64,000 nucleotides of DNA from Planotetraspora silvatica (GTDB lineage: Bacteria > Actinomycetota > Actinomycetes > Streptosporangiales > Streptosporangiaceae), in NCBI RefSeq assembly GCF_016863315.1, contig NZ_BOOQ01000026.1, forward strand, positions 124,001 through 188,000, written 5' to 3'. The translations under genes and the position numbers were made by a program. The number at the start of each line of letters is the position of its first letter. The first letter of the stretch is position 1. The notes beneath the pieces were generated by a model. That model saw only the letters and a program-made list of their open reading frames with translations. It did no database searches and was not told the DNA's origin. This document shows positions 1 through 64,000 of the stretch, piece after piece.

Positions 1-2
1 TC

Positions 3-62
3 GTTTCGCTCCACCTGCGGGCGCAGCTGGACGAGGTATTCCTAACACTCAAAAGAAAGTAA
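3..62 (+). CDS. possible C-terminal end of an upstream gene (partial)
   Basis: The first 60 bases are open in frame 3 and end in TAA at 60-62. The frame reads VSLHLRAQLDEVFLTLKRK, with GC-rich third positions until the last few codons, which suits the tail of a real gene running into the window. The ending loosely resembles the LDxVFLxLT tails of ABC-2 type ATPases. It is far too short to identify, and chance cannot be excluded. Confidence 0.3.
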   Translation, partial: VSLHLRAQLDEVFLTLKRK

Positions 63-143
63 AAGCAAGTATTGTGTTTGCGTTACGTTGGGATTAAGGT
101 CCCTTCAACCGAAGTGCGGGTGTGCAAAGCAAGTAAACGAAAG
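57..143 (+). promoter_or_regulatory. direct-repeat operator candidate upstream of the sugar operon
   Basis: The AT-richer leader of the sugar operon carries the 10-mer AAAGCAAGTA twice without mismatch, at 62-71 and 126-135. A second overlapping pair, AAGTAAAAGCAAG at 57-69 and AAGTAAACGAAAG at 131-143, matches at 11 of 13 positions. DeoR-family regulators often bind A-rich direct repeats, and a DeoR gene closes this operon, so autoregulation from these sites is a reasonable inference. Confidence 0.45.
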
Positions 144-226
144 ACCAGCACTGTCGATCTCTTGTCTGTTGGGGTCTCACGGGGAAGGCTGCCGGCGGGC
201 ATCGGGAGCATGAGAAGGAGCGCACC

Positions 227-1504
227 TTGATCACAGCAACCGCCCGGCGCCTCCGAAGGGAGGTCGCCCTGGTGGCGATCTCCGCCACCGTGGCACTGGG
301 GACGACCGGATGCGGCGGATCGTCCGGATCCAACGACGACACCCCGGGCCAGATCACCCTCACCGTGCAGGACTACTACACCCAGCCCAGTTCGGGCGTG
401 TACGACGCGATCTTCAAGCAGTACGAGCAGACCCACCCGAACATCAAGATCAAACACGTCGAGCTGCCCGGCCCGACCTACCTCACGCAGGTCCTGCAGC
501 AGGCGCAGTCGAACACGCTGCCTGACGTGCTGATGCTCGACAACCCGACCCTTCCGCAGGTCGCGGACACGGGCGTGCTCCAGCCGCTCAGCGACATCGG
601 GAACATCGATCTCTCGCAGTTCATCGACTCCGCCAAGCAGATGATCACCTACAAGGGCGCCGTGTACGCGGTCCCGATCGTGACGACGACGGTGGCGCTG
701 TTCTACAACAAGGCGACCTTCTCGAAGGCCGGGCTGCAGCCTCCCCGCACCTGGCAGGAGCTCCTGACGACCGCGAAGCGGCTTTCCGGCGGAGGGAACT
801 ACGGCATCGGCGTCACGGCCGACACGAGCGACGGCGGCGACGCGCCATGGCAGTTCCTCCCGTTCGCCTGGAGCAACGGCGGGTCGCTGGCGGATGCGTC
901 GTCACCGGAGATGAAGGAAGCCCTCCAACTGTGGGTCGACCTCGTGAACGAGGGCGCCATGTCCAAGTCGGTCGTCAACTGGGGCGCCCAGGATCTCGTC
1001 GATCAGTTCTCGGCCGGCAAGCTGCCGATGATGGTCAACGGCGCTTGGAACTTCCCGGCCCTCGACGCCGTCGGCGGCCTCGACTACGGCGTGGTGCCCC
1101 TGCCGGTCAAGGACTCGAGCCACAAGGCGAGCGGTGCGTTCGGCGGCGAGGTCTGGTCGATCCCGAAGTCGACCCCGTCCGACCGGCAGAAAGCCGCACT
1201 CGACCTCCTGGCCTACCTCTCGAACGCGGACAACTCCGTGAACATCGCTGTGAAGTCCTACGCGGTGCCGCTCGTGCAGTCGGGCATTCCGAAGGCGGTC
1301 CAGCAGATCGGGCCGAACCTGCAGCCCTTCGTGGACGAGCTGGAGAACGGACGCCAGCGCACCGAGAGCGTGGGCGCCCACCTGCCCCAGGCGGCGCGCA
1401 TCCTGACGAATGCCATCCAGTCGGCGCTCACCGGGACGAGAACGGTCGACGACGCGCTGAACGACGCCGCGCAGCAGATCAAGCCGCTCCTCATCAGTCA
1501 GTGA
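227..1504 (+). CDS. sugar ABC transporter substrate-binding lipoprotein
   Basis: 425-residue extracellular binding protein of the MalE/UgpB type (SBP family 1), which captures a sugar or oligosaccharide for the two permeases encoded next. The N-terminus has basic residues, a hydrophobic segment and a lipobox-like TTGC with the acylated cysteine at residue 29, followed by a Gly/Ser/Asp linker. The start is TTG at 227, placed six bases after AGAAGGAG (213-220); the lipobox position supports it. It is the first gene of an operon continuing to 7211. The exact sugar cannot be read from the sequence. ThuA and Gfo/Idh partners suggest an inositol-, sugar-acid- or disaccharide-like substrate. Confidence 0.92.
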   Translation: MITATARRLRREVALVAISATVALGTTGCGGSSGSNDDTPGQITLTVQDYYTQPSSGVYDAIFKQYEQTHPNIKIKHVELPGPTYLTQVLQQAQSNTLPDVLMLDNPTLPQVADTGVLQPLSDIGNIDLSQFIDSAKQMITYKGAVYAVPIVTTTVALFYNKATFSKAGLQPPRTWQELLTTAKRLSGGGNYGIGVTADTSDGGDAPWQFLPFAWSNGGSLADASSPEMKEALQLWVDLVNEGAMSKSVVNWGAQDLVDQFSAGKLPMMVNGAWNFPALDAVGGLDYGVVPLPVKDSSHKASGAFGGEVWSIPKSTPSDRQKAALDLLAYLSNADNSVNIAVKSYAVPLVQSGIPKAVQQIGPNLQPFVDELENGRQRTESVGAHLPQAARILTNAIQSALTGTRTVDDALNDAAQQIKPLLISQ

Positions 1505-1558
1505 CGACCGGCGGCCGGAGGGGCGTCCTCTCCGGCCACCGCCACCCGAAAGGCAACC

Positions 1559-2506
1559 ATGTCCACCGCGACCGAAGTCGTGACCCGTCGCTCCGCCGAG
1601 TCGACCGGTCGTGCGCCACGGCGTCCCGTGGCGCGCAGGAGACTGGTCTCTGCCGCGTTCGTCGCCCCGCTCGTCGTGTTCCTCCTGGTCTTCTTCGCGT
1701 ATCCGCTCGGGCTCGGCATCGCGATGAGTCTGCAGGACTTCGACGTGGCCGCGCTCGTGCGCGGCTTCGGTGACTTCGTCGGCCTCGCGAACTACGTCGA
1801 CGTCCTCAAATCCCCGGTGACGCAGGCCGCCGTCGTCCGTACCGTGATCTTCACGGTGTTGTCCGTGGTGTTCTCCGTGGGGATCGGGCTCGCCATCGCG
1901 CTCTACTTCAATCGCCGGTTCCCGCTCAGCCGCTTCCTGCGGGCGCTGATCCTGCTGCCCTGGCTCCTGCCGACCATCGCGAGCGGCACGCTCTTCAAGA
2001 TCATGTTCGCGGACGACGGCCTCGTCAACAAGGTCCTCGCCACCCTCGGGATCATTCAGCAGCCGGTCCCGTGGCTCACGGACCCGACGGCCGCCATGGC
2101 CGCGCTCATCCTCGTGAACATCTGGGCGGGGATCTCCTTCCCCGCCGTCGCGTTCTACACCGGACTGCAGGACATTCCGCGCGACCTGTACAACGCGGCG
2201 GCCGTCGACGGCGCGGGACGCTGGCGGGTGTTCCGCAGCATCACGTTCCCGCTGCTGCGGCCGGTCACGATGATCGTCCTCGTCTACGGAATCATCTACA
2301 CGCTCAAGGTCTTCGACATCGTCTACGTGATGACCGGCGGCGGGCCCGCGGACGGCACGCAGCTCCTGTCGACCTGGGCCTACACCGAGTCCTTCACCAA
2401 CTACAGCTTCGGCGGCGGCGCCGCCGTGAGCAACATCCTGCTGGCGTTCAGCCTGGTCGCCGCCTCGTTCTACATCTGGCTGCAGAGGAGGTCGGCTCGT
2501 GTCTGA
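1559..2506 (+). CDS. sugar ABC transporter permease (MalF/UgpA type)
   Basis: 315-residue inner-membrane permease with six predicted hydrophobic segments after a basic N-terminal tail. The cytoplasmic EAA-type loop reads AAAVDGAGRWRVF followed by ITFPLLRP, the contact site for the ATPase. ATG at 1559 follows GAAAGG. It overlaps the next permease by 8 bases, so the two are translationally coupled and presumably form the heterodimeric channel for the binding protein at 227-1504. Confidence 0.95.
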   Translation: MSTATEVVTRRSAESTGRAPRRPVARRRLVSAAFVAPLVVFLLVFFAYPLGLGIAMSLQDFDVAALVRGFGDFVGLANYVDVLKSPVTQAAVVRTVIFTVLSVVFSVGIGLAIALYFNRRFPLSRFLRALILLPWLLPTIASGTLFKIMFADDGLVNKVLATLGIIQQPVPWLTDPTAAMAALILVNIWAGISFPAVAFYTGLQDIPRDLYNAAAVDGAGRWRVFRSITFPLLRPVTMIVLVYGIIYTLKVFDIVYVMTGGGPADGTQLLSTWAYTESFTNYSFGGGAAVSNILLAFSLVAASFYIWLQRRSARV

Positions 2507-3347
2507 GACACGGGAAACCCGCCGCGCCGCGTCCCTTCCGCGGCAGCTCGCCTGGACCGCCGGCGCCGTACTCATCATCGCCGCGCTGGTGTTCCCGGTG
2601 TACTGGATGGCCGTGCTCGCCTTCGACGACAGTAGGTCGATCCTCGCCGACACCCCGGTGTTCTGGCCGCGGCAGCCCTCGCTCGACAACTTCACGCACG
2701 CCTGGGACCTCGTCGCGGGGAACATCCTGATCAGCACGATCGTCGCGCTGTCGGTGACCGTCATCACGCTCGTCATCGCGGTTCCGGCGTCGTACTATCT
2801 CGCGCAGTTCCGGTTCCGCTGGACGGCGGTCATCATGCTCGGGCTGCTCGTGGCGCAGATGATCCCGGGCATCGCGCTCGGGCTGAGCTTCTACACGATG
2901 TTCGCGCAGGCACACCTGCTGAACTCGTACGTGGGGCTCATCCTCGCCGACACCACCTACGGCATCCCCTTCGCGGTGGTGCTCCTGCGCGCGTTCATGG
3001 AGTCGGTCCCCGCGGACACGCTCGCCGCCGCCCGCATCGACGGATCAGGTGAGTGGCGCGTGTTCATCAGGATCGCGGTGCCGCTCGCAACGCCGGGGAT
3101 CATCACCGCGGCGCTGTTCGCCTTCCTCTTCGCGTGGGGCGACTTCCTGTTCGCCGTCACGCTCAACGGCACGGGTGCGGTTCAGCCCGTGACCGTCGGA
3201 CTGTACAAGTTCGTCGGGACCTACGGCTCCGACTGGGGTGGCATCATGGCCTCGGTCGTGCTCGCGATCATCCCGGCGAGCGTCTTCCTCATCCTCGCCC
3301 AGCGCTGGCTCACCGTCGGCGTTCGCACGGGCGGCATGACCGGGTGA
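2499..3347 (+). CDS. sugar ABC transporter permease (MalG/UgpE type)
   Basis: 282-residue second permease with six hydrophobic segments and the EAA-loop sequence LAAARIDGSGEWRVF. The GTG start at 2499 lies behind GAGGAGG inside the end of the preceding permease gene. No ATP-binding subunit is encoded in the operon or elsewhere in the window. In many actinobacteria such CUT1 importers borrow a shared MsiK-type ATPase encoded elsewhere, and that is the likely arrangement here. Confidence 0.95.
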   Translation: MSETRETRRAASLPRQLAWTAGAVLIIAALVFPVYWMAVLAFDDSRSILADTPVFWPRQPSLDNFTHAWDLVAGNILISTIVALSVTVITLVIAVPASYYLAQFRFRWTAVIMLGLLVAQMIPGIALGLSFYTMFAQAHLLNSYVGLILADTTYGIPFAVVLLRAFMESVPADTLAAARIDGSGEWRVFIRIAVPLATPGIITAALFAFLFAWGDFLFAVTLNGTGAVQPVTVGLYKFVGTYGSDWGGIMASVVLAIIPASVFLILAQRWLTVGVRTGGMTG

Positions 3348-3381
3348 CGGTCTCCGTCATCATCAGTGAAAGGAACCCCTC

Positions 3382-4206
3382 TTGTCGGAACGTCCGATGG
3401 ATCGCCCGATCCGCGTCACGGTCTGGAACGAATTCATTCACGAGCGTCGCGACGAATCCGTGCGCGCGATCTATCCCCGGGGTATGCACGCGGTGATCGG
3501 CGACGCCCTGGTGCGCGAGTTGGGTGAGCGCGTCACGGTACGGCATGCGACGCTCGACATGCCCGAGCACGGCCTGACCGACGAGGTGCTCGAGGCGACC
3601 GACGTGCTCACCTGGTGGGGGCACTGGGCCCACCAGGACGTCTCCGACGAGATCGTCGCCAAGGTCGTCGACCGGGTGCGCCGCGGCATGGGCCTGGTGG
3701 TCCTGCACTCCGCGCACTTCTCGAAGGTGTTCCGCACGTTGATGGGCACGAGCTGCAGGCTTCGCTGGCGAGGGGGCGAGGACCGTGAGCTGGTCTGGAC
3801 CGTGAACCCGGCGCATCCGATCGCGCGGGACGTCCCCGTCCCCATCGTGATCCCCGAGCAGGAGATGTACGGCGAGTTCTTCGACATCCCCGCGCCCGAC
3901 GAACTCGTCTTCGTGAGCTCGTTCAGCGGTGGTGAGGTGTTCAGGAGCGGCTGCTGCTTCTACCGGGGGCACGGGAAGATCTTCTACTTCAGCCCTGGTG
4001 ACCAGGAGTACCCCGTGTACCACCATCCCGCGGTCGGCCGTGTGCTCGCGAACGGGGTGGAGTGGACGGCGCCGGCGGCCGGCGTCCTCGGCAGCGAGTA
4101 CGCGCCGGAGCTGTGCGAGACCGGTTGGTACGACGAGGAGATCGCGAAGCAGGGCGCCGCCCAGGCCGAAGCGCTCGCCGCAGAGGCGAAGGCGGGTGTG
4201 CGATGA
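3382..4206 (+). CDS. ThuA-like domain protein (sugar utilization)
   Basis: 274-residue protein of the ThuA family, a glutamine-amidotransferase-like fold linked to trehalose and related disaccharide use in rhizobia. The N-terminal part reads RVTVWNEF and then describes a TWWGHWAH loop (about residues 75-82) and a VVLHSAHFSK segment typical of the family. TTG start at 3382 after GAAAGGA. Its stop overlaps the next start as ATGA, so it is coupled to the oxidoreductase. Biochemical function in this operon is not established; association with oxidised sugar intermediates is known for the family. Confidence 0.85.
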   Translation: MSERPMDRPIRVTVWNEFIHERRDESVRAIYPRGMHAVIGDALVRELGERVTVRHATLDMPEHGLTDEVLEATDVLTWWGHWAHQDVSDEIVAKVVDRVRRGMGLVVLHSAHFSKVFRTLMGTSCRLRWRGGEDRELVWTVNPAHPIARDVPVPIVIPEQEMYGEFFDIPAPDELVFVSSFSGGEVFRSGCCFYRGHGKIFYFSPGDQEYPVYHHPAVGRVLANGVEWTAPAAGVLGSEYAPELCETGWYDEEIAKQGAAQAEALAAEAKAGVR

Positions 4207-5279
4207 GCGGCGGGACCCTTCGCGTCGGCGTCGTGGGGCTCGGCTGGGCCGGTGTCACCCATGCGGACGCCTACGCGCTCCTTCCCGGGGTCGAGGTGCA
4301 CGCCCTCGCGGGCCAGGAGCCGGAGCAACTGGCGGCGGTCGGTGAGCGGCTCGCGGTCCCGCACCGCTACACCGACTGGGAGGACCTGGTCGCACGCGAC
4401 GATCTCGACATCGTGAGCATCGCGGCCCCCAACTGGTTGCACGACCAGGTGGCGGTCGCCGCGCTGGAGGCGGGCAAACACGTGCTGTGCGAGAAGCCGC
4501 TCGCGCTCGACGCCGCGCGTGCGCGGCGGATGGTGGACGCCGCCGTCGCCGCGGATCGTGTGCTCTGGACGGTGTTCAACTACCGGGAGCGCGGCGACGT
4601 CCGTACGCTCCGGCGTTTCGTCGACGAGGGCGGCCTCGGGCGGATCTACCACGTCAAGGCTTCCTGGTCACGGCGGCGGCACCCGATCGGCGACACGTGG
4701 TTCACCCGCAGGGACCGGTCGGGCGGCGGACCTCTGATCGACATCGGGGTGCACATGCTCGACCTCGTCCTCTACCTGATGGACGAGCAGGTCGTGACCC
4801 GCGCGTCGGGGTTCACGCACGCCGAGCTGGTGCCGGCCTCGATCGCGGCGGCCGGCGGCGACTCGGCGGGCTACGAGGTCGAGGATCTCGGCGGCGGCAT
4901 GTTGCGGACTCGGTCGGGCGCGAGCGTCTACCTCGAGGCCAGCTGGGCGTTGCACGCGCCGATCCCCGACAACGAGATGGCGTTGACCCTGCACGGGACG
5001 GAGGGAGCCGCGACCCTCGTGATCAAGGATTACGCGCCGGTCGGGACCCTCCAGTTCTCGACGGACGTGGCGGGGAGGCCTGCGGAGACCTTCCCCGTCG
5101 TCCCGCTCGGCGGCGGCCACGCGGACGTCGTCGCGAAGTTCGTCGCGGCGGTCCGGTCGGGCGAATGGGGGGAGCATCGCGGGATCGAGGGGCTCCGGCG
5201 ATCGATCGTCATCGACGCGCTCTACCGGTCCGCGGAAAAGGACGAGGAAGTCGACGTCGCGTACGAACGCGACGCGTAA
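4203..5279 (+). CDS. Gfo/Idh/MocA family oxidoreductase
   Basis: 358-residue NAD(P)-dependent sugar or inositol dehydrogenase-like protein. The N-terminal Rossmann motif reads VGVVGLGWAGVTHAD and the family signature EKPLALD lies near residue 100. The C-terminal half is the Gfo/Idh alpha/beta domain. I chose ATG at 4203 because it overlaps the ThuA stop by four bases (ATGA) and puts the Rossmann strand at the N-terminus. The longer open frame upstream runs inside ThuA. Together with ThuA and the second Gfo/Idh protein it forms the catabolic part of the operon. Confidence 0.92.
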   Translation: MSGGTLRVGVVGLGWAGVTHADAYALLPGVEVHALAGQEPEQLAAVGERLAVPHRYTDWEDLVARDDLDIVSIAAPNWLHDQVAVAALEAGKHVLCEKPLALDAARARRMVDAAVAADRVLWTVFNYRERGDVRTLRRFVDEGGLGRIYHVKASWSRRRHPIGDTWFTRRDRSGGGPLIDIGVHMLDLVLYLMDEQVVTRASGFTHAELVPASIAAAGGDSAGYEVEDLGGGMLRTRSGASVYLEASWALHAPIPDNEMALTLHGTEGAATLVIKDYAPVGTLQFSTDVAGRPAETFPVVPLGGGHADVVAKFVAAVRSGEWGEHRGIEGLRRSIVIDALYRSAEKDEEVDVAYERDA

Positions 5280-5293
5280 TCGAAGGGGAACTC

Positions 5294-6106
5294 ATGGTTG
5301 CGCCTGGTAACGAGGGCGCGAGCGGAGGCGGTGAGGCGGCGAAGCTCCTCTCGCCGGACCGCCGCAGCCAGATGCTCGCCCTCATCACGCGTGAGGGGAG
5401 CGTGCAGGTCGACGAGCTGAGCGAGATCTTCGGAGTCTCGAAGGTGACGGTCCGCGGCGATCTCGACTGGCTCGCGAGCCGTCAACTGGTCACGCGCGCC
5501 CGGGGCGGAGCAGTCGCGATGAACGCACACGCGCTCGCCACGGGGTTCTCCGAGCGCGCGGCGCTGAACTCGGACGAGAAGCGGCGCATCGCCCGGGCCG
5601 CGTACGAGACACTCGGCTCGAACGAGACGATCATCCTGGATGCGGGCACCACCGTTTTCGAGCTCAGCAGAATCCTCGGCCAGTCGAGCGGGCTCACGGT
5701 CGTGACGCCCGCTCTCAACGTGGCCGCGCAGGTCACCAACTATGCGGACATCGAGCTCATGGTGGTCGGCGGCCGGTTCGACTCGCAGACGATGGGATCG
5801 ATCGGGTCGATCGCGGAACGGGATGTGGCCGAACTGCCGGCACACCGGGCCTTCGTCGGCGCTCACGCCATCGACTCCGACTTCGACGTCGTCGACGTCT
5901 CGGTCGAGGTCGCACGCCTCAAGCGGGCCATCGCAAGCTCGGCTCGCGAGGTCGTGCTTCTCGCCGACTCCAGCAAGTGGGGCAGGAGCGGGCTCGCGAA
6001 GGTGGTGCGGCTGACCGAAGTGAGCATGGTGATCACCGACTCCGGGATCGACGACCGGATCCGAGGCGAGATGGAGGATCTGGGGGTCAAGGTTGTCATC
6101 GCCTGA
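5294..6106 (+). CDS. DeoR/GlpR-family transcriptional regulator
   Basis: 270-residue repressor of the DeoR family. An N-terminal winged helix-turn-helix (about residues 22-75, core VSKVTVRGDLDWL) precedes a sugar-phosphate sensing domain with the characteristic LDAGTTVFEL motif. ATG at 5294 follows AAGGGGAA. It is co-directional with the sugar genes and overlaps the next gene by 14 bases, so it is probably the local repressor, acting at the AAAGCAAGTA direct repeats upstream of 227. The ligand is probably a phosphorylated intermediate of this pathway. Confidence 0.92.
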   Translation: MVAPGNEGASGGGEAAKLLSPDRRSQMLALITREGSVQVDELSEIFGVSKVTVRGDLDWLASRQLVTRARGGAVAMNAHALATGFSERAALNSDEKRRIARAAYETLGSNETIILDAGTTVFELSRILGQSSGLTVVTPALNVAAQVTNYADIELMVVGGRFDSQTMGSIGSIAERDVAELPAHRAFVGAHAIDSDFDVVDVSVEVARLKRAIASSAREVVLLADSSKWGRSGLAKVVRLTEVSMVITDSGIDDRIRGEMEDLGVKVVIA

Positions 6107-7211
6107 GACCCCGATCCGCATCGGGATCGTCGGCACGGGATTCATCGCGCGTGCCCACGCCGAGGCCTACCGCCGGGTGCGGGACCTGGGGACGGGGCGG
6201 CCAGTCGAGCTCGCGTCTGTGGCTTCGCGGCGGCTGGACAACGCCCGGTCCTTCGCGGACAGGCATGGGATCCGGGACGCGATGGACGACTGGCGCGGCC
6301 TCGTCGGGGCCGACGTGGATCTGGTGGACGTGTGCACGCCGAACGATTCGCACGTGGAGATCGCCGGCGCCGCGATCGACGCCGGCCACGACGTCGTATG
6401 CGAGAAACCGCTTGGACGCGACGCGACGGAGGCGCGCGGGCTGGCGGACCGCGTCGAGGCGAGCACAAGGCGGCTGTTCTGCGTGTTCAACTATCGTTTC
6501 GTGCCCGCAGTCGCGTTGATCGCGGAGCTCGTCCGCTCGGGTGAGTTCGGGGACCTGCACGGGTTCCGCTTCGACTACTCGCAGGACTGGGGGCTCGGCG
6601 AGGGAACAGGGTGGAAGTTCGACGGTGTGGCCGCCGGATCCGGTTCTGTCGGCGACCTCGGCTCGCACGCCTTCGACCTCCTGCGTGCGCTCGTCGGGCC
6701 GATCGACTGGATCTCCGCCAGGACGACGACCGTCGCCCCCGGCCGTTCCGTGGACGACGCGTTCGTCTCGCTCGTCACCACGGTCGGCGGGGTGAGCGGG
6801 ACCGTGTCGTCGTCCCGCGTGGTCCCCGGCGCCAAGAACCGTCTCGCCCTCGAGATCACCGGAACCCGCGGTGCGGTCTCGTGGAACCTCGAGCGCCTCA
6901 ACGAGATCACGGTCGTCCGGGAGACTCCGGGCGGCTTCGAGCGGACGACACGGCTCGTGACACGGTCCGCCGATCCGTCGATCGATCGCTGGTGGCCCGA
7001 AGGGCACGTCCTCGGCTGGGAGGCGGCGATGTTCGGCAACCTCGCGGCGGTGATCGAAACGCTTTCCGGGCGCGCCGACTGGTGGGCGCTTCCCCCGGCG
7101 GATCACCGTGACGGGCTCGCCGCGGCGCTGGCGGTCGATGCGACGCTGGCCTCGGCGGCGGATGCGACGGCCGGCGCCGCCACCGTGGCGCCGGTGGGCG
7201 GCGAGTCGTAG
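6093..7211 (+). CDS. Gfo/Idh/MocA family oxidoreductase (second)
   Basis: 372-residue NAD(P)-dependent oxidoreductase paralogous in fold to the protein at 4203-5279. The nucleotide-binding strand reads IGIVGTGFIARAHAE and the EKPLGRD signature is near residue 100. The best start is TTG at 6093 (MSSPETPIRIG), inside the end of the DeoR gene. It is the last gene of the operon; a hairpin at 7266-7293 follows. Two different oxidoreductases with ThuA suggest sequential oxidation or epimerisation of the imported sugar. Confidence 0.9.
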   Translation: MSSPETPIRIGIVGTGFIARAHAEAYRRVRDLGTGRPVELASVASRRLDNARSFADRHGIRDAMDDWRGLVGADVDLVDVCTPNDSHVEIAGAAIDAGHDVVCEKPLGRDATEARGLADRVEASTRRLFCVFNYRFVPAVALIAELVRSGEFGDLHGFRFDYSQDWGLGEGTGWKFDGVAAGSGSVGDLGSHAFDLLRALVGPIDWISARTTTVAPGRSVDDAFVSLVTTVGGVSGTVSSSRVVPGAKNRLALEITGTRGAVSWNLERLNEITVVRETPGGFERTTRLVTRSADPSIDRWWPEGHVLGWEAAMFGNLAAVIETLSGRADWWALPPADHRDGLAAALAVDATLASAADATAGAATVAPVGGES

Positions 7212-7265
7212 CGGCAGGGCCGTGTCGTCCTGATCGGCGTGGCCCTTCACGAACATGATCGGAGC

Positions 7266-7293
7266 CCCCGGGGAGCGTTCACGCCCCCCGGGG
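7266..7293. terminator. bidirectional terminator between convergent genes
   Basis: CCCCGGGG at 7266-7273 pairs with CCCCGGGG at 7286-7293. An inner GCG/CGC pair and a TTCA loop extend the hairpin. It lies in the 96-base gap between the convergent operon end (7211) and the M3 peptidase gene. There is no strong T-run. Confidence 0.6.
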
Positions 7294-7307
7294 AAAGTCC
7301 TTGGGCC

Positions 7308-9287
7308 TCAGAGGAGGCCGCGGCGGGTGAGGAGGGGGGTGATCTCCGGGTCTCGGCCGCGGAAGTTCCGGAAGGCCGTGAGCGCGTCGACGCTGCCGCC
7401 CTTCGACAACAACTCCCGCCGGAACTTGTCGCCGTTCTCGCGCCGGAGGCCGCCGTTCTCCTGGAACCACTCCACCGTGTCGGCGTCGAGCACCTCGCTC
7501 CAGATGTAGGAGTAGTAGCCGGCGCTGTAGCCGCTCGCCCAGATGTGAGCGAAATACGTGCTCCGATAACGGGGAGGCACGGCCGCGAGGTCCACTCCGG
7601 CCCGCTTCAGCGCGTCCGCCTCGAACCGCTCCGCCTCGCCGCCGGTGTAGGCCGTGTGCCAGGCCCAGTCGAGCAGGGTGGCGGCCAGGTACTCCACGGT
7701 CGCGAACCCCTGGTTGAACTTCTGCGCCTCCAGCATGCGGTCCACGAGTTCCTGCGGCATGGGCTCGCCGGTCTCGTAGTGCTTCGCGTAGTTCGCCAGG
7801 ATCTCCGGATCGGTCGCCCACATCTCGTTGACCTGTGACGGGTACTCCACGAAGTCTCGCGGCACGGCCGTACCCGAGAAGCGCGGGAACCTGACGTCGG
7901 AGAACAGGGCGTGCAGCGCGTGCCCGAACTCATGGAACATCGTGTTGACCTCGTCGAACGTCATCAGGGTCGGCTCGCCCTTGACGATGTTGAGGTTGTT
8001 GACCACGACGGGCCCGGTGCCCAGGAGGGCCGACTGCTTGACCAGGCTGTTCATCCACGCGCCGCCCCGCTTGGAGGCCCTGGCGTGGAAGTCCCCGAGG
8101 AAGAGGCCGAGCGGTGTGCCGTCCTCGTTGAAGACTTCGAAGACCCGGACGTCGGGGTGGTATCCGTGCAGATCGGACCGCTCGGTGAAGGTGATGCCGT
8201 ACAGCCGGGTCGCGGCGTGGAAGACGCCCTTCTCCAGGACGGTGTTCAGCTCGAAATACGGCCGCATGCGGGCGCTGTCGATGTCGTAGCGCGCCTTTCG
8301 CACCTTCTCGGCGTAGAAGGGCCAGTCCCACGGCTGCACGGCGTGTCCGGCGATCTCCTCGAGGTCGGACTGCTCCTTGCGGGCGTTCGAGACGGCCGGG
8401 GGGACGAGCCTGTCGAGCATGTCCGTGACGGCCTGGGTGGTCTTGGCCGTCTGGTCGGCCAGGACGTACTCCGCGTGGTTCGCGTATCCGAGCAGGCCCG
8501 CCCGCTCCTGCCGCAGCGCGGCGATCTCGGTGATCAGCTCGGCGTTGGCGGCGCCGCGTCCGGTGGACGCCTCGTGGATCCGCTGCCGCAGCGACCGGTC
8601 GGTCAGCTCCGTGAGGTACGGCTGGCTGGTCGGCAACACGAGTGTCACCAGGTACTCGCCGTCGAGGCCGCGCTCCTTCGCGGTCTCCTGGAGCCCCTGC
8701 ACCGCGTCGGCCGACAGCCCGTCGAGTTCCGAGACGTCGTCGACGACCACGGCCCGCGCGTTGGTGTCGGAGAGGAGGTTCTGCTGGAACGTCGTCGCCA
8801 GCGTGGAGAGCCGTTCGTTGAGCAGCCTGAGGCGCTCCTGGTCCTCCTGGTCGAGTACGGCTCCCGCCCGCGTGAAGTCCGTGAGATACCGGTCGAGCAG
8901 CCAGCGCTGCTCCTCGTCGGCCGCCTCGACCGCCTGGATGCGGGCGAAGAGCTTCGCGTTGAGGTGGACGGCGTCGGCGTGCTTGGACAGCCGGGGCGTG
9001 ATGTCCTTCTGGATCTCCTGGACGCCCGGAGTCGCGTCGGAGGACACCTGGTTGAAGAAGACCGTGGAGACGCGGTCCAGGAGCTCTCCGGACCTTTCCA
9101 GGGCCTCGATGGTGTTCGCGAACGTCGGCGGCTCCGGATCGTCCGCGATCGCCGTCACCTCCGCGAGATGCTCGGCCATGCCCTGCTCGAACGCCGGCGC
9201 GTAGTGCTCCTCCCTGATCTCCTGGAACGGAGGCAACCGGTAGGGGAGCGGGCTGGTGCTCAGGAAGGGATTCGCATCCGGCGTCAT
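7308..9287 (-). CDS. M3 family zinc oligopeptidase (Dcp/OpdA-like)
   Basis: 659-residue cytoplasmic metallopeptidase of family M3, which trims peptides to dipeptides or small oligopeptides. The zinc site HEFGHALHALFSD (HExxH) lies near residue 454, with further conserved C-terminal sequence around WASGYSAGYYSYIWSE. Length and the N-terminal NPFLSTSPLPYRLPPF match peptidyl-dipeptidase Dcp and oligopeptidase A. I start at ATG 9287 (MTPDANPF) because GAGGAG precedes it; the open frame extends 16 codons further upstream without a better ribosome site. It stands alone between a terminator and the tRNA cluster. Confidence 0.93.
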   Translation of the reverse strand: MTPDANPFLSTSPLPYRLPPFQEIREEHYAPAFEQGMAEHLAEVTAIADDPEPPTFANTIEALERSGELLDRVSTVFFNQVSSDATPGVQEIQKDITPRLSKHADAVHLNAKLFARIQAVEAADEEQRWLLDRYLTDFTRAGAVLDQEDQERLRLLNERLSTLATTFQQNLLSDTNARAVVVDDVSELDGLSADAVQGLQETAKERGLDGEYLVTLVLPTSQPYLTELTDRSLRQRIHEASTGRGAANAELITEIAALRQERAGLLGYANHAEYVLADQTAKTTQAVTDMLDRLVPPAVSNARKEQSDLEEIAGHAVQPWDWPFYAEKVRKARYDIDSARMRPYFELNTVLEKGVFHAATRLYGITFTERSDLHGYHPDVRVFEVFNEDGTPLGLFLGDFHARASKRGGAWMNSLVKQSALLGTGPVVVNNLNIVKGEPTLMTFDEVNTMFHEFGHALHALFSDVRFPRFSGTAVPRDFVEYPSQVNEMWATDPEILANYAKHYETGEPMPQELVDRMLEAQKFNQGFATVEYLAATLLDWAWHTAYTGGEAERFEADALKRAGVDLAAVPPRYRSTYFAHIWASGYSAGYYSYIWSEVLDADTVEWFQENGGLRRENGDKFRRELLSKGGSVDALTAFRNFRGRDPEITPLLTRRGLL

Positions 9288-9378
9288 CGGTGACGGCTCC
9301 TCACAGGCTGCTGACGTGTGGTTCCACCCTCGCATAAGTCAAGCTCACGCTGTGATCGCGGGACGCGCGAGAATCGTT

Positions 9379-9408
9379 TTGGTGGTGGGTCCCAAGCTGG
9401 GCTATTCT
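9379..9408 (+). promoter_or_regulatory. probable promoter of the tRNA cluster
   Basis: TTGGTG at 9379-9384 and TATTCT at 9403-9408 are separated by 18 bases. A transcript would start near 9415, about 30 bases upstream of tRNA-Gln. Confidence 0.55.
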
Positions 9409-9446
9409 TTCGGAGTCGCAAGCGGCCCCTGTGGTTCGCGAGCAGA

Positions 9447-9518
9447 TGGGGTATGGGGTAATTGGCAGCCCGGCTGATTCTGGTTCAGCTAGTCTAGGTT
9501 CGAGTCCTGGTACCCCAG
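9447..9518 (+). tRNA. tRNA-Gln (anticodon CTG)
   Basis: 72-base cloverleaf. Acceptor strand TGGGGTA (9447-9453) pairs with TACCCCA (9511-9517). Anticodon stem GCTGA/TCAGC encloses the loop TTCTGGT with anticodon CTG, reading CAG. The T-arm contains GGTTCGAGTCC. First of three clustered tRNA genes that probably share one transcript. Confidence 0.95.
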
Positions 9519-9562
9519 CTGGATCCCCCCATGGGATTCTGCTGGATAAGATGCAGTGCGAA

Positions 9563-9635
9563 GGTCCCGTCGTCTAGTGGCCCAGGACGCCGCCCTCTCA
9601 AGGCGGTAGCGGCGGTTCGAATCCGCTCGGGACTA
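9563..9635 (+). tRNA. tRNA-Glu (anticodon CTC), copy 1
   Basis: 73-base cloverleaf. The acceptor GGTCCCG pairs with CGGGACT (9628-9634), the first pair being G-U. Anticodon stem CCGCC/GGCGG holds the loop CTCTCAA with anticodon CTC, reading GAG. Confidence 0.95.
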
Positions 9636-9647
9636 CTCACTGCGTAA

Positions 9648-9720
9648 GGCTCCGTCGTCTAGTGGCCTAGGACGCCGCCCTCTCAAGGCGGTAGCGCCGG
9701 TTCGAATCCGGTCGGGGCTA
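9648..9720 (+). tRNA. tRNA-Glu (anticodon CTC), copy 2
   Basis: 73-base cloverleaf only 12 bases after copy 1 and with the same anticodon arm. Acceptor GGCTCCG pairs with CGGGGCT. It differs from copy 1 mainly in compensated acceptor and T-stem pairs (GCCGG/CCGGT), so both copies look functional. Confidence 0.95.
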
Positions 9721-9735
9721 CAAACTCGGGTAGGA

Positions 9736-9765
9736 CCCTCGGACGCTCCCGTCCGGGGGTTTTTT
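9736..9765 (+). terminator. intrinsic terminator of the tRNA cluster
   Basis: CCCTCGGACG (9736-9745) pairs with CGTCCGGGGG (9750-9759) across a CTCC loop with one G-U pair, followed by TTTTTT at 9760-9765. This is a classic Rho-independent terminator just after the second tRNA-Glu. Confidence 0.9.
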
Positions 9766-9925
9766 GCCGTTTTCCGGCATTTCGCCCGCCCAGGCGCCCA
9801 CCCACTGCACACAGCCCGCTGCGTTCGCCCGCCGCCTCTGCCCACTGCGCTGCCCGCCGGCCGCCGCGTCCGCTTCCACCGCTCTTCACAGCCTTCCGGG
9901 CTTTCCGACACCCGCCGGCATTGAC

Positions 9926-9973
9926 TGGACAGCACCGCTATCCAATAATTGGACAGCGAAGCTATCCAATGGA
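9926..9973 (+). promoter_or_regulatory. 24-bp tandem operator-like repeat
   Basis: TGGACAGC-NNN-GCTATCCAAT occurs at 9926-9946 and again at 9950-9970, exactly 24 bp apart, matching at 18 of 21 positions. Each copy is itself an inverted repeat (TGGACAGC against GCTATCCA, one mismatch). The second copy ends at the ribosome-binding region of the thioredoxin-like gene. No regulator gene is adjacent. Confidence 0.7.
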
Positions 9974-9980
9974 GGTGTCC

Positions 9981-10988
9981 GTGTTCACGTTGCTGATGGA
10001 CGGCCGGGAGGACCAGGTCGAGAGTCTGACCGTTCCGCACGGCGAAGCGATCTTCGGGTGGGTGCGCAAGCCGCACGGCTGGTGCCGCGACGACGCGTGC
10101 ATCCCCGCCTTCCGCGCGGCCGAGGTAGAGACGCCGGAGGGTGTCGACCTCGCCGGCTTCGCCGGGCTGCTGGGCCGGATCGCGGTGGTCGATCCCGTCG
10201 AGCGGCTGATCGCGGTGGGCGACGCCCAGAGGCTCGGCCCGGACGAGGCGCCGGATTTCACACTCGACGGCTTCTCCCTCCGGGAGGCGCGAGGCAGCAA
10301 GATCGCGCTCGTCTTCTGGGCCTCCTGGTGCGGTTGCCGCTACGACCTGGGCGCGTGGGACGAGCTCCACGAGGAGCTCTCGCCGAGCGGGCTCACCGTC
10401 GTCGGCGTCTCCCTCGATCGTGATCCCAAGGACGCCAGGCCGTGGATCGAGGGCCTGGAGCACCCGTCGCTGATCGACGCCGAGGGCTCGGTGGCGGAGC
10501 TCTACAACGTCGTCAACGTGCCGACCGTCGTATGGATCGACGAGGAGGGTCGGATCGCCCGGCCGCAGGACACCATGACCGCGACGGACACGTTCCGTGA
10601 GATGAACGGCCTGTCCTCCGAAGACGCCAAGAACGCCCTCCGGAGGTGGGTCCTCGACGGGGAGTCCGGCCTGACGCCGGAGGCCGTACGGGAGCACCTG
10701 CGGATCCCGACGGAGGAGGAGCGCCGTGCCCGGTTGCACGCGAGGCTCGCCGCGTGGCTGTTCCGCCATGGCCGTACGGCTCCCGCACAGGGGCACGCCC
10801 GCACGGCGGCGGAGCTCGCGCCGCACGATGTGGCCGTCAGGCGGAGCCTCATGCCGCTGAACGGGCTCGACCCCTTCGGCGACGAGTACTTCAGGCTCAG
10901 GGACGAACTGGAGGCCAGGGGCGTGGCCATCTACCGACCGCTGCCGGACTGGTCAGGGGGAGGAACTGCCGCGGAGGTGCGCGGCTGA
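9981..10988 (+). CDS. thioredoxin-fold (TlpA/AhpC-like) protein with CGC motif
   Basis: About 335 residues. A central thioredoxin-like domain (about residues 85-215) contains FWASWCGCR, in which the usual CxxC is replaced by C-G-C, followed by the cis-proline region NVPTVVWIDE. The N-terminal 80 residues and the helical C-terminus (about 235-330) are not recognised; the C-terminus has TPR-like helical character. No signal peptide is visible, so a cytoplasmic redox role is likely. I favour GTG at 9981 because GGAGG (9971-9975) sits five bases before it; ATG 9969 overlaps the operator. The tandem dyads just upstream imply tight regulation. Confidence 0.7.
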   Translation: MFTLLMDGREDQVESLTVPHGEAIFGWVRKPHGWCRDDACIPAFRAAEVETPEGVDLAGFAGLLGRIAVVDPVERLIAVGDAQRLGPDEAPDFTLDGFSLREARGSKIALVFWASWCGCRYDLGAWDELHEELSPSGLTVVGVSLDRDPKDARPWIEGLEHPSLIDAEGSVAELYNVVNVPTVVWIDEEGRIARPQDTMTATDTFREMNGLSSEDAKNALRRWVLDGESGLTPEAVREHLRIPTEEERRARLHARLAAWLFRHGRTAPAQGHARTAAELAPHDVAVRRSLMPLNGLDPFGDEYFRLRDELEARGVAIYRPLPDWSGGGTAAEVRG

Positions 10989-11045
10989 GGGGAACCCGCG
11001 GCTTTCGATTGCGTTCGGCGGCACCTGGGTTCCAAACTTAGACCC

Positions 11046-11540
11046 ATGACGACGACCGCCAACTCGCGAACGCATTCCTGGCTTCCCCCGACCCCGGCCA
11101 CCGGGGAGCTCAGTGGGCTGGACTTTCTCCGCGCCCTGATCGACGGAGAGATCGCGCCCCCGCCGATCGCCGGAACGCTCGGCTTCACCCTCGTTCACGT
11201 GGAGCCGGGCAAGGCGATCTTCGAAGGGGAGACCGGCGAGCACCTGTACAACCCGCTGGGCTCGATCCACGGCGGCTATTACGCCACCCTGCTCGACTCG
11301 GCCCTCGGCTGTGCGGTGATGACCCGGTTACCGGTCGGCCGGGCCTACACCACCACCCAGTTGGGGGTCCACATGATCCGGCCGGCGTTCGCCCACACCG
11401 GAGTCCTCCGCTGTGAGGCGAACACCGTGCACGTCGGAAGGACGACCGCCACCGCGGAGGCGCGGCTCGTGGGCGCGAGCGACGGCAAGCTCTACGCCCA
11501 CGGCACGACGGCCTGCGCTATTTTCCCGACCGCGCCTTGA
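11046..11540 (+). CDS. PaaI-type hotdog thioesterase
   Basis: 164-residue acyl-CoA thioesterase of the hotdog fold. The signature NPLGSIHGGYYATLLDSA (about residues 70-87) carries the family HGG and the catalytic acidic residue region. The leader is only a few bases after a possible promoter (TTGCGT, 18 bases, CAAACT), so a leaderless mRNA is plausible. Its 3-prime end overlaps the opposing gene at 11518-13212 by 23 bases, a tail-to-tail overlap. Substrate unknown. Confidence 0.85.
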   Translation: MTTTANSRTHSWLPPTPATGELSGLDFLRALIDGEIAPPPIAGTLGFTLVHVEPGKAIFEGETGEHLYNPLGSIHGGYYATLLDSALGCAVMTRLPVGRAYTTTQLGVHMIRPAFAHTGVLRCEANTVHVGRTTATAEARLVGASDGKLYAHGTTACAIFPTAP

Positions 11541-13212
11541 ACAGGGCCCGCTTGGCGGCCTTGCCCACCTGCTGGTCCGGGTGGGCGTCGCCCACGGCCT
11601 CCAGCAGCTCCTCCAGATGCGGGTGAGGGACCTTCCAGATCACGTCGAGCAGGCCGATGATCGTCTGCGCCGTCCCGATGTCGTGGAGGCTGCTCACGAA
11701 CTCGGTGCGGCCGAGACCCGCTGAGATCGTCCACATGTCGAGGATCAGCCAGTGCGTGTCCGCCTGGGTGGGCTCGAGGGCGTCCTCGGCGTCGAGTTGG
11801 GCGAGGTGGGTCGCGGCGTACGGCCGGAGCGAGGCCTCCTCGAGCGCCTCGCGCCAGGCCGGCACGGCGACCTCGCCGAGGGAACCCACCAGGCTGGCCG
11901 CCTGGACCCGGATGAGGGCGTCGGCCTCGTCCTCCGCGGCGGCGGCCAGCAGCTCGGAGGCCGCGCGACCCGGATCCCGAAGCGCCATCCAGGCGGCGAA
12001 CTCGGCGTCGGCCTCCTCCTCCGGCAGGTCGGCGCTGAACGACAGCAGATCGAGGGCCGTCATCGCGTCGATAGCCGGACGGGCGTCCACCTCGATGTCC
12101 GCCTCGTCGATCATGTGGACGACGCCTTCGGTGCCGAGCGGCGTCAGTGTGACATCGCTCTCCTCGACGGTGACCATTCCGTAGCCCGTGAGCCAGGCGA
12201 TGACGGGGGCGAGCGGGTCGCCGGCGGCGGCCCACGCGTCCGTGCCGAGATCGTCGTACTCGGCCGTGGCCTCGGCCAGCTCGTCCCGCAGTTCGTCGAG
12301 AGAGCGGCTGCCGCCGTTGAGCAGGACTCTGATCAGCAGTGCCCGGGTGAGCCCGGAAAGCGCCAGCGTCAGGTCGTCGTCGTCGAGTTCGGGGTCGCCG
12401 TAGTCGATCGAGTGCAGGCCGAGCATCCAGACGTCCAGGGCGTCCTCGTCGTCCTCGAACGGCCAGGCGGCGGTGTCGGAGTCGACGCTCACGGTGTCTT
12501 CGCCGTCGGGAGCGATGAACTCCAGATCGATGGCGAGGTTCCAGATGTTCCAGAGGGACTGCGGCTCGGACAGGCCGAGCGCCTTGACGGCGTCGGCGAC
12601 CTCCTCGTCGCTGAGCAGGGTCTCCTCGCCGACCTTGCGGCCCGTGCCGACCCACAGCGCCAGATCGCGCGCCTGGGCGACGAGCCGGACCTGGCGGGCG
12701 GCTCCGGCCAGCTCGGAGTCGGGCCGCAGCCGGATGGTGGGGAGGTCGGAGATCTCGTCGGCGAAGGGCTCGAAGTCGCCGAGGCTCTCGTCCTCGTCGA
12801 GCTCGTCCTCCTCCTCGTCCCAGTCGCGCTCGGAGAGTGCGTCCTCCATCGCGTCGACGAAGTCGTCCTCGAGTTCGTCGAGCTCCTCGATCAGGCCCTC
12901 CAGCGGGTCCGAGCCGGCCGACAGGTGGCCGGTCGAGGACAGGAAGGTCAGGTATGCCCGGAGGGCCGGCACCATGCCGTCCGCGGCGGCGTCGGGATCC
13001 TCGACGGCCTGCGGCATCCGCTCCAGAAGCAGGTTGCGCAGATCCTGTCGTTTCCACAGCCCTGCGTCGCCCTTGACGTCCAGGCGATGCCACAGCGCGG
13101 CCGGGCCCACGAGGTCAGGGTCACTGCCCGGTGCGTTGGCCGGCGCCCAGAGGATGAATTCTTGGAGCAGGGGACGCAGTTCAGCGGCGGCTGCCTCGAT
13201 GCGATCTGTCAC
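11518..13212 (-). CDS. large acidic conserved protein, function unknown
   Basis: 564 residues with a strongly acidic segment near residues 125-150 (EDALSERDWDEEEDELDEDE). The C-terminal third is alanine- and leucine-rich helical sequence with HEAT-like character (AASLVGSLGEVAVPAWREAL). No catalytic motif, signal peptide or membrane segment is visible. I do not recognise the family. The gene is monocistronic, facing the thioesterase, and its start lies just before the IclR gene end. The acidity and helical repeats suggest a scaffold or binding role, but this is inference only. Confidence 0.75.
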   Translation of the reverse strand: MTDRIEAAAAELRPLLQEFILWAPANAPGSDPDLVGPAALWHRLDVKGDAGLWKRQDLRNLLLERMPQAVEDPDAAADGMVPALRAYLTFLSSTGHLSAGSDPLEGLIEELDELEDDFVDAMEDALSERDWDEEEDELDEDESLGDFEPFADEISDLPTIRLRPDSELAGAARQVRLVAQARDLALWVGTGRKVGEETLLSDEEVADAVKALGLSEPQSLWNIWNLAIDLEFIAPDGEDTVSVDSDTAAWPFEDDEDALDVWMLGLHSIDYGDPELDDDDLTLALSGLTRALLIRVLLNGGSRSLDELRDELAEATAEYDDLGTDAWAAAGDPLAPVIAWLTGYGMVTVEESDVTLTPLGTEGVVHMIDEADIEVDARPAIDAMTALDLLSFSADLPEEEADAEFAAWMALRDPGRAASELLAAAAEDEADALIRVQAASLVGSLGEVAVPAWREALEEASLRPYAATHLAQLDAEDALEPTQADTHWLILDMWTISAGLGRTEFVSSLHDIGTAQTIIGLLDVIWKVPHPHLEELLEAVGDAHPDQQVGKAAKRALFKARSGK

Positions 13213-13248
13213 CCCGCCAGCCTAGGGCCAACAGCCGCAGCTCTCTAA

Positions 13249-13965
13249 TCAGTTGGCCCGCCGCATCGCCTCGGTGATCCTCTCGGCCGCGGCCAGGACG
13301 GGGGCGGCGTGCATGCGGCCGGGCGTGCGGGTGAGGCGCTCGATCGGGCCCGACACCGAGACGGCCGCGATGACCTTGCCGCCGGCGCCGCGGATGGGGG
13401 CGGATACGCTGGCCACGCCTTGTTCGCGCTCGCCGACGCTGTGGGCCCAGCCCCTCCTGCGTACGCTCGCGAGGGTGGCGGCGGTGAACTTGGCCCCACG
13501 CAGCCCCCGGTGCAGCCGGTCGGGCTCCTCCCAGGCGAGGAGGATCTGCGCCGCGGATCCGGCGGTCATCGGCAGCGCCGACCCGACGGGAACCGTGTCG
13601 CGCAGGCCGCTGGCCCGCTCCGCCGCGGCGACGCAGACGCGCTCGTCTCCCTGGCGGCGGTAGAGCTGCGCGCTCTCCCCGGTGAGGTCGCGGAGGTGGA
13701 TGAGGACGGGCCCGGCGACGGCGAGCAGCCGGTCCTCTCCCGCCGCGGTGGACAACTCCGACAACCGGGGTCCCAGAACGAATCGTCCCTGCGTGTCGCG
13801 GGAGACGATGCGATGGTGCTCCAGCGCCACCGCGAGCCGGTGTGCCGTGGGTCTGGCAAGCCCGGTCGCCTGGACCAGCTGGGCGAGGGAAGCGGGGCCC
13901 GCCTCCAGGGCGTTGAGTACGAGAACCGCCTTGTCGAGTACTCCGACCCCGCTAGAGTTGTCCAT
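13249..13965 (-). CDS. ndgR: IclR-family regulator NdgR/LtbR-like
   Basis: 238-residue IclR-type regulator with an N-terminal winged helix (about residues 8-65, [19 protein letters not shown]) and a C-terminal effector domain. It is divergent from leuC, the position of NdgR in Streptomyces and LtbR in Corynebacterium, which control leucine and amino-acid biosynthesis genes. The ATG at 13965 has no good ribosome site and lies inside one copy of the 38-bp duplicated element, which suggests a leaderless, self-repressed transcript. Confidence 0.9.
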
Positions 13966-14068
13966 ACCCCGATACTGCCGTCTCGGTATCCGAGATGCAA
14001 ACCCAATACGGGAACACAGCGGGTACAGTGTCCATATCCCGATATTTCCGTCTCATCATCAGAGATGC
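13961..14068. promoter_or_regulatory. duplicated 38-bp control element between ndgR and leuC
   Basis: Two 38-bp segments, 13961-13998 and 14031-14068, are identical at 31 of 38 positions and spaced exactly 70 bp. Both begin TCCATA, contain CCCGATA and CCGTCTC, and end GAGATGC. The first covers the ndgR start codon and the second lies just upstream of the leuC ribosome-binding site. The arrangement suits an IclR-type regulator controlling both genes. Confidence 0.75.
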
Positions 14069-14098
14069 CGGGGTAGAGCGCAAGGAGGCGTCACAATC

Positions 14099-15484
14099 AT
14101 GGGCCGCACACTGGCTGAAAAAGTCTGGGAGAAGCATGTCGTCCGCCGTGCAGAAGGCGAGCCCGACGTGCTCTACATCGACCTGCACCTCATCCACGAG
14201 GTGACCAGCCCGCAGGCCTTCGACGGCCTGCGTCTCAGCGGCCGGACCGTGCGCCGTCCCGACCTCACGATCGCCACGGAGGACCACAACGTCCCGACCG
14301 TGCTCGGTCCCATCGCCGACCTGGTGTCGCGCACCCAGGTCGAGACCCTGCGCAAGAACACCGCCGAGTTCGGCATCCGGCTCCACCCCATGGGGGACGC
14401 GGGCCAGGGCGTCGTGCACATCATCGGCCCCCAGTTCGGTCTCACGCAGCCCGGCATGACGGTCGTCTGCGGTGACTCCCACACCTCCACGCACGGCGCC
14501 TTCGGGGCGCTGGCCTTCGGCATCGGCACCTCCGAGGTGGAGCACGTGCTGGCCACCCAGACCCTGCCCGCCTACCGGCCCAAGACGATGGCGATCGAGG
14601 TCGCCGGCGAGTTGCCGGTCGGCGTGACGGCCAAGGACCTGATCCTCGCCATCATCGCCCAGATCGGCACGGGCGGCGGCCAGGGCTACATCGTGGAGTA
14701 CCGCGGGGAGGCCGTGCGCAAGCTCTCCATGGAGGGCCGGATGACGGTCTGCAACATGTCGATCGAGGCCGGGGCCCGGGCCGGGATGATCGCGCCCGAC
14801 GAGACGACGTTCGAGTACCTCCGCGGCCGGCCCCACGCCCCCACGGGGACGGCGTGGGACGAGGCCGTCGAGTACTGGAAGAGCCTGCGCACCGACGACG
14901 ACGCCGAGTTCGACAAGGTCGTGCACATCGACGCCTCGACGCTGACGCCCTTCGTCACGTGGGGGACCAACCCCGGCCAGGGCGCGCCGATCGGCTCCGC
15001 CGTACCCTCGCCTGAGGACTTCACCGACCCGGTCCAGCGGTCCGCCGCGGAGCGTGCGCTGGAGTACATGGGGCTGGCCGCCGGCACGCCGCTCCGGGAC
15101 GTCGAGGTGGACACGGTCTTCGTCGGGTCCTGCACCAACGGCCGGATCGAGGACCTTCGCGCCGCGGCCGACATCCTGCGCGGCCGTACGGTCGTGACCC
15201 GCACGCTGATCGTCCCCGGGTCGATGCAGGTCAAGAAGGCCGCCGAGGAGGAGGGCCTGCACGAGGTGTTCAAGGCCGCCGGCGCCGAGTGGCGCGAGGC
15301 GGGCTGCTCGATGTGTCTCGGAATGAACCCCGACACGCTCCAGCCGGGGGAGCGCAGCGCCTCGACCTCCAACCGCAACTTCGAGGGCCGCCAGGGCAAG
15401 GGCGGCCGGACCCACCTGGTGTCGCCGCAGGTCGCCGCCGCGACCGCCGTCACCGGCAGGCTCACCGCCCCCGCCGACCTCTGA
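14099..15484 (+). CDS. leuC: 3-isopropylmalate dehydratase large subunit
   Basis: 461-residue aconitase-family subunit that isomerises 2- to 3-isopropylmalate in leucine biosynthesis. The 4Fe-4S cysteines are visible in [11 protein letters not shown] (about residue 344) and [10 protein letters not shown] (about 402 and 405). [15 protein letters not shown] is the family signature. ATG 14099 follows AAGGAGG by ten bases, and the open frame upstream is not coding. leuD follows after 28 bases, forming the LeuCD enzyme. Control by NdgR through the duplicated element is likely. Confidence 0.97.
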
Positions 15485-15512
15485 CCCGGCCCGTTCCTAG
15501 GAGAGAACACTC

Positions 15513-16100
15513 ATGGACGCGTTCACCACTCACACCGGCCGGGCCGTGCCGCTGCGCCGTAGCAACGTCGACACCGACCAGATCATCCCGGCCGTCTGGC
15601 TCAAGCAGGTCAGCCGTACCGGCTTCGAGAACGGCCTGTTCTCCGCCTGGCGCGAGGACCCGGCCTTCGTCCTGAACAATCCGGTCTACGAGGGCGCCTC
15701 GATCCTCGTCTCCGGCCCCGACTTCGGCACCGGATCCTCGCGCGAGCATGCGGTCTGGGCGCTTCAGCAGTACGGCTTCCGCGTCGTCATCTCCGCGAGG
15801 TTCGGCGACATCTTCCGGAACAACTCCACGAAGATGGGCCTGCTGCCGGTCGTGCTCCCCGACGACGTCGTCGAGCGCATCCAGGCCGCCGTCGAGGCGG
15901 ACCCGGCCGCCGAACTGACCGTCGACCTCGTCGAGCGGCAGGTACGGCTCGGCGATCTGGTGTCGGAGTTCGAGATCGACGACTACACGCGGTGGCGCCT
16001 GATGGAGGGCCTGGACGACATCGGGCTCACTCTGCGTCACGCGGACGACATCGCGAAGTACGAGAACGGCCGCCAGCAGTGGCTGCCGACGACCGTCTGA
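15513..16100 (+). CDS. leuD: 3-isopropylmalate dehydratase small subunit
   Basis: 195-residue swivelling-domain partner of LeuC. The signatures [17 protein letters not shown] and [14 protein letters not shown] are present and the length is normal. ATG 15513 follows AGGAGAG. It is co-transcribed with leuC. Confidence 0.97.
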
Positions 16101-16334
16101 ACGATCTTCAGAGCGTATATTGCCTGCTGGCACGGCGACTGCGTGATGCGCGGCGCCGTGCCGGCGCGCTAGCCTTACCACAGGAGAAGCGGTGCGCCCG
16201 ACTCGACGGGGCTCGCCATCTGTGACGTGGCATATCGGGACATAACCCATGCGGCTCGCCCGGCCGGACGCCTTCATCGCCTGTCTGGACGGCGCATTCG
16301 ACACGCCGAGCAGGCGAAACATGCCCCCCGGTGA

Positions 16335-16363
16335 TTGAGTCCCGCGCCCTCGTCCCCTAATTT
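16335..16363 (+). promoter_or_regulatory. sigma-70-type promoter of the HU gene
   Basis: TTGAGT (16335-16340) and TAATTT (16358-16363) are separated by exactly 17 bases and lie 25 bases upstream of the HU start codon. The remaining 230 bases between leuD and this promoter hold no gene that I can support. Confidence 0.65.
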
Positions 16364-16387
16364 CAAGCGCGTAAGGGGGAGGAACCA

Positions 16388-16687
16388 ATGAACAAAAAAG
16401 AACTCGTCGACGCGATCATCGATCGCGTAGGTGACCGGAAGACGGCCACAGAGGCCGTCAACGCGGTACTCGACGCGATCCAGCAGGCCGTCGCAAGTGG
16501 TGACAAGGTTTCGATCACCGGCTTCGGTGCCTTTGAGATGGTGCACAAGCCCGCCCGTACGGCGCGCAACCCTTCGACCGGCGACCCGATCAAGGTTGCG
16601 GAGAGCTGGGCGCCGAAGTTCCGCCCGGGCGCCGACTTCCGCGACCAGGTCAACGCCGGGGGCAAGGCGTCCTCGAAGAGGAAGTAA
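16388..16687 (+). CDS. hup: HU family nucleoid protein (tail-less)
   Basis: 99-residue histone-like DNA-bending protein. It starts MNKKELVDAIIDRVGDRKTA and contains the DNA-binding arm sequence ARTARNPSTGDPIKVAESWA. It ends in a short GGKASSKRK. In Streptomyces (HupS) and mycobacteria (HupB) the HU gene next to leuCD carries a long Lys/Ala-rich tail. Here the frame stops and a terminator follows, and neither other frame restores a tail. ATG follows GGGGGAGG. Confidence 0.96.
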   Translation: MNKKELVDAIIDRVGDRKTATEAVNAVLDAIQQAVASGDKVSITGFGAFEMVHKPARTARNPSTGDPIKVAESWAPKFRPGADFRDQVNAGGKASSKRK

Positions 16688-16713
16688 CCAGCGGAACCAT
16701 CATCAGAGCCATG

Positions 16714-16744
16714 AAACGGCGTCCGGCAACCCCGGGCGCCGTTT
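16714..16744 (+). terminator. intrinsic terminator of the HU gene
   Basis: AAACGGCGTCCGG (16714-16726) pairs with CCGGGCGCCGTTT (16732-16744) through 13 positions with one G-U pair and a 5-base loop. Confidence 0.8.
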
Positions 16745-16788
16745 CCGCTTATCCGGGGCCGGTGTTCCTGGGGCCGTCTCCCGCGGGC

Positions 16789-17010
16789 TCAGGCCGTATC
16801 GGGGCCGGTCTCGGGGAGCGGGAACGTGGAGAGCGTCACGTAGGTGATCCGCTCGCCGGTCATGACGATGTTGACCCGCTGCCCGGACCGCAGGTGCCGC
16901 AGCGGCCCGGCGTCGAACGCGGCGGCGTCGAACGGGATCTCCGTCCCGTCGTCGAGCAAAACCGATCCCGAGCGGGTCTCACCGTCGAAGGTCTTCACTG
17001 TGGCCTGCAC
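16789..17010 (-). CDS. small CSD-like conserved protein
   Basis: 73 residues, beginning MQATVKTFDGETRSGSVLLD and containing AFDAGPLRHLRSGQRV. The spacing of ATVKTFD, DDGTEIPFD and GQRV follows a cold-shock-type OB fold, but the aromatic RNA-binding motifs are missing. Similar small proteins are common in actinobacteria; the function is not known to me. It is transcribed alone, opposite to HU, and ends 45 bases after the HU terminator. Confidence 0.75.
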   Translation of the reverse strand: MQATVKTFDGETRSGSVLLDDGTEIPFDAAAFDAGPLRHLRSGQRVNIVMTGERITYVTLSTFPLPETGPDTA

Positions 17011-17061
17011 ATGATCAGACTACTCACGATGACCCGCCTGCCGGCACGGCTCAGCCGTACA

Positions 17062-17802
17062 TCAGGGGGCTTCGTCCCCATCGGGCGCGGACGGGGACAC
17101 GCTGTATGACGCGAGCCCCCGGACGATGATGTCGAGGCCCAGCTCGAACCGGTAGTCGTTGGTCTCGCCCACCATCAGGTCGGCCAGGGCGACCAGGTTC
17201 GGGAACCGGTCGGGCGGCAGCGAGGCGAAGTAGTTCTCCGTCTCCGTGCTGATCGTCTGCCAGGAGGCCTCTCCCATGCGCTCCCGCCACATGTTCTCCT
17301 CGAGGGTGAAGCCCTCCATGTACGTCGAGAGCAGATCGCCGGCGATCGCCATCACCTTGTCGGGGAGCCCGCCGGCCTTGAGGATGGCGAACAGCTTCTC
17401 GATGTGCGGGAGCAACTCCCCCGTGAAGGGGACGTGCCCCATCGAGATCCGGGCCATGTCGCGGTGGCGCAGCAGGCGCTCACGGCCGGATCGCGCGAAG
17501 TCCTTGATCTGCTCCTGCCACGTCTCGGGATCGGGATCGGGCAGATCGACGCCCTCGAACATCCGGTTGTACATCAGCCGGAGCAACTCGTCCTTGTCGT
17601 CGACGTGGACGTACAGCGCCGACACGGCGACGCCGAGCTTGGCCGCGACCTGGCGCATGCTCAGCTTGTCGAAGCCGTCCCTGTCGAGGACGACGAACGC
17701 GGCGTCGACGATCCGCTCCCTGGTGAGAGGAATCCTGGCCGGAGCCTGGCGCTTCCGCGGACGCTCCCACGGCGGTGTGGGCACGTCGTCCTGCTGGCTC
17801 AT
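17062..17802 (-). CDS. TetR-family regulator of the divergent exporter
   Basis: 246-residue TetR/AcrR regulator with an N-terminal helix-turn-helix (about residues 25-70, SMRQVAAKLGVAVSALYVHV) and a TetR-type C-terminal ligand domain. ATG 17802 follows GGGAGGAGG. It is divergent from the MFS gene, with 202 bases of palindrome-rich DNA between them, the standard layout for a drug-responsive repressor of its neighbour. Confidence 0.93.
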   Translation of the reverse strand: MSQQDDVPTPPWERPRKRQAPARIPLTRERIVDAAFVVLDRDGFDKLSMRQVAAKLGVAVSALYVHVDDKDELLRLMYNRMFEGVDLPDPDPETWQEQIKDFARSGRERLLRHRDMARISMGHVPFTGELLPHIEKLFAILKAGGLPDKVMAIAGDLLSTYMEGFTLEENMWRERMGEASWQTISTETENYFASLPPDRFPNLVALADLMVGETNDYRFELGLDIIVRGLASYSVSPSAPDGDEAP

Positions 17803-17871
17803 GAGGTCCTCCTCCCGCTGTCGCGCCCATCGTAGGGAACGGTGCTCGGTGCGGGCGAACAGCGCTTCTTT

Positions 17872-17983
17872 TTGAGATATATCTTGTCTCTCCTCAAGTT
17901 GAGATATATCGTGAGAACGCTGAACTTGTCACTGAGCACTGTTCAATAGTAGAACAGTGCTCGGTACATTGTGAACAGTGTTC
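17872..17983. promoter_or_regulatory. two operator types between tetR and the MFS exporter
   Basis: TTGAGATATATC occurs at 17872-17883 and 17899-17910 (27 bp apart). Further right GAGCACTGTTC (17934-17944) and GAACAGTGCTC (17952-17962) form a perfect 11-bp inverted repeat with a 7-base spacer. A third near-palindromic half-site, GAACAGTGTTC, lies at 17973-17983, close to the MFS ribosome-binding site. Confidence 0.75.
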
Positions 17984-18004
17984 TTTCGGCTTTCAGGAGG
18001 AGTG

Positions 18005-19465
18005 ATGGTCAATCCCGCCGATGTGACGGCGTCCGCGGCGCCGGCCGGTGAGGCCGTGCCGTACAGGTGGCGCTGGGCGGCTCTGTTCGTGATCCTCGCC
18101 GCGGAGGTCATGGACCTGCTTGACGCCATGGTCACCAACATCGCCGCGCCCACCATGCGCGCCGATCTCGGAGGAACCCCCGCGACGATCCAGTGGCTGG
18201 GCGCCGCGTACACGCTCTCGATGGCCGTGGGCCTGATCACCGGCGGCAGGCTGGGTGACATCTTCGGGCGCAAGCGGATGTTCCTGATCGGCGCCGTGGG
18301 GTTCACCCTCGGGTCGCTGGCCTGCGCCGTCGCGCAGTCACCCGAGATGCTGATCGGCGCCCGCGTCATGCAGGGCCTGTTCGGCGCGGTGATGCTTCCC
18401 CAGGGCCTGGGGATGATCAAGGAGATGTTCCCGCCGAAGGAGATGCAGGCCGCCTTCGGCATGTTCGGCCCGGTCATGGGGCTTTCCGCCGTGGGCGGTC
18501 CGATCCTGGCCGGCTGGCTCGTCGAGGCCGACTACTTCGGCACCGGCTGGCGCATGATCTTCCTCATCAACCTGCCCCTCGGCGCCGCCGCGCTGCTCGC
18601 CGGCATGCGCTACCTGCCCGAGTCGAGGTCGCCGCACCCGCTCAGGCTCGACATTCCCGGGATCATCCTCGCCTCGCTGGGCGGATTCCTGGTGATCTAC
18701 CCCCTGGTTCAGGGGCGTGAGAGCGACTGGCCCGCCTGGACGTTCGTCATGCTCGGGGCGGCGGTCGTCGTCTTCGCGGCGTTCGGCTGGTTCGAGTCGC
18801 GCAAGAGCCGCCAGGGCGGTGACCCGCTGATCGTGCCGAGCCTGTTCCGCAAGCGTGCCTTCACGGGCGGCCTTCTCACGGGCACGGTGTTCTTCTCCGG
18901 CATGGCCGGCTTCATGCTGGTCTTCAACCTGTACACCCAGATCGGACTCGGCTACTCCACGCTGAAGGCCGGACTGACGATGGTGCCCTGGTCCGCCGGC
19001 ATGATCGTCGGATTCGGGCTCGCCCAGGCCGTAAAGAGGTTCGGGCGCAAGGTGCTGCACGGCGGCACCTTGATCATGACCGTCGGTGTGATCGCCGTGC
19101 TGTTCACCGTGAGCTCCGGTGGGCTCGAGGTCACGCCGTGGCAACTCGTGCCGGCTCTGATCGTCAGCGGTGTGGGAATGGGCCTGCTGATGGCGCCGTT
19201 CTTCGACATCGTCCTGGCGGGTGTCGAGCAGCACGAGACCGGATCGGCGTCCGGCACGCTCACCGCCGTCCAGCAGTTGGGGAACGCCTTCGGTGTGGCG
19301 CTGCTCGGCACGGTCTTCTTCGATCTGCTGGGCTCCGTTCCGAGCGGCGCGACCTTCGACCACGCGATGAAGGTCACCCTCTGGGTGGTGGCCGGAATGC
19401 TGATCGTCACCTACGCAGTGGCCTTCCTCCTCCCCAAACAAGCCAGAGAGGAGCCCCCCGCCTGA
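18005..19465 (+). CDS. MFS multidrug exporter (DHA2, 14 TM type)
   Basis: 486-residue transporter of the EmrB/QacA family (DHA2), with motif A GGRLGDIFGRKRMF near residue 82 and about 14 hydrophobic segments. It probably exports a drug or secondary metabolite using the proton gradient. I place the start at ATG 18005, four bases after AGGAGG; GTG 18002 is too close to it. Expression is presumably released from the divergent TetR repressor. The 53-bp repeat array begins 21 bases after its stop. Confidence 0.94.
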   Translation: MVNPADVTASAAPAGEAVPYRWRWAALFVILAAEVMDLLDAMVTNIAAPTMRADLGGTPATIQWLGAAYTLSMAVGLITGGRLGDIFGRKRMFLIGAVGFTLGSLACAVAQSPEMLIGARVMQGLFGAVMLPQGLGMIKEMFPPKEMQAAFGMFGPVMGLSAVGGPILAGWLVEADYFGTGWRMIFLINLPLGAAALLAGMRYLPESRSPHPLRLDIPGIILASLGGFLVIYPLVQGRESDWPAWTFVMLGAAVVVFAAFGWFESRKSRQGGDPLIVPSLFRKRAFTGGLLTGTVFFSGMAGFMLVFNLYTQIGLGYSTLKAGLTMVPWSAGMIVGFGLAQAVKRFGRKVLHGGTLIMTVGVIAVLFTVSSGGLEVTPWQLVPALIVSGVGMGLLMAPFFDIVLAGVEQHETGSASGTLTAVQQLGNAFGVALLGTVFFDLLGSVPSGATFDHAMKVTLWVVAGMLIVTYAVAFLLPKQAREEPPA

Positions 19466-19486
19466 TCCCCCCTTCAACCCTTCGCC

Positions 19487-19969
19487 GTGATCATGCACAC
19501 ATTCGGATTCATGCGGGTCCACCTGGGAAAACCTCGCCCGTGATCATGCACAGGTTCGCGTGCGGCGCCTCCGACTTGCTGATTCCCCATTTGTGATCAT
19601 GCGCAGATTCGCGGGGGCGTGGGCCTGCCTGGGAAGCCGTCGAGCGTGATCATGCGGAGCGAGCCTCCCGTGATCACGCTCGCGGCTTTGTCCACCCAGG
19701 TGCCGTACGGGTCCCCGCAGGTTGTGGGCGCGATCCGCCGGATGCGTGCATGATCACGGTCGAGGTTTCGGCTGGTCAACCTCATTGATCACGAATCTGT
19801 GCATGATCACGGGGAGGGTCGCAGCAGGTCGGGAGGGCCGCACGCGAACCTGTGCATGATCACGGGCGAGGGTTTCCCAGGTGGGGCCGCAGAAGCCCGA
19901 ACGCGTGCATGATCACACCAAAGGGTTCGGCTGGTGGGGTGCCATGATCACGAACCTGTGCATGATCAC
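19487..19969. repeat. mirror-symmetric 53-bp repeat array (four left, five right units)
   Basis: Left-arm cores GTGATCATGC start at 19487, 19540, 19593 and 19646, each exactly 53 bp apart. Right-arm cores, in the opposite orientation as GTGCATGATCAC, occupy 19746-19757, 19799-19810, 19852-19863, 19905-19916 and 19958-19969, again exactly 53 bp apart. The arms are symmetric about 19701.5. The first left unit and its mirror partner agree at 44 of 53 positions, and the second pair at 41 of 53. The array fills the gap between the convergent MFS and cofC genes, and its last core contains the cofC stop codon. No gene is present here. Confidence 0.95.
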
Positions 19970-20613
19970 GGGCGGAGGATGTGGGGGGTGATTTTGGTGG
20001 TGGCGGGGCCTAGGCCTAGGGCTTGGGCTTGTCTGAGGTCCTCGATCGTGTCGACGTCCCGCCGGACCGAGGGGATCCCCTCCAGCGTCAGCTCCTTCGC
20101 TCCGCCCGACAGATGCCTGGCCCTCGACTCGCCCCCGAACCTCGGCTGGAACGCGACCCCGGGCCGTACACCGTAGAAGGTGGTCCCCACCTCGGTGGCG
20201 TCCGGGACGAAGGACTCGTCGAAGTCGAGCGCCGCCGCCAGCACTCGTTCCAGCTCCTGCGGGCGTAACGCCGGCAAGTCCGCCTGGAGGGCTCCCACGG
20301 CGTCGCCGGGCGCGAGCCGCACCGCCTCCGCCGCGCCCACCCGCAACGCGGCGTTGAGCCCCGTGTCCGGGTCGTCCACCACATGCGCGCCGAGCGCGGC
20401 GAGCCGTTCCGCCGGCACCGGGTCCGCGGTCACCACCACGACGCGGGCCACGAGAGCGCAGGTCAGAGCCGCCGACACCGTGTCGCTCGCGACGGCCACG
20501 GCCAGGTCGGCCCGGTACGGCCCGGCCGCACCCGCCAGCCGCGTCTTGGCCCGGATGAGAGTCTTGACCGGCACCACGATGGACCATCGAGGGAGCTGCA
20601 TAACCTTAAGCAT
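19966..20613 (-). CDS. cofC: 2-phospho-L-lactate guanylyltransferase
   Basis: 215-residue nucleotidyltransferase for coenzyme F420 synthesis, activating phospholactate or phosphoenolpyruvate for CofD. The N-terminus WSIVVPVKTLIRAKTRLAG and the VVTADP, LQADLPAL and GTTFYGVRPG motifs fit CofC. I start at ATG 20613 (MLKVMQLP), preceded by GAGGCGGG; ATG 20601 is an alternative. Its TGA stop is supplied by the last repeat core of the adjoining array. It is divergent from plsC. Confidence 0.92.
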   Translation of the reverse strand: MLKVMQLPRWSIVVPVKTLIRAKTRLAGAAGPYRADLAVAVASDTVSAALTCALVARVVVVTADPVPAERLAALGAHVVDDPDTGLNAALRVGAAEAVRLAPGDAVGALQADLPALRPQELERVLAAALDFDESFVPDATEVGTTFYGVRPGVAFQPRFGGESRARHLSGGAKELTLEGIPSVRRDVDTIEDLRQAQALGLGPATTKITPHILRP

Positions 20614-20749
20614 CCCGCCTCGACATTCCGGCGGCGCAGCCGGGAGACTTGAGCCGCGCGCGCGTGACCTGGAGGCCAGGTGGCGGGGCGCAGCGATGCG
20701 ACACATGGAACATTCAGCGGCCGTCGAACGCGGCCGTGAAGGAGGAGAA

Positions 20750-21538
20750 GTGAGCCAGCCCAGCGAGCCCACCGGCGAGGTGGAGCAGTCGCCGTCCGGC
20801 GAGGCTCGGACACCCGCTTCGAGGCGCAGTTCGCGCCCGCCCCGCTTCTGGGAGTTCCTCGCCGTCCTGATCGTGAAGCCGCTGTCGCTGCTGTTCGTCA
20901 GGCGGAGATGGCGTGGGGGCGAGAACATCCCGCGCAAGGGCGGCCTGATCATCGCGGCCAACCATCTGTCCTGGTCGGACCCGGTGCTGCTCTCGCACTA
21001 CCTCTACAACACCGGTCGCTGGCCGATCATCTTGGCCAAGTCGGGGATCTTCAAGGTCCCCTTCCTCGGTCACGCGGTCTCCCAGTTGCGGGCCATCCCG
21101 GTCCATCGGGGGAGCACCGAGGCGACGCAGTCGCTCAAGACCGCCGAGGAGCGGCTCAGAGCGGGCGGCTGCATCCTGTTCTACCCGGAGGGCACGATCA
21201 CCCGCGACCCTGAGATGTGGCCGATGGCGTCCAAGACGGGCGCGGCGCGGCTGGCCCTCGCGACGGGTGTGCCGGTGGTCCCGATCGCCCACTGGGGTGC
21301 CCAGGAGCTCCTGCCGTACGGCGAGAAGAAGCCGCGGCTGTTCCCCCGCAAGACGTTCCACGTGGTCGCCGGCCCGCCGGTCGACCTGTCGAAGTACGCC
21401 GGCCTGCCGCTGCGCGGATCGGTCCTGCGCGAGGCGACGGCCGACATCATGGCGGCGGTCACCGATCTGCTTGCCGGGATCCGGGATGAGAAGGCGCCCG
21501 AAGTCCCGTATGACCCGAAAAGCGCTGCACAGGACTGA
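20750..21538 (+). CDS. plsC: 1-acylglycerol-3-phosphate acyltransferase
   Basis: 262-residue PlsC-type acyltransferase making phosphatidic acid. The catalytic NHLSWSD (H-x4-D, about residue 73) and FYPEGTITRD (about 145) motifs are present. A hydrophobic stretch near residues 35-50 may associate with the membrane. GTG 20750 follows AAGGAGGAG. The neighbouring gpsA supplies glycerol 3-phosphate, the precursor of its substrate, so the pair forms a phospholipid module. Confidence 0.93.
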   Translation: MSQPSEPTGEVEQSPSGEARTPASRRSSRPPRFWEFLAVLIVKPLSLLFVRRRWRGGENIPRKGGLIIAANHLSWSDPVLLSHYLYNTGRWPIILAKSGIFKVPFLGHAVSQLRAIPVHRGSTEATQSLKTAEERLRAGGCILFYPEGTITRDPEMWPMASKTGAARLALATGVPVVPIAHWGAQELLPYGEKKPRLFPRKTFHVVAGPPVDLSKYAGLPLRGSVLREATADIMAAVTDLLAGIRDEKAPEVPYDPKSAAQD

Positions 21539-21604
21539 GCACGACGTACGGTAGGGAATGGCACGTGACCGCGAGCCTGGGCGATGAGGAGTGGTGAGCG
21601 ACCA

Positions 21605-22612
21605 GTGAGCAAGGCGGTCGTCTTCGGTACAGGCTCGTGGGGCACCACGTTCGCGATGATCCTCGCTGAGGCGGGCACCGACACGGCCCTGTGGGGGAGG
21701 CGGGCGGAGGTCGTCGAGGCGATCAACGATCGGCACGAGAACCCCGAATACCTTCCCGGCGTGAAGCTGCCCGAGACCCTGCGCGCCACGACCGATCCCG
21801 TCGCGGCCATGGACGGAGCGGACTTCGTCGTCCTCGCCGTCCCCGCACAGACGCTGCGCGGCAACCTCGACGAGTGGAAGGACGCCATTCCGCCCGGCGC
21901 CGTGCTGGTCAGTCTGATGAAGGGCGTCGAGCTGGGCACCGGCAAGCGGATGAGCGAGGTCATCTGCGAGGTGGCCGAGGTGCCGGAGAGCCGGGTCGCG
22001 GTGGTCTCCGGGCCCAACCTGGTCCCCGAGCTGGCCCGGCGGCAGCCGGCCGCGGCCGTCGTCGCCTGTACGGACGAGGCGGTGGCCGGCAGGCTCCAGG
22101 ACGCCTGCCACCTGCCGTGGTTCCGCACCTACACGAACACCGACGTCGTCGGCGTCGAGCTCGGCGGCGCGGTCAAGAACGTCATCGCGCTGGCCGTGGG
22201 CGTCGCGGCGGGTATGGGCCTCGGTGACAACATCCGGGCCACGCTGATAACCCGCGGACTCGCCGAGATCGCCCGGCTGGGCGGGGCGCTCGGCGCCGAC
22301 CAGCACACCTTCGCCGGTCTCGCGGGGATGGGCGACCTGATCGCGACCTGCACGTCGCCCCTGTCCAGGAACCGGACCTTCGGGGAGAACCTCGGGCGCG
22401 GCATGACGCTGGCCGAGGTCGTGGCCGCGACCAAGCAGACGGCCGAGGGCGTGAAGTCCTGCGAGTCGGTTCTCGAGCTGGCCAGGAAGCACGATGTGGA
22501 GATGCCCATCACCGAGGTCGTCGTGGGAGTGGTCCACGACGGTCTGACACCCAGTGAGGCCGCGCTCCTGCTGATGTCCCGGAGTCCCAAACCGGAGCGA
22601 TACGGCCTGTGA
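21605..22612 (+). CDS. gpsA: glycerol-3-phosphate dehydrogenase (NAD(P)+)
   Basis: 335-residue enzyme reducing dihydroxyacetone phosphate for phospholipid synthesis. The N-terminal [11 protein letters not shown] is the dinucleotide fold, and [11 protein letters not shown] with [16 protein letters not shown] marks the C-terminal catalytic domain with the conserved lysine in [11 protein letters not shown] 21605 places the fold at the N-terminus; ATG 21584 adds seven residues and cannot be excluded. It overlaps the next start as GTGA. Confidence 0.95.
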
Positions 22613-23847
22613 ACCCCATGAGGCGGTCGCGGAAGAGGCCCGGGGAGAACACCCGGGCCGTCCATCTGCCCTCGCCTCCGCTGCCCCGTCAGGTCCCGAT
22701 CGGCCTGCCCGTCTGGCGGACCGCCTCGTGGAGTTTCGAGTCGTCCGGCGAGTACGCCGACGTCCTGGCGGGCCGCGTGCCGGGTTTCGCCTACAGCCGG
22801 ATCGACAACCCGACCGTGGCGGCCTTCGCCGCCGGGGTGGCGGCCCTCGAGGGCGCCGCCGCACCCGATGACGTGTCGGGCCAGGCCTTCCCGTCGGGAA
22901 TGGCCGCGATCAACACGGTCTTCCTGAGTTTCCTCCGCGCGGGGGCGCATGTCGTCGCGCCCGCCCCCGTGCACGGGGGGACGTACGCGCTGCTGACCGA
23001 CGTGTTGTCCCGGTTCGGGGTGGCCGTGGACTTCGTCGACTACACCGACCTGCGGCGGGTCCACGCCGCGATGCGGTCGACGACGAAGATCGTGTACGCG
23101 GAGGCGCTGGCCCACCCGACGATGATGGTGGCCGACATCCGCGGTCTCTACCGGATCGCCGGCGAGGCGGGGGCCCTGCTCGTCGTCGACTCCTCGACCG
23201 CCACCCCGATCGTGTGCCGCCCGCTCGAGCACGGCGCCGACCTGGTCGTCCACTCGGCCACCAAATACCTGGGCGGGCACGACGACAGCACCGGCGGCGT
23301 GGTGGTCGGGCGGCACGACCTGATGGCCCAGATCCGTGAGGTCCGCGTCGCCACGGGCGGTTCGCTCTCGCCGGACGACGCGTTCCTCCTGCACCGGGGC
23401 CTGGAGACGCTGACTCTGCGCGTGCGGCGGATGTGCGCGACGGCGATGGAGGTCGCGGCCGCCGTGGCCAAGCACCCGGCCGTGCGCCGGGTCGACTATC
23501 CGGGTCTGCCGGGCCACCCCGCGCACCAGCTCGCCCGGCTCGTCTTCGACTCCGGTCCCGAGGGCACCCGGTTCGGCGCGTGCATGACCGTAATCCCTCA
23601 CGGCGGGTACGCGGCGGGCATGACCCTGGCGGACGGCCTGCGCCTCGCCGGGATCGCCTCCTCCGTCGGCGGCACCCACACCAAGGTCACGCACCTCGCC
23701 TCGGTCGCCCGTTCCGACGAGGCGCTTTCCGGGGTCGACGCGGGAGCCGTGCGGTTCTCGATCGGCCTCGAGGACGCCGACGACCTCATCATGGACGTCA
23801 CCCAGGCGCTCGACACGCTGCGTTCCGCCAGTCCGGCGCGCGGCTGA
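22609..23847 (+). CDS. Cys/Met metabolism PLP enzyme (trans-sulfuration family)
   Basis: 412-residue PLP-dependent enzyme of the cystathionine gamma-lyase/synthase fold. The Schiff-base lysine is in [14 protein letters not shown] (about residue 218). [15 protein letters not shown] and [14 protein letters not shown] match the family. GTG 22609 overlaps the gpsA stop by four bases, so the two are coupled. Whether it is a beta-lyase, gamma-lyase or methionine gamma-lyase cannot be decided from sequence alone. Confidence 0.9.
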
Positions 23848-23887
23848 CAAGCCGTTTTGCACCCCAGACACGGTAGATTCGGGCATC

Positions 23888-25003
23888 ATGAACGAGGTTC
23901 GCGAGTCACGGTCGCGTATACGTGTGGCGGTCGTCTTCGGAGGACGCAACTCCGAGCACGCCGTCTCCCTGATGGGCGCCGGAAGCGTGCTTGAGGCGAT
24001 CGACCGCTCAAAGTACGAGGTGTTCCCCATCGGCATCGCTCAGGACGGGCGCTGGGTGCTGGCCTCCGGCAGCCAGAGTTATGCGATCGAGGCGGGCCGC
24101 CTGCCCTCCGTCGAGGAGTCCGGTACGGCTCTCGCGCTGCCGTCCGAGTCGGGTTCGCTCGTCGCCCTCGAGCCGGGGCAGATCCCGCGGTCTCTCGGTG
24201 AGGTCGACGTCGTCTTCCCCGTCATGCACGGCCCCTTCGGCGAGGACGGGACCATCCAGGGACTGCTGGAGATGGCCGGGGTGCGTTACGTGGGGTCCGG
24301 CGTGCTGGCCAGCGCCGTCGGCATGGACAAGGCCTACATGAAGCTCGTTCTCCGGGCGGCCGGCCTGCCCGTGGGGCCGTTCGTCGTCGTCCGTGACCGT
24401 GACTGGCGGACGGACCGCGCGCGGGTACTCAAGGAGGTCGAGGAGCTCGGCTGGCCCGTTTTCGTGAAGCCGGCCCGCGCCGGGTCGTCGCAGGGCATCT
24501 CCAAGGCCCACGACGTGGAGTCCCTCGAGGCGGCGGTCGAGTTCGCCCGGGCCCATGATCCCAAGGTGCTGGTCGAGGCCGCCATCGTCGGCCGTGAGAT
24601 CGAGTGCGCAGTGCTGGAGTCCTTCGGCGACGCGCCCGCGGAGGCGAGCATGCCCGGCGAGGTCCTGGTCAGGGGCGAGCACGAGTTCTTCGACTTCGAG
24701 GCCAAGTACTACCCCGACCAGATGGCGCTCGACGTGCCCGCCGACCTCCCCGAGGAGACGATCGAGGCGCTGCGGGCCATGGCCGTACAGGCCTTCGAGT
24801 CGCTCGGATGCGAGGGGCTGTCCCGGGTCGACTTCTTCTACACGCCGTCGGGTGAGCTCGTCCTGAACGAGATCAACACCATGCCCGGCTTCACGTCCCT
24901 CTCGGTCGCCCCGCAGTTGTGGGCCGCGAGCGGCCTGCCGTACGCCGATCTCGTCGACCGGCTGATCCAGCTCGCCTACAACAGGCCGGCGGGGCTGCGC
25001 TGA
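23888..25003 (+). CDS. ddl: D-alanine--D-alanine ligase
   Basis: 371-residue ATP-grasp ligase joining two D-alanines for peptidoglycan. VVFGGRNSEHAVSLMGA is the N-terminal signature, and HGPFGEDGTIQGLLE and NEINTMPGFTSLSVAPQL are the central and C-terminal Ddl motifs. It converges on DUF3515 with only 13 bases between. Confidence 0.97.
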   Translation: MNEVRESRSRIRVAVVFGGRNSEHAVSLMGAGSVLEAIDRSKYEVFPIGIAQDGRWVLASGSQSYAIEAGRLPSVEESGTALALPSESGSLVALEPGQIPRSLGEVDVVFPVMHGPFGEDGTIQGLLEMAGVRYVGSGVLASAVGMDKAYMKLVLRAAGLPVGPFVVVRDRDWRTDRARVLKEVEELGWPVFVKPARAGSSQGISKAHDVESLEAAVEFARAHDPKVLVEAAIVGREIECAVLESFGDAPAEASMPGEVLVRGEHEFFDFEAKYYPDQMALDVPADLPEETIEALRAMAVQAFESLGCEGLSRVDFFYTPSGELVLNEINTMPGFTSLSVAPQLWAASGLPYADLVDRLIQLAYNRPAGLR

Positions 25004-25016
25004 CTCGCTCGCCGAC

Positions 25017-25463
25017 TCACTCGGGGATGGCGGCCTTGATGGGCCCGGCGAGATCGACCTGGACCTCCGCGGGCTTGTGCTGGGGAGAGATCGTCACCTC
25101 GACGTACGCCTCGCGGTTGACGGCGGTGTACAGCGCCGGCCGCTGCGGATCGTTGAACCAGCCGATGCCGTTGACGTCCGACACGTCGGCGGTGGCGTCC
25201 ATCGCGGCGGGCCGGTCGACGCCGCAGCGCAAGGCGATCTCGCCCTCGCCCCAGACCACGACGTACGGCGAGGCGGGCTCGGACGCGACGCGGTCGAGCC
25301 CGTCGAGCGTGCGGGGAAGCGCGCCGGCGAGCTTCTGGCACGCGGCCGCGGCTGGGCCCGTGGGTGTGGGCGGGTCGACGCGCACGACGCCGGAGCATCC
25401 GGCCAGGACGGTCAGAGCCGCCAGTGCGGCCGCCGCCCCGGCGGGCAGGGCTGGTCTTGGCAT
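25017..25463 (-). CDS. DUF3515 family lipoprotein
   Basis: 148 residues with a signal peptide ending in LAGC (cysteine about residue 22), followed by a proline-rich linker. Conserved features include LPRTLDGLDRV and YVVVWGEGEIALRCGV. This uncharacterised actinobacterial family regularly sits between ddl and thiL, as here. It is probably anchored on the outer face of the membrane. Confidence 0.9.
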   Translation of the reverse strand: MPRPALPAGAAAALAALTVLAGCSGVVRVDPPTPTGPAAAACQKLAGALPRTLDGLDRVASEPASPYVVVWGEGEIALRCGVDRPAAMDATADVSDVNGIGWFNDPQRPALYTAVNREAYVEVTISPQHKPAEVQVDLAGPIKAAIPE

Positions 25464-25512
25464 GGTCTTCCAGATCGGCTGTCCGGCGGGTGTCGAGGCC
25501 CGCCGGACCGGG

Positions 25513-25746
25513 CTAAATGTGGACTATCGGACACGTAAGCGTACGTGTGATGCCCGCCACCGCCTGAATCTGGGCCACGACGAGCTTGCCGAGTTCGTCC
25601 ACGTCCCGGGCCTCGGCCCGGACGATCACGTCATAGGGGCCGGTGACATCCTCGGCCTGCGTGACGCCCACGATCGACGCGATCTGCCCGGCCACATCGG
25701 CGGCCTTGCCGACCTCGGTCTGGATAAGGATGTAGGCCTGCACCAT
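25513..25746 (-). CDS. stand-alone Lrp/AsnC ligand-binding (RAM) domain protein
   Basis: 77 residues, the complete RAM/AsnC effector fold without a DNA-binding domain. It begins MVQAYILIQTEVGKAADVA and contains VTGPYDVIVRAEA. Start ATG 25746 is preferred over the ATG one codon upstream. Such small proteins bind amino acids and oligomerise with full-length Lrp proteins. It is divergent from thiL with 47 bases between the starts. Confidence 0.88.
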   Translation of the reverse strand: MVQAYILIQTEVGKAADVAGQIASIVGVTQAEDVTGPYDVIVRAEARDVDELGKLVVAQIQAVAGITRTLTCPIVHI

Positions 25747-25793
25747 CACGTCCTCCGGATAGAGATCAGTGCCGGAGCGTAACCGTACCTCGA

Positions 25794-26810
25794 ATGCACA
25801 AGGGGTGTGTCATCAGAGTCGGAGATCTCGGTGAATTCGGTGTGATCAGGCGAATTTCGGGACGCCTGCCCCAAGGTTCGGGGGTGATCCTGGGCCCCGG
25901 CGACGATGCCGCGATCCTGGAGGCACCTGATGGACGGGTTGTGGTGAGCACCGATCTCCTGATTGAGGGTAGGCACTTCCGCCGCGATTGGTCCAGTGGG
26001 TACGACATAGGTAGAAAAGCCGCAGCACAGAATCTTTCCGACATCGTTGCCATGGGGGCGAATCCCACGGCGATCGTGGTCGGCCTGGGGTTGCCCGGCG
26101 AGGCGTCGGCCGAGTGGCTGGACGCCCTGACCGACGGTTTCCGGGACGAATGCGCTCTGGTCGGGGCCACGGTCGCCGGGGGAGACATCGCGCGCTCGGA
26201 CACCGTGGTGATCGGGGTGACCGCCCTCGGCGATCTCGGCGGGCGGACGCCGGTGACCAGGTCGGGGGCACGGCCTGGCGACGTGGTCGCGGTCGCGGGC
26301 CGGTTGGGATACGCCGCCGCAGGCCTCGCCTTCCTCTCGGCGGAACAGGGACTCGCCCTACCCCCGGCGGAGCGGACGACCGCCGAGGCCGGATCCGCGG
26401 AGATCGCGGACGAGTTCGTGGCGGCCCACCGCCGGCCGGCCCCGCCGTACGCGTGCGGGCCGGAGGCGGCCGGGCTGGGCGCCACGGCCATGCTCGACGT
26501 CAGCGACGGGCTGCTGCAGGATCTCGGCCACGTGGCGACCGCCAGCGGTGTGCGGATCGTCCTCGACCCCGGCTCGCTGCCCGTGCCCGAGGCGATGGCC
26601 CGGCTCGCCGCCGGACTGGGCGCCGATCCTCTGGAGTGGGTCCTCACCGGGGGCGACGACCACGCGCTCGCCGCGACCTTTCCCCGGGACGTCCCGCTCC
26701 CCCCTTCCTGGCGTGTCGTCGGGCAGGTGTCCGACGCGGATGGGGAAGCGAAGGCAGAGGTCAGCGGGCGTGCCGAGGCCTCGGGTGGCTGGGATCACTT
26801 CCGAGAATGA
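25794..26810 (+). CDS. thiL: thiamine-monophosphate kinase
   Basis: 338-residue ThiL, which phosphorylates thiamine monophosphate to the pyrophosphate. LGPGDDAAIL near residue 33 and ATMLDVSDGLLQDL near residue 235 are the AIR-synthase-fold signatures, and VLTGGDDHALAATF is near the C-terminus. ATG 25794 is the only good start in frame. The leader is very short, so a leaderless message is possible. thiD lies one gene downstream. Confidence 0.95.
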   Translation: MHKGCVIRVGDLGEFGVIRRISGRLPQGSGVILGPGDDAAILEAPDGRVVVSTDLLIEGRHFRRDWSSGYDIGRKAAAQNLSDIVAMGANPTAIVVGLGLPGEASAEWLDALTDGFRDECALVGATVAGGDIARSDTVVIGVTALGDLGGRTPVTRSGARPGDVVAVAGRLGYAAAGLAFLSAEQGLALPPAERTTAEAGSAEIADEFVAAHRRPAPPYACGPEAAGLGATAMLDVSDGLLQDLGHVATASGVRIVLDPGSLPVPEAMARLAAGLGADPLEWVLTGGDDHALAATFPRDVPLPPSWRVVGQVSDADGEAKAEVSGRAEASGGWDHFRE

Positions 26811-26881
26811 GGGGAATTTTGTGACAAGGATTAATTAGCTCTGTTATTAAGTAAGGCGGTTACCAACAGGAAAGGACCCTC

Positions 26882-27835
26882 ATGGGCCGCCACGCGGCAG
26901 AACATCAGGGCGGAGCGGGACACCCGCCCTTACCGGACGACGGGACGAGCGCGGCCATCCGGTCCGGCGATCCGGCGGAGGGCCGGCAGGAGGGTGAGCA
27001 GACCCGGCGGAGCGCCGGGCTGAGTGGTGATGCAGCATTGGGCGACGCGCCCTCGAAGGGGCTGCGCAGGCTGGCTCTCGTGTCGGGTGTCTCGGTCGTG
27101 CTGACCCTGGGTCTGATCGTCGGTGGCGTGCGGGTGTTGTCGGGGCGCACCGAGCTCACCGTCCAGTCGTCGGGCGCCAGTTGTGCCGCGCCCGACCAGT
27201 GCCGTGCCGAGCGGACGGCGGACACCGCCCCCACGGACGGTCGTCGGACCAGCGACGGCCCGGCGTCCCCCACTCCTACGATCTCCGCTGGACAGACGCC
27301 ACGCGGCTCGCACAGCGCGACGCCCGGCGTCACCCCCGGCCCTGTCACCAGCACGACCGCCTCGGCCACTCCGGGTACCACCGCGGTTCCCGAGCCAGGC
27401 GAGTCGCCCACCCGTGCCGTCACGCAGACCCCCGGGACGACGCCGAGCGCGTCCTCGCCGGTGCTCGGCGCCGCTCCTCCTCCCTCTCCTGACGGCGAAG
27501 CGTCCGTGCCCGCGACCACCCAGCCGGCCGCCCCGAACCGGGTGCGCGTGAGCGTCGAGCTCTTCTCGCGGGGCTACCGGGCGGAGGTCACCGTGCACAA
27601 CGAGGCCGCCGACCTCGACTCCTGGGCGGTCGACCTCCCCCTCGGAGCCAAGATCGCGGGAGCGTACTCGACGCAGGGGGGCGTCGACACGCGGGGGAAC
27701 ACGATCACCTCCAGCCGGCCGCTGCGGAGCGGACGTGACATCACAGTGACGATCTACGGGTTCGGCTCGTTCCGGTCCCCTGGCGGATGTTCCCTCGCCG
27801 GAGGTGAGTGCACCGTCTCCAGCGGGCGACGGTGA
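26882..27835 (+). CDS. membrane-anchored Pro/Thr-rich protein with CBM2-like domain
   Basis: 317 residues. Residues 1-60 are charged and probably cytoplasmic, 63-85 form one membrane segment ([16 protein letters not shown]), about 95-220 are a Pro/Thr/Ser linker, and about 222-317 resemble a family 2 carbohydrate-binding module ([20 protein letters not shown], ending in two cysteines). No catalytic domain is present, so it may display a polysaccharide-binding head on the cell surface. The 71-base leader upstream is unusually AT-rich for this genome. It interrupts the thiL-thiD order. Confidence 0.75.
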
Positions 27836-27872
27836 CGCGGGCGATTCCCATTGGTCCTGGTTGGATGGGGGC

Positions 27873-28667
27873 ATGACCACCACCCCTCCACGCGTGCTGA
27901 CGATCGCGGGCTCGGACTCCGGCGGGGGCGCCGGCATCCAGGCCGACCTCAAGACGATGCTGGCCCTGGGTGTCCACGGGATGAGCGTGATCGCCGCCGT
28001 GACGGCCCAGAACTCGCTGGGTGTCCAGGGTTACTGGGAGCTTCCCCCCGAGGCGGTACGGGCCCAGCTCGACTCCGTTCTCGGGGACATCGGCGCCCAG
28101 GCGATCAAGACCGGCATGCTGGCCTCCCCGGCGCTCGTGGAGACCGTCGCCGAGGTGCTCTCCGGCGTCGACGCGCCCGTCGTGGTGGACCCGGTCGGCG
28201 TCTCCAAGCACGGCGACTCCCTCCTCGCGCCCGAGGCCGTGGGCACGGTCAAGACCCGCCTGCTTCCCGTCGCGACCGTCGTGACCCCGAACCTTTGGGA
28301 GGTCGCGCAGCTCACGGGCGTCAAGGTCGAGGACGAGCGTGATCTGCCCCGGGCGGCCGAGGCCGTGCTGGCGCTGGGGCCGACGTGGGCGCTGATCAAG
28401 GGCGGGCATCTGCCCGGCGAGCCCGTCGACCTGCTCACCGACGGATCCCGGAGCTTCCGCTTCACCGCGGAACGGCACGACAACCGGCACACCCATGGCA
28501 CCGGCTGCACGCTCGCCTCCGCCATCGCCTCCTACCTCGCGCTGGGAGAGGACGTCCCCGGTGCGGTACGGCAGGCCAAGGAGTACGTCACAGGGGCGAT
28601 CGCGCGTGGTTTCCCCCTCGGGGCGGGCATCGGCCCGGTCGACCACGGCTGGCGCTGGAGGTCCTGA
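27873..28667 (+). CDS. thiD: hydroxymethylpyrimidine/phosphomethylpyrimidine kinase
   Basis: 264-residue ribokinase-fold kinase making HMP pyrophosphate for thiamine. The N-terminal [20 protein letters not shown] and the C-terminal [17 protein letters not shown] are diagnostic. ATG 27873 is chosen from the conserved N-terminus. The single domain is of normal length, with no ThiE fusion. Confidence 0.96.
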
Positions 28668-28674
28668 CCCGGGC

Positions 28675-29310
28675 TCAGGTCAGGCGGGCGACGGGGTCGC
28701 TCGCGAGGCGGCGGAGGATCGCGGCGGCCTGGGCGGCGTCGGGCTCCGGGCGCGCGCCCGACTCGATCGCGTCGGCCAGGGCGTTCAGTTCGTCCGGGGG
28801 CAGGAGCCCCCGGTCTCTGCCGTGGAGCCGCAGCCGCACCGGCCTCCCTGAGGCGCTCCCGGCGATCAGCCGGGGGACCCTGCGGCCGGTGGGCACCACA
28901 TGGTCGTCCGCGTTGCGGACGTACTCCGGGACCGAGTCGATCTGCACGTGCGCGCTCGCCAGATCGGCGCGACGGGTGGAGAGCGCTCCCGTGAGCTCTA
29001 GCGTCGTTCCCGACAGCGTGGCCCGGCCCCGGAAGGTCTGCAGCAGGAATGTGACCACGGCCGCGGCGGCGACCATCGCGATCAGCGTGAAGAAGGCCGC
29101 GAACACGACGGCCCCGCCGTAGAGGACGCCTCCGCTGTCGGGCTCGATCGAATCGGGGAAGCCGGGCTCCGCGTCGACCGCCACGAAGGCGGAGAACACG
29201 AGGGCGCCGATGCCGACGACGCCCGCGAGGATGCCGAGGAAGATGATCCCGAAGACCGAGGCGGCGATCTTCTGCCCTCTGGTCGCGTGAACGCTTATCC
29301 GAGTGATCAC
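28675..29310 (-). CDS. membrane protein with PH-like domain, function unknown
   Basis: 211 residues. Two hydrophobic hairpin regions lie at about residues 15-45 and 65-92, followed by a soluble C-terminal region of about 100 residues that resembles a short bacterial PH-type fold (GTTLELTGALSTRRADLASA). It converges on thiD with 7 bases between. I do not recognise a specific family; envelope function is only a guess. Confidence 0.7.
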   Translation of the reverse strand: MITRISVHATRGQKIAASVFGIIFLGILAGVVGIGALVFSAFVAVDAEPGFPDSIEPDSGGVLYGGAVVFAAFFTLIAMVAAAAVVTFLLQTFRGRATLSGTTLELTGALSTRRADLASAHVQIDSVPEYVRNADDHVVPTGRRVPRLIAGSASGRPVRLRLHGRDRGLLPPDELNALADAIESGARPEPDAAQAAAILRRLASDPVARLT

Positions 29311-29386
29311 GGTTCGGATGCTAATCGCGCTCGCGCCCCGTGGCGCCCCCGTTACCGAAACGGCCGGAAACGGCCTTCCACGCGAA

Positions 29387-29412
29387 AGCCCGCCACCGGA
29401 CGGTGACGGGCT
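29387..29412 (-). terminator. terminator of rpmB
   Basis: Read on the minus strand, AGCCCGTCACC and GGTGGCGGGCT pair across GTCC over 11 positions (one imperfect pair) and are followed by TTTC. It lies 18 bases after the rpmB stop codon. Confidence 0.75.
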
Positions 29413-29430
29413 CGGCGGAACCTCTGGGGG

Positions 29431-29616
29431 TCAGCGGGTGACCTTGCCTGCCTTGATGCAGGAGGTGCACACGTTCAGCCGCTTCGGCGTCCCGTCGACC
29501 ACCGCGCGCACAGTCTGGATGTTCGGGTTCCAGCGGCGGCGAGTACGGCGGTGCGAGTGGGAGACGTTGTTGCCGAAGATCGGCTTCTTGGCGCAGATGT
29601 CGCAGACGGAAGCCAC
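29431..29616 (-). CDS. rpmB: 50S ribosomal protein L28 (zinc-type)
   Basis: 61-residue bL28 of the large ribosomal subunit. Two CxxC pairs, CDIC near the start and CTSC near the end, make this the zinc-binding form; zinc-starvation paralogues lack them. GTG 29616 follows AAGGAGCG. The longer frame upstream is not coding. Location between thiD and the DAK-domain gene matches Streptomyces. Confidence 0.97.
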   Translation of the reverse strand: MASVCDICAKKPIFGNNVSHSHRRTRRRWNPNIQTVRAVVDGTPKRLNVCTSCIKAGKVTR

Positions 29617-29825
29617 GGTAAATCGCTCCTTCAAATCAGTCGATCGGCCCGGTCCGCGTCGAGCGGCCCATCCGAGCAATGCCGGGACAACCGGCTGGCC
29701 AGACGAGGATATCCGATGTCAGCCGCTGCACACCAAACGGAGATCCCGGCGAACGGGGATAATCTCGTATCCGCCAACGGTAGCGCATTGGGGGAGCGGC
29801 GCGCCTGGAAGGAAGGACGGCAGCG

Positions 29826-31385
29826 ATGCTGGACGTGCTCGACCCCCCGGCCGTGCGGCGCTGGCTCCGGCACTGCGCGGACGCCCTCGGCAAGGCCAGG
29901 GCGGAGATCGACGCCCTCAACGTGTTCCCCGTTCCCGACGGCGACACCGGGACCAACCTGCATCTGACGCTGCTTTCCGCCGCCGAGGCGCTGGACGGCC
30001 TGCCCCGCGACGCGGGCAGCGACACCACCTGGCAGACGCTCGCCCGCGGCGCGCTGCTGGGCGCGAGGGGCAACTCGGGCGTGATCGTCAGCCAGGCCAT
30101 CAGGGGCATGGCCGAGGTCCTCAGACGGGCCGAGGGCCGCGGAGCCGATCTCCGCGACGGCCTGGTCAAGGCGGCGGAGCTGGCCAGGGCCGCGGTCGTC
30201 CGCCCCGTCGAGGGCACCCTGCTCAGCGTCCTGTCGGCGGTGGCGGGAGCCGTACGGGACGCCCCCGACGACCTCGCAGAGGTCGCGAGGCGGGCCGCCG
30301 AGGAGGCGCGCAAGGCTCTGCGCAGGACCACGGGGCAGCTCGACGTGCTGGCCCGCAACGGCGTGGTGGACGCGGGCGGCGCCGGGCTGGCGATCATCCT
30401 GGAGAGCCTGGCGGAGGTCGTCTCCGAGGCATACAGCGACAGGCACGAGGTCCCGGCTCCGACCGAGAAGATCACCGCCGAGGCGGACGCGGGGGCGGGC
30501 TACGAGGTCATGTACCTCCTCGACGCCGAGCAGGCCGGCATCGACCGGCTCAGAACCGAACTCGACTCCCTGGGCGACTCCCTGGTGGTCGTCGGAGGCG
30601 ACGGCCTATGGAACGTCCACGTCCATGTGGACGACGCCGGCGCCGCGATCGAGGCCGCGCTGGGTGTGGGCCGCCCGCATCGCATCCGCGTCACCTACCT
30701 CGGCGGGCGCACGCACGAACCGAGCCACGGGCGGGGCGTGGTCGCGGTCGCGGCCGGCGACGGCCTCACCGCGCTGTTCCGCCAGGCGGGGGCCGTCGTC
30801 GTGCGGCGGGATCCCGGCTCTACGCCGTCGCTCGCGGCCGTCATGCAGGCCGTCAAGGAGGCCGGGACCGAGGTCGTGGTCCTGCCCAACGACGGCGGCG
30901 TCCAGGCCGTCGCGGCGGCCGCGGCGGAGGTCGCGCGCGAGGAGGGCGTCACGGTCAGCGTGCTGCCGACGAAGGCGTCGGTCCAGGGGCTCGCGGCCCT
31001 CGCCGTGCACGACCCGCTGCGCCGCTTCGACGACGACGTCGTCGCGATGACCGACGCGGCGGGGCACACCCGCCACGGTCACGTCTGGGTCGCCGACCGT
31101 GAGGTGATGACCAGTGCGGGGATCTGCGGCCCCGGCGACGTGCTCGGCGTCGTCGACGGCGAAGCCGCCCTCATCGGTACGGCTCTCGCGGACACGGCCG
31201 TGGAGGTGACCCGTCGCCTGCTGTCCGGGGGGAGCGAGCTCGTGACGCTCGTGACGGGCGCGGACGCCCCAGGAGACGTCCTGCGGGCCGTACAGGGCCA
31301 TCTGGAGGCCACCCGGCCGGACCTCGAGGTGACCGTCCTCGAGGGCGGTCAGGGCGGTTATCCGATCCTCATCGGTGTCGAGTGA
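29826..31385 (+). CDS. DAK-domain (DhaL/FakA-like) kinase
   Basis: 519 residues. The N-terminal 200 form a DhaL/DAK2 nucleotide-binding domain (NVFPVPDGDTGTNLHLTL, GARGNSGVIVSQ). The C-terminal part resembles the FakA/YloV extension. FakA of Gram-positives phosphorylates fatty acids held by DegV-type FakB proteins; whether this one does is not known. ATG 29826 follows AAGGAAGG. The neighbour recG starts 37 bases later, as in related genomes. Confidence 0.9.
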   Translation: MLDVLDPPAVRRWLRHCADALGKARAEIDALNVFPVPDGDTGTNLHLTLLSAAEALDGLPRDAGSDTTWQTLARGALLGARGNSGVIVSQAIRGMAEVLRRAEGRGADLRDGLVKAAELARAAVVRPVEGTLLSVLSAVAGAVRDAPDDLAEVARRAAEEARKALRRTTGQLDVLARNGVVDAGGAGLAIILESLAEVVSEAYSDRHEVPAPTEKITAEADAGAGYEVMYLLDAEQAGIDRLRTELDSLGDSLVVVGGDGLWNVHVHVDDAGAAIEAALGVGRPHRIRVTYLGGRTHEPSHGRGVVAVAAGDGLTALFRQAGAVVVRRDPGSTPSLAAVMQAVKEAGTEVVVLPNDGGVQAVAAAAAEVAREEGVTVSVLPTKASVQGLAALAVHDPLRRFDDDVVAMTDAAGHTRHGHVWVADREVMTSAGICGPGDVLGVVDGEAALIGTALADTAVEVTRRLLSGGSELVTLVTGADAPGDVLRAVQGHLEATRPDLEVTVLEGGQGGYPILIGVE

Positions 31386-31422
31386 CCCGCGTTGTCGGTG
31401 ATCCGGGGTAGAAACTGATGCC

Positions 31423-33594
31423 GTGACAAGGTTCGACGAACCGCTGAAGAAGGCCCTCGGCGACAAGACGGCCGCTCCGCTGGAGAGCGCGCTGGGCATC
31501 GCCACGGTCGGTGAGCTGCTGCGGCACTACCCGAGGCGCTACGCGCAGCGCGGCGAGCTGACCCCGATCGCCTCGCTCGAACACGACGAGCACGCGACGG
31601 TCGTCGGCAAGGTGTCGGCGGCGATGCGCCGCCCGATGAAGAACCGGCAGGGCACCTGGCTCGACGTCCAGGTCACCGACGGCAGGGACAAGCTGCATCT
31701 CGCGTTCTTCGGCAAGGGGGCGTACGTCGCGGAGCAGCGGCTGACGCCGGGCACCGAGGCCATGTTCTCCGGCAAGGTCAACATCTTCGCGACCGGGAAG
31801 ACGCGGCGGGTGTCGCTCGCCCACCCCGACTACGAGTCGTTCGACGAGACGCCGGAGACGGTGGAGGAGTTCGCGACCGCGCCCGTGCCGATCTATCCCT
31901 CGGCGCAGGGCCTGGCCACCTGGAAGATCCGCCGGGCCGTGCGCACCGTGATCGACGTGCTGACCCTCGAGGATCCGCTGCCGGCCGAGGTGCGCGAGCG
32001 GCACGAACTGTCCGCCCTCGACGTCGCGCTGCGCCGGATCCACCGGCCGCGCGACATGGGGGAGGTGTCCCAGGCGAGGCGCCGGCTGAAGTTCGACGAG
32101 GCCTTCGTCCTGCAGGCCGTGCTGGTGCGGCGCAGGCTCGCCGCGTCCGCCTGGCCGGCCAGACCGCGGCCGGGGGCCGAGGACGGGCTCCTGCGGGCCT
32201 TCGAGGGGAGGCTGCCGTTCCAGCTGACCGAGGGCCAGTTGGCGGTCGGTGCGGAGATCGCCGCGGACCTCGCCCTTGAGCACCCCATGCACCGGCTTCT
32301 CCAGGGGGAGGTGGGCGCGGGCAAGACCGTGGTGGCGCTGCGAGCCATGCTGCAGGTCGTCGACTCCGGCGGTCAGGCCGCGCTGCTCGCCCCCACCGAG
32401 GTGCTCGCCCAGCAGCACCACAGGTCGATCGTGAAGATGCTGGGCGACCTCGCCACCGGTGGCATGTTCGGCGGCACGGCGGTCGCCCTGCTGACCGGCT
32501 CGATGGGCGCCGCCGCGCGCAGGAGCGCGCTGCTCGACGCCGCCTCCGGCAGCGCGGGGATCGTGGTGGGGACCCACGCCCTGCTCCAGGAGCACGTCCA
32601 GTTCGCCGATCTCGGCCTGGTCGTTGTGGACGAGCAGCACCGGTTCGGGGTGGAGCAGCGCGACGCCCTGCGCGAGAAGGGCGGCGGCGGCCGGCCGCAC
32701 GTCCTGGTGATGACCGCGACCCCCATTCCCCGGACGGTCGCGATGACCGTCTTCGGCGACCTGGAGGTCTCCACCCTCACCCAGTTGCCCTCGGGCCGGG
32801 CGCCGATCTCGACGCACGTCGTGCCCGCGGCCGAGAAGCCGCGATTCCTGGACCGCACATGGGAGCGGGTGCGCGAGGAGGTCGGGCTCGGCCGGCAGGC
32901 GTACATCGTCTGCCCCCGCATCGGTGACCAGGAGGGCGACGAGGGCGACCTCGACAAGGCCGACTCCGAGGAGGAGCGCAGGCCCCCACTGGCGGTCCTG
33001 GACGTCGCCGAGGCGCTGTCGGGCGGTCCCCTGCAGGGGCTGCGGATCCGGGTCCTGCACGGCAAGCTGCCGCCCGAGGAGAAGGACGGGGTGATGACGG
33101 CCTTCAGCCGGGGCGAGATCGACGTCCTGGTGGCCACCACGGTCATCGAGGTGGGCGTCGACGTCCCGAACTCGTCCGTGATGATCATCATGGACGCCGA
33201 CCGGTTCGGCGTCTCACAGCTCCACCAGCTGCGCGGTCGCGTCGGGCGGGGCGGCCTGCCGGGGCTGTGCCTGCTGGTGAGCGAGGCGCCGGAGGGAACG
33301 CCCGCACGCGCCCGGCTGGACGCTGTCGCGGGCACGCTGGACGGGTTCGAGCTGTCGCGGGTGGACCTGGAGCAGCGCCGCGAGGGCGACGTGCTCGGTG
33401 CGGCGCAGTCCGGCCGCAAATCGTCACTGAAGATGTTGCAGTTGCTCAGAGACGAGGACGTGATCGAGGCCGCCCGGACGGAGGCGATGTCCGTGCTGGT
33501 GGGCGATCCCGATCTGGAGGCCCATCCGGCCCTCCGATCGGAGCTCGACGCGATGGTCGCCGACGAGCGGGCAGAGTACCTGGAAAAGGCATGA
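31423..33594 (+). CDS. recG: ATP-dependent DNA helicase RecG
   Basis: 723-residue fork-remodelling helicase. An N-terminal wedge/OB domain is followed by helicase motifs: GEVGAGKTVVALRA (I), VVVDEQHRFG (II, DEQH), MTATPIPRT (III) and QLRGRVGRGG (VI). GTG 31423 is consistent with the N-terminal helix. It is probably co-transcribed with the DAK gene. Confidence 0.96.
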   Translation: MTRFDEPLKKALGDKTAAPLESALGIATVGELLRHYPRRYAQRGELTPIASLEHDEHATVVGKVSAAMRRPMKNRQGTWLDVQVTDGRDKLHLAFFGKGAYVAEQRLTPGTEAMFSGKVNIFATGKTRRVSLAHPDYESFDETPETVEEFATAPVPIYPSAQGLATWKIRRAVRTVIDVLTLEDPLPAEVRERHELSALDVALRRIHRPRDMGEVSQARRRLKFDEAFVLQAVLVRRRLAASAWPARPRPGAEDGLLRAFEGRLPFQLTEGQLAVGAEIAADLALEHPMHRLLQGEVGAGKTVVALRAMLQVVDSGGQAALLAPTEVLAQQHHRSIVKMLGDLATGGMFGGTAVALLTGSMGAAARRSALLDAASGSAGIVVGTHALLQEHVQFADLGLVVVDEQHRFGVEQRDALREKGGGGRPHVLVMTATPIPRTVAMTVFGDLEVSTLTQLPSGRAPISTHVVPAAEKPRFLDRTWERVREEVGLGRQAYIVCPRIGDQEGDEGDLDKADSEEERRPPLAVLDVAEALSGGPLQGLRIRVLHGKLPPEEKDGVMTAFSRGEIDVLVATTVIEVGVDVPNSSVMIIMDADRFGVSQLHQLRGRVGRGGLPGLCLLVSEAPEGTPARARLDAVAGTLDGFELSRVDLEQRREGDVLGAAQSGRKSSLKMLQLLRDEDVIEAARTEAMSVLVGDPDLEAHPALRSELDAMVADERAEYLEKA

Positions 33595-33975
33595 ACCCTG
33601 CAAGACCCACTAAAAGGCAGAAGATCTCGGAAAGGCCGCAAATGGGTTCCAGGCGCTGACGCGCCGAGGCCCTGGGCGCTTAAATGACCCAGGGCCCAGC
33701 CATGGGACGGCCTCCCCCCGAATGCCGTCCCCGGCTGGGCCCACCCTCGGGTCAGGTGCCGAGGGCGCCGACGCGCGGAAGGGCTCACGATCACGTCGGC
33801 CGGCCTTCCCCTGGGTCACCTGAAGGCCGCAGAACTCATCATGCGGATGCCACAGGCCTCGCGATACCGCTCTTACTCATTCCTCGCTCCCGCTTGCCCA
33901 CTCTTGACCTGAGACGATCTCCGCGGGAACCGGGCCGCGGAGCGGGACGGCCGCGGCGGACGGGACAATGAACGG
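33595..33975. other. 381-base gene-free stretch with two strong hairpins
   Basis: No gene is supported. GGCCCTGGG (33668-33676) pairs perfectly with CCCAGGGCC (33688-33696), and GGGACGGC (33704-33711) with GCCGTCCC (33724-33731). Both follow recG by 70-140 bases and have no long T-run. They may terminate or process the recG transcript ahead of rsmD. Confidence 0.6.
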
Positions 33976-34545
33976 ATGACGCGGGTGATCGCAGGGACCG
34001 CCGGAGGCCGCAGGCTCGCCGTTCCCCCAGGTGGTTCGACCAGACCCACCAGTGACCGGGCCAGGGAAGGCCTGTTCGCCACGGTCGGGTCGGTGTTCGG
34101 CTCGCTCGGGGGACTGCGGGTGGTCGATCTCTACGCCGGGTCCGGGGCCGTCGGCCTCGAGGCGCTCAGCCGGGGGGCCGCGCACGCGCTGCTCGTCGAG
34201 TCGGACGCGAGAGCCGTACGGACGATCAAGGAGAACATCGCCTCCCTCGGCCTGCCCGGAGCCGTGCTCGCGCCGGAGAAGGCCGAGCGGGTGGTGGGCC
34301 GCCCGTGCGAGGAGCCGTACGACTTCGTCTTCGCCGATCCGCCCTACGCCGTCACGGACGAGGCGGTCGTGAGGGTGGTGGAGGCGCTCAGGGACAACGG
34401 CTGGCTGGCGGAGGACGCCCTTGTGGCGGTGGAGCGGGAGTCCAGGGGGAAGGACCTGGTGTGGCCGCGTGGGTTCGAAGAAGACAGGGTCCGTCGGTAC
34501 GGCGAAGCGTCCGTTTGGTACGGTCGCGCCGCCGGGAACCCGTAA
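33976..34545 (+). CDS. rsmD: 16S rRNA (guanine(966)-N2)-methyltransferase
   Basis: 189-residue RsmD. It starts TRVIAGTAGGRRLAVPPGG, with a SAM-binding LYAGSGAVGLEALSRGA and the catalytic FADPPYAV motif. ATG 33976 fits the family N-terminus. coaD follows after 17 bases, an arrangement shared by most actinobacteria. Confidence 0.96.
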   Translation: MTRVIAGTAGGRRLAVPPGGSTRPTSDRAREGLFATVGSVFGSLGGLRVVDLYAGSGAVGLEALSRGAAHALLVESDARAVRTIKENIASLGLPGAVLAPEKAERVVGRPCEEPYDFVFADPPYAVTDEAVVRVVEALRDNGWLAEDALVAVERESRGKDLVWPRGFEEDRVRRYGEASVWYGRAAGNP

Positions 34546-34562
34546 ACCGTGGGGGTGCGCCT

Positions 34563-35039
34563 TTGCGTCGCGTCGTCTGTCCGGGGTCGTTCGACCCCGT
34601 GACCAACGGACATCTGGACATCATCGGCCGGACGTCACGGCTCTACGACGAGCTCGTCGTCGCCGTGCTCATCAATGTGGAGAAGAAGAGCCTGTTCACC
34701 GTGGACGAGCGCATCGAGATGCTCACCACGGTGACCAAGGAGTACGGCAACGTCCGTGTGGAGAAGTTCCACGGGCTTCTGGTCGACTTCTGCAAGCAGC
34801 AGGGCATCCCGGTGATCGTCAAGGGACTGCGGGCGATCAGCGACTTCGACTACGAGTTGCAGATGGCCCAGCTGAACTACCGCATGTCGGGCGTGGAGAC
34901 GCTCTTCATGTCGACGAACCCGGAGTACTCGTTCCTGTCGTCGAGCAGGCTGAAGGAGATCGCCCGCTACGGCGGCGACGTCTCCGGCCTGGTCCCCGAC
35001 CTGGTGAAGGAGCTGCTCGTCGAGCGGCTCAGAGGTTGA
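34563..35039 (+). CDS. coaD: phosphopantetheine adenylyltransferase
   Basis: 158-residue enzyme of coenzyme A synthesis. VCPGSFDPVTNGHLDII carries the nucleotidyltransferase (T/H)xGH motif, and STNPEYSFLSSSRLKEIA is the C-terminal signature. The start is TTG 34563, preceded by GGGGGTG; no ATG or GTG gives the conserved N-terminus. Confidence 0.95.
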   Translation: MRRVVCPGSFDPVTNGHLDIIGRTSRLYDELVVAVLINVEKKSLFTVDERIEMLTTVTKEYGNVRVEKFHGLLVDFCKQQGIPVIVKGLRAISDFDYELQMAQLNYRMSGVETLFMSTNPEYSFLSSSRLKEIARYGGDVSGLVPDLVKELLVERLRG

Positions 35040-35110
35040 CGCCGGGCTGGTATCCTTTCCTTTCAGCCTTGCACGACGGCGGTTGTTCGCCATGCCTAAA
35101 CGAGAGCAGG

Positions 35111-35683
35111 ATGACTCAGCGCACCCTTGACCCCCGAGCCCCTTGGGTGATCTCCACCCATGATCTGGGACGACGACCGGGGTCGATGCGCAAGATGACC
35201 CCCGTTCTCCCGGCGCCGGTGGATCTCGCAGTCGGAATGATCGGCGTTCCCAAGGACGCCGACGTCGAGCTGGACATCCGGCTCGAGGCGGTGATGGAGG
35301 GCGTGCTCGTCACGGGCACGGCGCGGGCTCCACTCCACGGAGAATGCTCACGCTGTCTGGACCCGTTGACCTCGGAGATCGAGGTCGACTTCCAGGAGCT
35401 CTTCTACTACTCGGCGGATGACGCGCTTCCTGGAGGCGCGGGGGGAGAGGACGACCTCTTCCTCGATGGTGAGTTGCTCGATCTCGAGCCGGTATTCCGT
35501 GACGCGGTGGTGCTCGCACTGCCGCTGAGCCCGGTCTGCGGTGATGACTGCGCCGGACTCTGCACGGAGTGCGGGGTCAAGCTGGCGGATGCCGGCCCTG
35601 ACCACGGTCACGAGAAACTCGATTCACGCTGGGCGTCGCTGCAGGGTTTGGTTGTGGACAACAAAGACGATCAGGAGGGTTGA
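35111..35683 (+). CDS. DUF177/YceD family protein
   Basis: 190 residues. The DUF177 core contains [20 protein letters not shown] and a C-terminal [13 protein letters not shown] cysteine cluster that may bind zinc. YceD proteins act in 23S rRNA accumulation and are almost always encoded just upstream of rpmF, as here (one base apart). ATG 35111 gives the [12 protein letters not shown] start; the much longer open frame upstream overlaps coaD and is not coding. Confidence 0.93.
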
Positions 35684-35684
35684 C

Positions 35685-35864
35685 GTGGCCGTCCCCAAGC
35701 GGAAGATGTCGCGGAGCAACACCCGCGCCCGCAGGGCCCAGTGGAAGGCCGCCGCGGTGTCACTCGTGAGCTGCCCCCAGTGCCGCTCGCCGAAGCGCCC
35801 GCACGTGGCGTGCCCCACATGTGGCACCTACAACCGCCGTCAGGTCATCGAGCCGTCGGCCTGA
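35685..35864 (+). CDS. rpmF: 50S ribosomal protein L32
   Basis: 59-residue bL32. It starts [20 protein letters not shown] and contains a zinc ribbon formed by CPQC and CPTC. GTG 35685 follows AGGAGGG. Translationally coupled to the DUF177 gene. Confidence 0.97.
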
Positions 35865-35885
35865 TCGCGCTCTGAGCGGATCGGG

Positions 35886-35920
35886 ACGCCGGCCGGATCG
35901 TCAAACGACCCGGCCGGCGT
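35886..35920 (+). terminator. strong terminator after rpmF
   Basis: ACGCCGGCCGG (35886-35896) pairs perfectly with CCGGCCGGCGT (35910-35920). An inner TCGT/ACGA pair lengthens the stem. It is followed by TTACCTTGCTT, and separates the rpmF transcript from the rnc leader. Confidence 0.8.
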
Positions 35921-35985
35921 TACCTTGCTTAGAGGCGCGTGCGGTGGCGGTTGGAGCGAAAGACCGGCATTAACGTGCCCGCGGC

Positions 35986-36034
35986 CGTGGTGGACGCCGG
36001 GGCCCCCGACTTCGGTGGCCCGGCGTCCACCACG
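35986..36034 (+). promoter_or_regulatory. long dsRNA helix in the rnc leader
   Basis: The left arm at 35986-36004 and right arm at 36017-36034 pair over 18 base pairs with a single bulged G. A further CCG/CGG pair inside gives about 21 base pairs with an ACTT loop. No T-run follows, so it is not a normal terminator. It lies 72 bases upstream of the rnc start codon. RNase III of Streptomyces and E. coli is known to limit its own expression by cleaving a helix in its transcript, and this helix has suitable length. Confidence 0.7.
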
Positions 36035-36105
36035 CCTTCGGGCCTCACATCGATCCCGCTTGCCTCCGTGCTCGGCCTTGCCATGCATGAGTCAGGAGGA
36101 GAGAA

Positions 36106-36855
36106 GTGGCTTCAGCATCGGGAAAACCGGTGGCCGTAGAGGTCGCCAGGGATGAGCTTTACCAGGTCATCGAGGTGCGGCTCAGCACCCCGATCCTTGA
36201 GCGGGCGCTGACCCACCGGTCCTACGCCTACGAGAACGGCGGCCTGCCCACCAACGAGCGCCTGGAGTTCCTCGGCGACTCGGTGCTGGGCCTGGTGGTC
36301 ACGGACACCCTCTATCGGGGCCACCCCGACCTGCCGGAAGGGCAGCTCGCGAAGCTGCGCGCCGCCGTCGTGAACATGCGGGCGCTCGCCGACGTGGCGC
36401 GGACCCTCGGTCTCGGCAAGTACCTCCGCCTCGGACGGGGCGAGGAGGGCACCGGCGGGCGTGACAAGTCGTCGATCCTGGCCGACACCCTGGAGGCCCT
36501 GATCGGCACGGTCTACGTCGACAAGGGCCTGGACGAGGCGTTCCGCGTCGTCCACCTGCTCTTCGACCCGCTGATCACGCGGTCGGCGTCGCTGGGCGCG
36601 GGCCTCGACTGGAAGACCTCGCTGCAGGAGCTGACCGCCGCCGAGATGCTCGGCGTACCGGAGTACCACGTCGACGAGAGCGGGCCCGACCACGCCAAGT
36701 CGTTCGTGGCCGCGGTGCGCGTCGGCGGCCGGCAGTACGGCACGGGCGCGGGACGCAGCAAGAAAGAGGCCGAGCAGCAGGCGGCGGAGGCGGCCTGGAC
36801 GGCGATCCGCGCGCTCAGGGACGCCCGTGAGGGTGCGGGGCTCGGCCGGGCCTGA
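36106..36855 (+). CDS. rnc: ribonuclease III
   Basis: 249-residue double-strand-specific RNase. The catalytic signature [16 protein letters not shown] lies near residue 45. The C-terminal dsRNA-binding domain spans about residues 160-240 ([33 protein letters not shown]). GTG 36106 follows AGGAGGAG. It probably forms an operon with mutM (65 bases later). Confidence 0.97.
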
Positions 36856-36920
36856 CGGCTCGCCGCAGATCGTCGCCCGGGACCGACAGGCGCCCGGGAC
36901 CGGCACGAGGTAGGAGCAGG

Positions 36921-37841
36921 ATGCCCGAACTGCCTGAGGTGGAAGTCGTCCGGCGCGGCCTGGAGCGCTGGGTCGCCGGCCGTACGATCGCGTCGGCGGA
37001 GGTCCTGCATCCCCGCGCGGTCCGGCGGAACGCGGGGGAGCTGCCCGACCAACTCAAAGGCCGGACCGTGCTCTCGGCCGAGCGCCGCGGCAAGTATCTG
37101 TGGCTGCCGCTGCACGACGGCCCGGCGGACCGGTACCTGGTCGCCGCGGGGGATGATGAGGCCCCTGAGTCGCCTGTGGCCGCGGAGGCGCTGCTGGCGC
37201 ATCTCGGCATGAGCGGCCAGTTACTCGTGGTGGACCCCCTGGCGCCCGTCGAGAAGCACCTGCGTGTACGGCTCTGCTTCGCCGATGGCGGACCGGAGCT
37301 GCGGTTCGTGGACCAGCGCACGTTCGGCCACGTCCTGGTCGCCCCGATGGTCCAGCGGTCGCCGAGGCCCGTTCCCGAGCCGATCACGCACATCGCCGCC
37401 GATCCCCTCGAGAGCGCCTTCGACGACGCGGAGTTCGCGACCCGGCTGCGGCTCCGCCGTACCGGGATCAAGAGGGCACTGCTCGACCAGTCGCTGATCA
37501 GCGGGGTCGGCAACATCTACGCGGACGAGGCGTTGTGGCGCGCGCGGCTGCATTGGGCACGTCCGACGGAGACGCTCTCCCGCCCGGTGATCGCGGAGTT
37601 GCTGTCGGCCGTCCGCGAGGTCATGGCCGAGGCGCTCGGCCAGGGCGGCACGTCCTTCGACAGCCTGTATGTGAACGTCAACGGTGAGAGCGGCTACTTC
37701 GATCGGTCACTCGCCGTGTACGGCAGGCGGGACGAGCCGTGCCCCCGATGCGGGACGCCCGTCCGGCGGGAGGCGTTCATGAACAGGTCGTCGTACAGCT
37801 GCCCGAAGTGCCAGCCGACGCCGAGAAACGCCAGGCCATGA
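36921..37841 (+). CDS. mutM: formamidopyrimidine-DNA glycosylase
   Basis: 306-residue base-excision repair enzyme removing oxidised purines. The N-terminal catalytic [16 protein letters not shown] is intact, and the C-terminal zinc finger has CPRCG and CPKCQ pairs. A short acidic insert near residues 75-90 ([13 protein letters not shown]) is longer than in E. coli. ATG 36921 follows GTAGGAG. Confidence 0.96.
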
Positions 37842-37881
37842 CGGTCCCCCGGCGGCCGGCACCCAGGACCGGCCGGATACT

Positions 37882-38157
37882 GTGAACGTGGTCAGGTTGA
37901 CGGCGTGGGTCCGGGGCCGAGTGCAGGGGGTCGGCTTCCGATGGTGGACCCGGGCCAGAGCACTTGAGCTCGGCCTGGTGGGCTGGGCGGCGAATCTCGC
38001 CGACGGCAGGGTCGAGGTCGTGGCCGAAGGGCCCCGGGAATCGTGCGAGAGGCTTCTCGAGCTGCTGCGGGGGGCCGGCACGCCAGGTCAGGTGGAGGGG
38101 GTGGTGGAGCGCTGGAGCGACGCCAAGGGAAGTATGGCGGGGTTTGTAGAGCGATAG
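37882..38157 (+). CDS. acyP: acylphosphatase
   Basis: 91-residue acylphosphatase. [19 protein letters not shown] carries the conserved arginine loop and [13 protein letters not shown] the catalytic asparagine. GTG 37882 or the GTG two codons later is the start. It lies between mutM and smc, as in Streptomyces. Confidence 0.94.
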
Positions 38158-38346
38158 GGCTTCCCTCAAACCACCCAAATGCGGTATATTTACCTACCGA
38201 GAGTGCCCACCGGCAGATCTGTCCGGAGCGTTCAACTTGACCGCCTCCATTGCCGGTGCGACTCTTGAGAGGAACCACGCGCACCCCTCCCGCGGCAATG
38301 AAGTGCGCGAACCAGTCTGGTCACTCAGCGTGGAGGACCCTTTACT

Positions 38347-38541
38347 ATGGCGAAGGCTCTACTCGGCCACGTCGGCGGTCCTGACCCTCGAATGGTCTCG
38401 GAAATGCGCCGTCTCCAGCAGCGCATCCGGGATCTGGAGGCAGAACTCACCCGGCTCCAGGCACAGAACGACGCGCTAGCAGCGCAAACTCGTGACGAAA
38501 CCCTGGTCCGGCTGCAGGATCGCGAGCCGGCTCTCACTTGA
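38347..38541 (+). CDS. small coiled-coil conserved actinobacterial protein
   Basis: 64 residues starting MAKALLGHVGGPDPRMVSEM, then a heptad-patterned helix (RRLQQRIRDLEAELTRLQAQ). Close relatives occur at the same place, before smc, in Streptomyces. Function unknown; the coiled coil points to self-association. A TATATT box at 38185-38190 may belong to its promoter. The other 150 bases upstream hold nothing I can name. Confidence 0.85.
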   Translation: MAKALLGHVGGPDPRMVSEMRRLQQRIRDLEAELTRLQAQNDALAAQTRDETLVRLQDREPALT

Positions 38542-38566
38542 GAGACCGGCCACAGGAAGGATTGTC

Positions 38567-38591
38567 AGGGACGCCCCGCAAAGGCGTCCCT
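38567..38591 (+). terminator. intrinsic terminator after the coiled-coil gene
   Basis: AGGGACGCC (38567-38575) pairs perfectly with GGCGTCCCT (38583-38591), followed by TGTCATTT. The 340 bases from here to smc hold no supported gene; they presumably contain the smc promoter. Confidence 0.85.
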
Positions 38592-38931
38592 TGTCATTTG
38601 CGGAAACCGTTCGACCGCCATTCAGTCGTCGGCAAATTATCCGTAATGTCCTTTTCTGTATCGGCTGGTAGCGCGTTTGGCGATTCGTCATCGAACGCCA
38701 GTGCTCGGTGAATGGCCCCGGTCATCGTCGCGGGGTCATCGGCGATCAGGACGGCGGCTTCGCGCGACATCCGGCGGCCGGCCGTACGTATAGCGGGTCT
38801 TCGCGGGGGCAGTATGGCCCGATGTCGGGGACCGCGTCACCGGAACCGGTGTCATGGGGTCTATCCGACGTCCCGGGCCTGCCCGGGCCGGTAGTCTTCC
38901 CCGATAAGTCTGGCGTCTGGGAGGGGGCCGT

Positions 38932-41900
38932 GTGTATCTGAAGACGCTCACCCTGCGCGGCTTCAAATCCTTCGCCTCCGCGACGTCCCTGCGTTTCGAG
39001 CCCGGTATCACATGTGTGGTCGGCCCCAACGGCTCGGGCAAGTCCAACGTCGTCGACGCCCTCGCGTGGGTCATGGGCGAGCACAGCGCCAAGTCGCTGC
39101 GCGGCGGCAAGATGGAGGACGTGATCTTCGCGGGCACCTCGAGCCGCCCGCCGCTCGGCCGCGCCGAGGTGACGCTGACCATCGACAACTCCGACGGCGC
39201 CCTGCCGATCGACTACACCGAGGTCACGATCAGCCGGCTGATGTTCCGGTCCGGGCAGAGCGAGTACGCCATCAACGGCGACACGTGCCGCCTCCTCGAC
39301 ATCCAGGAACTCCTGTCCGACTCCGGCATCGGCCGCGAGATGCACGTCATCGTCGGCCAGGGCCAGCTCGACCAGGTGCTCCATGCCGGCCCGGAGGAGC
39401 GCCGCGCGTTCATCGAGGAGGCCGCCGGCGTCCTCAAGCACCGCAAGCGCAAGGAGAAGGCGCTTCGCAAGCTCGACGCGATGCAGGCCAACCTCACCCG
39501 GGTGCAGGACCTCGCCACCGAGTTGCGCCGCCAGCTCAAACCACTGGGACGGCAGGCGGAGATCGCCCGGAAGGCGGCCGTCATCCAGGCCGACCTGCGC
39601 GACGCACGCCTGCGCCTGCTCGCCGACGACGTCGTGAATCTGCGCGAGGTCCTGCAGCGGGAGGCCGCGGACGAGGCGGCCGTCCTGGCCCGGCGCACCC
39701 AGGTCGAGACCGATCTGGCGAACGGCCAGCGGCGGGAGGCCGAGCTGGAGGCGGCGGAGAACGAGGCCCAGCCCCGGCTCAAGGCCGTACAGGAGACCTT
39801 CTACCGCCTGTCGGCGCTCAGGGAGAGGCTCCGCGGCGTCGAGAGCCTCGCGGCCGAGCGGGGACGGCACGCCGCGGACGCCGCCTCGATCGAACGCCGC
39901 GGCCGTGACCCTGAGGATCTCGAGCGGGAGGCCGCCGAGATCCGGGAGCAGGAACAGGCGCTGTCCGACGAGCTCGACGAGGCACGTGACCGGCTGGAAG
40001 CCGCCGTGGAGATCCGTGCGGAGGCCGAGGAGGCACTGACCTCGGAGGAGCGCCGTCTCTCCTCCGCCGCCCGTGCCGCCGCCGACCGGCGTGAGGCGCT
40101 CGCCAGGCTGCGCGGCCAGGTGGAGTCCGCCAGGAGCCGTGCCCGCGCCGCGAGTGACGAGATCGGCCGCCTGACCAAGGCGGTGGAGGACGCCCACCAC
40201 CGGGCCGAGCGGGCGCAAGCTGACTGCGACGCGCACGAGCTCGGCGAGCCCGCCGCGGATCCGGAACTGCTCGCCGAGTTCGAGGCGGCCCAGGAGGGCG
40301 TCGACCTCGCCAGGGCGGCCGTCGAGGCGGCGCGGGGCGTGGCCGAACAGGCCGAGACCGCCGTGGCGCAGGTCAAGGCCGCCGCCTCCGCGCCACGTGA
40401 GGCGCTCGGCGCCGCCAAGTCCGCCGTCGGTACGGCACGGGCCGCCGACCAGGAGTCACAACGAGCCCTCGCCGGGCTCAGGGCACGGCGTGAGGCGCTG
40501 GAGATGAGCCTCGCCGGAGGCGTCGACGGGGCGGCCGCGCTGCTCGGGGCGGACCTTCCCGGTGTCCTCGGCCCGATCGCCACCATGCTCGCCGTCCGGC
40601 CGGGGGCCGAGGCGGCCGTCGCCGCGGTCCTGATGGCCGACGCCGTCACCGTCGACTCCCTGAACGCCGCCGTGGCCGCGCTGGAGCACCTGCGCTTGGC
40701 CGACGGAGGCCGTACGGCGCTGCTGATCGCCGCCGACGGCCAGGCCACCCCGGCGCGACCCGCCGTCGACGGCGGGGAATGGGCCGCCGAACTGGTCACC
40801 GTGCCGGAGGCGCTGAGGGGCACCGTCGACGTCCTGCTGTCGGACGTGGTCGTCGTCGACGATCTCGCCGCGGCGCGGAAGGTCGTGGACGCCGACCCGA
40901 GCCTGCGAGCCGTCACCCGCTCGGGAGACGTCCTCGGGGCGCACTCGGCGCACGGCGGTTCCGGCAGCGTGGCGTCACCGCTTCAGGTCCGGGCCGCGCT
41001 CGACGAGGCCGCCGCGGACCTGGCCGCCGCCGAGACGGCGGCGGAGGCGCACGCGCTGGCGCTGGAAGAGGCCGTGGCGGCCGAGGGACAGGCCCAGCTG
41101 GCGGTCGACGCGGCCCAGGCGCGCGTCGCCGAGGCGCAGAACGACGTCACCATGGCGCAGAACGGCATCAACGGCGCGCAGACCGGGCTGAACGCGGCCC
41201 AGTCCGTCCTCGACCGGCTGCGGAGCCGCCAGCGGGACGCCGACCAGAAGGCGGCGGCCGCCGCCAGGGAACTCGCCCGGCTCGAGGCCGCCGTCAAGGC
41301 CGCCCAGGACGAGGCCGCCCGGCTGGCGAAAGCCGTACAGGACGGGGAAGAGGCCCGCGAGCTGGCCCAGGCGGCGGTCGTCGAGCTGGAGGAGCAGCTG
41401 GCCGAGGCGGAGTACGCCCAGGAGCTGGAGGCCGAGCCGACCACCGACACGCGTGACGACCTCGCGGCCGCTGTCGGGGTGACCCGCCAGGCTGAGATGG
41501 AGGCCAGGCTCACCGTCCGGACCTCCGAGGAACGCGTCAGGGGCATCGCCGGCCGCGCCGACGGGCTGATGCGCGCCGCCCGCCGGGAACGTGACGACCG
41601 CGCGCGTGCGGCGGCCCAGCGAGAGCGACGGCGCAGGCAGGCCGAAGTCGCCGCCGGTGTCGTCGGCGCGGCGCAGATCGCCCTGAAGGCGCTGGAGGCC
41701 TCACTCACGCGGGCCGCGGCCGAGCGGGACGAGGCGGAGCGGGCGCGCGGCGAGATCGACGCGGAGCTCAAGGCGATACGGCTCCGTGTCCGTGCGCTCA
41801 GCTCGGAGCTGGACACCCTGGTCAACCGCGCCCACGGCAGCGAAATGGCCAGGACCGAGCAGCGCCTGCGGCTCGAGCAGATGGAACAGCGAGCCCTCGA

Positions 41901-42639
41901 GGAGTACGGCGTCGAGCTGGAACCGCTGATCTCCGAGTACGGCCCGGCCGTCCCGGTGCCCGGCGACCCTCCGGTGCCGTACGTCCGGGAGGAGCAGGAG
42001 AAGCGGGCCCGAGCCGCCGACAGGCAGATGACCCAGCTGGGCAAGGTCAACCCGCTCGCGCTGGAGGAGTTCGCCGCGTTGGAAGAGCGGCACGCCTTCC
42101 TCACCTCGCAGCTCGAAGACCTCAAGAAGACCCGCAGGGACCTGCTGCTCGTCGTCAAGGAGGTCGACGACAGGGTCGAGCAGGTCTTCTCCGCGGCCTA
42201 CGAGGACGTGGCCCGGGAGTTCTCCCAGATCTTCGAGCGGGTCTTCCCCGGTGGTGAAGGCCGTCTGCTGCTGACCGACCCGTCCGACATGCTCACCACG
42301 GGAGTCGAGGTGGAGGCCCGGCCGCCCGGCAAGAAGGTCAAGCGGCTGTCGCTGCTGTCCGGCGGCGAGCGGTCGCTGACCGCCGTGGCGTTCCTCATCT
42401 CCATCTTCAAGGCCCGTCCTTCGCCCTTCTACGTGATGGACGAGGTCGAGGCCGCGCTGGACGACACCAACACCCAGCGCCTGCTGACCCTCTTCGAGGA
42501 ACTGCGCCAAAGTTCGCAGCTCATCGTCATCACCCACCAGAAGCGGACGATGGAGATCGCCGACGCGCTGTACGGCGTCTCCATGCGCGGAGACGGCGTC
42601 ACCCAGGTGGTGAGCCAGCGCCTGCGCGAGCACGCGTGA
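38932..42639 (+). CDS. smc: chromosome segregation protein SMC
   Basis: 1235-residue condensin ATPase. Walker A GPNGSGKSN is at residue 31-39. Two long Ala/Glu-rich coiled-coil arms flank a hinge (about residues 520-670). The C-terminal head has LSGGERSLTA (signature) and FYVMDEVEAALDD (Walker B). GTG 38932 gives the conserved MYLKTLTLRGFKSFA start. ftsY follows as in other actinobacteria, with a 312-base gap. Confidence 0.97.
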   Translation: MYLKTLTLRGFKSFASATSLRFEPGITCVVGPNGSGKSNVVDALAWVMGEHSAKSLRGGKMEDVIFAGTSSRPPLGRAEVTLTIDNSDGALPIDYTEVTISRLMFRSGQSEYAINGDTCRLLDIQELLSDSGIGREMHVIVGQGQLDQVLHAGPEERRAFIEEAAGVLKHRKRKEKALRKLDAMQANLTRVQDLATELRRQLKPLGRQAEIARKAAVIQADLRDARLRLLADDVVNLREVLQREAADEAAVLARRTQVETDLANGQRREAELEAAENEAQPRLKAVQETFYRLSALRERLRGVESLAAERGRHAADAASIERRGRDPEDLEREAAEIREQEQALSDELDEARDRLEAAVEIRAEAEEALTSEERRLSSAARAAADRREALARLRGQVESARSRARAASDEIGRLTKAVEDAHHRAERAQADCDAHELGEPAADPELLAEFEAAQEGVDLARAAVEAARGVAEQAETAVAQVKAAASAPREALGAAKSAVGTARAADQESQRALAGLRARREALEMSLAGGVDGAAALLGADLPGVLGPIATMLAVRPGAEAAVAAVLMADAVTVDSLNAAVAALEHLRLADGGRTALLIAADGQATPARPAVDGGEWAAELVTVPEALRGTVDVLLSDVVVVDDLAAARKVVDADPSLRAVTRSGDVLGAHSAHGGSGSVASPLQVRAALDEAAADLAAAETAAEAHALALEEAVAAEGQAQLAVDAAQARVAEAQNDVTMAQNGINGAQTGLNAAQSVLDRLRSRQRDADQKAAAAARELARLEAAVKAAQDEAARLAKAVQDGEEARELAQAAVVELEEQLAEAEYAQELEAEPTTDTRDDLAAAVGVTRQAEMEARLTVRTSEERVRGIAGRADGLMRAARRERDDRARAAAQRERRRRQAEVAAGVVGAAQIALKALEASLTRAAAERDEAERARGEIDAELKAIRLRVRALSSELDTLVNRAHGSEMARTEQRLRLEQMEQRALEEYGVELEPLISEYGPAVPVPGDPPVPYVREEQEKRARAADRQMTQLGKVNPLALEEFAALEERHAFLTSQLEDLKKTRRDLLLVVKEVDDRVEQVFSAAYEDVAREFSQIFERVFPGGEGRLLLTDPSDMLTTGVEVEARPPGKKVKRLSLLSGGERSLTAVAFLISIFKARPSPFYVMDEVEAALDDTNTQRLLTLFEELRQSSQLIVITHQKRTMEIADALYGVSMRGDGVTQVVSQRLREHA

Positions 42640-42951
42640 CGTGCTTGATTGCGCTCGCTTCGCTCGCGCGGGCTCGTGGCGCCTTAGAGGCCGTCGGTCG
42701 TGCCGGAGGCGCGCCATGAACACAGCCCTCGTCGTTCGGGGTCGCTCGTTCCTCGCTCCCCGCTCACTCCTCAGTCCAGAAACGGCCGCGCCCCTCGCGT
42801 GACGGTGGCGCTTGCCACACAAGTCCGTGCTCGAGGCCCACGCATGGTGGCTGGGGTTCGCGTCCTCTCGCATGATCCACGTGGTCGGTCGGGAGGCATC
42901 TGACGCGGTTTGGTGACCGGAGCAGTGCGGTGTGTCTGGGAAACTGCATTT
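42640..42951. other. 312-base gap between smc and ftsY
   Basis: No gene, RNA or convincing terminator was found. It contains short GCTCGC and TTCCTCGCTCC repeats and probably the ftsY promoter. The ftsY frame stays open back to 42910, so part of the right end could be coding. Confidence 0.5.
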
Positions 42952-44127
42952 GTGGATGGTTACCTCGGCGTCATCGTGATCGTGGCCGTCGTCGCCGTGC
43001 TGGCGGTCGGTGGCCTGTTCCTACTTTTCCGGCCCAAGGCCAAGGACCGCCCCACGGTGGAGGCGCCCCCGGCGCCCCGCGCCCCGGGCGCCGAGGAGCC
43101 GCAAGGCGGCGGCCTCGGCGAACAAGAAGGCGGCCTGACCACGACGTTGCCCCCTCCGGCCCCCGCCGAGGAGCTCGTCAAGGCACCGGAGATCGAGGTC
43201 CCGCCGCCGTCCGCAGGCCGGATGGTGCGCCTGCGCGGACGCCTGGCCCGTTCGCAGAGCGCGTTCGGTAAGGGGCTGCTCGAACTGCTCTCGCGTGACC
43301 GGCTCGACGACGAGGTCTGGGACGAGATCGAGGAGAACCTGATCACCGCCGACGTCGGTGTGGCCCCGACCCGGGCCATCGTCGAGGACCTCCGTACGAA
43401 GGTGAAGGTCCTCGGCACCCGCACGCCGAGCGAGGTCCGGGCGATGTTGCGCGAGGAGCTTCTCACCCAGATCGCTCCTGAGCTCGACCGCACCCTGCAC
43501 GTCCGGCCGCACGGCGAACGCCCTGCGGTGGTCCTGGTCGTCGGCGTCAACGGCACGGGTAAGACCACCACGTCGGGCAAGCTCGCCCGGGTGCTGATCG
43601 GCGACGGGAACAAGGTCGTCCTCGGGGCTGCGGACACGTTCCGCGCCGCGGCGGCGGACCAGCTCCAGACCTGGGGTGACCGGGTGGGGGCGACCGTGGT
43701 CCGCGGACCGGAGGGCGGCGACCCGGCGTCCGTCGCGTTCGACGCCGTGGCCAAGGGCTTCGAGGATCACGCCGACACCGTCATCGTCGACACCGCCGGG
43801 CGTCTGCACACCAAGACCGGCCTGATGGACGAGCTCGGCAAGGTCAAGCGAGTGATCGAGAAGCGGGCGCTGGTCGACGAGGTGCTGCTGGTCCTCGACG
43901 CGACCACGGGTCAGAACGGCATGCGCCAGGCCCAGGTGTTCGCCGAGGTGGTCAACATCACGGGCATCGCGCTGACCAAGCTCGACGGCACCGCCAAGGG
44001 CGGCATCGTGATCTCGGTCCAGCGTGAGCTGGGCGTTCCGGTCAAGCTCGTGGGGCTCGGCGAGGGCCCCGATGATCTGGCCCCGTTCGACCCCGAGGTG
44101 TTCGTCGACGCCATCCTCGGCGACTGA
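42952..44127 (+). CDS. ftsY: signal recognition particle receptor FtsY
   Basis: 391-residue SRP receptor GTPase. An N-terminal membrane segment (VIVIVAVVAVLAVGGLFLLF) is followed by a Pro/Glu-rich linker, the NG domain with GVNGTGKTTTSGKLA (G1), DTAGRLHTKTGLMDEL (G3) and ALTKLDGTAKGG (G4). GTG 42952 places the membrane segment at the extreme N-terminus, as in Streptomyces FtsY; GTG 42910 is an alternative. No ffh gene follows within the window. Confidence 0.95.
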   Translation: MDGYLGVIVIVAVVAVLAVGGLFLLFRPKAKDRPTVEAPPAPRAPGAEEPQGGGLGEQEGGLTTTLPPPAPAEELVKAPEIEVPPPSAGRMVRLRGRLARSQSAFGKGLLELLSRDRLDDEVWDEIEENLITADVGVAPTRAIVEDLRTKVKVLGTRTPSEVRAMLREELLTQIAPELDRTLHVRPHGERPAVVLVVGVNGTGKTTTSGKLARVLIGDGNKVVLGAADTFRAAAADQLQTWGDRVGATVVRGPEGGDPASVAFDAVAKGFEDHADTVIVDTAGRLHTKTGLMDELGKVKRVIEKRALVDEVLLVLDATTGQNGMRQAQVFAEVVNITGIALTKLDGTAKGGIVISVQRELGVPVKLVGLGEGPDDLAPFDPEVFVDAILGD

Positions 44128-44175
44128 CGGCGACCCTCGCCGCAGGGCCCGAGCCGGCCCCGCGGGCGTTCGGGA

Positions 44176-45246
44176 TCAGCTCAGCAGGAACCTGCGGAAC
44201 TCGGCGAGGTGGGGCTCGATGTCGAGGCCCGTCTCGGCGAGCCACTGGTCGTTCCCGTAGGTGTCGCGGTAGCGCTCGCCGCCGTCGCAGATCAACGTGA
44301 CGACGCTGCCCCGCTCACCCCGGGCGCGCATCTCCTTGACGATCTCCATGGACGCCGCGACATTGGTGCCGGTCGAGCCGCCGACGTCGCGGCGTGTGAC
44401 CTCTTTCACCCAGTGCATGGCGGCGACGGAGACGGCGTCGGGCACGTGGGTCATCCGGTCGATGACCGTGGGCAGGAACGACGGCTCGACACGGGGCCGT
44501 CCGATTCCCTCGATCCGCGAACCGGGGCCCGTGAGATCGTCTCCCGAGATCCACGACGGGAAGAACGCCGAGCCTTCCGGGTCGGCGACGCACAGGCGGG
44601 TCGTGTGGCGGCGGTACCTGATGTAGCGGCCGATCGTCGCGGACGTGCCCCCGGTGCCCGCTCCCACCACGATCCACGCCGGCTCCGTGTGCCGCTCATG
44701 GGACATCTGCTGGAAGATGCTCTCGGCGATGTTGTTGTTGCCCCGCCAGTCGGTGGCCCGCTCCGCGTAGGTGAACTGGTCCATGTAGTGGCCGCCGGTC
44801 TCCTCGGCGAGCCTCCGGGACTCCTCGTAGATCGCCCCGGGGTCGGAGACGAGGTGGCACTTGCCGCCGTAGAACTCGATGATCTCCCGCTTCTCCGGCG
44901 ACGTGGTGGCCGGCATCACGGCGATGAACGGCAGGCCCAGAAGCCGCGCGAAGTAGGCCTCGCTGACCGCGGTCGATCCGCTGGACGCCTCGATGACCGT
45001 CGTCGTCGGCCCGATCCACCCGTTGGCCAGGCCGTACAGGAAAAGAGAACGGGCGAGCCGATGTTTGAGTGAACCGGTCGGGTGTACCGACTCGTCTTTC
45101 AAGTAGAGGTCCACACCCCAGTGGGAGGGGAGGGGGAACACATGCAGGTGCGTGTCACAACTGCGGTTCGCGTCGGCTTCCACGGCCAGGATGGCGTCGG
45201 CGGCCCATGCTCTGATGCCGGGATCATGCCGGTCCACGTGTTTCAT
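44176..45246 (-). CDS. PLP-dependent cysteine synthase/desulfhydrase family protein
   Basis: 356-residue fold-type II PLP enzyme. The PLP lysine is in [17 protein letters not shown] (about residue 62), and [11 protein letters not shown] and [16 protein letters not shown] bind substrate and phosphate. It resembles the mycobacterial Cds1 group, which releases sulfide from cysteine, more than biosynthetic CysK/CysM. The start ATG 45246 is supported by [18 protein letters not shown]. Divergent from the sigma-factor gene with 262 bases between. Confidence 0.88.
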
Positions 45247-45508
45247 GCCGATACTCTAGCGAGTGAGGTTTGCCACACTTTACTCCGGATTGAGGCTGGA
45301 GTGTTACGCTACTGAGATTCGTCCGGCCCGCACGTGACCTGCCCGTGCCGGGCACCCAGCCTGAGCGACCCCGCTGAACAGGTAAAACATTTAACACCGT
45401 GCTTACGGTTCGCCTGGGACGATGGCCCGGGACAGCAAATGAACCAGGCCTTCTCGCATGGGTCAATGCCGGACGGGTAACGGGGGAGAAGTTCCGTAGG
45501 GGGAAGAG

Positions 45509-46105
45509 ATGATCTCGATGACTGAAGAGCAGCGACACGCGTGGTTCGAGCGCGACGTCGTCCCGGTTACCGGTCAGCTCTACGCGTCCGCCATGCGGCT
45601 CACCCGTAACCCGGCCGACGCGGAGGACCTGGTCCAGGAGACCGTGGCGAAGGCGTACACCTCCTACCACCAGTTCCGTGAGGGCACGAACCTCAAGGCG
45701 TGGCTGCACCGGATCCTGACCAACAACTTCATCAACGACTACCGGAAGAAGCAGCGCTCGCCGAAGCTCTCCACGGCCGAGGACATCGAGGACTGGCAGC
45801 TCGCCGCCGCCGAGTCCCACACCTCGACCGGCCTGCGCTCGGCGGAGAACGAGGCGCTCGACCAGTTGCCCGACAGCGTCGTGATGGACGCCCTGCGGTC
45901 CCTCCCCGAGGAGTTCCGCATGGCCGTCTATCTGGCCGATGTCGAGGGGTTCGCCTACAAGGAGATCGCCGACCGGATGGGCACCCCCATCGGAACGGTG
46001 ATGTCCCGGCTCCACCGCGGGCGCCGGCAGCTTCGCGGAATGCTCGAGGGCTACGCGCGTGAAGAGGGCGTGGTCCGCGTCCCCGAGCCCGCCGTGGCCG
46101 CCTGA
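45509..46105 (+). CDS. SigR-like ECF sigma factor without adjacent anti-sigma gene
   Basis: 198-residue ECF sigma factor of the SigR/SigH group. Region 2 reads [20 protein letters not shown], and region 4 reads [20 protein letters not shown] then [10 protein letters not shown]. SigR controls the disulfide-stress response and is normally encoded beside the redox-sensing anti-sigma factor RsrA (HxxxCxxC). Here a terminator and an opposing EamA gene follow, and no such protein is visible in either direction. ATG 45509 follows GGGGGAAGAG. It may be a paralogue with a distant or no anti-sigma partner. Confidence 0.92.
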
Positions 46106-46134
46106 GATCTTCCACCTCCTCCGCGGTTCCTCCT

Positions 46135-46167
46135 CGGTACGGCTGTCGCGTCGCGGCAGCCGTACCG
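46135..46167. terminator. bidirectional terminator between sigma factor and EamA gene
   Basis: CGGTACGGCTG (46135-46145) pairs perfectly with CAGCCGTACCG (46157-46167) across an 11-base loop, in the short gap of the convergent pair. Confidence 0.75.
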
Positions 46168-46180
46168 GCATGTCCGGGGG

Positions 46181-47017
46181 TCAGGACGCGGCGATGAGGG
46201 CGACGGCGCCCAGGGCGAAGCCGACCCCGGTGATCTGCACCGGGCTCAGCCGCTCACCGAGCACGTATCGCGCCAGCAGCAGGGTGCTCGCGGGGTAGAG
46301 CGACACCAGGACCGCGATCAGGCTCAGCAGGCCGCGCTGCGCGGCGAAGAGATAGAGCACGTTGGCGGCCATGTCGAGCAGCCCGGCGGCGACGGTCACC
46401 GTCAGCGTCCCCGGAATGGGGCGGAGACTTCTGCGCGTCACGACCGCGAGCAGCGCGACCAGCGTGATCGACGCGATGCGGGCGCCGAGGAGCGGCCAGA
46501 CCCCGGCGTCCTCCGGCGCCAGCTTCAGCAGGATGAAGAAGCCGCCGAACCCGGCGCCGGAAGCGAGGGCGTTGAGGATCGAGCCGGCCCGGGATCCTGC
46601 GGCGGGGTCGTTCGGGGACCGGCTGACCAGGGTCACCGCGAACAGGCCGAGGAGCACACCCGCGAGGGCCGGTATCGACGGGCGCTCGCCGGTGATCAGG
46701 CCGAACAGCACCGGCACCGCCATCGAGGCGGTGGCGGTGGTGGGGGCGACCACCGACATCACGCCGGTGGCCAGGCCTCGGTAGAACATCACGATTCCGA
46801 CGGCGCCGGCCACGCCCGACGCCATTCCCCACAGCAGGGCCGCGGGACTCAGGGTCCCCGGCAGGAAGGCGAGCAGCGCCGCGATCAGCAGCAGCCCCCC
46901 GATCTGGGAGAACACGACGACCGCGAGCACGCGCGAGCGCCTGGTGGCGAGACCTCCGAAGAAGTCGGCCGTCCCGAAGATCACCGCGCACGCCGTCGCC
47001 AGTGCAGCCGCTGTCAC
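46181..47017 (-). CDS. EamA/DMT family transporter
   Basis: About 278 residues with roughly ten hydrophobic segments in two EamA repeats (AVIFGTADFFGGLATRR at the N-terminus, SLYPASTLLLARYVLGERL near the C-terminus). It probably exports a metabolite or amino acid. I prefer the GTG at 47017 because AGAGG lies seven bases before it; TTG 47032 is a possible longer start. Divergent from the XRE-cupin regulator, which probably controls it. Confidence 0.9.
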   Translation of the reverse strand: MTAAALATACAVIFGTADFFGGLATRRSRVLAVVVFSQIGGLLLIAALLAFLPGTLSPAALLWGMASGVAGAVGIVMFYRGLATGVMSVVAPTTATASMAVPVLFGLITGERPSIPALAGVLLGLFAVTLVSRSPNDPAAGSRAGSILNALASGAGFGGFFILLKLAPEDAGVWPLLGARIASITLVALLAVVTRRSLRPIPGTLTVTVAAGLLDMAANVLYLFAAQRGLLSLIAVLVSLYPASTLLLARYVLGERLSPVQITGVGFALGAVALIAAS

Positions 47018-47085
47018 CTGATCGCCTCTCAATGGACTTTTCGATAGTGCAATGGAGTGTATATGTGAATCACTAGACTGTACTC

Positions 47086-47664
47086 ATGCCGGATCCGGAA
47101 ACCCTCGCCGCGGCCATCGCGGCCAATGTCCGCGGCCAGCGCGCGCACCGCGGCATGACGCTCGACGAGCTCGCCGCGCGGTCGAACGTCAGCCGCGGCA
47201 TGCTCATCCAGATAGAACAGGGCAGGACCAACCCCAGCGTGAACACCCTCAGCCGGATCGGCGACGCGCTCGGCGTGACCGTGGGGCGGCTGGTCGAGGT
47301 TTCCGACACCCCCGTCGTGCGCGTCGTCCACGCGTCCGAGGTGGTCACGTTCGAGCACAGCGGGGGCGGCTCCGCGCGACTGCTCGTCGGCACCGACGCC
47401 CCCGCGATCCTCGAACTGTGGGACTGGCACCTCGGCCCGGGTGAGCTGCACGACGGCGACGCGCATCCCGCCGGGACCCGCGAGATGATCACGGTCATCG
47501 AGGGCGAGCTCACTCTCAGCCTGTACGGCAAGAGCCACATCGTGGGGAAGGACGAAGCGGTCGTCTTCAGTGCCGACCGGCCCCACCGTTACGCGAACGA
47601 GGGCGGCGCCCCGCTCCGGTTCGTCATGGTGGTCACCGAACCCGCTGAACGGCTTGATGACTGA
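47086..47664 (+). CDS. XRE-family regulator with cupin sensor domain
   Basis: 192 residues. A helix-turn-helix (about residues 12-68, MTLDELAARSNVSRGMLIQI) is joined to a C-terminal cupin (about 115-185, GTREMITVIEGELTLSLYGK, with RPHRYANEGG). Such PuuR-type proteins sense small metabolites through the cupin. ATG 47086 lies only six bases after a TAGACT-like -10 box, so the message may be leaderless. The 68-base divergent gap with the EamA gene points to local control. Confidence 0.92.
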   Translation: MPDPETLAAAIAANVRGQRAHRGMTLDELAARSNVSRGMLIQIEQGRTNPSVNTLSRIGDALGVTVGRLVEVSDTPVVRVVHASEVVTFEHSGGGSARLLVGTDAPAILELWDWHLGPGELHDGDAHPAGTREMITVIEGELTLSLYGKSHIVGKDEAVVFSADRPHRYANEGGAPLRFVMVVTEPAERLDD

Positions 47665-47806
47665 CGGGTACGCCTGCGCGGTAACGCTCCGGAGTCTCAT
47701 GATTACACCATGAGTGTGCGAGGGCCAGCTCAAGGTTGGGTACATCCCTTTTTGTGTGCCTCTCTTCGGCGACGGATCGTGAGTGTCCGGCAGCGGGTGG
47801 TGGCGG

Positions 47807-48112
47807 GTGAGTGAGTCGCAGGCCGCGCTGGAGAAACTCCGCGCGGAGCTCGCCCTGCTCGGGGTTCCCGACGCGTACGAGATCGGTGACGACGTGACCC
47901 TCTCGGTGTGGATCGGCCTGGTCGTCAGCTTCCGGGAGGGTCTTTACCGTTGGCGGGAGGGTGCCGTGAAATGCCGGCACCTGGGTACGGACCCTGTCGG
48001 ATGCGCCATCCGGGTCGCCCGGCGATATGCCGAGCTCAAGGCACACGAGCCGCCCTGGTGGGAAGACCTGGCCAAGGTTCTCCGGGGGGAAGGGGTCAAG
48101 GGGCATCCGTAG
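47807..48112 (+). CDS. small conserved protein, function unknown
   Basis: 101 residues (SESQAALEKLRAELALLGVP ... CAIRVARRYAELKAHEPPWW). No known domain, signal or membrane segment. I prefer GTG 47807 with a GGTGGTGGCGGG leader; GTG 47783 adds eight residues. It lies 33 bases before the deacetylase gene and could share its transcript. Confidence 0.7.
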   Translation: MSESQAALEKLRAELALLGVPDAYEIGDDVTLSVWIGLVVSFREGLYRWREGAVKCRHLGTDPVGCAIRVARRYAELKAHEPPWWEDLAKVLRGEGVKGHP

Positions 48113-48145
48113 CGTCCGCGCCCCCCGAGCTCTCCGGGGGGTCGT

Positions 48146-48961
48146 ATGCGGATCGGATTGGTGCTGCTGTCGTTGCTGCTTGCCGCGGGATGTGGTGAGG
48201 CCAGATCGTCCGCGGTCCCGAGTCCGTCCTCGAAGTCGCATCACGCGTTCCGCGTGGGCGGCCAGTTCGACGCCCAGGTCTTCGGCAGCAGGCTGGCGGC
48301 CCGGCAGCACGGTTGGCCCGGCCCGCGGATGCCGGTGGCACCGCCACCCCGGAACATCGACTGCCGTCAGCTGAAATGCGTGGCGCTGACCTTCGACGAC
48401 GGGCCGGGAGACAACACGGGCCACGTGCTGGACACCCTGGCCGCCCACCGTGCCCGTGCCACGTTCTTCATGCTGGGCCAGATGGTCACCGACGGCACCC
48501 GCGACTTCGTCCGGCGGATGGTCTCCGAGGGGCACGAGCTGGGCAACCACTCGTGGGATCACCCCTCGCTCGTGGGGCTGTCGGAAGGGGCGCTCCGGCG
48601 TGAGCTCCAGCGCACGCAGGACGTGGTCCAGCAGGTCGCCGGAGTGCGGATGCACGTGATGCGCCCGCCGTACGGGTCGACCAACCACGAGGTGGAGGCG
48701 ATGGCGAAGGAGGAGGGACTCGCCCAGATCATGTGGGACGTGGACACCCTCGACTGGCGGGACCGCAACCCCGGACTCGTGGCCAAGCGTTCCGCCGAAG
48801 CCAAACCAGGCGACATCGTGCTGATGCACGACATCCACCCCACGACCGTCGAGGCGCTCCCGCGCCTCCTCGACGAGTTGGACCGGAAGAAGTTCACGTA
48901 CGTGACGGTCTCCGAGCTCATCGGCAGCCTCACTCCCGGAAAGGCGTACCACAACGGATGA
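48146..48961 (+). CDS. polysaccharide deacetylase (NodB domain) lipoprotein
   Basis: 271 residues. The signal peptide ends in a lipobox LAAGC (cysteine about residue 16). The NodB domain has TFDDGPGDNTGHVLD (catalytic Asp pair), GNHSWDHPSL (HxxxH-type metal site), and MRPPYGS and DTLDWRD motifs. It should remove acetyl groups from cell-wall sugars or an extracellular polysaccharide. The stop overlaps the next start as ATGA, so it is coupled to the HerA-type ATPase. Confidence 0.92.
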   Translation: MRIGLVLLSLLLAAGCGEARSSAVPSPSSKSHHAFRVGGQFDAQVFGSRLAARQHGWPGPRMPVAPPPRNIDCRQLKCVALTFDDGPGDNTGHVLDTLAAHRARATFFMLGQMVTDGTRDFVRRMVSEGHELGNHSWDHPSLVGLSEGALRRELQRTQDVVQQVAGVRMHVMRPPYGSTNHEVEAMAKEEGLAQIMWDVDTLDWRDRNPGLVAKRSAEAKPGDIVLMHDIHPTTVEALPRLLDELDRKKFTYVTVSELIGSLTPGKAYHNG

Positions 48962-50460
48962 AGGGCTACGATTTCCCGGGACCGGCGCTGGAACTGGGCG
49001 CGCTGGTGAAGGACGACGGCACGGCCGATCCTTCGTCACCGATCCGGATCCCTCTCGCGATGATGAACCGGCATGGGCTCGTCGCCGGGGCGACCGGCAC
49101 GGGCAAGACCAAGACGCTCCAGCTCATGGCCGAGCAGTTGTCCGCCCAGGGTGTGCCGGTCTTCCTCGCCGACGTCAAGGGCGACCTGTCCGGGATGGCC
49201 TCGCCGGGCGTCCCCTCCGACCGCACCGCACAGCGGGCGGCCGAGGTGGGCCAGTCCTGGGCGGGGAGGGCCTGCCCCGTGGAGTTCTTCTCTCTGGGAG
49301 GCATGGGCGAAGGCATCCCGCTGCGCGCCACCATGACGGCCTTCGGGCCCACCCTGCTCTCCAAGGTTCTCGGGCTCAATGAGACGCAGGAGTCGTCACT
49401 CGGGCTGGTCTTCTATTTCGCCGACAAGCACGGCATGCCGCTGCTCGACCTGAAGGACCTCGTCGCGGTCATCACGTACCTGACCGAGACGCCCGAGGTG
49501 CTGAAGGGCATCGGCGGCCTGTCGTCGGCGACGGCGGGCGTCATCCTGCGCGCCGTGGTCAACTTCCAGGCGCAGGGGGCGGACGCGTTCTTCGGCGAGC
49601 CCGAGTTCGACGCCCGTGACCTGCTGCGGCAGGGGCCGGACGGCCGGGGCGTCGTCTCCATCCTGGAACTGCCTGCCGTACAGGACCGGCCGCGGTTGTT
49701 CTCCACATTCCTGATGTGGCTGCTCGCGGACCTGTTCGAGGCGCTGCCCGAGGTGGGCGACCCGGACAAGCCCAAGCTCGTGTTCTTCTTCGACGAGGCC
49801 CACCTGCTGTTCAGCGACGCCTCCAAGGCGTTCCTGGAGTCGATCACGCAGACCGTGCGGCTGATCCGCTCGAAGGGCGTCGGCGTCTTCCTCGTCACCC
49901 AGACGCCCAAGGACGTGCCGGCCGACGTGCTGGCCCAGCTCGGCGCCCGGGTGCAGCACGCCCTGCGGGCGTTCACGCCGCAGGACGCCAAGGCGCTGAA
50001 GGCCACCGTCTCGACCTTTCCCGAGTCGCCGTACGACCTGCAGAGGCTGCTCACGGAGCTCGGCATCGGGGAGGCGGTCGTCACCGTGCTCTCGGAGACG
50101 GGAGCCCCCACACCGGTCGCCTGGACCCGCCTGTGCGCGCCGCAGTCGCTGATGGCGCCCTCGGACCCGGCTGTGGTCGGCGGAGTCGTCGCGGCCTCCC
50201 CGCTCCTCGCCAAGTACGGCACGGCGATCGATCGCGAGTCGGCCTACGAGATGCTCAGTGCCCGCCTGGCGGCGCCCGCGTCCACCGACACCTACGGCGC
50301 GCCTCCACGGGAGCCTGAGCCGCGGCGGCACGAGGAGAAGTCGGTGCTGGAGGGAGTCCTCGGCTCGTCGGCCTTCAAATCGCTCACCCGATCCGCCGCG
50401 TCGGCCCTCGGCAGGGAGATCACCCGCTCGATCTTCGGCACCGCGAGACGTCGGCGCTGA
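48958..50460 (+). CDS. HerA/DUF853-type ATPase
   Basis: 500-residue P-loop protein of the DUF853 helicase-like group. Walker A is AGATGTGKTKTLQ (about residue 44), Walker B is VFFFDEAHLLFSD, and FLVTQTPKDVPADVLAQLG is the sensor region. Related HerA proteins pump DNA, but the precise role of DUF853 proteins is not established. ATG 48958 overlaps the deacetylase stop; the longer frame upstream is not coding. Confidence 0.92.
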   Translation: MKGYDFPGPALELGALVKDDGTADPSSPIRIPLAMMNRHGLVAGATGTGKTKTLQLMAEQLSAQGVPVFLADVKGDLSGMASPGVPSDRTAQRAAEVGQSWAGRACPVEFFSLGGMGEGIPLRATMTAFGPTLLSKVLGLNETQESSLGLVFYFADKHGMPLLDLKDLVAVITYLTETPEVLKGIGGLSSATAGVILRAVVNFQAQGADAFFGEPEFDARDLLRQGPDGRGVVSILELPAVQDRPRLFSTFLMWLLADLFEALPEVGDPDKPKLVFFFDEAHLLFSDASKAFLESITQTVRLIRSKGVGVFLVTQTPKDVPADVLAQLGARVQHALRAFTPQDAKALKATVSTFPESPYDLQRLLTELGIGEAVVTVLSETGAPTPVAWTRLCAPQSLMAPSDPAVVGGVVAASPLLAKYGTAIDRESAYEMLSARLAAPASTDTYGAPPREPEPRRHEEKSVLEGVLGSSAFKSLTRSAASALGREITRSIFGTARRRR

Positions 50461-50517
50461 CCGCCTGTCGCCTTCGCCCCGGCAGGGTTGTCGGCGGGGC
50501 GTGCGAAGGTGGGTGCC

Positions 50518-51144
50518 ATGGGATTCAGCGGGTTTCCTGATGAGGCGCTCATTTTCTACGAGGGCCTCGTCGCCGACAACTCCAAGTCGTACTGGGCGGC
50601 CAACAAGGGTCTCTACGACAGCGCGGTGAAGGCGCCGATGCTGGCGCTGATGGACGAGCTGGCCCCCGAGTTCGGGACGCCGCATCTGTTCCGGCCCAAC
50701 CGGGATGTGCGCTTCGCGAAGGACAAATCGCCCTACAAGACCCACCAGGGCGCGTACGTGCAGGTCGGGGTCGACGGCATCGGCTACTACGTGCAACTCG
50801 ACGCCGAGGGGCTCTACGTGGCCGGTGGCTGGTGGGCGGGGGGAGACCAGATCGTCCGCTACCGGGACGCGCTCGACGACGATGTGGCGGGCGGCAGGCT
50901 CGAGTGCGCGATCGCCGAACTGCCGCCGGAGCTGACCGTCGGCGGCGACCGCCTCAAGACCCGGCCGCGCGGGACGCCTGAAGGCCACCCCCGTCTGGAG
51001 TTGCTCCGGCACAAGTCGCTGCACGCCGGCCGCCGATTCGAGCCGGAGTTGTGGCTCAACACTCCGGAGGTCCTCGACCGGGTCCGGGTCACTTGGCGCT
51101 CATTGACCCCGCTGGTCGACTGGCTGCGGATCCACCTCAGCTGA
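50518..51144 (+). CDS. DUF2461/TIGR02453 family protein
   Basis: 208 residues, starting GFSGFPDEALIFYEGLVADN and containing FRPNRDVRFAKDKSPYKTHQ, the family signature. Function unknown. ATG 50518 follows GAAGGTGGG. Co-directional with the ATPase, 57 bases away. Confidence 0.88.
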   Translation: MGFSGFPDEALIFYEGLVADNSKSYWAANKGLYDSAVKAPMLALMDELAPEFGTPHLFRPNRDVRFAKDKSPYKTHQGAYVQVGVDGIGYYVQLDAEGLYVAGGWWAGGDQIVRYRDALDDDVAGGRLECAIAELPPELTVGGDRLKTRPRGTPEGHPRLELLRHKSLHAGRRFEPELWLNTPEVLDRVRVTWRSLTPLVDWLRIHLS

Positions 51145-51147
51145 TCG

Positions 51148-51759
51148 TCAGGTGAGAACCCTGATCACGCCGCAGCCCACCCGGTCGCCCGCGTCCCCGG
51201 TCTTGAGCGTGGTCGCGTCCGGCCCCATGGCGCCCGTCGCGTCGGAGGCGTGGGTGTAGCGCGTGGGGATGTTGGCGAAGTTGTCGGCCTTCGCGTGCAC
51301 GACGACCGCGCTGCCGTCGCTGTCCGCCAGTTGCGCGATGGCGAACCGGTCGGTCACGAAGGACGCGTTGCCGGTGCCGTCGCCCGCCACGAGCAGCGAG
51401 GGAAGGTTGCCGGCGGCCATGCCGTACGAACCGGCGCTGGGGTCGAGGTGGGCACCCGCGCTGGAGAACGGGCTGCCCGTGGTCGCGTCCACGGACTGTG
51501 GGTCGCACACGCCCGCCGTGTGGATGTGGAGGCCGTGGAATCCGGGGGCCAGCCCGCGGACGTTGACCGTGACCCGCGACTTGGTCATGTCGTATCGCTC
51601 GATCCGCAGGGTGCCGAGCGCGGTCCCGGCGGTGTCCTTGATCACGGCGATGGCCGACGGGCCCACCGGGGGACGGGCCGGTTCCGCGTGTGCGAGGACA
51701 CCCGTGCCGACGCAGATGACGAGGTTGGCGGCCAGGGCGAGATGGGTTTTCCGAAGCAT
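51148..51759 (-). CDS. sodC: secreted Cu/Zn superoxide dismutase
   Basis: 203 residues with a signal peptide (THLALAANLVICVGTGVLAHA). The copper ligands are in GFHGLHIHTAGVCDP, further metal ligands in GAHLDPSAGSYGMAAGN, and a third in AVVVHAKADNF. Two cysteines (VCDP, VGCGVI) can form the family disulfide. ATG 51759 follows AGGAG. The longer frame upstream reads into repeat DNA and is not the gene. Confidence 0.94.
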   Translation of the reverse strand: MLRKTHLALAANLVICVGTGVLAHAEPARPPVGPSAIAVIKDTAGTALGTLRIERYDMTKSRVTVNVRGLAPGFHGLHIHTAGVCDPQSVDATTGSPFSSAGAHLDPSAGSYGMAAGNLPSLLVAGDGTGNASFVTDRFAIAQLADSDGSAVVVHAKADNFANIPTRYTHASDATGAMGPDATTLKTGDAGDRVGCGVIRVLT

Positions 51760-51888
51760 GGACGGCTCCTCCGTATGCGCTCGTGACCTGGCACAGGAGA
51801 GCACGGTCGATACCGGGGAAGAGCTCCGGAAACGCCGCTCATAGACCGTCGTTTGCCCCCACCTTGCCGACTCCCGCCCCTTCTCCGC

Positions 51889-52111
51889 GTGATCATGCAC
51901 GGATTCGTGGGCAAGGTGTCTGAGCGGCGCGAACGCCCTGCGTGATCATGCACAGGCTCGTGGATTCGGCCCTGACCTGCGCAGACTCCGAGCGTGATCA
52001 TGCACGGATTCGTGGAACCAGGCTCTGGCCTGGGCGAACTCTGTCCGTGATCATGCACACATTCGCCGGAAGGATGTCTGAGCAGCGCAAACGCCCCTCG
52101 TGATCATGCGC
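51889..52111 (+). repeat. left arm of the 53-bp repeat array beside typA (five units)
   Basis: Cores GTGATCATGC start at 51889, 51942, 51994, 52047 and 52100, spaced 53, 52, 53 and 53 bp. Spacers of units 1 and 4 share TGTCTGAGC and CGCAAACGCCC-like blocks, so they are related. The fifth core forms part of the typA terminator stem. This fills most of the 456-base gap between sodC and typA. Confidence 0.95.
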
Positions 52112-52134
52112 GGTGGCATGTTCACGAGGGGCGT
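52091..52134 (-). terminator. typA terminator built around a repeat core
   Basis: ACGCCCCTCGTGA (52091-52103) pairs perfectly with TCACGAGGGGCGT (52122-52134). Inside it CATGC pairs with GCATG. The left half of the stem contains the start of the last repeat core at 52100. It lies 82 bases after the typA stop. Confidence 0.8.
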
Positions 52135-52215
52135 CGCTGCGTGGTTCGTCGCCCGGTCACGACCGGGGTCCTCGCGTGGCTGAGCGCCGCTCGCCAGGGC
52201 CGGCCGTTCGCCGGG

Positions 52216-54069
52216 TCAGTTGACGCGCTTGGCCCGCGCGGTTGCGCGGCCGCGGCTGGCCGCGTCGAGCACGACCTTGCGGATGCGGACGGTCTCCGGC
52301 GTGATCTCCACGCACTCGTCGTCACGGATGAACTCCAGCGCCTGCTCCAGCGACAGGGATCGCGGTGGGATCACCTTCTCCGTCTCGTCGCTGGTGGAGG
52401 AGCGCATGTTCGTGAGCTTCTTCTCCTTGGTGATGTTCACGTCCATGTCGTCGGAGCGCGAGTTCTCGCCGACGATCATGCCCTCGTAGACCTCGGTGGT
52501 GGGAGCGACGAACAGCGTCCCGCGCTCCTGCAGGTTCAGCATCGCGAAGGGGGTGACGGGGCCCGACCGGTCGGCGACGAGCGAGCCGTTGTTGCGGGTC
52601 CGCAGCTCGCCGAACCACGGCTCGTAGGCGTCGAACACGTGGTGGACCAGGCCGGTTCCCCGGGTCTCGGTGAGGAACTCCGTACGGAAGCCGATCAGGC
52701 CACGTGCGGGAACCACGAACTCCATGCGGATCCAGCCGGTGCCATGGTTCGTCATGTGCTCCATGCGGCCCTTGCGTACGGCCAGCAGCTGGGTCACGGC
52801 CCCCAGGTACTCCTCGGGGCAGTCGACGGTGAGCCGCTCGACCGGCTCGTGCACCTTGCCGTCGACGAGCTTGGTCACGACCTGCGGCTTGCCGACGGTC
52901 AGCTCGTAACCCTCGCGGCGCATCTGCTCGACGAGGATGGCCAGCGCGAGCTCACCACGGCCCTGGACCTCCCAGGTGTCGGGGCGCTCGGTGGGGATCA
53001 CGCGCAGCGAGACGTTTCCGACCAGTTCCTTGTCGAGCCGGTCCTTGACCATCCGCGCGGTGACCTTGGAGCCCTTGATCTTGCCGACCAGCGGGCTGGT
53101 GTTGGTGCCGATCGTCATCGAGATCGCCGGCTCGTCGACCGTGATCAGCGGCAGGGGCCGCGGGTCGTCCGGGTCGGCCAGCGTCTCGCCGATCATGATG
53201 TCGGGGATGCCGGCGATGGCGATGATGTCGCCCGGGCCCGCCTCCTCGGCGGGCTTGCGCTCCAGCGCGTCGGTCATGAGCAGCTCGGAGATCTTCACCC
53301 GCTGGATCGTGCCGTCGGTACGGCACCAGGCGACCTGCTGCCCCTTCTTGATCGTGCCGTGGTGGACCCGGCAGAGCGCGATCCGGCCCAGGTAGCTGGA
53401 GGCGTCGAGGTTGGTGACGTGCGCCTGCAGCGGGGCGGTCGGGTCGTAGAGGGGAGCCGGGATCGTCTTGGTGATCGTCTCGAACAGCGGCTCGAGGTTG
53501 TCGGCGTCCGGCATGCCGCCGTCCTGCGGCCGGTTGAGCGAGGCCCGCCCGGCCTTGGCCGAGGCGTAGACGATGGGGAAGTCGATCTGCTCCTCGGTGG
53601 CGTCGAGGTCGAGGAACAGCTCGTAGACCTCGTCGACGACCTCGGCGATCCGGGCGTCGGGCCGGTCCACCTTGTTGATGCACAAGATCACCGGCAGCTT
53701 GGCGGCGAAGGCCTTGCGCAGCACGAAGCGCGTCTGGGGCAGCGGCCCCTCGGAGGCGTCCACCAGGAGGACGACGCCGTCGACCATGGAGAGGCCACGC
53801 TCGACCTCTCCGCCGAAGTCGGCGTGGCCGGGGGTGTCGATGATGTTCAGGGTCATTCCGCCGTGCTTGACCGCGGTGTTCTTCGCGAGAATGGTGATGC
53901 CCTTCTCGCGCTCGAGGTCATTGGAGTCCATGACGCGCTCGTCGACGTCCTGGTTGGCGCGGAACGCCCCGGACTGCCACAACATGGCGTCCACCAGCGT
54001 GGTCTTGCCATGGTCGACGTGCGCGATGATCGCGATGTTCCGCAGGTCGTCGCGGCTGTTCAAAGGCAT
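52216..54069 (-). CDS. typA: translational GTPase TypA/BipA
   Basis: 617-residue ribosome-binding GTPase for stress adaptation and 50S assembly. G1 [15 protein letters not shown]3 [15 protein letters not shown] and G4 INKVDRPDA are present, followed by EF-G-like domains and the TypA C-terminal domain (GIGFR-type region [17 protein letters not shown]). A TAAAAT box for its promoter may lie at 54158-54163. It stands alone and is bracketed by two inward-facing repeat arms. Confidence 0.97.
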
Positions 54070-54311
54070 AGTGGAGTCTCGCTCTAGTTCGTCGGGGTGT
54101 CGTCCGCGTCCCGGAACTTCGGCGAGACGGACATCCGCCGCGGAGTGCGGCCATTCGATTTTAGTTGATCCCCGTTACCACCATGTGCCGTGGAAGCGGG
54201 AATCCCCACGACCTGCGGTTTTAGCGGCGTATTCGCTACGAGTTCGCTATGGGTTTGCTACGGGCGATCGGCTGGGCCTGGTAGCGGCCCGTCTTCGACG
54301 GCCGTTGCCGA

Positions 54312-54482
54312 TTGCATGATCACGGCCGATGAAGCCGCGGGTCGTGGGGGGTTTTCGCGAATCTGTGCATGATCACGAATCTGGTTTGGGCAGGTGGCGA
54401 GGGGCTTCTGCGAACCTGTGCATGATCACGCGGGGTGTTTTGGCTGGTCAGGTGTCCCGTCTCCGAACTTGTGCATGATCAC
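54312..54482 (-). repeat. right arm of the 53-bp repeat array beside typA (four units)
   Basis: Reverse-orientation cores lie at 54312-54323 (one base different at its outer end), 54365-54376, 54418-54429 and 54471-54482, exactly 53 bp apart. The arm is upstream of both typA and the hydrolase gene. The remainder of the 473-base gap holds the typA promoter region; no gene is seen. Confidence 0.95.
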
Positions 54483-54542
54483 GGGGAGTGGGGTGGGGGT
54501 GGCTTCTGAGATCGGGGTGGGGGAGGAAATAAGGTCGGCGAC

Positions 54543-55298
54543 ATGGGTTTTGCTCCTGCCTTCGGGGCGATGTTGCGGACGGCCGACGGAATCAGGATCG
54601 ACGCGTCGCACACGCCCAACGGTTCGCTCGATCTCGGCGTCGTCGTCGCCCACGGGTTCACGGGCTCGTGGCGGGAGCGTCCCACGCGGCGCATCGTCCA
54701 TGTCCTGTCCGGTTTCGGCGGCGTGATCTCGTTCGACTTCCGGGGTCACGGACGTTCCGGCGGCGTATCCACCGTCGGCGACCTGGAGGTCCTCGACCTC
54801 GACGCGGCGGTCAAGCACGCCCGGTCGATCGGCTACGAGCGGGTCGTGACCGTGGGCTTCTCCATGGGGGCCGCCGTGGCCGTACGGCACGCGGGCCTGC
54901 ATGGGGGAGTGGACGCGGTGGTGGCGGTCAGCGCCCCGGCCCGCTGGTACTACCGGGGAACCCGCCCGATGCGGCAGGTCCACTGGGCGATCGAGCAGTG
55001 GTCGGGACGTCTCGCGGCCCGGCTGGCCAAGCGCACCCGGATCTCGACCGGGACGTGGGATCCCGTTCCGCTGCCGCCTCACGAGGCCGCCGCGCTGATC
55101 GCGCCGACGCCGTTGCTGATCGTCCACGGGGACGCCGACCCGTTCTTCCCGCTGGACCACGCCCATCAGCTGTACGAAGGCGCCAAGGAGCCGAAGGAGT
55201 TGTGGATCGAGCCGGGGTACGGCCACGCCGAGGCTGCGGCGACTCCTGAGCTGATCCGGAAAATTGGCCGGTGGATTTCGCGAACCAAATCCCAATAA
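54543..55298 (+). CDS. alpha/beta hydrolase
   Basis: 251-residue hydrolase. VVAHGFTGSWRERPTRRI is the oxyanion region, VGFSMGAAVAVRHA the nucleophile elbow (GxSxG, serine about residue 111), and LIVHGDADPFFPLDHA carries the acid. The catalytic histidine is in GYGHAEAA. Substrate unknown. It converges on the aldehyde dehydrogenase gene. Confidence 0.9.
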   Translation: MGFAPAFGAMLRTADGIRIDASHTPNGSLDLGVVVAHGFTGSWRERPTRRIVHVLSGFGGVISFDFRGHGRSGGVSTVGDLEVLDLDAAVKHARSIGYERVVTVGFSMGAAVAVRHAGLHGGVDAVVAVSAPARWYYRGTRPMRQVHWAIEQWSGRLAARLAKRTRISTGTWDPVPLPPHEAAALIAPTPLLIVHGDADPFFPLDHAHQLYEGAKEPKELWIEPGYGHAEAAATPELIRKIGRWISRTKSQ

Positions 55299-55410
55299 GG
55301 GTCGTCTATGTGAACGTAGGGGTCCCTGGGGGATCCACACCGCCGATCAAGGGGGGTCGGCGCACACCCGCGGGTGTGGCCCAGCGTCGCGGGGGCGCGC
55401 TGGGCGATCT

Positions 55411-55446
55411 TCCCGGTCCTGTACGGCCTGCCGTACAGGACCGGGA
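55411..55446. terminator. perfect 16-bp bidirectional terminator
   Basis: TCCCGGTCCTGTACGG (55411-55426) pairs perfectly with CCGTACAGGACCGGGA (55431-55446) across the loop CCTG. It ends transcription of both the hydrolase and the aldehyde dehydrogenase genes. Confidence 0.8.
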
Positions 55447-55457
55447 GGTGCTCATCC

Positions 55458-56894
55458 TCAGCCCAGGCGGGCGATCGACTTGTACTCCAGGTACGCCGAC
55501 AGGCCCTCGGGGCCGAGCTCACGGCCGAGCCCGCTGGCCTTGTAACCGCCGAACGGCGTGTTCGGGTCCATGGTGTTCATCATGTTGACGCCATAGGTCC
55601 CGGTGCGGACCTGCCGGGCGACGTCCACACCGTGGTCGGTGTCCGCCGTCCAGACCGTGCCGGACAGGCCGTAGTCGCTGTCGTTGGCGATTCTGATCGC
55701 GTCGCCCTCGTCCTCGTAGGGGATCACGGTCAGGACCGGCCCGAAGATCTCCTCGCGGGCGATGCGCATGTCGTTCGTCGCACCGGCGAACACGGTCGGC
55801 GCGACGTACCATCCCCGGTCGAACGGCCGGTCGAGGCCGCCGACCACCGGCTTGGCCCCCTCGTCGAGACCGGCCCGGATGTAGCCCTCGACACGCTCCT
55901 GCTGACGCTTGGCGACCAGAGGGCCGATCCCGGTGGCGGGGTCCGCCGGGTCACCGACGGCCTGGCTCGTCACCATGTCGGCCACGGCCTGGACGACCTC
56001 GTCGTACCGGTGGCGCGAGGCCAGGATGCGGGTCTGGGCGACGCAGGCCTGGCCGTTGTTCATGAGGGAGGCGATCGACAGGAAGCCCATCGCCGAGGGC
56101 AGGTCGCAGTCGTCGAGGATGATCGCGGCCGACTTCCCGCCCAGCTCAAGCGTGCAGCGCTTGAGCTGCTCGCCGCAGATCGAGGCGATGCGGCGGCCCG
56201 CGGCGGTCGAGCCGGTGAAGGCGATCTTGTCGACGCCCGGGTGGGAGACGAGGTGCTCGCCGGCCTCGCGACCGGCGGCCACGATGTTGACCACGCCGTC
56301 GGGGATCCCCGACTCCTTGATCATCTCGGCGAGCAGGTAGGAGTCGAGCGGCGTCTCCGGAGCCGGCTTGATCACGACCGTGCAGCCCGCGACGAGTGCG
56401 GGGGCCAGCTTGGTCATGATCACGAACTGCGGGACGTTCCACGGCACGATCGCGGCGACGACGCCGACGGGCTCGCGACGGATGGTGACCGGGCCGAACG
56501 TCCCGGGCCGCTCCTCCTCCTCGGGGAACGTGGCGCCGAGGCCGGCGAAGTACTGGAGCATGCCGAGCGGCTGGGGAGCCTGCGCGAGCTGCGAGAACGT
56601 GATGGGGGAACCCATCTCGAGGGTGATGACGTCGGCGAGTTCCGCCTGGCGGGACGCGTAGATCTCCGCCAGTTTCCCGACGACCGCGGCGCGCTCGGCC
56701 ATGGTCATACGCGGCCAGGGCCCGTTGTCGAAGGCCTCGCGGGCGGCGGCCACCGCCCGGTCCATGTCGGCAGGGGTGCCGTCCGGCACGCGTCCGACGA
56801 CTTCCTCGGTATGGGGGGAGATGACGTCGATGGTGCCGGTGCCCGCGGGGGCGACCCAATCGCCCCCGATGAATAGCGTGTCGTGCTGAAGCAT
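55458..56894 (-). CDS. NAD-dependent aldehyde dehydrogenase
   Basis: 478-residue ALDH. The catalytic cysteine is in NNGQACVAQTR and the general base in LELGGKSAA; the NAD site reads FTGSTAAGRRI. ATG 56894 follows AGGAGG; the frame 28 codons longer upstream lacks a ribosome site. The substrate cannot be read from sequence. It stands alone. Confidence 0.93.
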   Translation of the reverse strand: MLQHDTLFIGGDWVAPAGTGTIDVISPHTEEVVGRVPDGTPADMDRAVAAAREAFDNGPWPRMTMAERAAVVGKLAEIYASRQAELADVITLEMGSPITFSQLAQAPQPLGMLQYFAGLGATFPEEEERPGTFGPVTIRREPVGVVAAIVPWNVPQFVIMTKLAPALVAGCTVVIKPAPETPLDSYLLAEMIKESGIPDGVVNIVAAGREAGEHLVSHPGVDKIAFTGSTAAGRRIASICGEQLKRCTLELGGKSAAIILDDCDLPSAMGFLSIASLMNNGQACVAQTRILASRHRYDEVVQAVADMVTSQAVGDPADPATGIGPLVAKRQQERVEGYIRAGLDEGAKPVVGGLDRPFDRGWYVAPTVFAGATNDMRIAREEIFGPVLTVIPYEDEGDAIRIANDSDYGLSGTVWTADTDHGVDVARQVRTGTYGVNMMNTMDPNTPFGGYKASGLGRELGPEGLSAYLEYKSIARLG

Positions 56895-57089
56895 GTCCCT
56901 GCCTCCTGGTCGGGCGCGCCTCACGAATTTGAGCGAACGCTTGCTTGGACAAGTCTGTTCTCGCGCGCCGGACGTCACAAGTCCCCGCGCGCTCAGTGAG
57001 ACCGAATCATGTTCTGTCGGTCGTTGGCAATACCCCGGCGCCGGGGGCTTCGGAGCGGGTGTCGCATGCGGCGAGTCCGGCTCGCCGGC

Positions 57090-57171
57090 CTGAGCCGGGC
57101 CTGAGCAGAGCCTGAGCTGAGCTGAGCATGAGCCGGGCCTGAGCTGAGCCTGAGCCGAGCATGAGCCGGGG
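57090..57171. repeat. tandem 11-bp repeat (TGAGC-based), about seven units
   Basis: Units of the form CTGAGCNGRGC start at 57090, 57101, 57112, 57128 (beginning ATGAGC), 57139, 57150 and 57161 (beginning ATGAGC), with a 5-base TGAGC insertion after the third unit. It sits in a 336-base gap between the starts/ends of two minus-strand genes and holds no gene that I can support. Confidence 0.85.
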
Positions 57172-57182
57172 CACCCGGAGAG

Positions 57183-57222
57183 CCGTACGGCTCCCGCCCC
57201 AGAAGGAGCGGGAGCCGTACGG
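57183..57222 (-). terminator. terminator of the M14 carboxypeptidase gene
   Basis: CCGTACGGCTCCCGC (57183-57197) pairs perfectly with GCGGGAGCCGTACGG (57208-57222) across 10 bases. It lies nine bases after the stop codon of the minus-strand gene. Confidence 0.8.
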
Positions 57223-57230
57223 GTGCGGGA

Positions 57231-60200
57231 CTACGGGAGGGTGGGGTGGAGCAGGTGGGTCATCGAGCGCTTGACCAGGTCGGTCCGCATCGCCTGGGTG
57301 GTCGCTCCTTCGGCGCCGAAGCCGAAGTAGACCGTGTCCTTGGTGGTGATGCCGGCCCCGTCCTCGAGTGACTGGTCGCTGCGCGTCCAGTCGTTGGGAG
57401 CCTCGGACGAGTCGGCGGGCGGCCCCGCGACCGTCCAGCCACCGAGGTCGCCCTCGAAGGAGGTCTCGGAGACGGTCGCACCGTCGGCCGTGACCTTGGT
57501 GTCGTCGACCCAGACGCCGAGGCCCTGCGTGCCCCAGTCGCTGATGTAGGAGATCGACACCTCGACCTGCTTGCCCGCGTACGCGGTCAGGTCGATCGAC
57601 CACTGCTGCCAGCCGTTCGACGAACCGGAGGCCGCGTGCCACGAGCCGGTGGTGCCGGTGCCGGTGCACGAGGTCGCGCCGTCGAAGGTCTGGTAGTGCG
57701 CGGTGGACGGATGGATGTCCACCCAACCGGAGGCGCAACTGTCACCGGGCTCACCCGAGGTGTGCCCGTTGGCGTCGGGCAGGGTCGTCCAGTCGTCCTG
57801 GCCCACGGTGTGCGCCTCGACGGTCAGGAAGTCCCAGTTCGGCTCGGTGTTGTACGACGTCCAGAACGACAGGTTCCCGCTGGTCTTCCCGGTCAGGTCG
57901 ACCGTACGGGTCAGGCGCTTCCAGGACACGTCGGCCTGGCCGCTCTGCGCGTCCCATGCGCCGGTGTGCGGGCTGAAGGGCGCTCCCGAGCTGTACTGCC
58001 ACTTCAGCGGCGCCGAACTGGCGAACTGCGGGAACTTCTTCTGGGACAACACCGAGGAGGTCGTCACGAAGGTCGAGGTGTGGTCCTGGTTGTTCGCCGA
58101 GTCCCCGCCGTTCAGCGTGCCGAGGAAGCCGTTGAACGCGCCTGCCGTGCCCTTGAGCGGGAGGGTGTTCCCGTCGCCGTCCTGGCCTCCGCCGTCCACG
58201 AAGGTGTAGGCGCCCAGGTAGTACTGCACGAAGTCGTTGCTCAGCGCGAGGCACGGCGGTTTGGTCCCCGTGGTGCACTCGGGCTGGCCCGGGTAGTCGG
58301 GCTCGTACCAGTACGCGTTGTTGACGTTCTGCGCGTACAGGGCGTACTTGCCGGTGGTGAGGAGCTTGCCGCCCTCGTTGAGGTAGTCGCGGAAGGCTAG
58401 TTCGAGCGCCTCGGCGAGGTTCGCGGCGGTGCCGCCCGGCTGGGTGGCCGCGCGCGGGATGATGTCGTCGCCCGTCTCCCAGACGACGGCCTTGTAGTGG
58501 CTGAGCGCGCCCAGCGGGTGGGGCGCGGTGCGGCCGTTCTTGTCGACGTCGTAGACGTCGGAGCTGTAGCCGGCCTTCGACAGCGCCGTGGCGTAGTCGT
58601 CGGCGTACTTCGCCTCGGTCACACCCTGAACCGGGCTGGCGCCGGTGACGTCCTCCGCCGCGACGATGAGCACCTTGCCGCCGATGTCAGCCGACACCTT
58701 GTAGGTGAACGACTCGCTCTTGCCGGTGAGCGAGGTGAACCACACCTTCACGCTGTCGCCGGGCTTGGCGCCCTTGACCGTGCCGCGGAGCTGGTGGAAG
58801 TAGGTGTCGTAGCCGTCGCCGTAGCGCTCGCCGCCCTTCCACTCGGAGGTGGCGGCGACCCGCGCGATCCCTCCGTTGATCTGGTACCGGAGCAGGACGG
58901 GGCCGAGCCTGCGCTGGGCGTCCACCTGGACGACCTGGTCCTTGCCGTAGCTCACGCCGAACTTGTCGACCACGAAGTCGGGGACGGTGTTGCCGAGGTG
59001 GCTGACCGGCTTGGCCAGGTTTGGAGCCGACTTGAGGATGTCGAGCGCGAAAGGCAGCTGCTTCTCGAACTCGGCCTGGACCAGCGCCTCGTCGTCGGGG
59101 AAGACGAACCCGCAGCCCTCGCACCCCTCATCGAGCTCGGGAGTCCAGGCGAGCGTGCCGTACTTCGCGTGCGCGTGGTCGGTGGTCTCGCCGTTGGTCG
59201 TGTACAGCTCGGCGGCCACGCCGGGGTCGAATCCGGGGACGGCCGGGTTCTCGTCGGTTCCGGTCAGCGCCAGGTAGACGGGGTCGTCGGCGGTCTTGGT
59301 GGCGACCTGCCAGCCCTGGGGGTAGAGCAGCAGCGGGCCGAAGGAGTGGTAGTTGACCTGGGCCTTGGGGCGCAGGCGCTTGAGCAGCCCGTCCATGGCC
59401 CTCGTCTCCGGCTCCGAGGCCGGGGCCGTACCGCGGTAGGTCTCGCTGCTGTAGACGCCGGACGACCCCTCGTCGTCGTAGCCCCACTTGGTCGGGAAGT
59501 TCCGGTTGGGGTCGACCCCGTCGTTGCCGGTGATCTCACTGTCGCCGTCGTTGTCGCGCAGGTTCTTGCGCCACAGGCGGTTGCCCTCGGTGAAGGTGAA
59601 GTCGTAGCCGTCCGGGTTGGCCACCGGCACGAACCACACCTCGGTCGTGGACAGCAGCTTGCTGACGTCCGGCTTGGACTTGTTGGCCACCAGGTACTTC
59701 AGCAGGCGCATGTCGACCTCGGTGGAGATCCACTCGCGCGCGTGCTGGGTCGCCGAGTAGAGCACCGCCGGCTTGGCCCCGTCGGGCAGGACCCTGGCGA
59801 GCTTGGTCAGCTTGACGGCGAGGATGTCCTTGCCCTGGATGGTCTTGCCGATCGACTGCAGCTTCGCGATGTCCTTGTTGCCGTCGGAGATGGCGCGGAG
59901 CTGGTCGGCGATGCCGCCCTTCTCGGAGTAGGACCGCCACACGGTGTACCCGCCGGCGGCCTGCGCCCGGGCCGCCTGCAACTGGGTCTGACCCTGGGGG
60001 TTGCGGACCGGCTGCGGCCTGTAGCCGAGGGTCTGCAACTTCTTCAGCTCGATCGGGGTGGCGGTGAGCTCGATGTGCTCCTTGTCGCCCGCGGCCTTCT
60101 GCTGAACGACGTCGAAGCCCTTCTGGGTCAGCGTGCCGGCGGTCCCGGCCGGGCTGTCCAGTTCGTAGAGCTCGATCCGGTCCGTGGGTGGAAGGGGGTC

Positions 60201-60290
60201 GGCGGTGACGGCCTGCGCACCGGCGGTCGGCATGAGTGGCGCGAGCAGTGCGCCGGCCGCAAGGACTGACAAGATCAGTCTTCGGGACAT
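57231..60290 (-). CDS. large secreted M14 zinc carboxypeptidase
   Basis: 1019 residues. Signal peptide at 1-27 (LILSVLAAGALLAPLMPTA). The M14 domain (about 110-450) has the zinc motif in YSATQHAREWIST (HxxE), the substrate arginine and zinc region in VDPNRNFPTKWG, and the catalytic glutamate in WTPELDEGCEGCGF. The second half resembles the C-terminal region of immune-inhibitor-A-type proteins, including beta-sandwich segments (QVEVSISYISDWGTQGLGVW). It probably degrades extracellular peptides for nutrition. Confidence 0.93.
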   Translation of the reverse strand: MSRRLILSVLAAGALLAPLMPTAGAQAVTADPLPPTDRIELYELDSPAGTAGTLTQKGFDVVQQKAAGDKEHIELTATPIELKKLQTLGYRPQPVRNPQGQTQLQAARAQAAGGYTVWRSYSEKGGIADQLRAISDGNKDIAKLQSIGKTIQGKDILAVKLTKLARVLPDGAKPAVLYSATQHAREWISTEVDMRLLKYLVANKSKPDVSKLLSTTEVWFVPVANPDGYDFTFTEGNRLWRKNLRDNDGDSEITGNDGVDPNRNFPTKWGYDDEGSSGVYSSETYRGTAPASEPETRAMDGLLKRLRPKAQVNYHSFGPLLLYPQGWQVATKTADDPVYLALTGTDENPAVPGFDPGVAAELYTTNGETTDHAHAKYGTLAWTPELDEGCEGCGFVFPDDEALVQAEFEKQLPFALDILKSAPNLAKPVSHLGNTVPDFVVDKFGVSYGKDQVVQVDAQRRLGPVLLRYQINGGIARVAATSEWKGGERYGDGYDTYFHQLRGTVKGAKPGDSVKVWFTSLTGKSESFTYKVSADIGGKVLIVAAEDVTGASPVQGVTEAKYADDYATALSKAGYSSDVYDVDKNGRTAPHPLGALSHYKAVVWETGDDIIPRAATQPGGTAANLAEALELAFRDYLNEGGKLLTTGKYALYAQNVNNAYWYEPDYPGQPECTTGTKPPCLALSNDFVQYYLGAYTFVDGGGQDGDGNTLPLKGTAGAFNGFLGTLNGGDSANNQDHTSTFVTTSSVLSQKKFPQFASSAPLKWQYSSGAPFSPHTGAWDAQSGQADVSWKRLTRTVDLTGKTSGNLSFWTSYNTEPNWDFLTVEAHTVGQDDWTTLPDANGHTSGEPGDSCASGWVDIHPSTAHYQTFDGATSCTGTGTTGSWHAASGSSNGWQQWSIDLTAYAGKQVEVSISYISDWGTQGLGVWVDDTKVTADGATVSETSFEGDLGGWTVAGPPADSSEAPNDWTRSDQSLEDGAGITTKDTVYFGFGAEGATTQAMRTDLVKRSMTHLLHPTLP

Positions 60291-60527
60291 GGATACGGCC
60301 CTTCGTAGGGAACGATCACCCGAATCTCGCCTGCGGTCAGATCACCCGCAAGTCACGTCAGGACTCGTGTAAGTCACGAATTGGTCACGGCTACCCCAAG
60401 GGAAAATCCTCACAAATGGTTAAAAAGTATGAGATTCCTCCTTAATAGGGCATGAGTTTCTCCCGTTCTGGTAGCAGGCGTAAAGATCGCCTTCTATAGT
60501 TTCGGTCCGAATGGGATTGGAGGCCGC

Positions 60528-61415
60528 GTGCGACCGAGGCGCCTGATTGGGCTGGCGGTGGTGACCACCGCGTTACTCGGGACGTTCGCGGCACCCTACG
60601 CGCAGGCCGCGCCGGACGAGCAGGCCTCGCTGGCCAAGCTGACCAAGCAGGCCGCCGAGCTCACCAAGGCCTATCGCGGTGAGATCGTCAGCCTCGAGGA
60701 CGCGCAGACCGCCGTCAAGAAGGCGTCGTCGCGGGCGAAGAACCTCAAGAGCGATCTTCGTGCGGCCGAGGAGCGGGTGGGCGACTTCGCCCAGACGTCG
60801 TACATGGGCGGCGGGCTCAACGACTCGCAGTTGTTCAGCATGCGGATCGACCCCGGCACCGTCTCCACGATGTCGTATCTCTCCAACCAGACGACCGAGC
60901 AGCTCAACACCGTCAAACGGCTCATCGCGGAGCACAAGAAGGCCACCGAGGACGCCGACACGGAGATCGCCAAGCTGCGGAAGAACATCAAGGAGCTCCA
61001 GGCCCAGCGGCGTGACGTCGAACGGCGCATGGCCAAGTTCGGCATTCAGACCCCCGGCTCGGCGTCGGGTCTGACCAGCCGCCTGGTGAACGTGCGGGCC
61101 GCGATCATGTCGCAGTTCCCCATGCCGTTCGGCGTGGGATGCCTGCGCGTCGGCGACCCGGGCGAGCACGGCAAGGGCCGGGCCTGCGACTTCATGATGA
61201 GCTCGGGCGGCCGCCTGCCGGACGCCGTGGCCAAGGAGCGCGGCGACGCCCTGGCCCAGTGGTGCATCAGCCACGCCGGCCAGTACGGGATCATGTACAT
61301 CATCTGGCAGCAGCGCATCTACGACATGCGCACCGGGGGCGGCTGGAAGATGATGGAGGACCGCGGCGGCACCACGGCCAACCACTACGACCACGTGCAC
61401 GTCTCGGTGCTCTGA
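60528..61415 (+). CDS. secreted coiled-coil protein with peptidase-like C-terminal domain
   Basis: 295 residues. Signal peptide (LIGLAVVTTALLGTFAAPYAQA), then two coiled-coil helices (about residues 35-90 and 120-165), like NlpC/P60-type actinobacterial proteins. The C-terminal domain (about 185-295) has CLRVGDPGEHGKGRACDFMM and NHYDHVHVSV, a D-Ala-D-Ala carboxypeptidase-like metal-site pattern. GTG 60528 follows GGAGG. A TATAGT -10 box is at 60495-60500. Role probably in cell-wall turnover. Confidence 0.85.
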   Translation: MRPRRLIGLAVVTTALLGTFAAPYAQAAPDEQASLAKLTKQAAELTKAYRGEIVSLEDAQTAVKKASSRAKNLKSDLRAAEERVGDFAQTSYMGGGLNDSQLFSMRIDPGTVSTMSYLSNQTTEQLNTVKRLIAEHKKATEDADTEIAKLRKNIKELQAQRRDVERRMAKFGIQTPGSASGLTSRLVNVRAAIMSQFPMPFGVGCLRVGDPGEHGKGRACDFMMSSGGRLPDAVAKERGDALAQWCISHAGQYGIMYIIWQQRIYDMRTGGGWKMMEDRGGTTANHYDHVHVSVL

Positions 61416-61422
61416 GGGTTCG

Positions 61423-62709
61423 TCAGCCCTGATTCGCGAGGAACTCCCTGAGCCAGTGATAGGACGCCTTCGGCGTGCGCTCCTGGGTGTCGAAGTCGAC
61501 GTGGACCAGGCCGAACCGCTGGTGGTACCCCTCGGCCCACTCGAAGTTGTCGAGCAGCGACCACACGAAATAACCCCGGACGTCCACACCCTCGGCCTGG
61601 GCCTGCCGCACGGCCGCGATGTGGCCGTCGAGGAAGGTGATCCGCTCCTGGTCGTCGACGCCCTCGTAGGAGCAGCCGTTCTCGGTGATGTAGACGGGCG
61701 GCAGCGCCGTGCCGTACCGCGCCTTGAAGGTGACGAGCAGCTCGCGCAGGCCGTCGGGGACCACGGGCCAGCCGAAGGCCGTCGTCGGGTAGCCGGTGAT
61801 GCCCGCGTCGGTGAACGGCAGGCCGTCAGAGCCCGGTCCTGCGATCCGGGTGGGGTTGTAGTAATTGATCCCCAGGCCGTCGAGGGGTTGGGCGATGGTC
61901 TCCAGGTCTCCGGTACGGACGAAGTCCAGGTCGGCGATGCCGTACGCCGAAAAGTCGGGATATGTGCCGAAAAAGAGGGGGTCGTTGAACAGCCGGTTGT
62001 GCAGGGTGTCGTAGGCCTCGGCGGCGGCCAGGTCCTCGGCGGAGCCGGAGGCGGGCCACACCGGTGTGCAGTTGTTGGTGATCAGCACGCGTTCGGCGCC
62101 GCCGCCACGCAGCGCCTGTACGGCCAGGCCGTGCCCGAGCAGTTGATGATGGGCCGCGGGGAGGGCGTCGAGGAAGAGGGCCTTGCCGGGGGCGTGGATG
62201 CCCAGGGCGTAACCGAAGACCATATGGATGAAGGGCTCGTTGAGTGTGATCCACGTTGTGACGCGGTCGGAGAGGCGGTCGGCCACGATGGCGGCGTAGT
62301 CCGCGAAGTATGCGGATATATCGCGATTGAGCCAGCCGCCCTCGTCCTCAAGGGCCTGGGGCAGGTCCCAGTGGAAGAGCGTGGGCGTGGGGACGATGCC
62401 CTTCTCGCACAACGCGTCCACCAGTCGGTCGTAGAAGTCCAGGCCCGCCTGGTTGACCGCGCCGCGTCCGGACGGTTGGACGCGTGGCCAGGAGATCGAG
62501 AAGCGATAGGCGTTCAGGCCGACTTCCTTGATCAGCGCCACGTCCTCGGGCCACCGGTGGTAGTGGTCGCAGGCGACGTCGCCGGTGTGGCCATCGCGGG
62601 TCCGGCCGGGTTCGTGGGAGAAGGTGTCCCAGATCGACGGGCCCTTGCCGTCCTCGTGGGCGGCCCCCTCGATCTGATAGGACGCGGTAGCCGTACCCCA
62701 GAGGAACAT
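61423..62709 (-). CDS. GH1 beta-glucosidase
   Basis: 428-residue glycoside hydrolase family 1. It starts FLWGTATASYQIEGAAHEDG; the acid/base glutamate is in ITLNEPFIHM and the nucleophile glutamate in VYITENGCSYEG. No signal peptide, so it cleaves imported disaccharides in the cytoplasm. The TetR gene divergent from it and the operator between them suggest local control. It converges on the coiled-coil gene with 7 bases between. Confidence 0.94.
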   Translation of the reverse strand: MFLWGTATASYQIEGAAHEDGKGPSIWDTFSHEPGRTRDGHTGDVACDHYHRWPEDVALIKEVGLNAYRFSISWPRVQPSGRGAVNQAGLDFYDRLVDALCEKGIVPTPTLFHWDLPQALEDEGGWLNRDISAYFADYAAIVADRLSDRVTTWITLNEPFIHMVFGYALGIHAPGKALFLDALPAAHHQLLGHGLAVQALRGGGAERVLITNNCTPVWPASGSAEDLAAAEAYDTLHNRLFNDPLFFGTYPDFSAYGIADLDFVRTGDLETIAQPLDGLGINYYNPTRIAGPGSDGLPFTDAGITGYPTTAFGWPVVPDGLRELLVTFKARYGTALPPVYITENGCSYEGVDDQERITFLDGHIAAVRQAQAEGVDVRGYFVWSLLDNFEWAEGYHQRFGLVHVDFDTQERTPKASYHWLREFLANQG

Positions 62710-62730
62710 GGCCGCCTCCTGTGCGCCGTT

Positions 62731-62749
62731 ACATGAGTCAAGCTCATGT
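62731..62749. promoter_or_regulatory. inverted-repeat operator between bgl and tetR
   Basis: ACATGAG (62731-62737) and CTCATGT (62743-62749) form a perfect 7-bp inverted repeat with a TCAAG spacer, flanked by near-symmetric TT and TAA. It lies 22 bases upstream of the GH1 start and 38 bases upstream of the tetR start. Confidence 0.7.
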
Positions 62750-62786
62750 TAATCTGCCAGTCGCCGGATCGGGAGACAATAGCGGA

Positions 62787-63437
62787 ATGACGGACGCCAC
62801 GGGTGGAACACTGCGTCGCCGGCCGGCCCAGCGCCGAAGTCAGGAGCGAGTCGAGCGGATGCTCGACGAGTGCGCCCGGCTGCTCGACGAGGCGGGGTAC
62901 GACGCGCTGACCACGAAGGAGGTCGCGCGCCGGGCGGAGGTGCCGATCGGGACCTTCTACCAGTTCTTCCCCGACAAGCAGGGACTGGTCAGGGCGCTCG
63001 CACTGCGCAACCTCGACGCCTTCCTCGACAGCGTGGCCACGAGGCTGGCCGTCTCGTCGCCCTCGGGCTGGACCGACGTGGTCGATCTGGGCATCGACGA
63101 GTTCGTGCGGATGAAGCGGACGGTGCCGGGGTTCGGTGTCGTCGACTTCGGCGAGGTGCAGGCGACGCCTGGTGGTCCCGGTCTGCCCGGTACGCAGCGG
63201 ATGCTGGACGCGGCGCTGGAGAACAACGTCGTGGTGGCCGACCGGCTGCGCTCGCTGACCACCGATGTGCTCGGACTGCCGAGGAGTGGCGACACGGCGC
63301 GGGCGTTCCTGGTGGCCGTCGAGGCGGCGGACGCGGTCCTGAAGCTCGCGTTCCGGGCCCACCCCGACGGTGACCCGGACCTGATCGCCGAATGCAAGCG
63401 CCTGGTCCGCCGCTACCTGGCCGACCACCTCGCCTAA
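62787..63437 (+). CDS. TetR-family regulator
   Basis: 216 residues. HTH at about residues 20-65 (LTTKEVARRAEVPIGTFYQF) and a TetR C-terminal domain. ATG 62787 (MTDATGG) is preferred over an upstream start that lies in the operator. Divergent from the GH1 gene. Its stop is followed after three bases by the 53-bp repeat array. Confidence 0.9.
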   Translation: MTDATGGTLRRRPAQRRSQERVERMLDECARLLDEAGYDALTTKEVARRAEVPIGTFYQFFPDKQGLVRALALRNLDAFLDSVATRLAVSSPSGWTDVVDLGIDEFVRMKRTVPGFGVVDFGEVQATPGGPGLPGTQRMLDAALENNVVVADRLRSLTTDVLGLPRSGDTARAFLVAVEAADAVLKLAFRAHPDGDPDLIAECKRLVRRYLADHLA

Positions 63438-63440
63438 CGC

Positions 63441-63962
63441 GTGATCATGCACAAGTTCGTGATCAAGCCGTCCGACCTGCGCCTTCACCGGGCGTGATCA
63501 TGCACAGGTTCGGCGAAAGGCCCGCCGACCTGCACCTTCCCCAGCGTGATCATGCACGGATTCGAGGAACGCCCCGCTGGCCTGGGCGTTCATCCGGCGT
63601 GATCATGCACAAGTTCGCTGAGGAATGGGCGGACCAGGCCAAACGTCTTTCGTGATCATGCATTGATCTGGGCGACTTGCGCGTCGAAGAGTGTGCCCGA
63701 CCTGGGGGTCGTTCGATGGTCGTGCGGCGACCCGGTCAATGCATGATCACGCAGTCCGAAAATGCAGGTAGGCGGGGGTGTCTGCGAATCCGCGCATGAT
63801 CACGATTCGAGAATGCCCAGGTCGGTGTGCCCTTCCTAGAATCCGTGCATGATCACGCCGGGAGACGGTGCAGGTTGGCGGGGCTTTTCCCGAATCTGTG
63901 CATGATCACGCTGGAGGGATGGCCAGGTCGGCGGGCCTTTCGCCGAATCCGCGCATGATCAC
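63441..63962. repeat. mirror-symmetric 53-bp repeat array (five left, five right units)
   Basis: Left cores GTGATCATGC start at 63441, 63494, 63546, 63599 and 63652 (steps 53, 52, 53, 53). Right cores end at 63750, 63803, 63856, 63909 and 63962, exactly 53 apart. The arms are symmetric about 63701. Unit 3 (63546) and its mirror (63845) share GGATTC, AGGAA and CTGGGC blocks; unit 2 and its mirrors share CCCGCC and ACCTGCACC. It begins three bases after the tetR stop and fills the rest of the window, with no gene visible. Confidence 0.95.
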
Positions 63963-64000
63963 CAACCAGGGAGGGGCTGGCCAGAAGGGATGACCACGAA

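Follow-up and report, generated by a model that had tools for sequence, protein, structure and literature searches.

The window analyzed here is a 64-kb stretch of DNA from the soil actinobacterium Planotetraspora silvatica in which clusters of a short repeat adjoin genes for an MFS transporter, a CofC-like nucleotidyltransferase, SodC, TypA/BipA, an alpha/beta hydrolase and a TetR-family regulator. A letter count gives 28 exact copies of the 10-mer GTGATCATGC (further referred to as the core) in four clusters spanning 19487-19969, 51889-52109, 54314-54482 and 63441-63962; the second and the third of these are listed below as the two arms of cluster 2.

19487..19655, plus strand: plus arm of cluster 1, four cores at 53-bp steps, the first core 22 bp past the end of the MFS transporter gene
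19656..19747, unstranded: centre of cluster 1, separating the facing arms
19748..19969, minus strand: minus arm of cluster 1, five cores, the outermost (19960-19969) containing the stop codon of the CofC-like gene
19966..20613, minus strand: CofC-like nucleotidyltransferase gene (Pfam), 3' end adjoining cluster 1
51889..52109, plus strand: plus arm of cluster 2, five cores at steps of 53, 52, 53 and 53 bp
52216..54069, minus strand: typA/bipA gene (Pfam; tblastn) with facing arms on both sides
54314..54482, minus strand: minus arm of cluster 2, four cores, in the gap separating typA from the divergently oriented alpha/beta hydrolase gene
62721..63437, plus strand: TetR-family regulator gene (Pfam), 3' end adjoining cluster 3
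63441..63661, plus strand: plus arm of cluster 3, five cores at steps of 53, 52, 53 and 53 bp, starting 4 bp past the TetR-family gene
63662..63740, unstranded: centre of cluster 3, where the innermost facing cores extend as the inverted repeat GTGATCATGCATTGA/TCAATGCATGATCAC
63741..63962, minus strand: minus arm of cluster 3, five cores at 53-bp steps

In 100 dinucleotide shuffles of the window the core occurred 0.12 times on average and once at most, which bears out the mismatch-free copies reported in the earlier note. The longer form GTGATCATGCAC accounts for 20 of the 28 cores. A recount of the steps within arms likewise agreed with the previous one: all equal 53 bp, except for two of 52 bp (51942 to 51994 and 63494 to 63546). 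The cores had been placed entirely between genes, and this holds generally, but not for the core at 19960, which overlaps the CofC-like stop codon, nor for that at 51889, which falls within the longest sodC reading frame and outside the shorter predicted gene. The plus arm of cluster 2 occupies the gap between sodC and the 3' end of typA and is antisense to both genes; its last core lies inside a stem-loop (52091-52134). The enclosure of typA by facing arms is also observed by tblastn in P. mira (L061) and P. kaengkrachanensis (L102). The Rfam search of the window at the gathering score returned three tRNAs only and no match to the arrays.

The motif RRWTTCG, described earlier as following most cores, proved to obey a stricter rule. 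In the window, positions 16-18 of the non-terminal cores read TTC in 21 of 22 cases and CTC in the remaining one, TTCG being complete in 20 of 22, whereas none of the six last cores of an arm is followed by TTCG. Both parts of this rule extend to 203 arms. An arm is thus laid out as a row of fence posts: a core with TTCG, the box YGACCWGS, the next core, and so on to a bare final core. The consensus boxes begin 0, 32 and 53 bp apart, that is, at about 0, 3 and 5 helical turns. A CRISPR array was rejected, given that the repeated elements are a 10-mer and degenerate boxes rather than perfect repeats of about 30 bp, and that YGACCWGS and further consensus positions recur from spacer to spacer.

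The search of the full genome and of related genomes suggested in the earlier note was carried out. The host genome contains 998 copies of GTGATCATGC, 498 on one strand and 500 on the other, compared to none on either strand for the reversed 10-mer used as a control in the same search; the copies are in phase and do not form an unphased background. Outside the host genus, Planotetraspora, variants of the arrays are spread patchily: they were found in some Microbispora, in one further genus of the family and in several distant families of Actinomycetes. Copy numbers can differ strongly within a genus, as in G384 and G340, with 328 copies and one copy, respectively. Comparison of these lineages shows a shared core carrying lineage-specific extensions; in G325 and G384 the spacing is not strictly 53 bp. 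Plasmid and phage sequences contained no similar DNA at an E threshold of 0.001. Six matches to viral contigs were judged unrelated by eye, the contigs having GC of 0.42-0.50 and different surroundings.

A short motif that occurs in hundreds of nearly exact copies is also characteristic of DNA-uptake sequences, which tag self DNA for natural transformation and would be kept by uptake bias. In uptake sequences a third or more of the copies lie inside coding genes; here it is one core of 173, and the samples from other lineages have 0-2 such cores each. The likeness to the neisserial and Pasteurellaceae sequences is otherwise considerable (PMC2397512, PMC5217627, both in part): numerous copies of a short motif, often after stop codons and in inverted pairs, which in Neisseria act as terminators (PMC2397512, in part). 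The same source, in the part consulted, describes the Neisseria copies as mostly intergenic, some of them just past stop codons. About 1000 exact copies of a 10-mer whose shared core bears lineage-specific extensions would suit such a system. However, the arrays are virtually absent from genes and consist of phased multi-copy arms with accessory boxes, and neither the 53-bp phasing nor the TTCG and YGACCWGS boxes are predicted by uptake bias. We therefore disfavor this explanation and consider it very improbable.

At orthologous arrays the spacers have diverged by 18-46% and the cores by about 1.9-5.5%. Since the core divergence is that low relative to the spacers, the 10-mer is under purifying selection. 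The length of the bay between cores is kept at 53 bp despite the divergence of the spacer (150 of 172 steps). Selection or gene conversion had been named as alternative keepers of the core. The former is upheld by this comparison; the latter is not supported, because the spacers are not homogenized (identity between arrays 0.50). Identity above the 99.9th percentile of the between-array values is seen in about 2% of the unit pairs within an arm (n = 154) and 3% of those from opposite arms (n = 147), and therefore some local copying of units has occurred.

Many extragenic copies, inverted arms, a patchy taxonomy and the few copied units inside arrays could be expected of a selfish or once-mobile repeat of the REP/BIME/MITE kind having no host function. 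REP/BIME elements associated with RAYT, as far as covered in PMC2817692 and PMC3733652, resemble the arrays in being extragenic, exceeding 100 copies per genome and forming composite arrays of both orientations; roles in termination and supercoiling have been proposed for them in the same portions of these papers. In contrast to REP/BIME, the unit studied here is not a palindrome: the 53-bp consensus is direct, with only TGATCA self-complementary in the core, and within an arm the unit recurs in direct orientation at a constant interval of 53 bp. Moreover, the positions of the arrays are fixed between the species compared, the sites of G000 being in place in 14 of 14 cases in G104 and in 13 of 14 in G125, and the core is selected while the spacers drift. 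The Y1 (RAYT) transposase family PF01797 was not found in 14 of the 19 array-bearing genomes, G000 included; it was found in G022, G084, G034, G119 and G193 and in four of the six array-poor genomes. These facts argue against the REP/RAYT reading, and a selfish origin of any such kind seems improbable to us. Intergenic TAACTGA direct repeats of Beggiatoaceae (part of PMC4679880) also form many short direct-repeat sets between genes and are patchy by lineage; their sequence differs from that of the arrays.

The arrays are mainly gene-end elements. According to our own codon-usage gene calls, on which the gap classes depend, 52 of the 107 arrays lie in convergent gaps, 47 in codirectional gaps and eight, including the arm upstream of typA, in divergent gaps. 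For G000 alone the respective numbers are 13, 11 and two (n=26), compared to 88, 277 and 116 among all its gaps of at least 30 bp. Single arms in the sense orientation lie close to the preceding gene: the median distance is 14 bp on the entry side vs 44.5 bp on the exit side in convergent gaps (19 of 26 arms, p = 0.03), and 19 bp vs 109 bp in codirectional gaps (16 of 19, p = 0.004), these p-values being optimistic because some arrays are mutually orthologous. In 13 of 45 sense single arms the stop codon (TGA) is inside the first core. On the other hand, the antisense orientation is seen in 13 of the 32 single arms that occupy codirectional gaps. Neighboring arms face each other in 66 cases and stand back to back in two; duplicate sequences from overlapping loci were excluded from this count, and the set of 107 arrays is free of duplicates. 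Clean doubles with arms in both orientations make up 42 of the 107 arrays. The latter number, together with the equality of the strands (498 vs 500) and the tie to gene ends, speaks against polar replication-fork barriers as in Tus-Ter, for which oriented, phased, protein-type sites would be appropriate; we give this possibility hardly any credence.

The strand transcribed with the gene is C-rich and G-poor before the array. In the 22 nt preceding the first core, a stretch which is partly coding where the stop codon lies near the core, C minus G equals 6.55 vs 0.57 at array-free gene ends (p = 2e-38), and the number of YC dinucleotides is 7.0 vs 4.1. At positions -20 to -11 of first cores (n = 206) the frequency of C is 0.53 and that of G is 0.19. 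Rho-dependent terminators with rut RNA are similar in having C-rich, G-poor RNA directly after the stop codon, and this agreement is established for Planotetraspora and not for every lineage: no significant C>G skew was obtained for Microbispora and G443/G531, and the two-end samples of G022 and G325 did not reach the 0.05 level either. Unlike the arrays, rut sites are not known to have an invariant 10-mer or fixed DNA phasing.

Rho itself was found in nine of nine genomes. Five of five Planotetraspora, G059 and all 13 Microbispora tested, with or without arrays, carry a second close Rho-like locus (E of 1e-164 or lower), while G034, G084, G325, G384 and G340 have ordinary Rho and weak matches only, among the matches listed. 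Hence this second protein was rejected as a discriminating trans factor: its presence does not follow the arrays.

Intrinsic terminators (a GC-rich stem followed by a T run) were not in excess in positions 44001-64000, with six sites vs 6.5 in shuffles; one of the six (54415) falls in an array. Stem-loops occur in 26% of 27 single-arm gaps and in 31% of 107 array-free convergent gaps. Given these similar frequencies, the arrays do not substitute for hairpins genome-wide. Three Microbispora loci were compared individually. At the first, which agrees with a replacement of hairpins by arrays, a strong stem is missing from the final 83 nt ahead of the right-hand gene in the two full arrays, while six of eight evaluable genomes that lack an array there have a stem-loop with a score of 11-19; the array of G186 has a strong palindrome at its own centre, outside this 83-nt stretch. 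At the second, six relatives have neither an array nor a strong hairpin, and their neighboring gene differs; this locus is either uninformative or contrary evidence. The third yielded only partial matches (68-73% identity in the best rows) and no cores in nine loci. Some double arrays have stem-loop centres.

An element acting in the RNA could account for a C-rich, G-poor sense strand and for arms that run in the sense of the gene at its end: Rho or some other RNA-binding protein would read GUGAUCAUGCA and C-rich RNA in the 3'-UTR and set the 3' end or the stability of the mRNA. Stem-loop centres of double arrays would fit as well. However, mutual information over 317 units gave strong pairs only for positions at most 2 apart, the top pair (12-14) reflecting how the letters that follow the core differ between species, whereas the signal of long-range pairs such as 42-51 and 22-37 is weak (corrected value at most 0.043). 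For want of strong long-range covariation the structured RNA was rejected. Furthermore, a strict 53-bp step combined with a free spacer sequence would be difficult to read in flexible single-stranded RNA, and the 13 antisense arms in codirectional gaps do not fit. We consider the RNA-level reading unlikely. Of the two possibilities put forward in the earlier note, a binding array and a structured RNA, the former is thus well supported by selection and phasing, and the latter is disfavored. The predominant tie of the arms to gene 3' ends, the bare last core, the second box and the recurrence of the core in distant actinobacterial families go beyond the earlier note.

The arrays might instead organize the nucleoid or the DNA topology, as anchors for a protein that structures the chromosome or for a topoisomerase relieving supercoils between genes that converge. 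About 1000 sites per genome, helical phasing, conserved positions and enrichment in convergent gaps are all compatible with this, and the position at gene ends would then mean that arrays are not tolerated in promoters or coding DNA. Such a role gives no reason to expect sense arms so close to stop codons, a sense strand rich in C ahead of the first core or a predominance of facing arms (66 vs 2), and we rate it as rather unlikely.

Exact phased arrays at gene ends, kept in place across species, suggest an undescribed reader protein. We propose, at slightly less than an even chance, that they are binding arrays of a putative head-to-tail DNA-binding protein and serve as polar transcription terminators or insulators, C-rich RNA helping. 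They would be fixed, vertically inherited, sequence-specific sites, and the protein would fill an arm as a head-to-tail row, one unit per 63-bp bay having the core and TTCG at one end, YGACCWGS about three turns on and the next core at about five turns. An arm right behind a stop codon and pointing with the gene would be a polar barrier: RNA polymerase running past the gene end would make C-rich, G-poor RNA, hit the row of bound protein and be let go, probably assisted by Rho. Facing arms would close a convergent gene pair, and the pair enclosing typA would protect this gene against transcription coming in from either direction.

In anatomy and orientation, the arrays correspond to what is expected of roadblocks, namely, oriented, repeated sites behind genes. 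TTF-I binds terminator arrays of RNA polymerase I, its sites being repeated behind rRNA genes. Roadblocks are also formed by yeast Reb1 and Rap1, the blocking by Rap1 being reported in a review as orientation-dependent (part of PMC10310618). The shared property would be protein sites that stop a polymerase, which is putative for the arrays; the known examples are eukaryotic, whereas the sites described here belong to a bacterial genome, along which they occur in large numbers and in helical phase. The earlier statement that no described element has such a layout is supported by 10-mer and word searches of mostly openly accessible literature, in which no title or beginning of an abstract described such arrays; neither did the portions consulted of PMC5217627 and PMC12306157. 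The 10-mer occurs once in a paper on ArgR of Streptomyces coelicolor (PMC5839063).

The broader form of the proposal is possible, although we consider it more doubtful than probable: a dedicated, genome-scale system of bacterial transcription termination and insulation, in which a putative head-to-tail protein on phased arrays behind hundreds of genes would form a polar barrier, a bacterial counterpart of the terminator boxes of eukaryotic rRNA genes, its 10-mer core having been amplified with lineage-specific extensions in several distant actinobacterial families. We know of no dedicated, genome-wide mode of termination by a DNA-bound protein in bacteria. The 63-bp sites are highly conserved and easy to synthesize, and with about 1000 cores per genome the putative protein could be fished for directly. 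The patchy occurrence of the same core in distant families raises the question of how a family of sites is amplified under selection. If the proposal is true, many genes in these bacteria would be ended or insulated by a DNA-bound protein and not by an RNA hairpin alone.

The exact 10-mer GTGATCATGC, further referred to as the core, occurs in the window in 28 mismatch-free copies grouped in four clusters, against 0.12 copies in shuffled sequences. The core-to-core steps equal 53 bp except for two of 52 bp, and Tandem Repeats Finder picked up the same periods, so the recount bears out the number and spacing reported in the earlier note. The genome of the window (G000; 8.66 Mb, 117 contigs) contains 498 forward and 500 reverse copies, whereas the reversed control gave 0 and 0. 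The core is thus not background in this genome. Over the deduplicated loci analysed, same-strand steps shorter than 400 bp (n = 497) equal 53 bp in 407 cases, 52 bp in 41 and 54 bp in 8; other steps are 106 bp (9) and 51 bp (2). A unit profile was run over 400 kb. The 66 matches comprised 61 exact and 5 imperfect cores, the threshold having missed 14 of the 75 exact cores in those 400 kb, which scored below it. One imperfect core in the window gave a weak profile match.

The consensus was built from 317 unique 53-bp units. Positions 0–19 read C, GTGATCATGC, A-C/G-A-N-R-TTCG; a second box, YGACCWGS, occupies positions 33–40, and a G-poor AC.C stretch at positions 45–48 precedes the next core. 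The distances of 0, 32 and 53 bp correspond to about 0, 3 and 5 helical turns. The arms (rows of cores on one strand; 203 unique arms) are built as fence-post rows. YTC at positions 16–18 follows 100% of first, 98% of middle and 22% of last cores. The second box is absent ahead of first cores (score −11.0; background −12.5) and beyond last cores (−9.4), and present ahead of middle and last cores (7.9 and 8.1). The boxes thus lie between cores and none outside, which makes a 63-bp bay, bounded by a core on either side, the apparent functional unit. Near one end of the arrays at G000:C2:235272–235440 and 288428–288671, and of their counterparts in two other Planotetraspora species (G104 and G125), extra cores occur at odd offsets, dividing a 53-bp bay into 35+18 or lying at 21, 23, 30 or 31 bp.

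Conservation was studied at 14 G000 sites from contigs C1 and C2, one of them a lone core, paired between species by hand from collinear BLAST blocks. Counterparts were found for 14 of 14 sites in G104 and 13 of 14 in G125; in the reverse direction, all clusters in the matching stretches (14 and 13, respectively) have a G000 counterpart. Arm make-up is identical at orthologous sites, and the number of units differs by a few at most. Between G000 and G104 the cores diverge by 1.9%, the second boxes by 7% and the spacers by 18%; in comparisons with G125 these values are 5.5% and 3.9%, 24–26% and 44–46%. Within arms, 150 of 172 steps equal 53 bp (13 sites, the lone core omitted). The array centres vary in length between species (100/42/98, 67/65/115 and 135/145/152), and some pairs keep it (47/47 and 25/25). 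The core and the bay length are under purifying selection, as the spacers diverged while the core and the 53-bp steps were kept. Thus, of the two forces proposed earlier, selection stands; homogenisation by gene conversion does not, the mean spacer identity between arrays being 50%. A lone exact core outside any array (G000:C2:65116) is conserved in position across three species.

Genes were called by a codon-usage script. Seven of the nine reading frames scanned in the window were kept as genes, all with Pfam matches; the two overlapping frames had none. Two other features were met:
57084–57168: short tandem repeat, degenerate, with periods of 5, 11, 22 and 38, just 3' of the minus-strand gene 57231–60290
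18095–18188, minus strand: tRNA-Thr call inside an MFS transporter gene (ARAGORN only)
The tRNA-Thr call is probably false, because Rfam has no match there.

The arrays (one or more arms at a site) with a gene on either side number 107 and are distributed over convergent (52), codirectional (47) and divergent (8) gaps; 23 further arrays at locus edges are outside this count, and related species add orthologous arrays, so the position counts are not fully independent. In G000 alone the numbers are 13, 11 and 2 (n = 26), its gaps of at least 30 bp numbering 88, 277 and 116, respectively. Where two arms are less than 400 bp apart, 66 pairs point towards each other and 2 stand back to back. In the window, and likewise in two further species, typA lies between facing arms. 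Single arms in sense orientation start at a median of 14 bp past the gene end in convergent gaps (n = 26; far side 44.5 bp) and 19 bp in codirectional ones (n = 19; far side 109 bp). The first core holds a TGA stop in 13 of these 45 arms. A further 13 single arms in codirectional gaps run antisense, without such stop-codon anchoring, and five single arms are divergent. In line with the earlier statement on the window, cores are almost all intergenic: of 173, one sits within a called gene, towards the 3' end, and some cover stop codons (an overlap of a few bases was not scored as inside). DNA-uptake sequences were rejected, as the copies avoid genes and the phasing would be left unaccounted for. 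As one of two main rivals to the reading preferred below, the phased sites could instead organise the nucleoid; set beside their placement just past gene ends, such a role is rather unlikely.

Two cores 52–54 bp apart were found in 10 of 297 sampled genomes of the family, controls giving 0: in all five sampled from the genus of the window (132 to 729 pairs), in G059, classed as another genus (496), and in four Microbispora genomes (1 to 13). Lacrimispora and Eubacterium had one match each among the matches listed, taken as chance. Hits of the looser pattern GTGATCN{46,48}GTGATC exceeded the background (mostly below 30) in G059 (610), in genus g34 (262 and 67) and in four Microbispora (242, 87, 84 and 74); G199 (33), G255 (34) and G207 (50) are borderline. 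GTGATCWTGCA was counted in 394 genomes of the class, most of which have about 10 or fewer; larger counts came from G325 (414), G384 (328), G531 (108), G443 (90), G323 (45), G366 (35) and G351 (27), where the controls gave 0 or 1. Cores in G325 and G384 are loosely spaced, mainly at 32–55, therefore the strict 53 bp is confined to family members. The extension after the core is lineage-specific (9 to 35 sites per sample): in small samples it is ATCCCGCCACCC in G325, C.TCcTGGG in G384, CGTTCGCCC in G443 and ACTCGCA in g34, while the Microbispora outer unit has the core GTGATCTTGTA, then GTTTGTCGCA. In the two f31 genomes the copies inspected are mostly single facing pairs that form stems. In G022, also Planotetraspora (loci L180–L182), GCACAGRTTCG after the core is replaced by GCAGAASTTCGG at the sites seen, as if a putative recognising protein had shifted its specificity. 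Short hairpins GTGATCTTGTACGTGGGAGCAAGATCAC at 9769–9850 of locus L207 (G088, genus g46), with a same-strand partner 53 bp off, are possibly a further lineage variant. No description of such arrays was found in the literature searched, in agreement with the earlier note. Plasmid or phage elements were rejected for want of a match, and REP/RAYT elements because no transposase of that family turned up in 14 of the 19 genomes with arrays, G000 among them.

A convergent Microbispora locus was compared between genomes. Two have full arrays there, and in both the final 83 nt ahead of the right-hand gene contain no strong stem (scores 4 and 3), though a strong palindrome occupies the centre of the array in G186. 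G193 has only an outer facing pair, which folds into a stem scoring 19. Eight other evaluable genomes are array-free there (G215 and G199 have arrays elsewhere or are borderline; one further genome, in which the locus lies at a contig end, is outside the eight): a stem-loop of score 11–19 is present in six and absent in two (5 and 6). At a second Microbispora locus the neighbouring gene is a different one in six relatives; no array was seen in these, and their best stems score 4 to 9. In Planotetraspora, stems scoring at least 10 occur in 26% of 27 single-arm gaps vs 31% of 107 array-free convergent gaps, hence a general replacement of hairpins by arrays is not supported. Intrinsic terminators were rejected, there being no excess. 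In the window the plus arm of cluster 2, a single arm, has its last core inside a stem-loop at 52091–52134 (score 16), and in another array a stem of score 19 is closed by GTG...CAC of a core.

The earlier note offered a binding array or a structured RNA. The selected, phased sites speak for the former; for RNA structure, the 317 units gave no strong long-range covariation and the arrays no Rfam match. The fixed bay length with free spacer sequence would favour rigid duplex DNA. An RNA-level 3'-end element would fit the base composition. On the sense strand at −20 to −11 of the first core, C is 0.53 and G 0.19, and C minus G over the 22 nt ahead of it is 6.55 (206 arms) vs 0.57 at 313 array-free G000 gene ends, the stretch being partly coding where a stop codon adjoins the core. 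The downstream C-over-G skew is also higher at core-bearing gene ends, in G000 (0.143 vs −0.015, p = 8e-8), G104 (p = 4e-6), G059 (p = 0.01) and G384 (p = 0.005); Microbispora (p = 0.21) and G443/G531 (p = 0.68) show no significant difference, nor do G022 and G325, each sampled at two ends (p about 0.075). Taken with the lack of strong long-range covariation, an element acting as RNA, the other main rival, is somewhat less likely still than nucleoid organisation. G000 encodes a second, shorter Rho-like protein (G000:C81:777–2006, locus L264; 409 aa) with 64% identity to its ordinary Rho over the aligned part. It is present in 5/5 Planotetraspora, G059 and 13/13 Microbispora tested; as an array-linked factor it was rejected, its occurrence not being tied to arrays.

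The arrays are securely described as selected, sequence-specific, strictly phased sites, mostly at gene ends. We tentatively prefer, at a little under even chances, to read them as bound by a putative protein and acting as a polar transcription barrier at gene ends. A barrier bound to DNA, together with C-rich RNA for Rho loading, would account for both the DNA-like and the RNA-like features.
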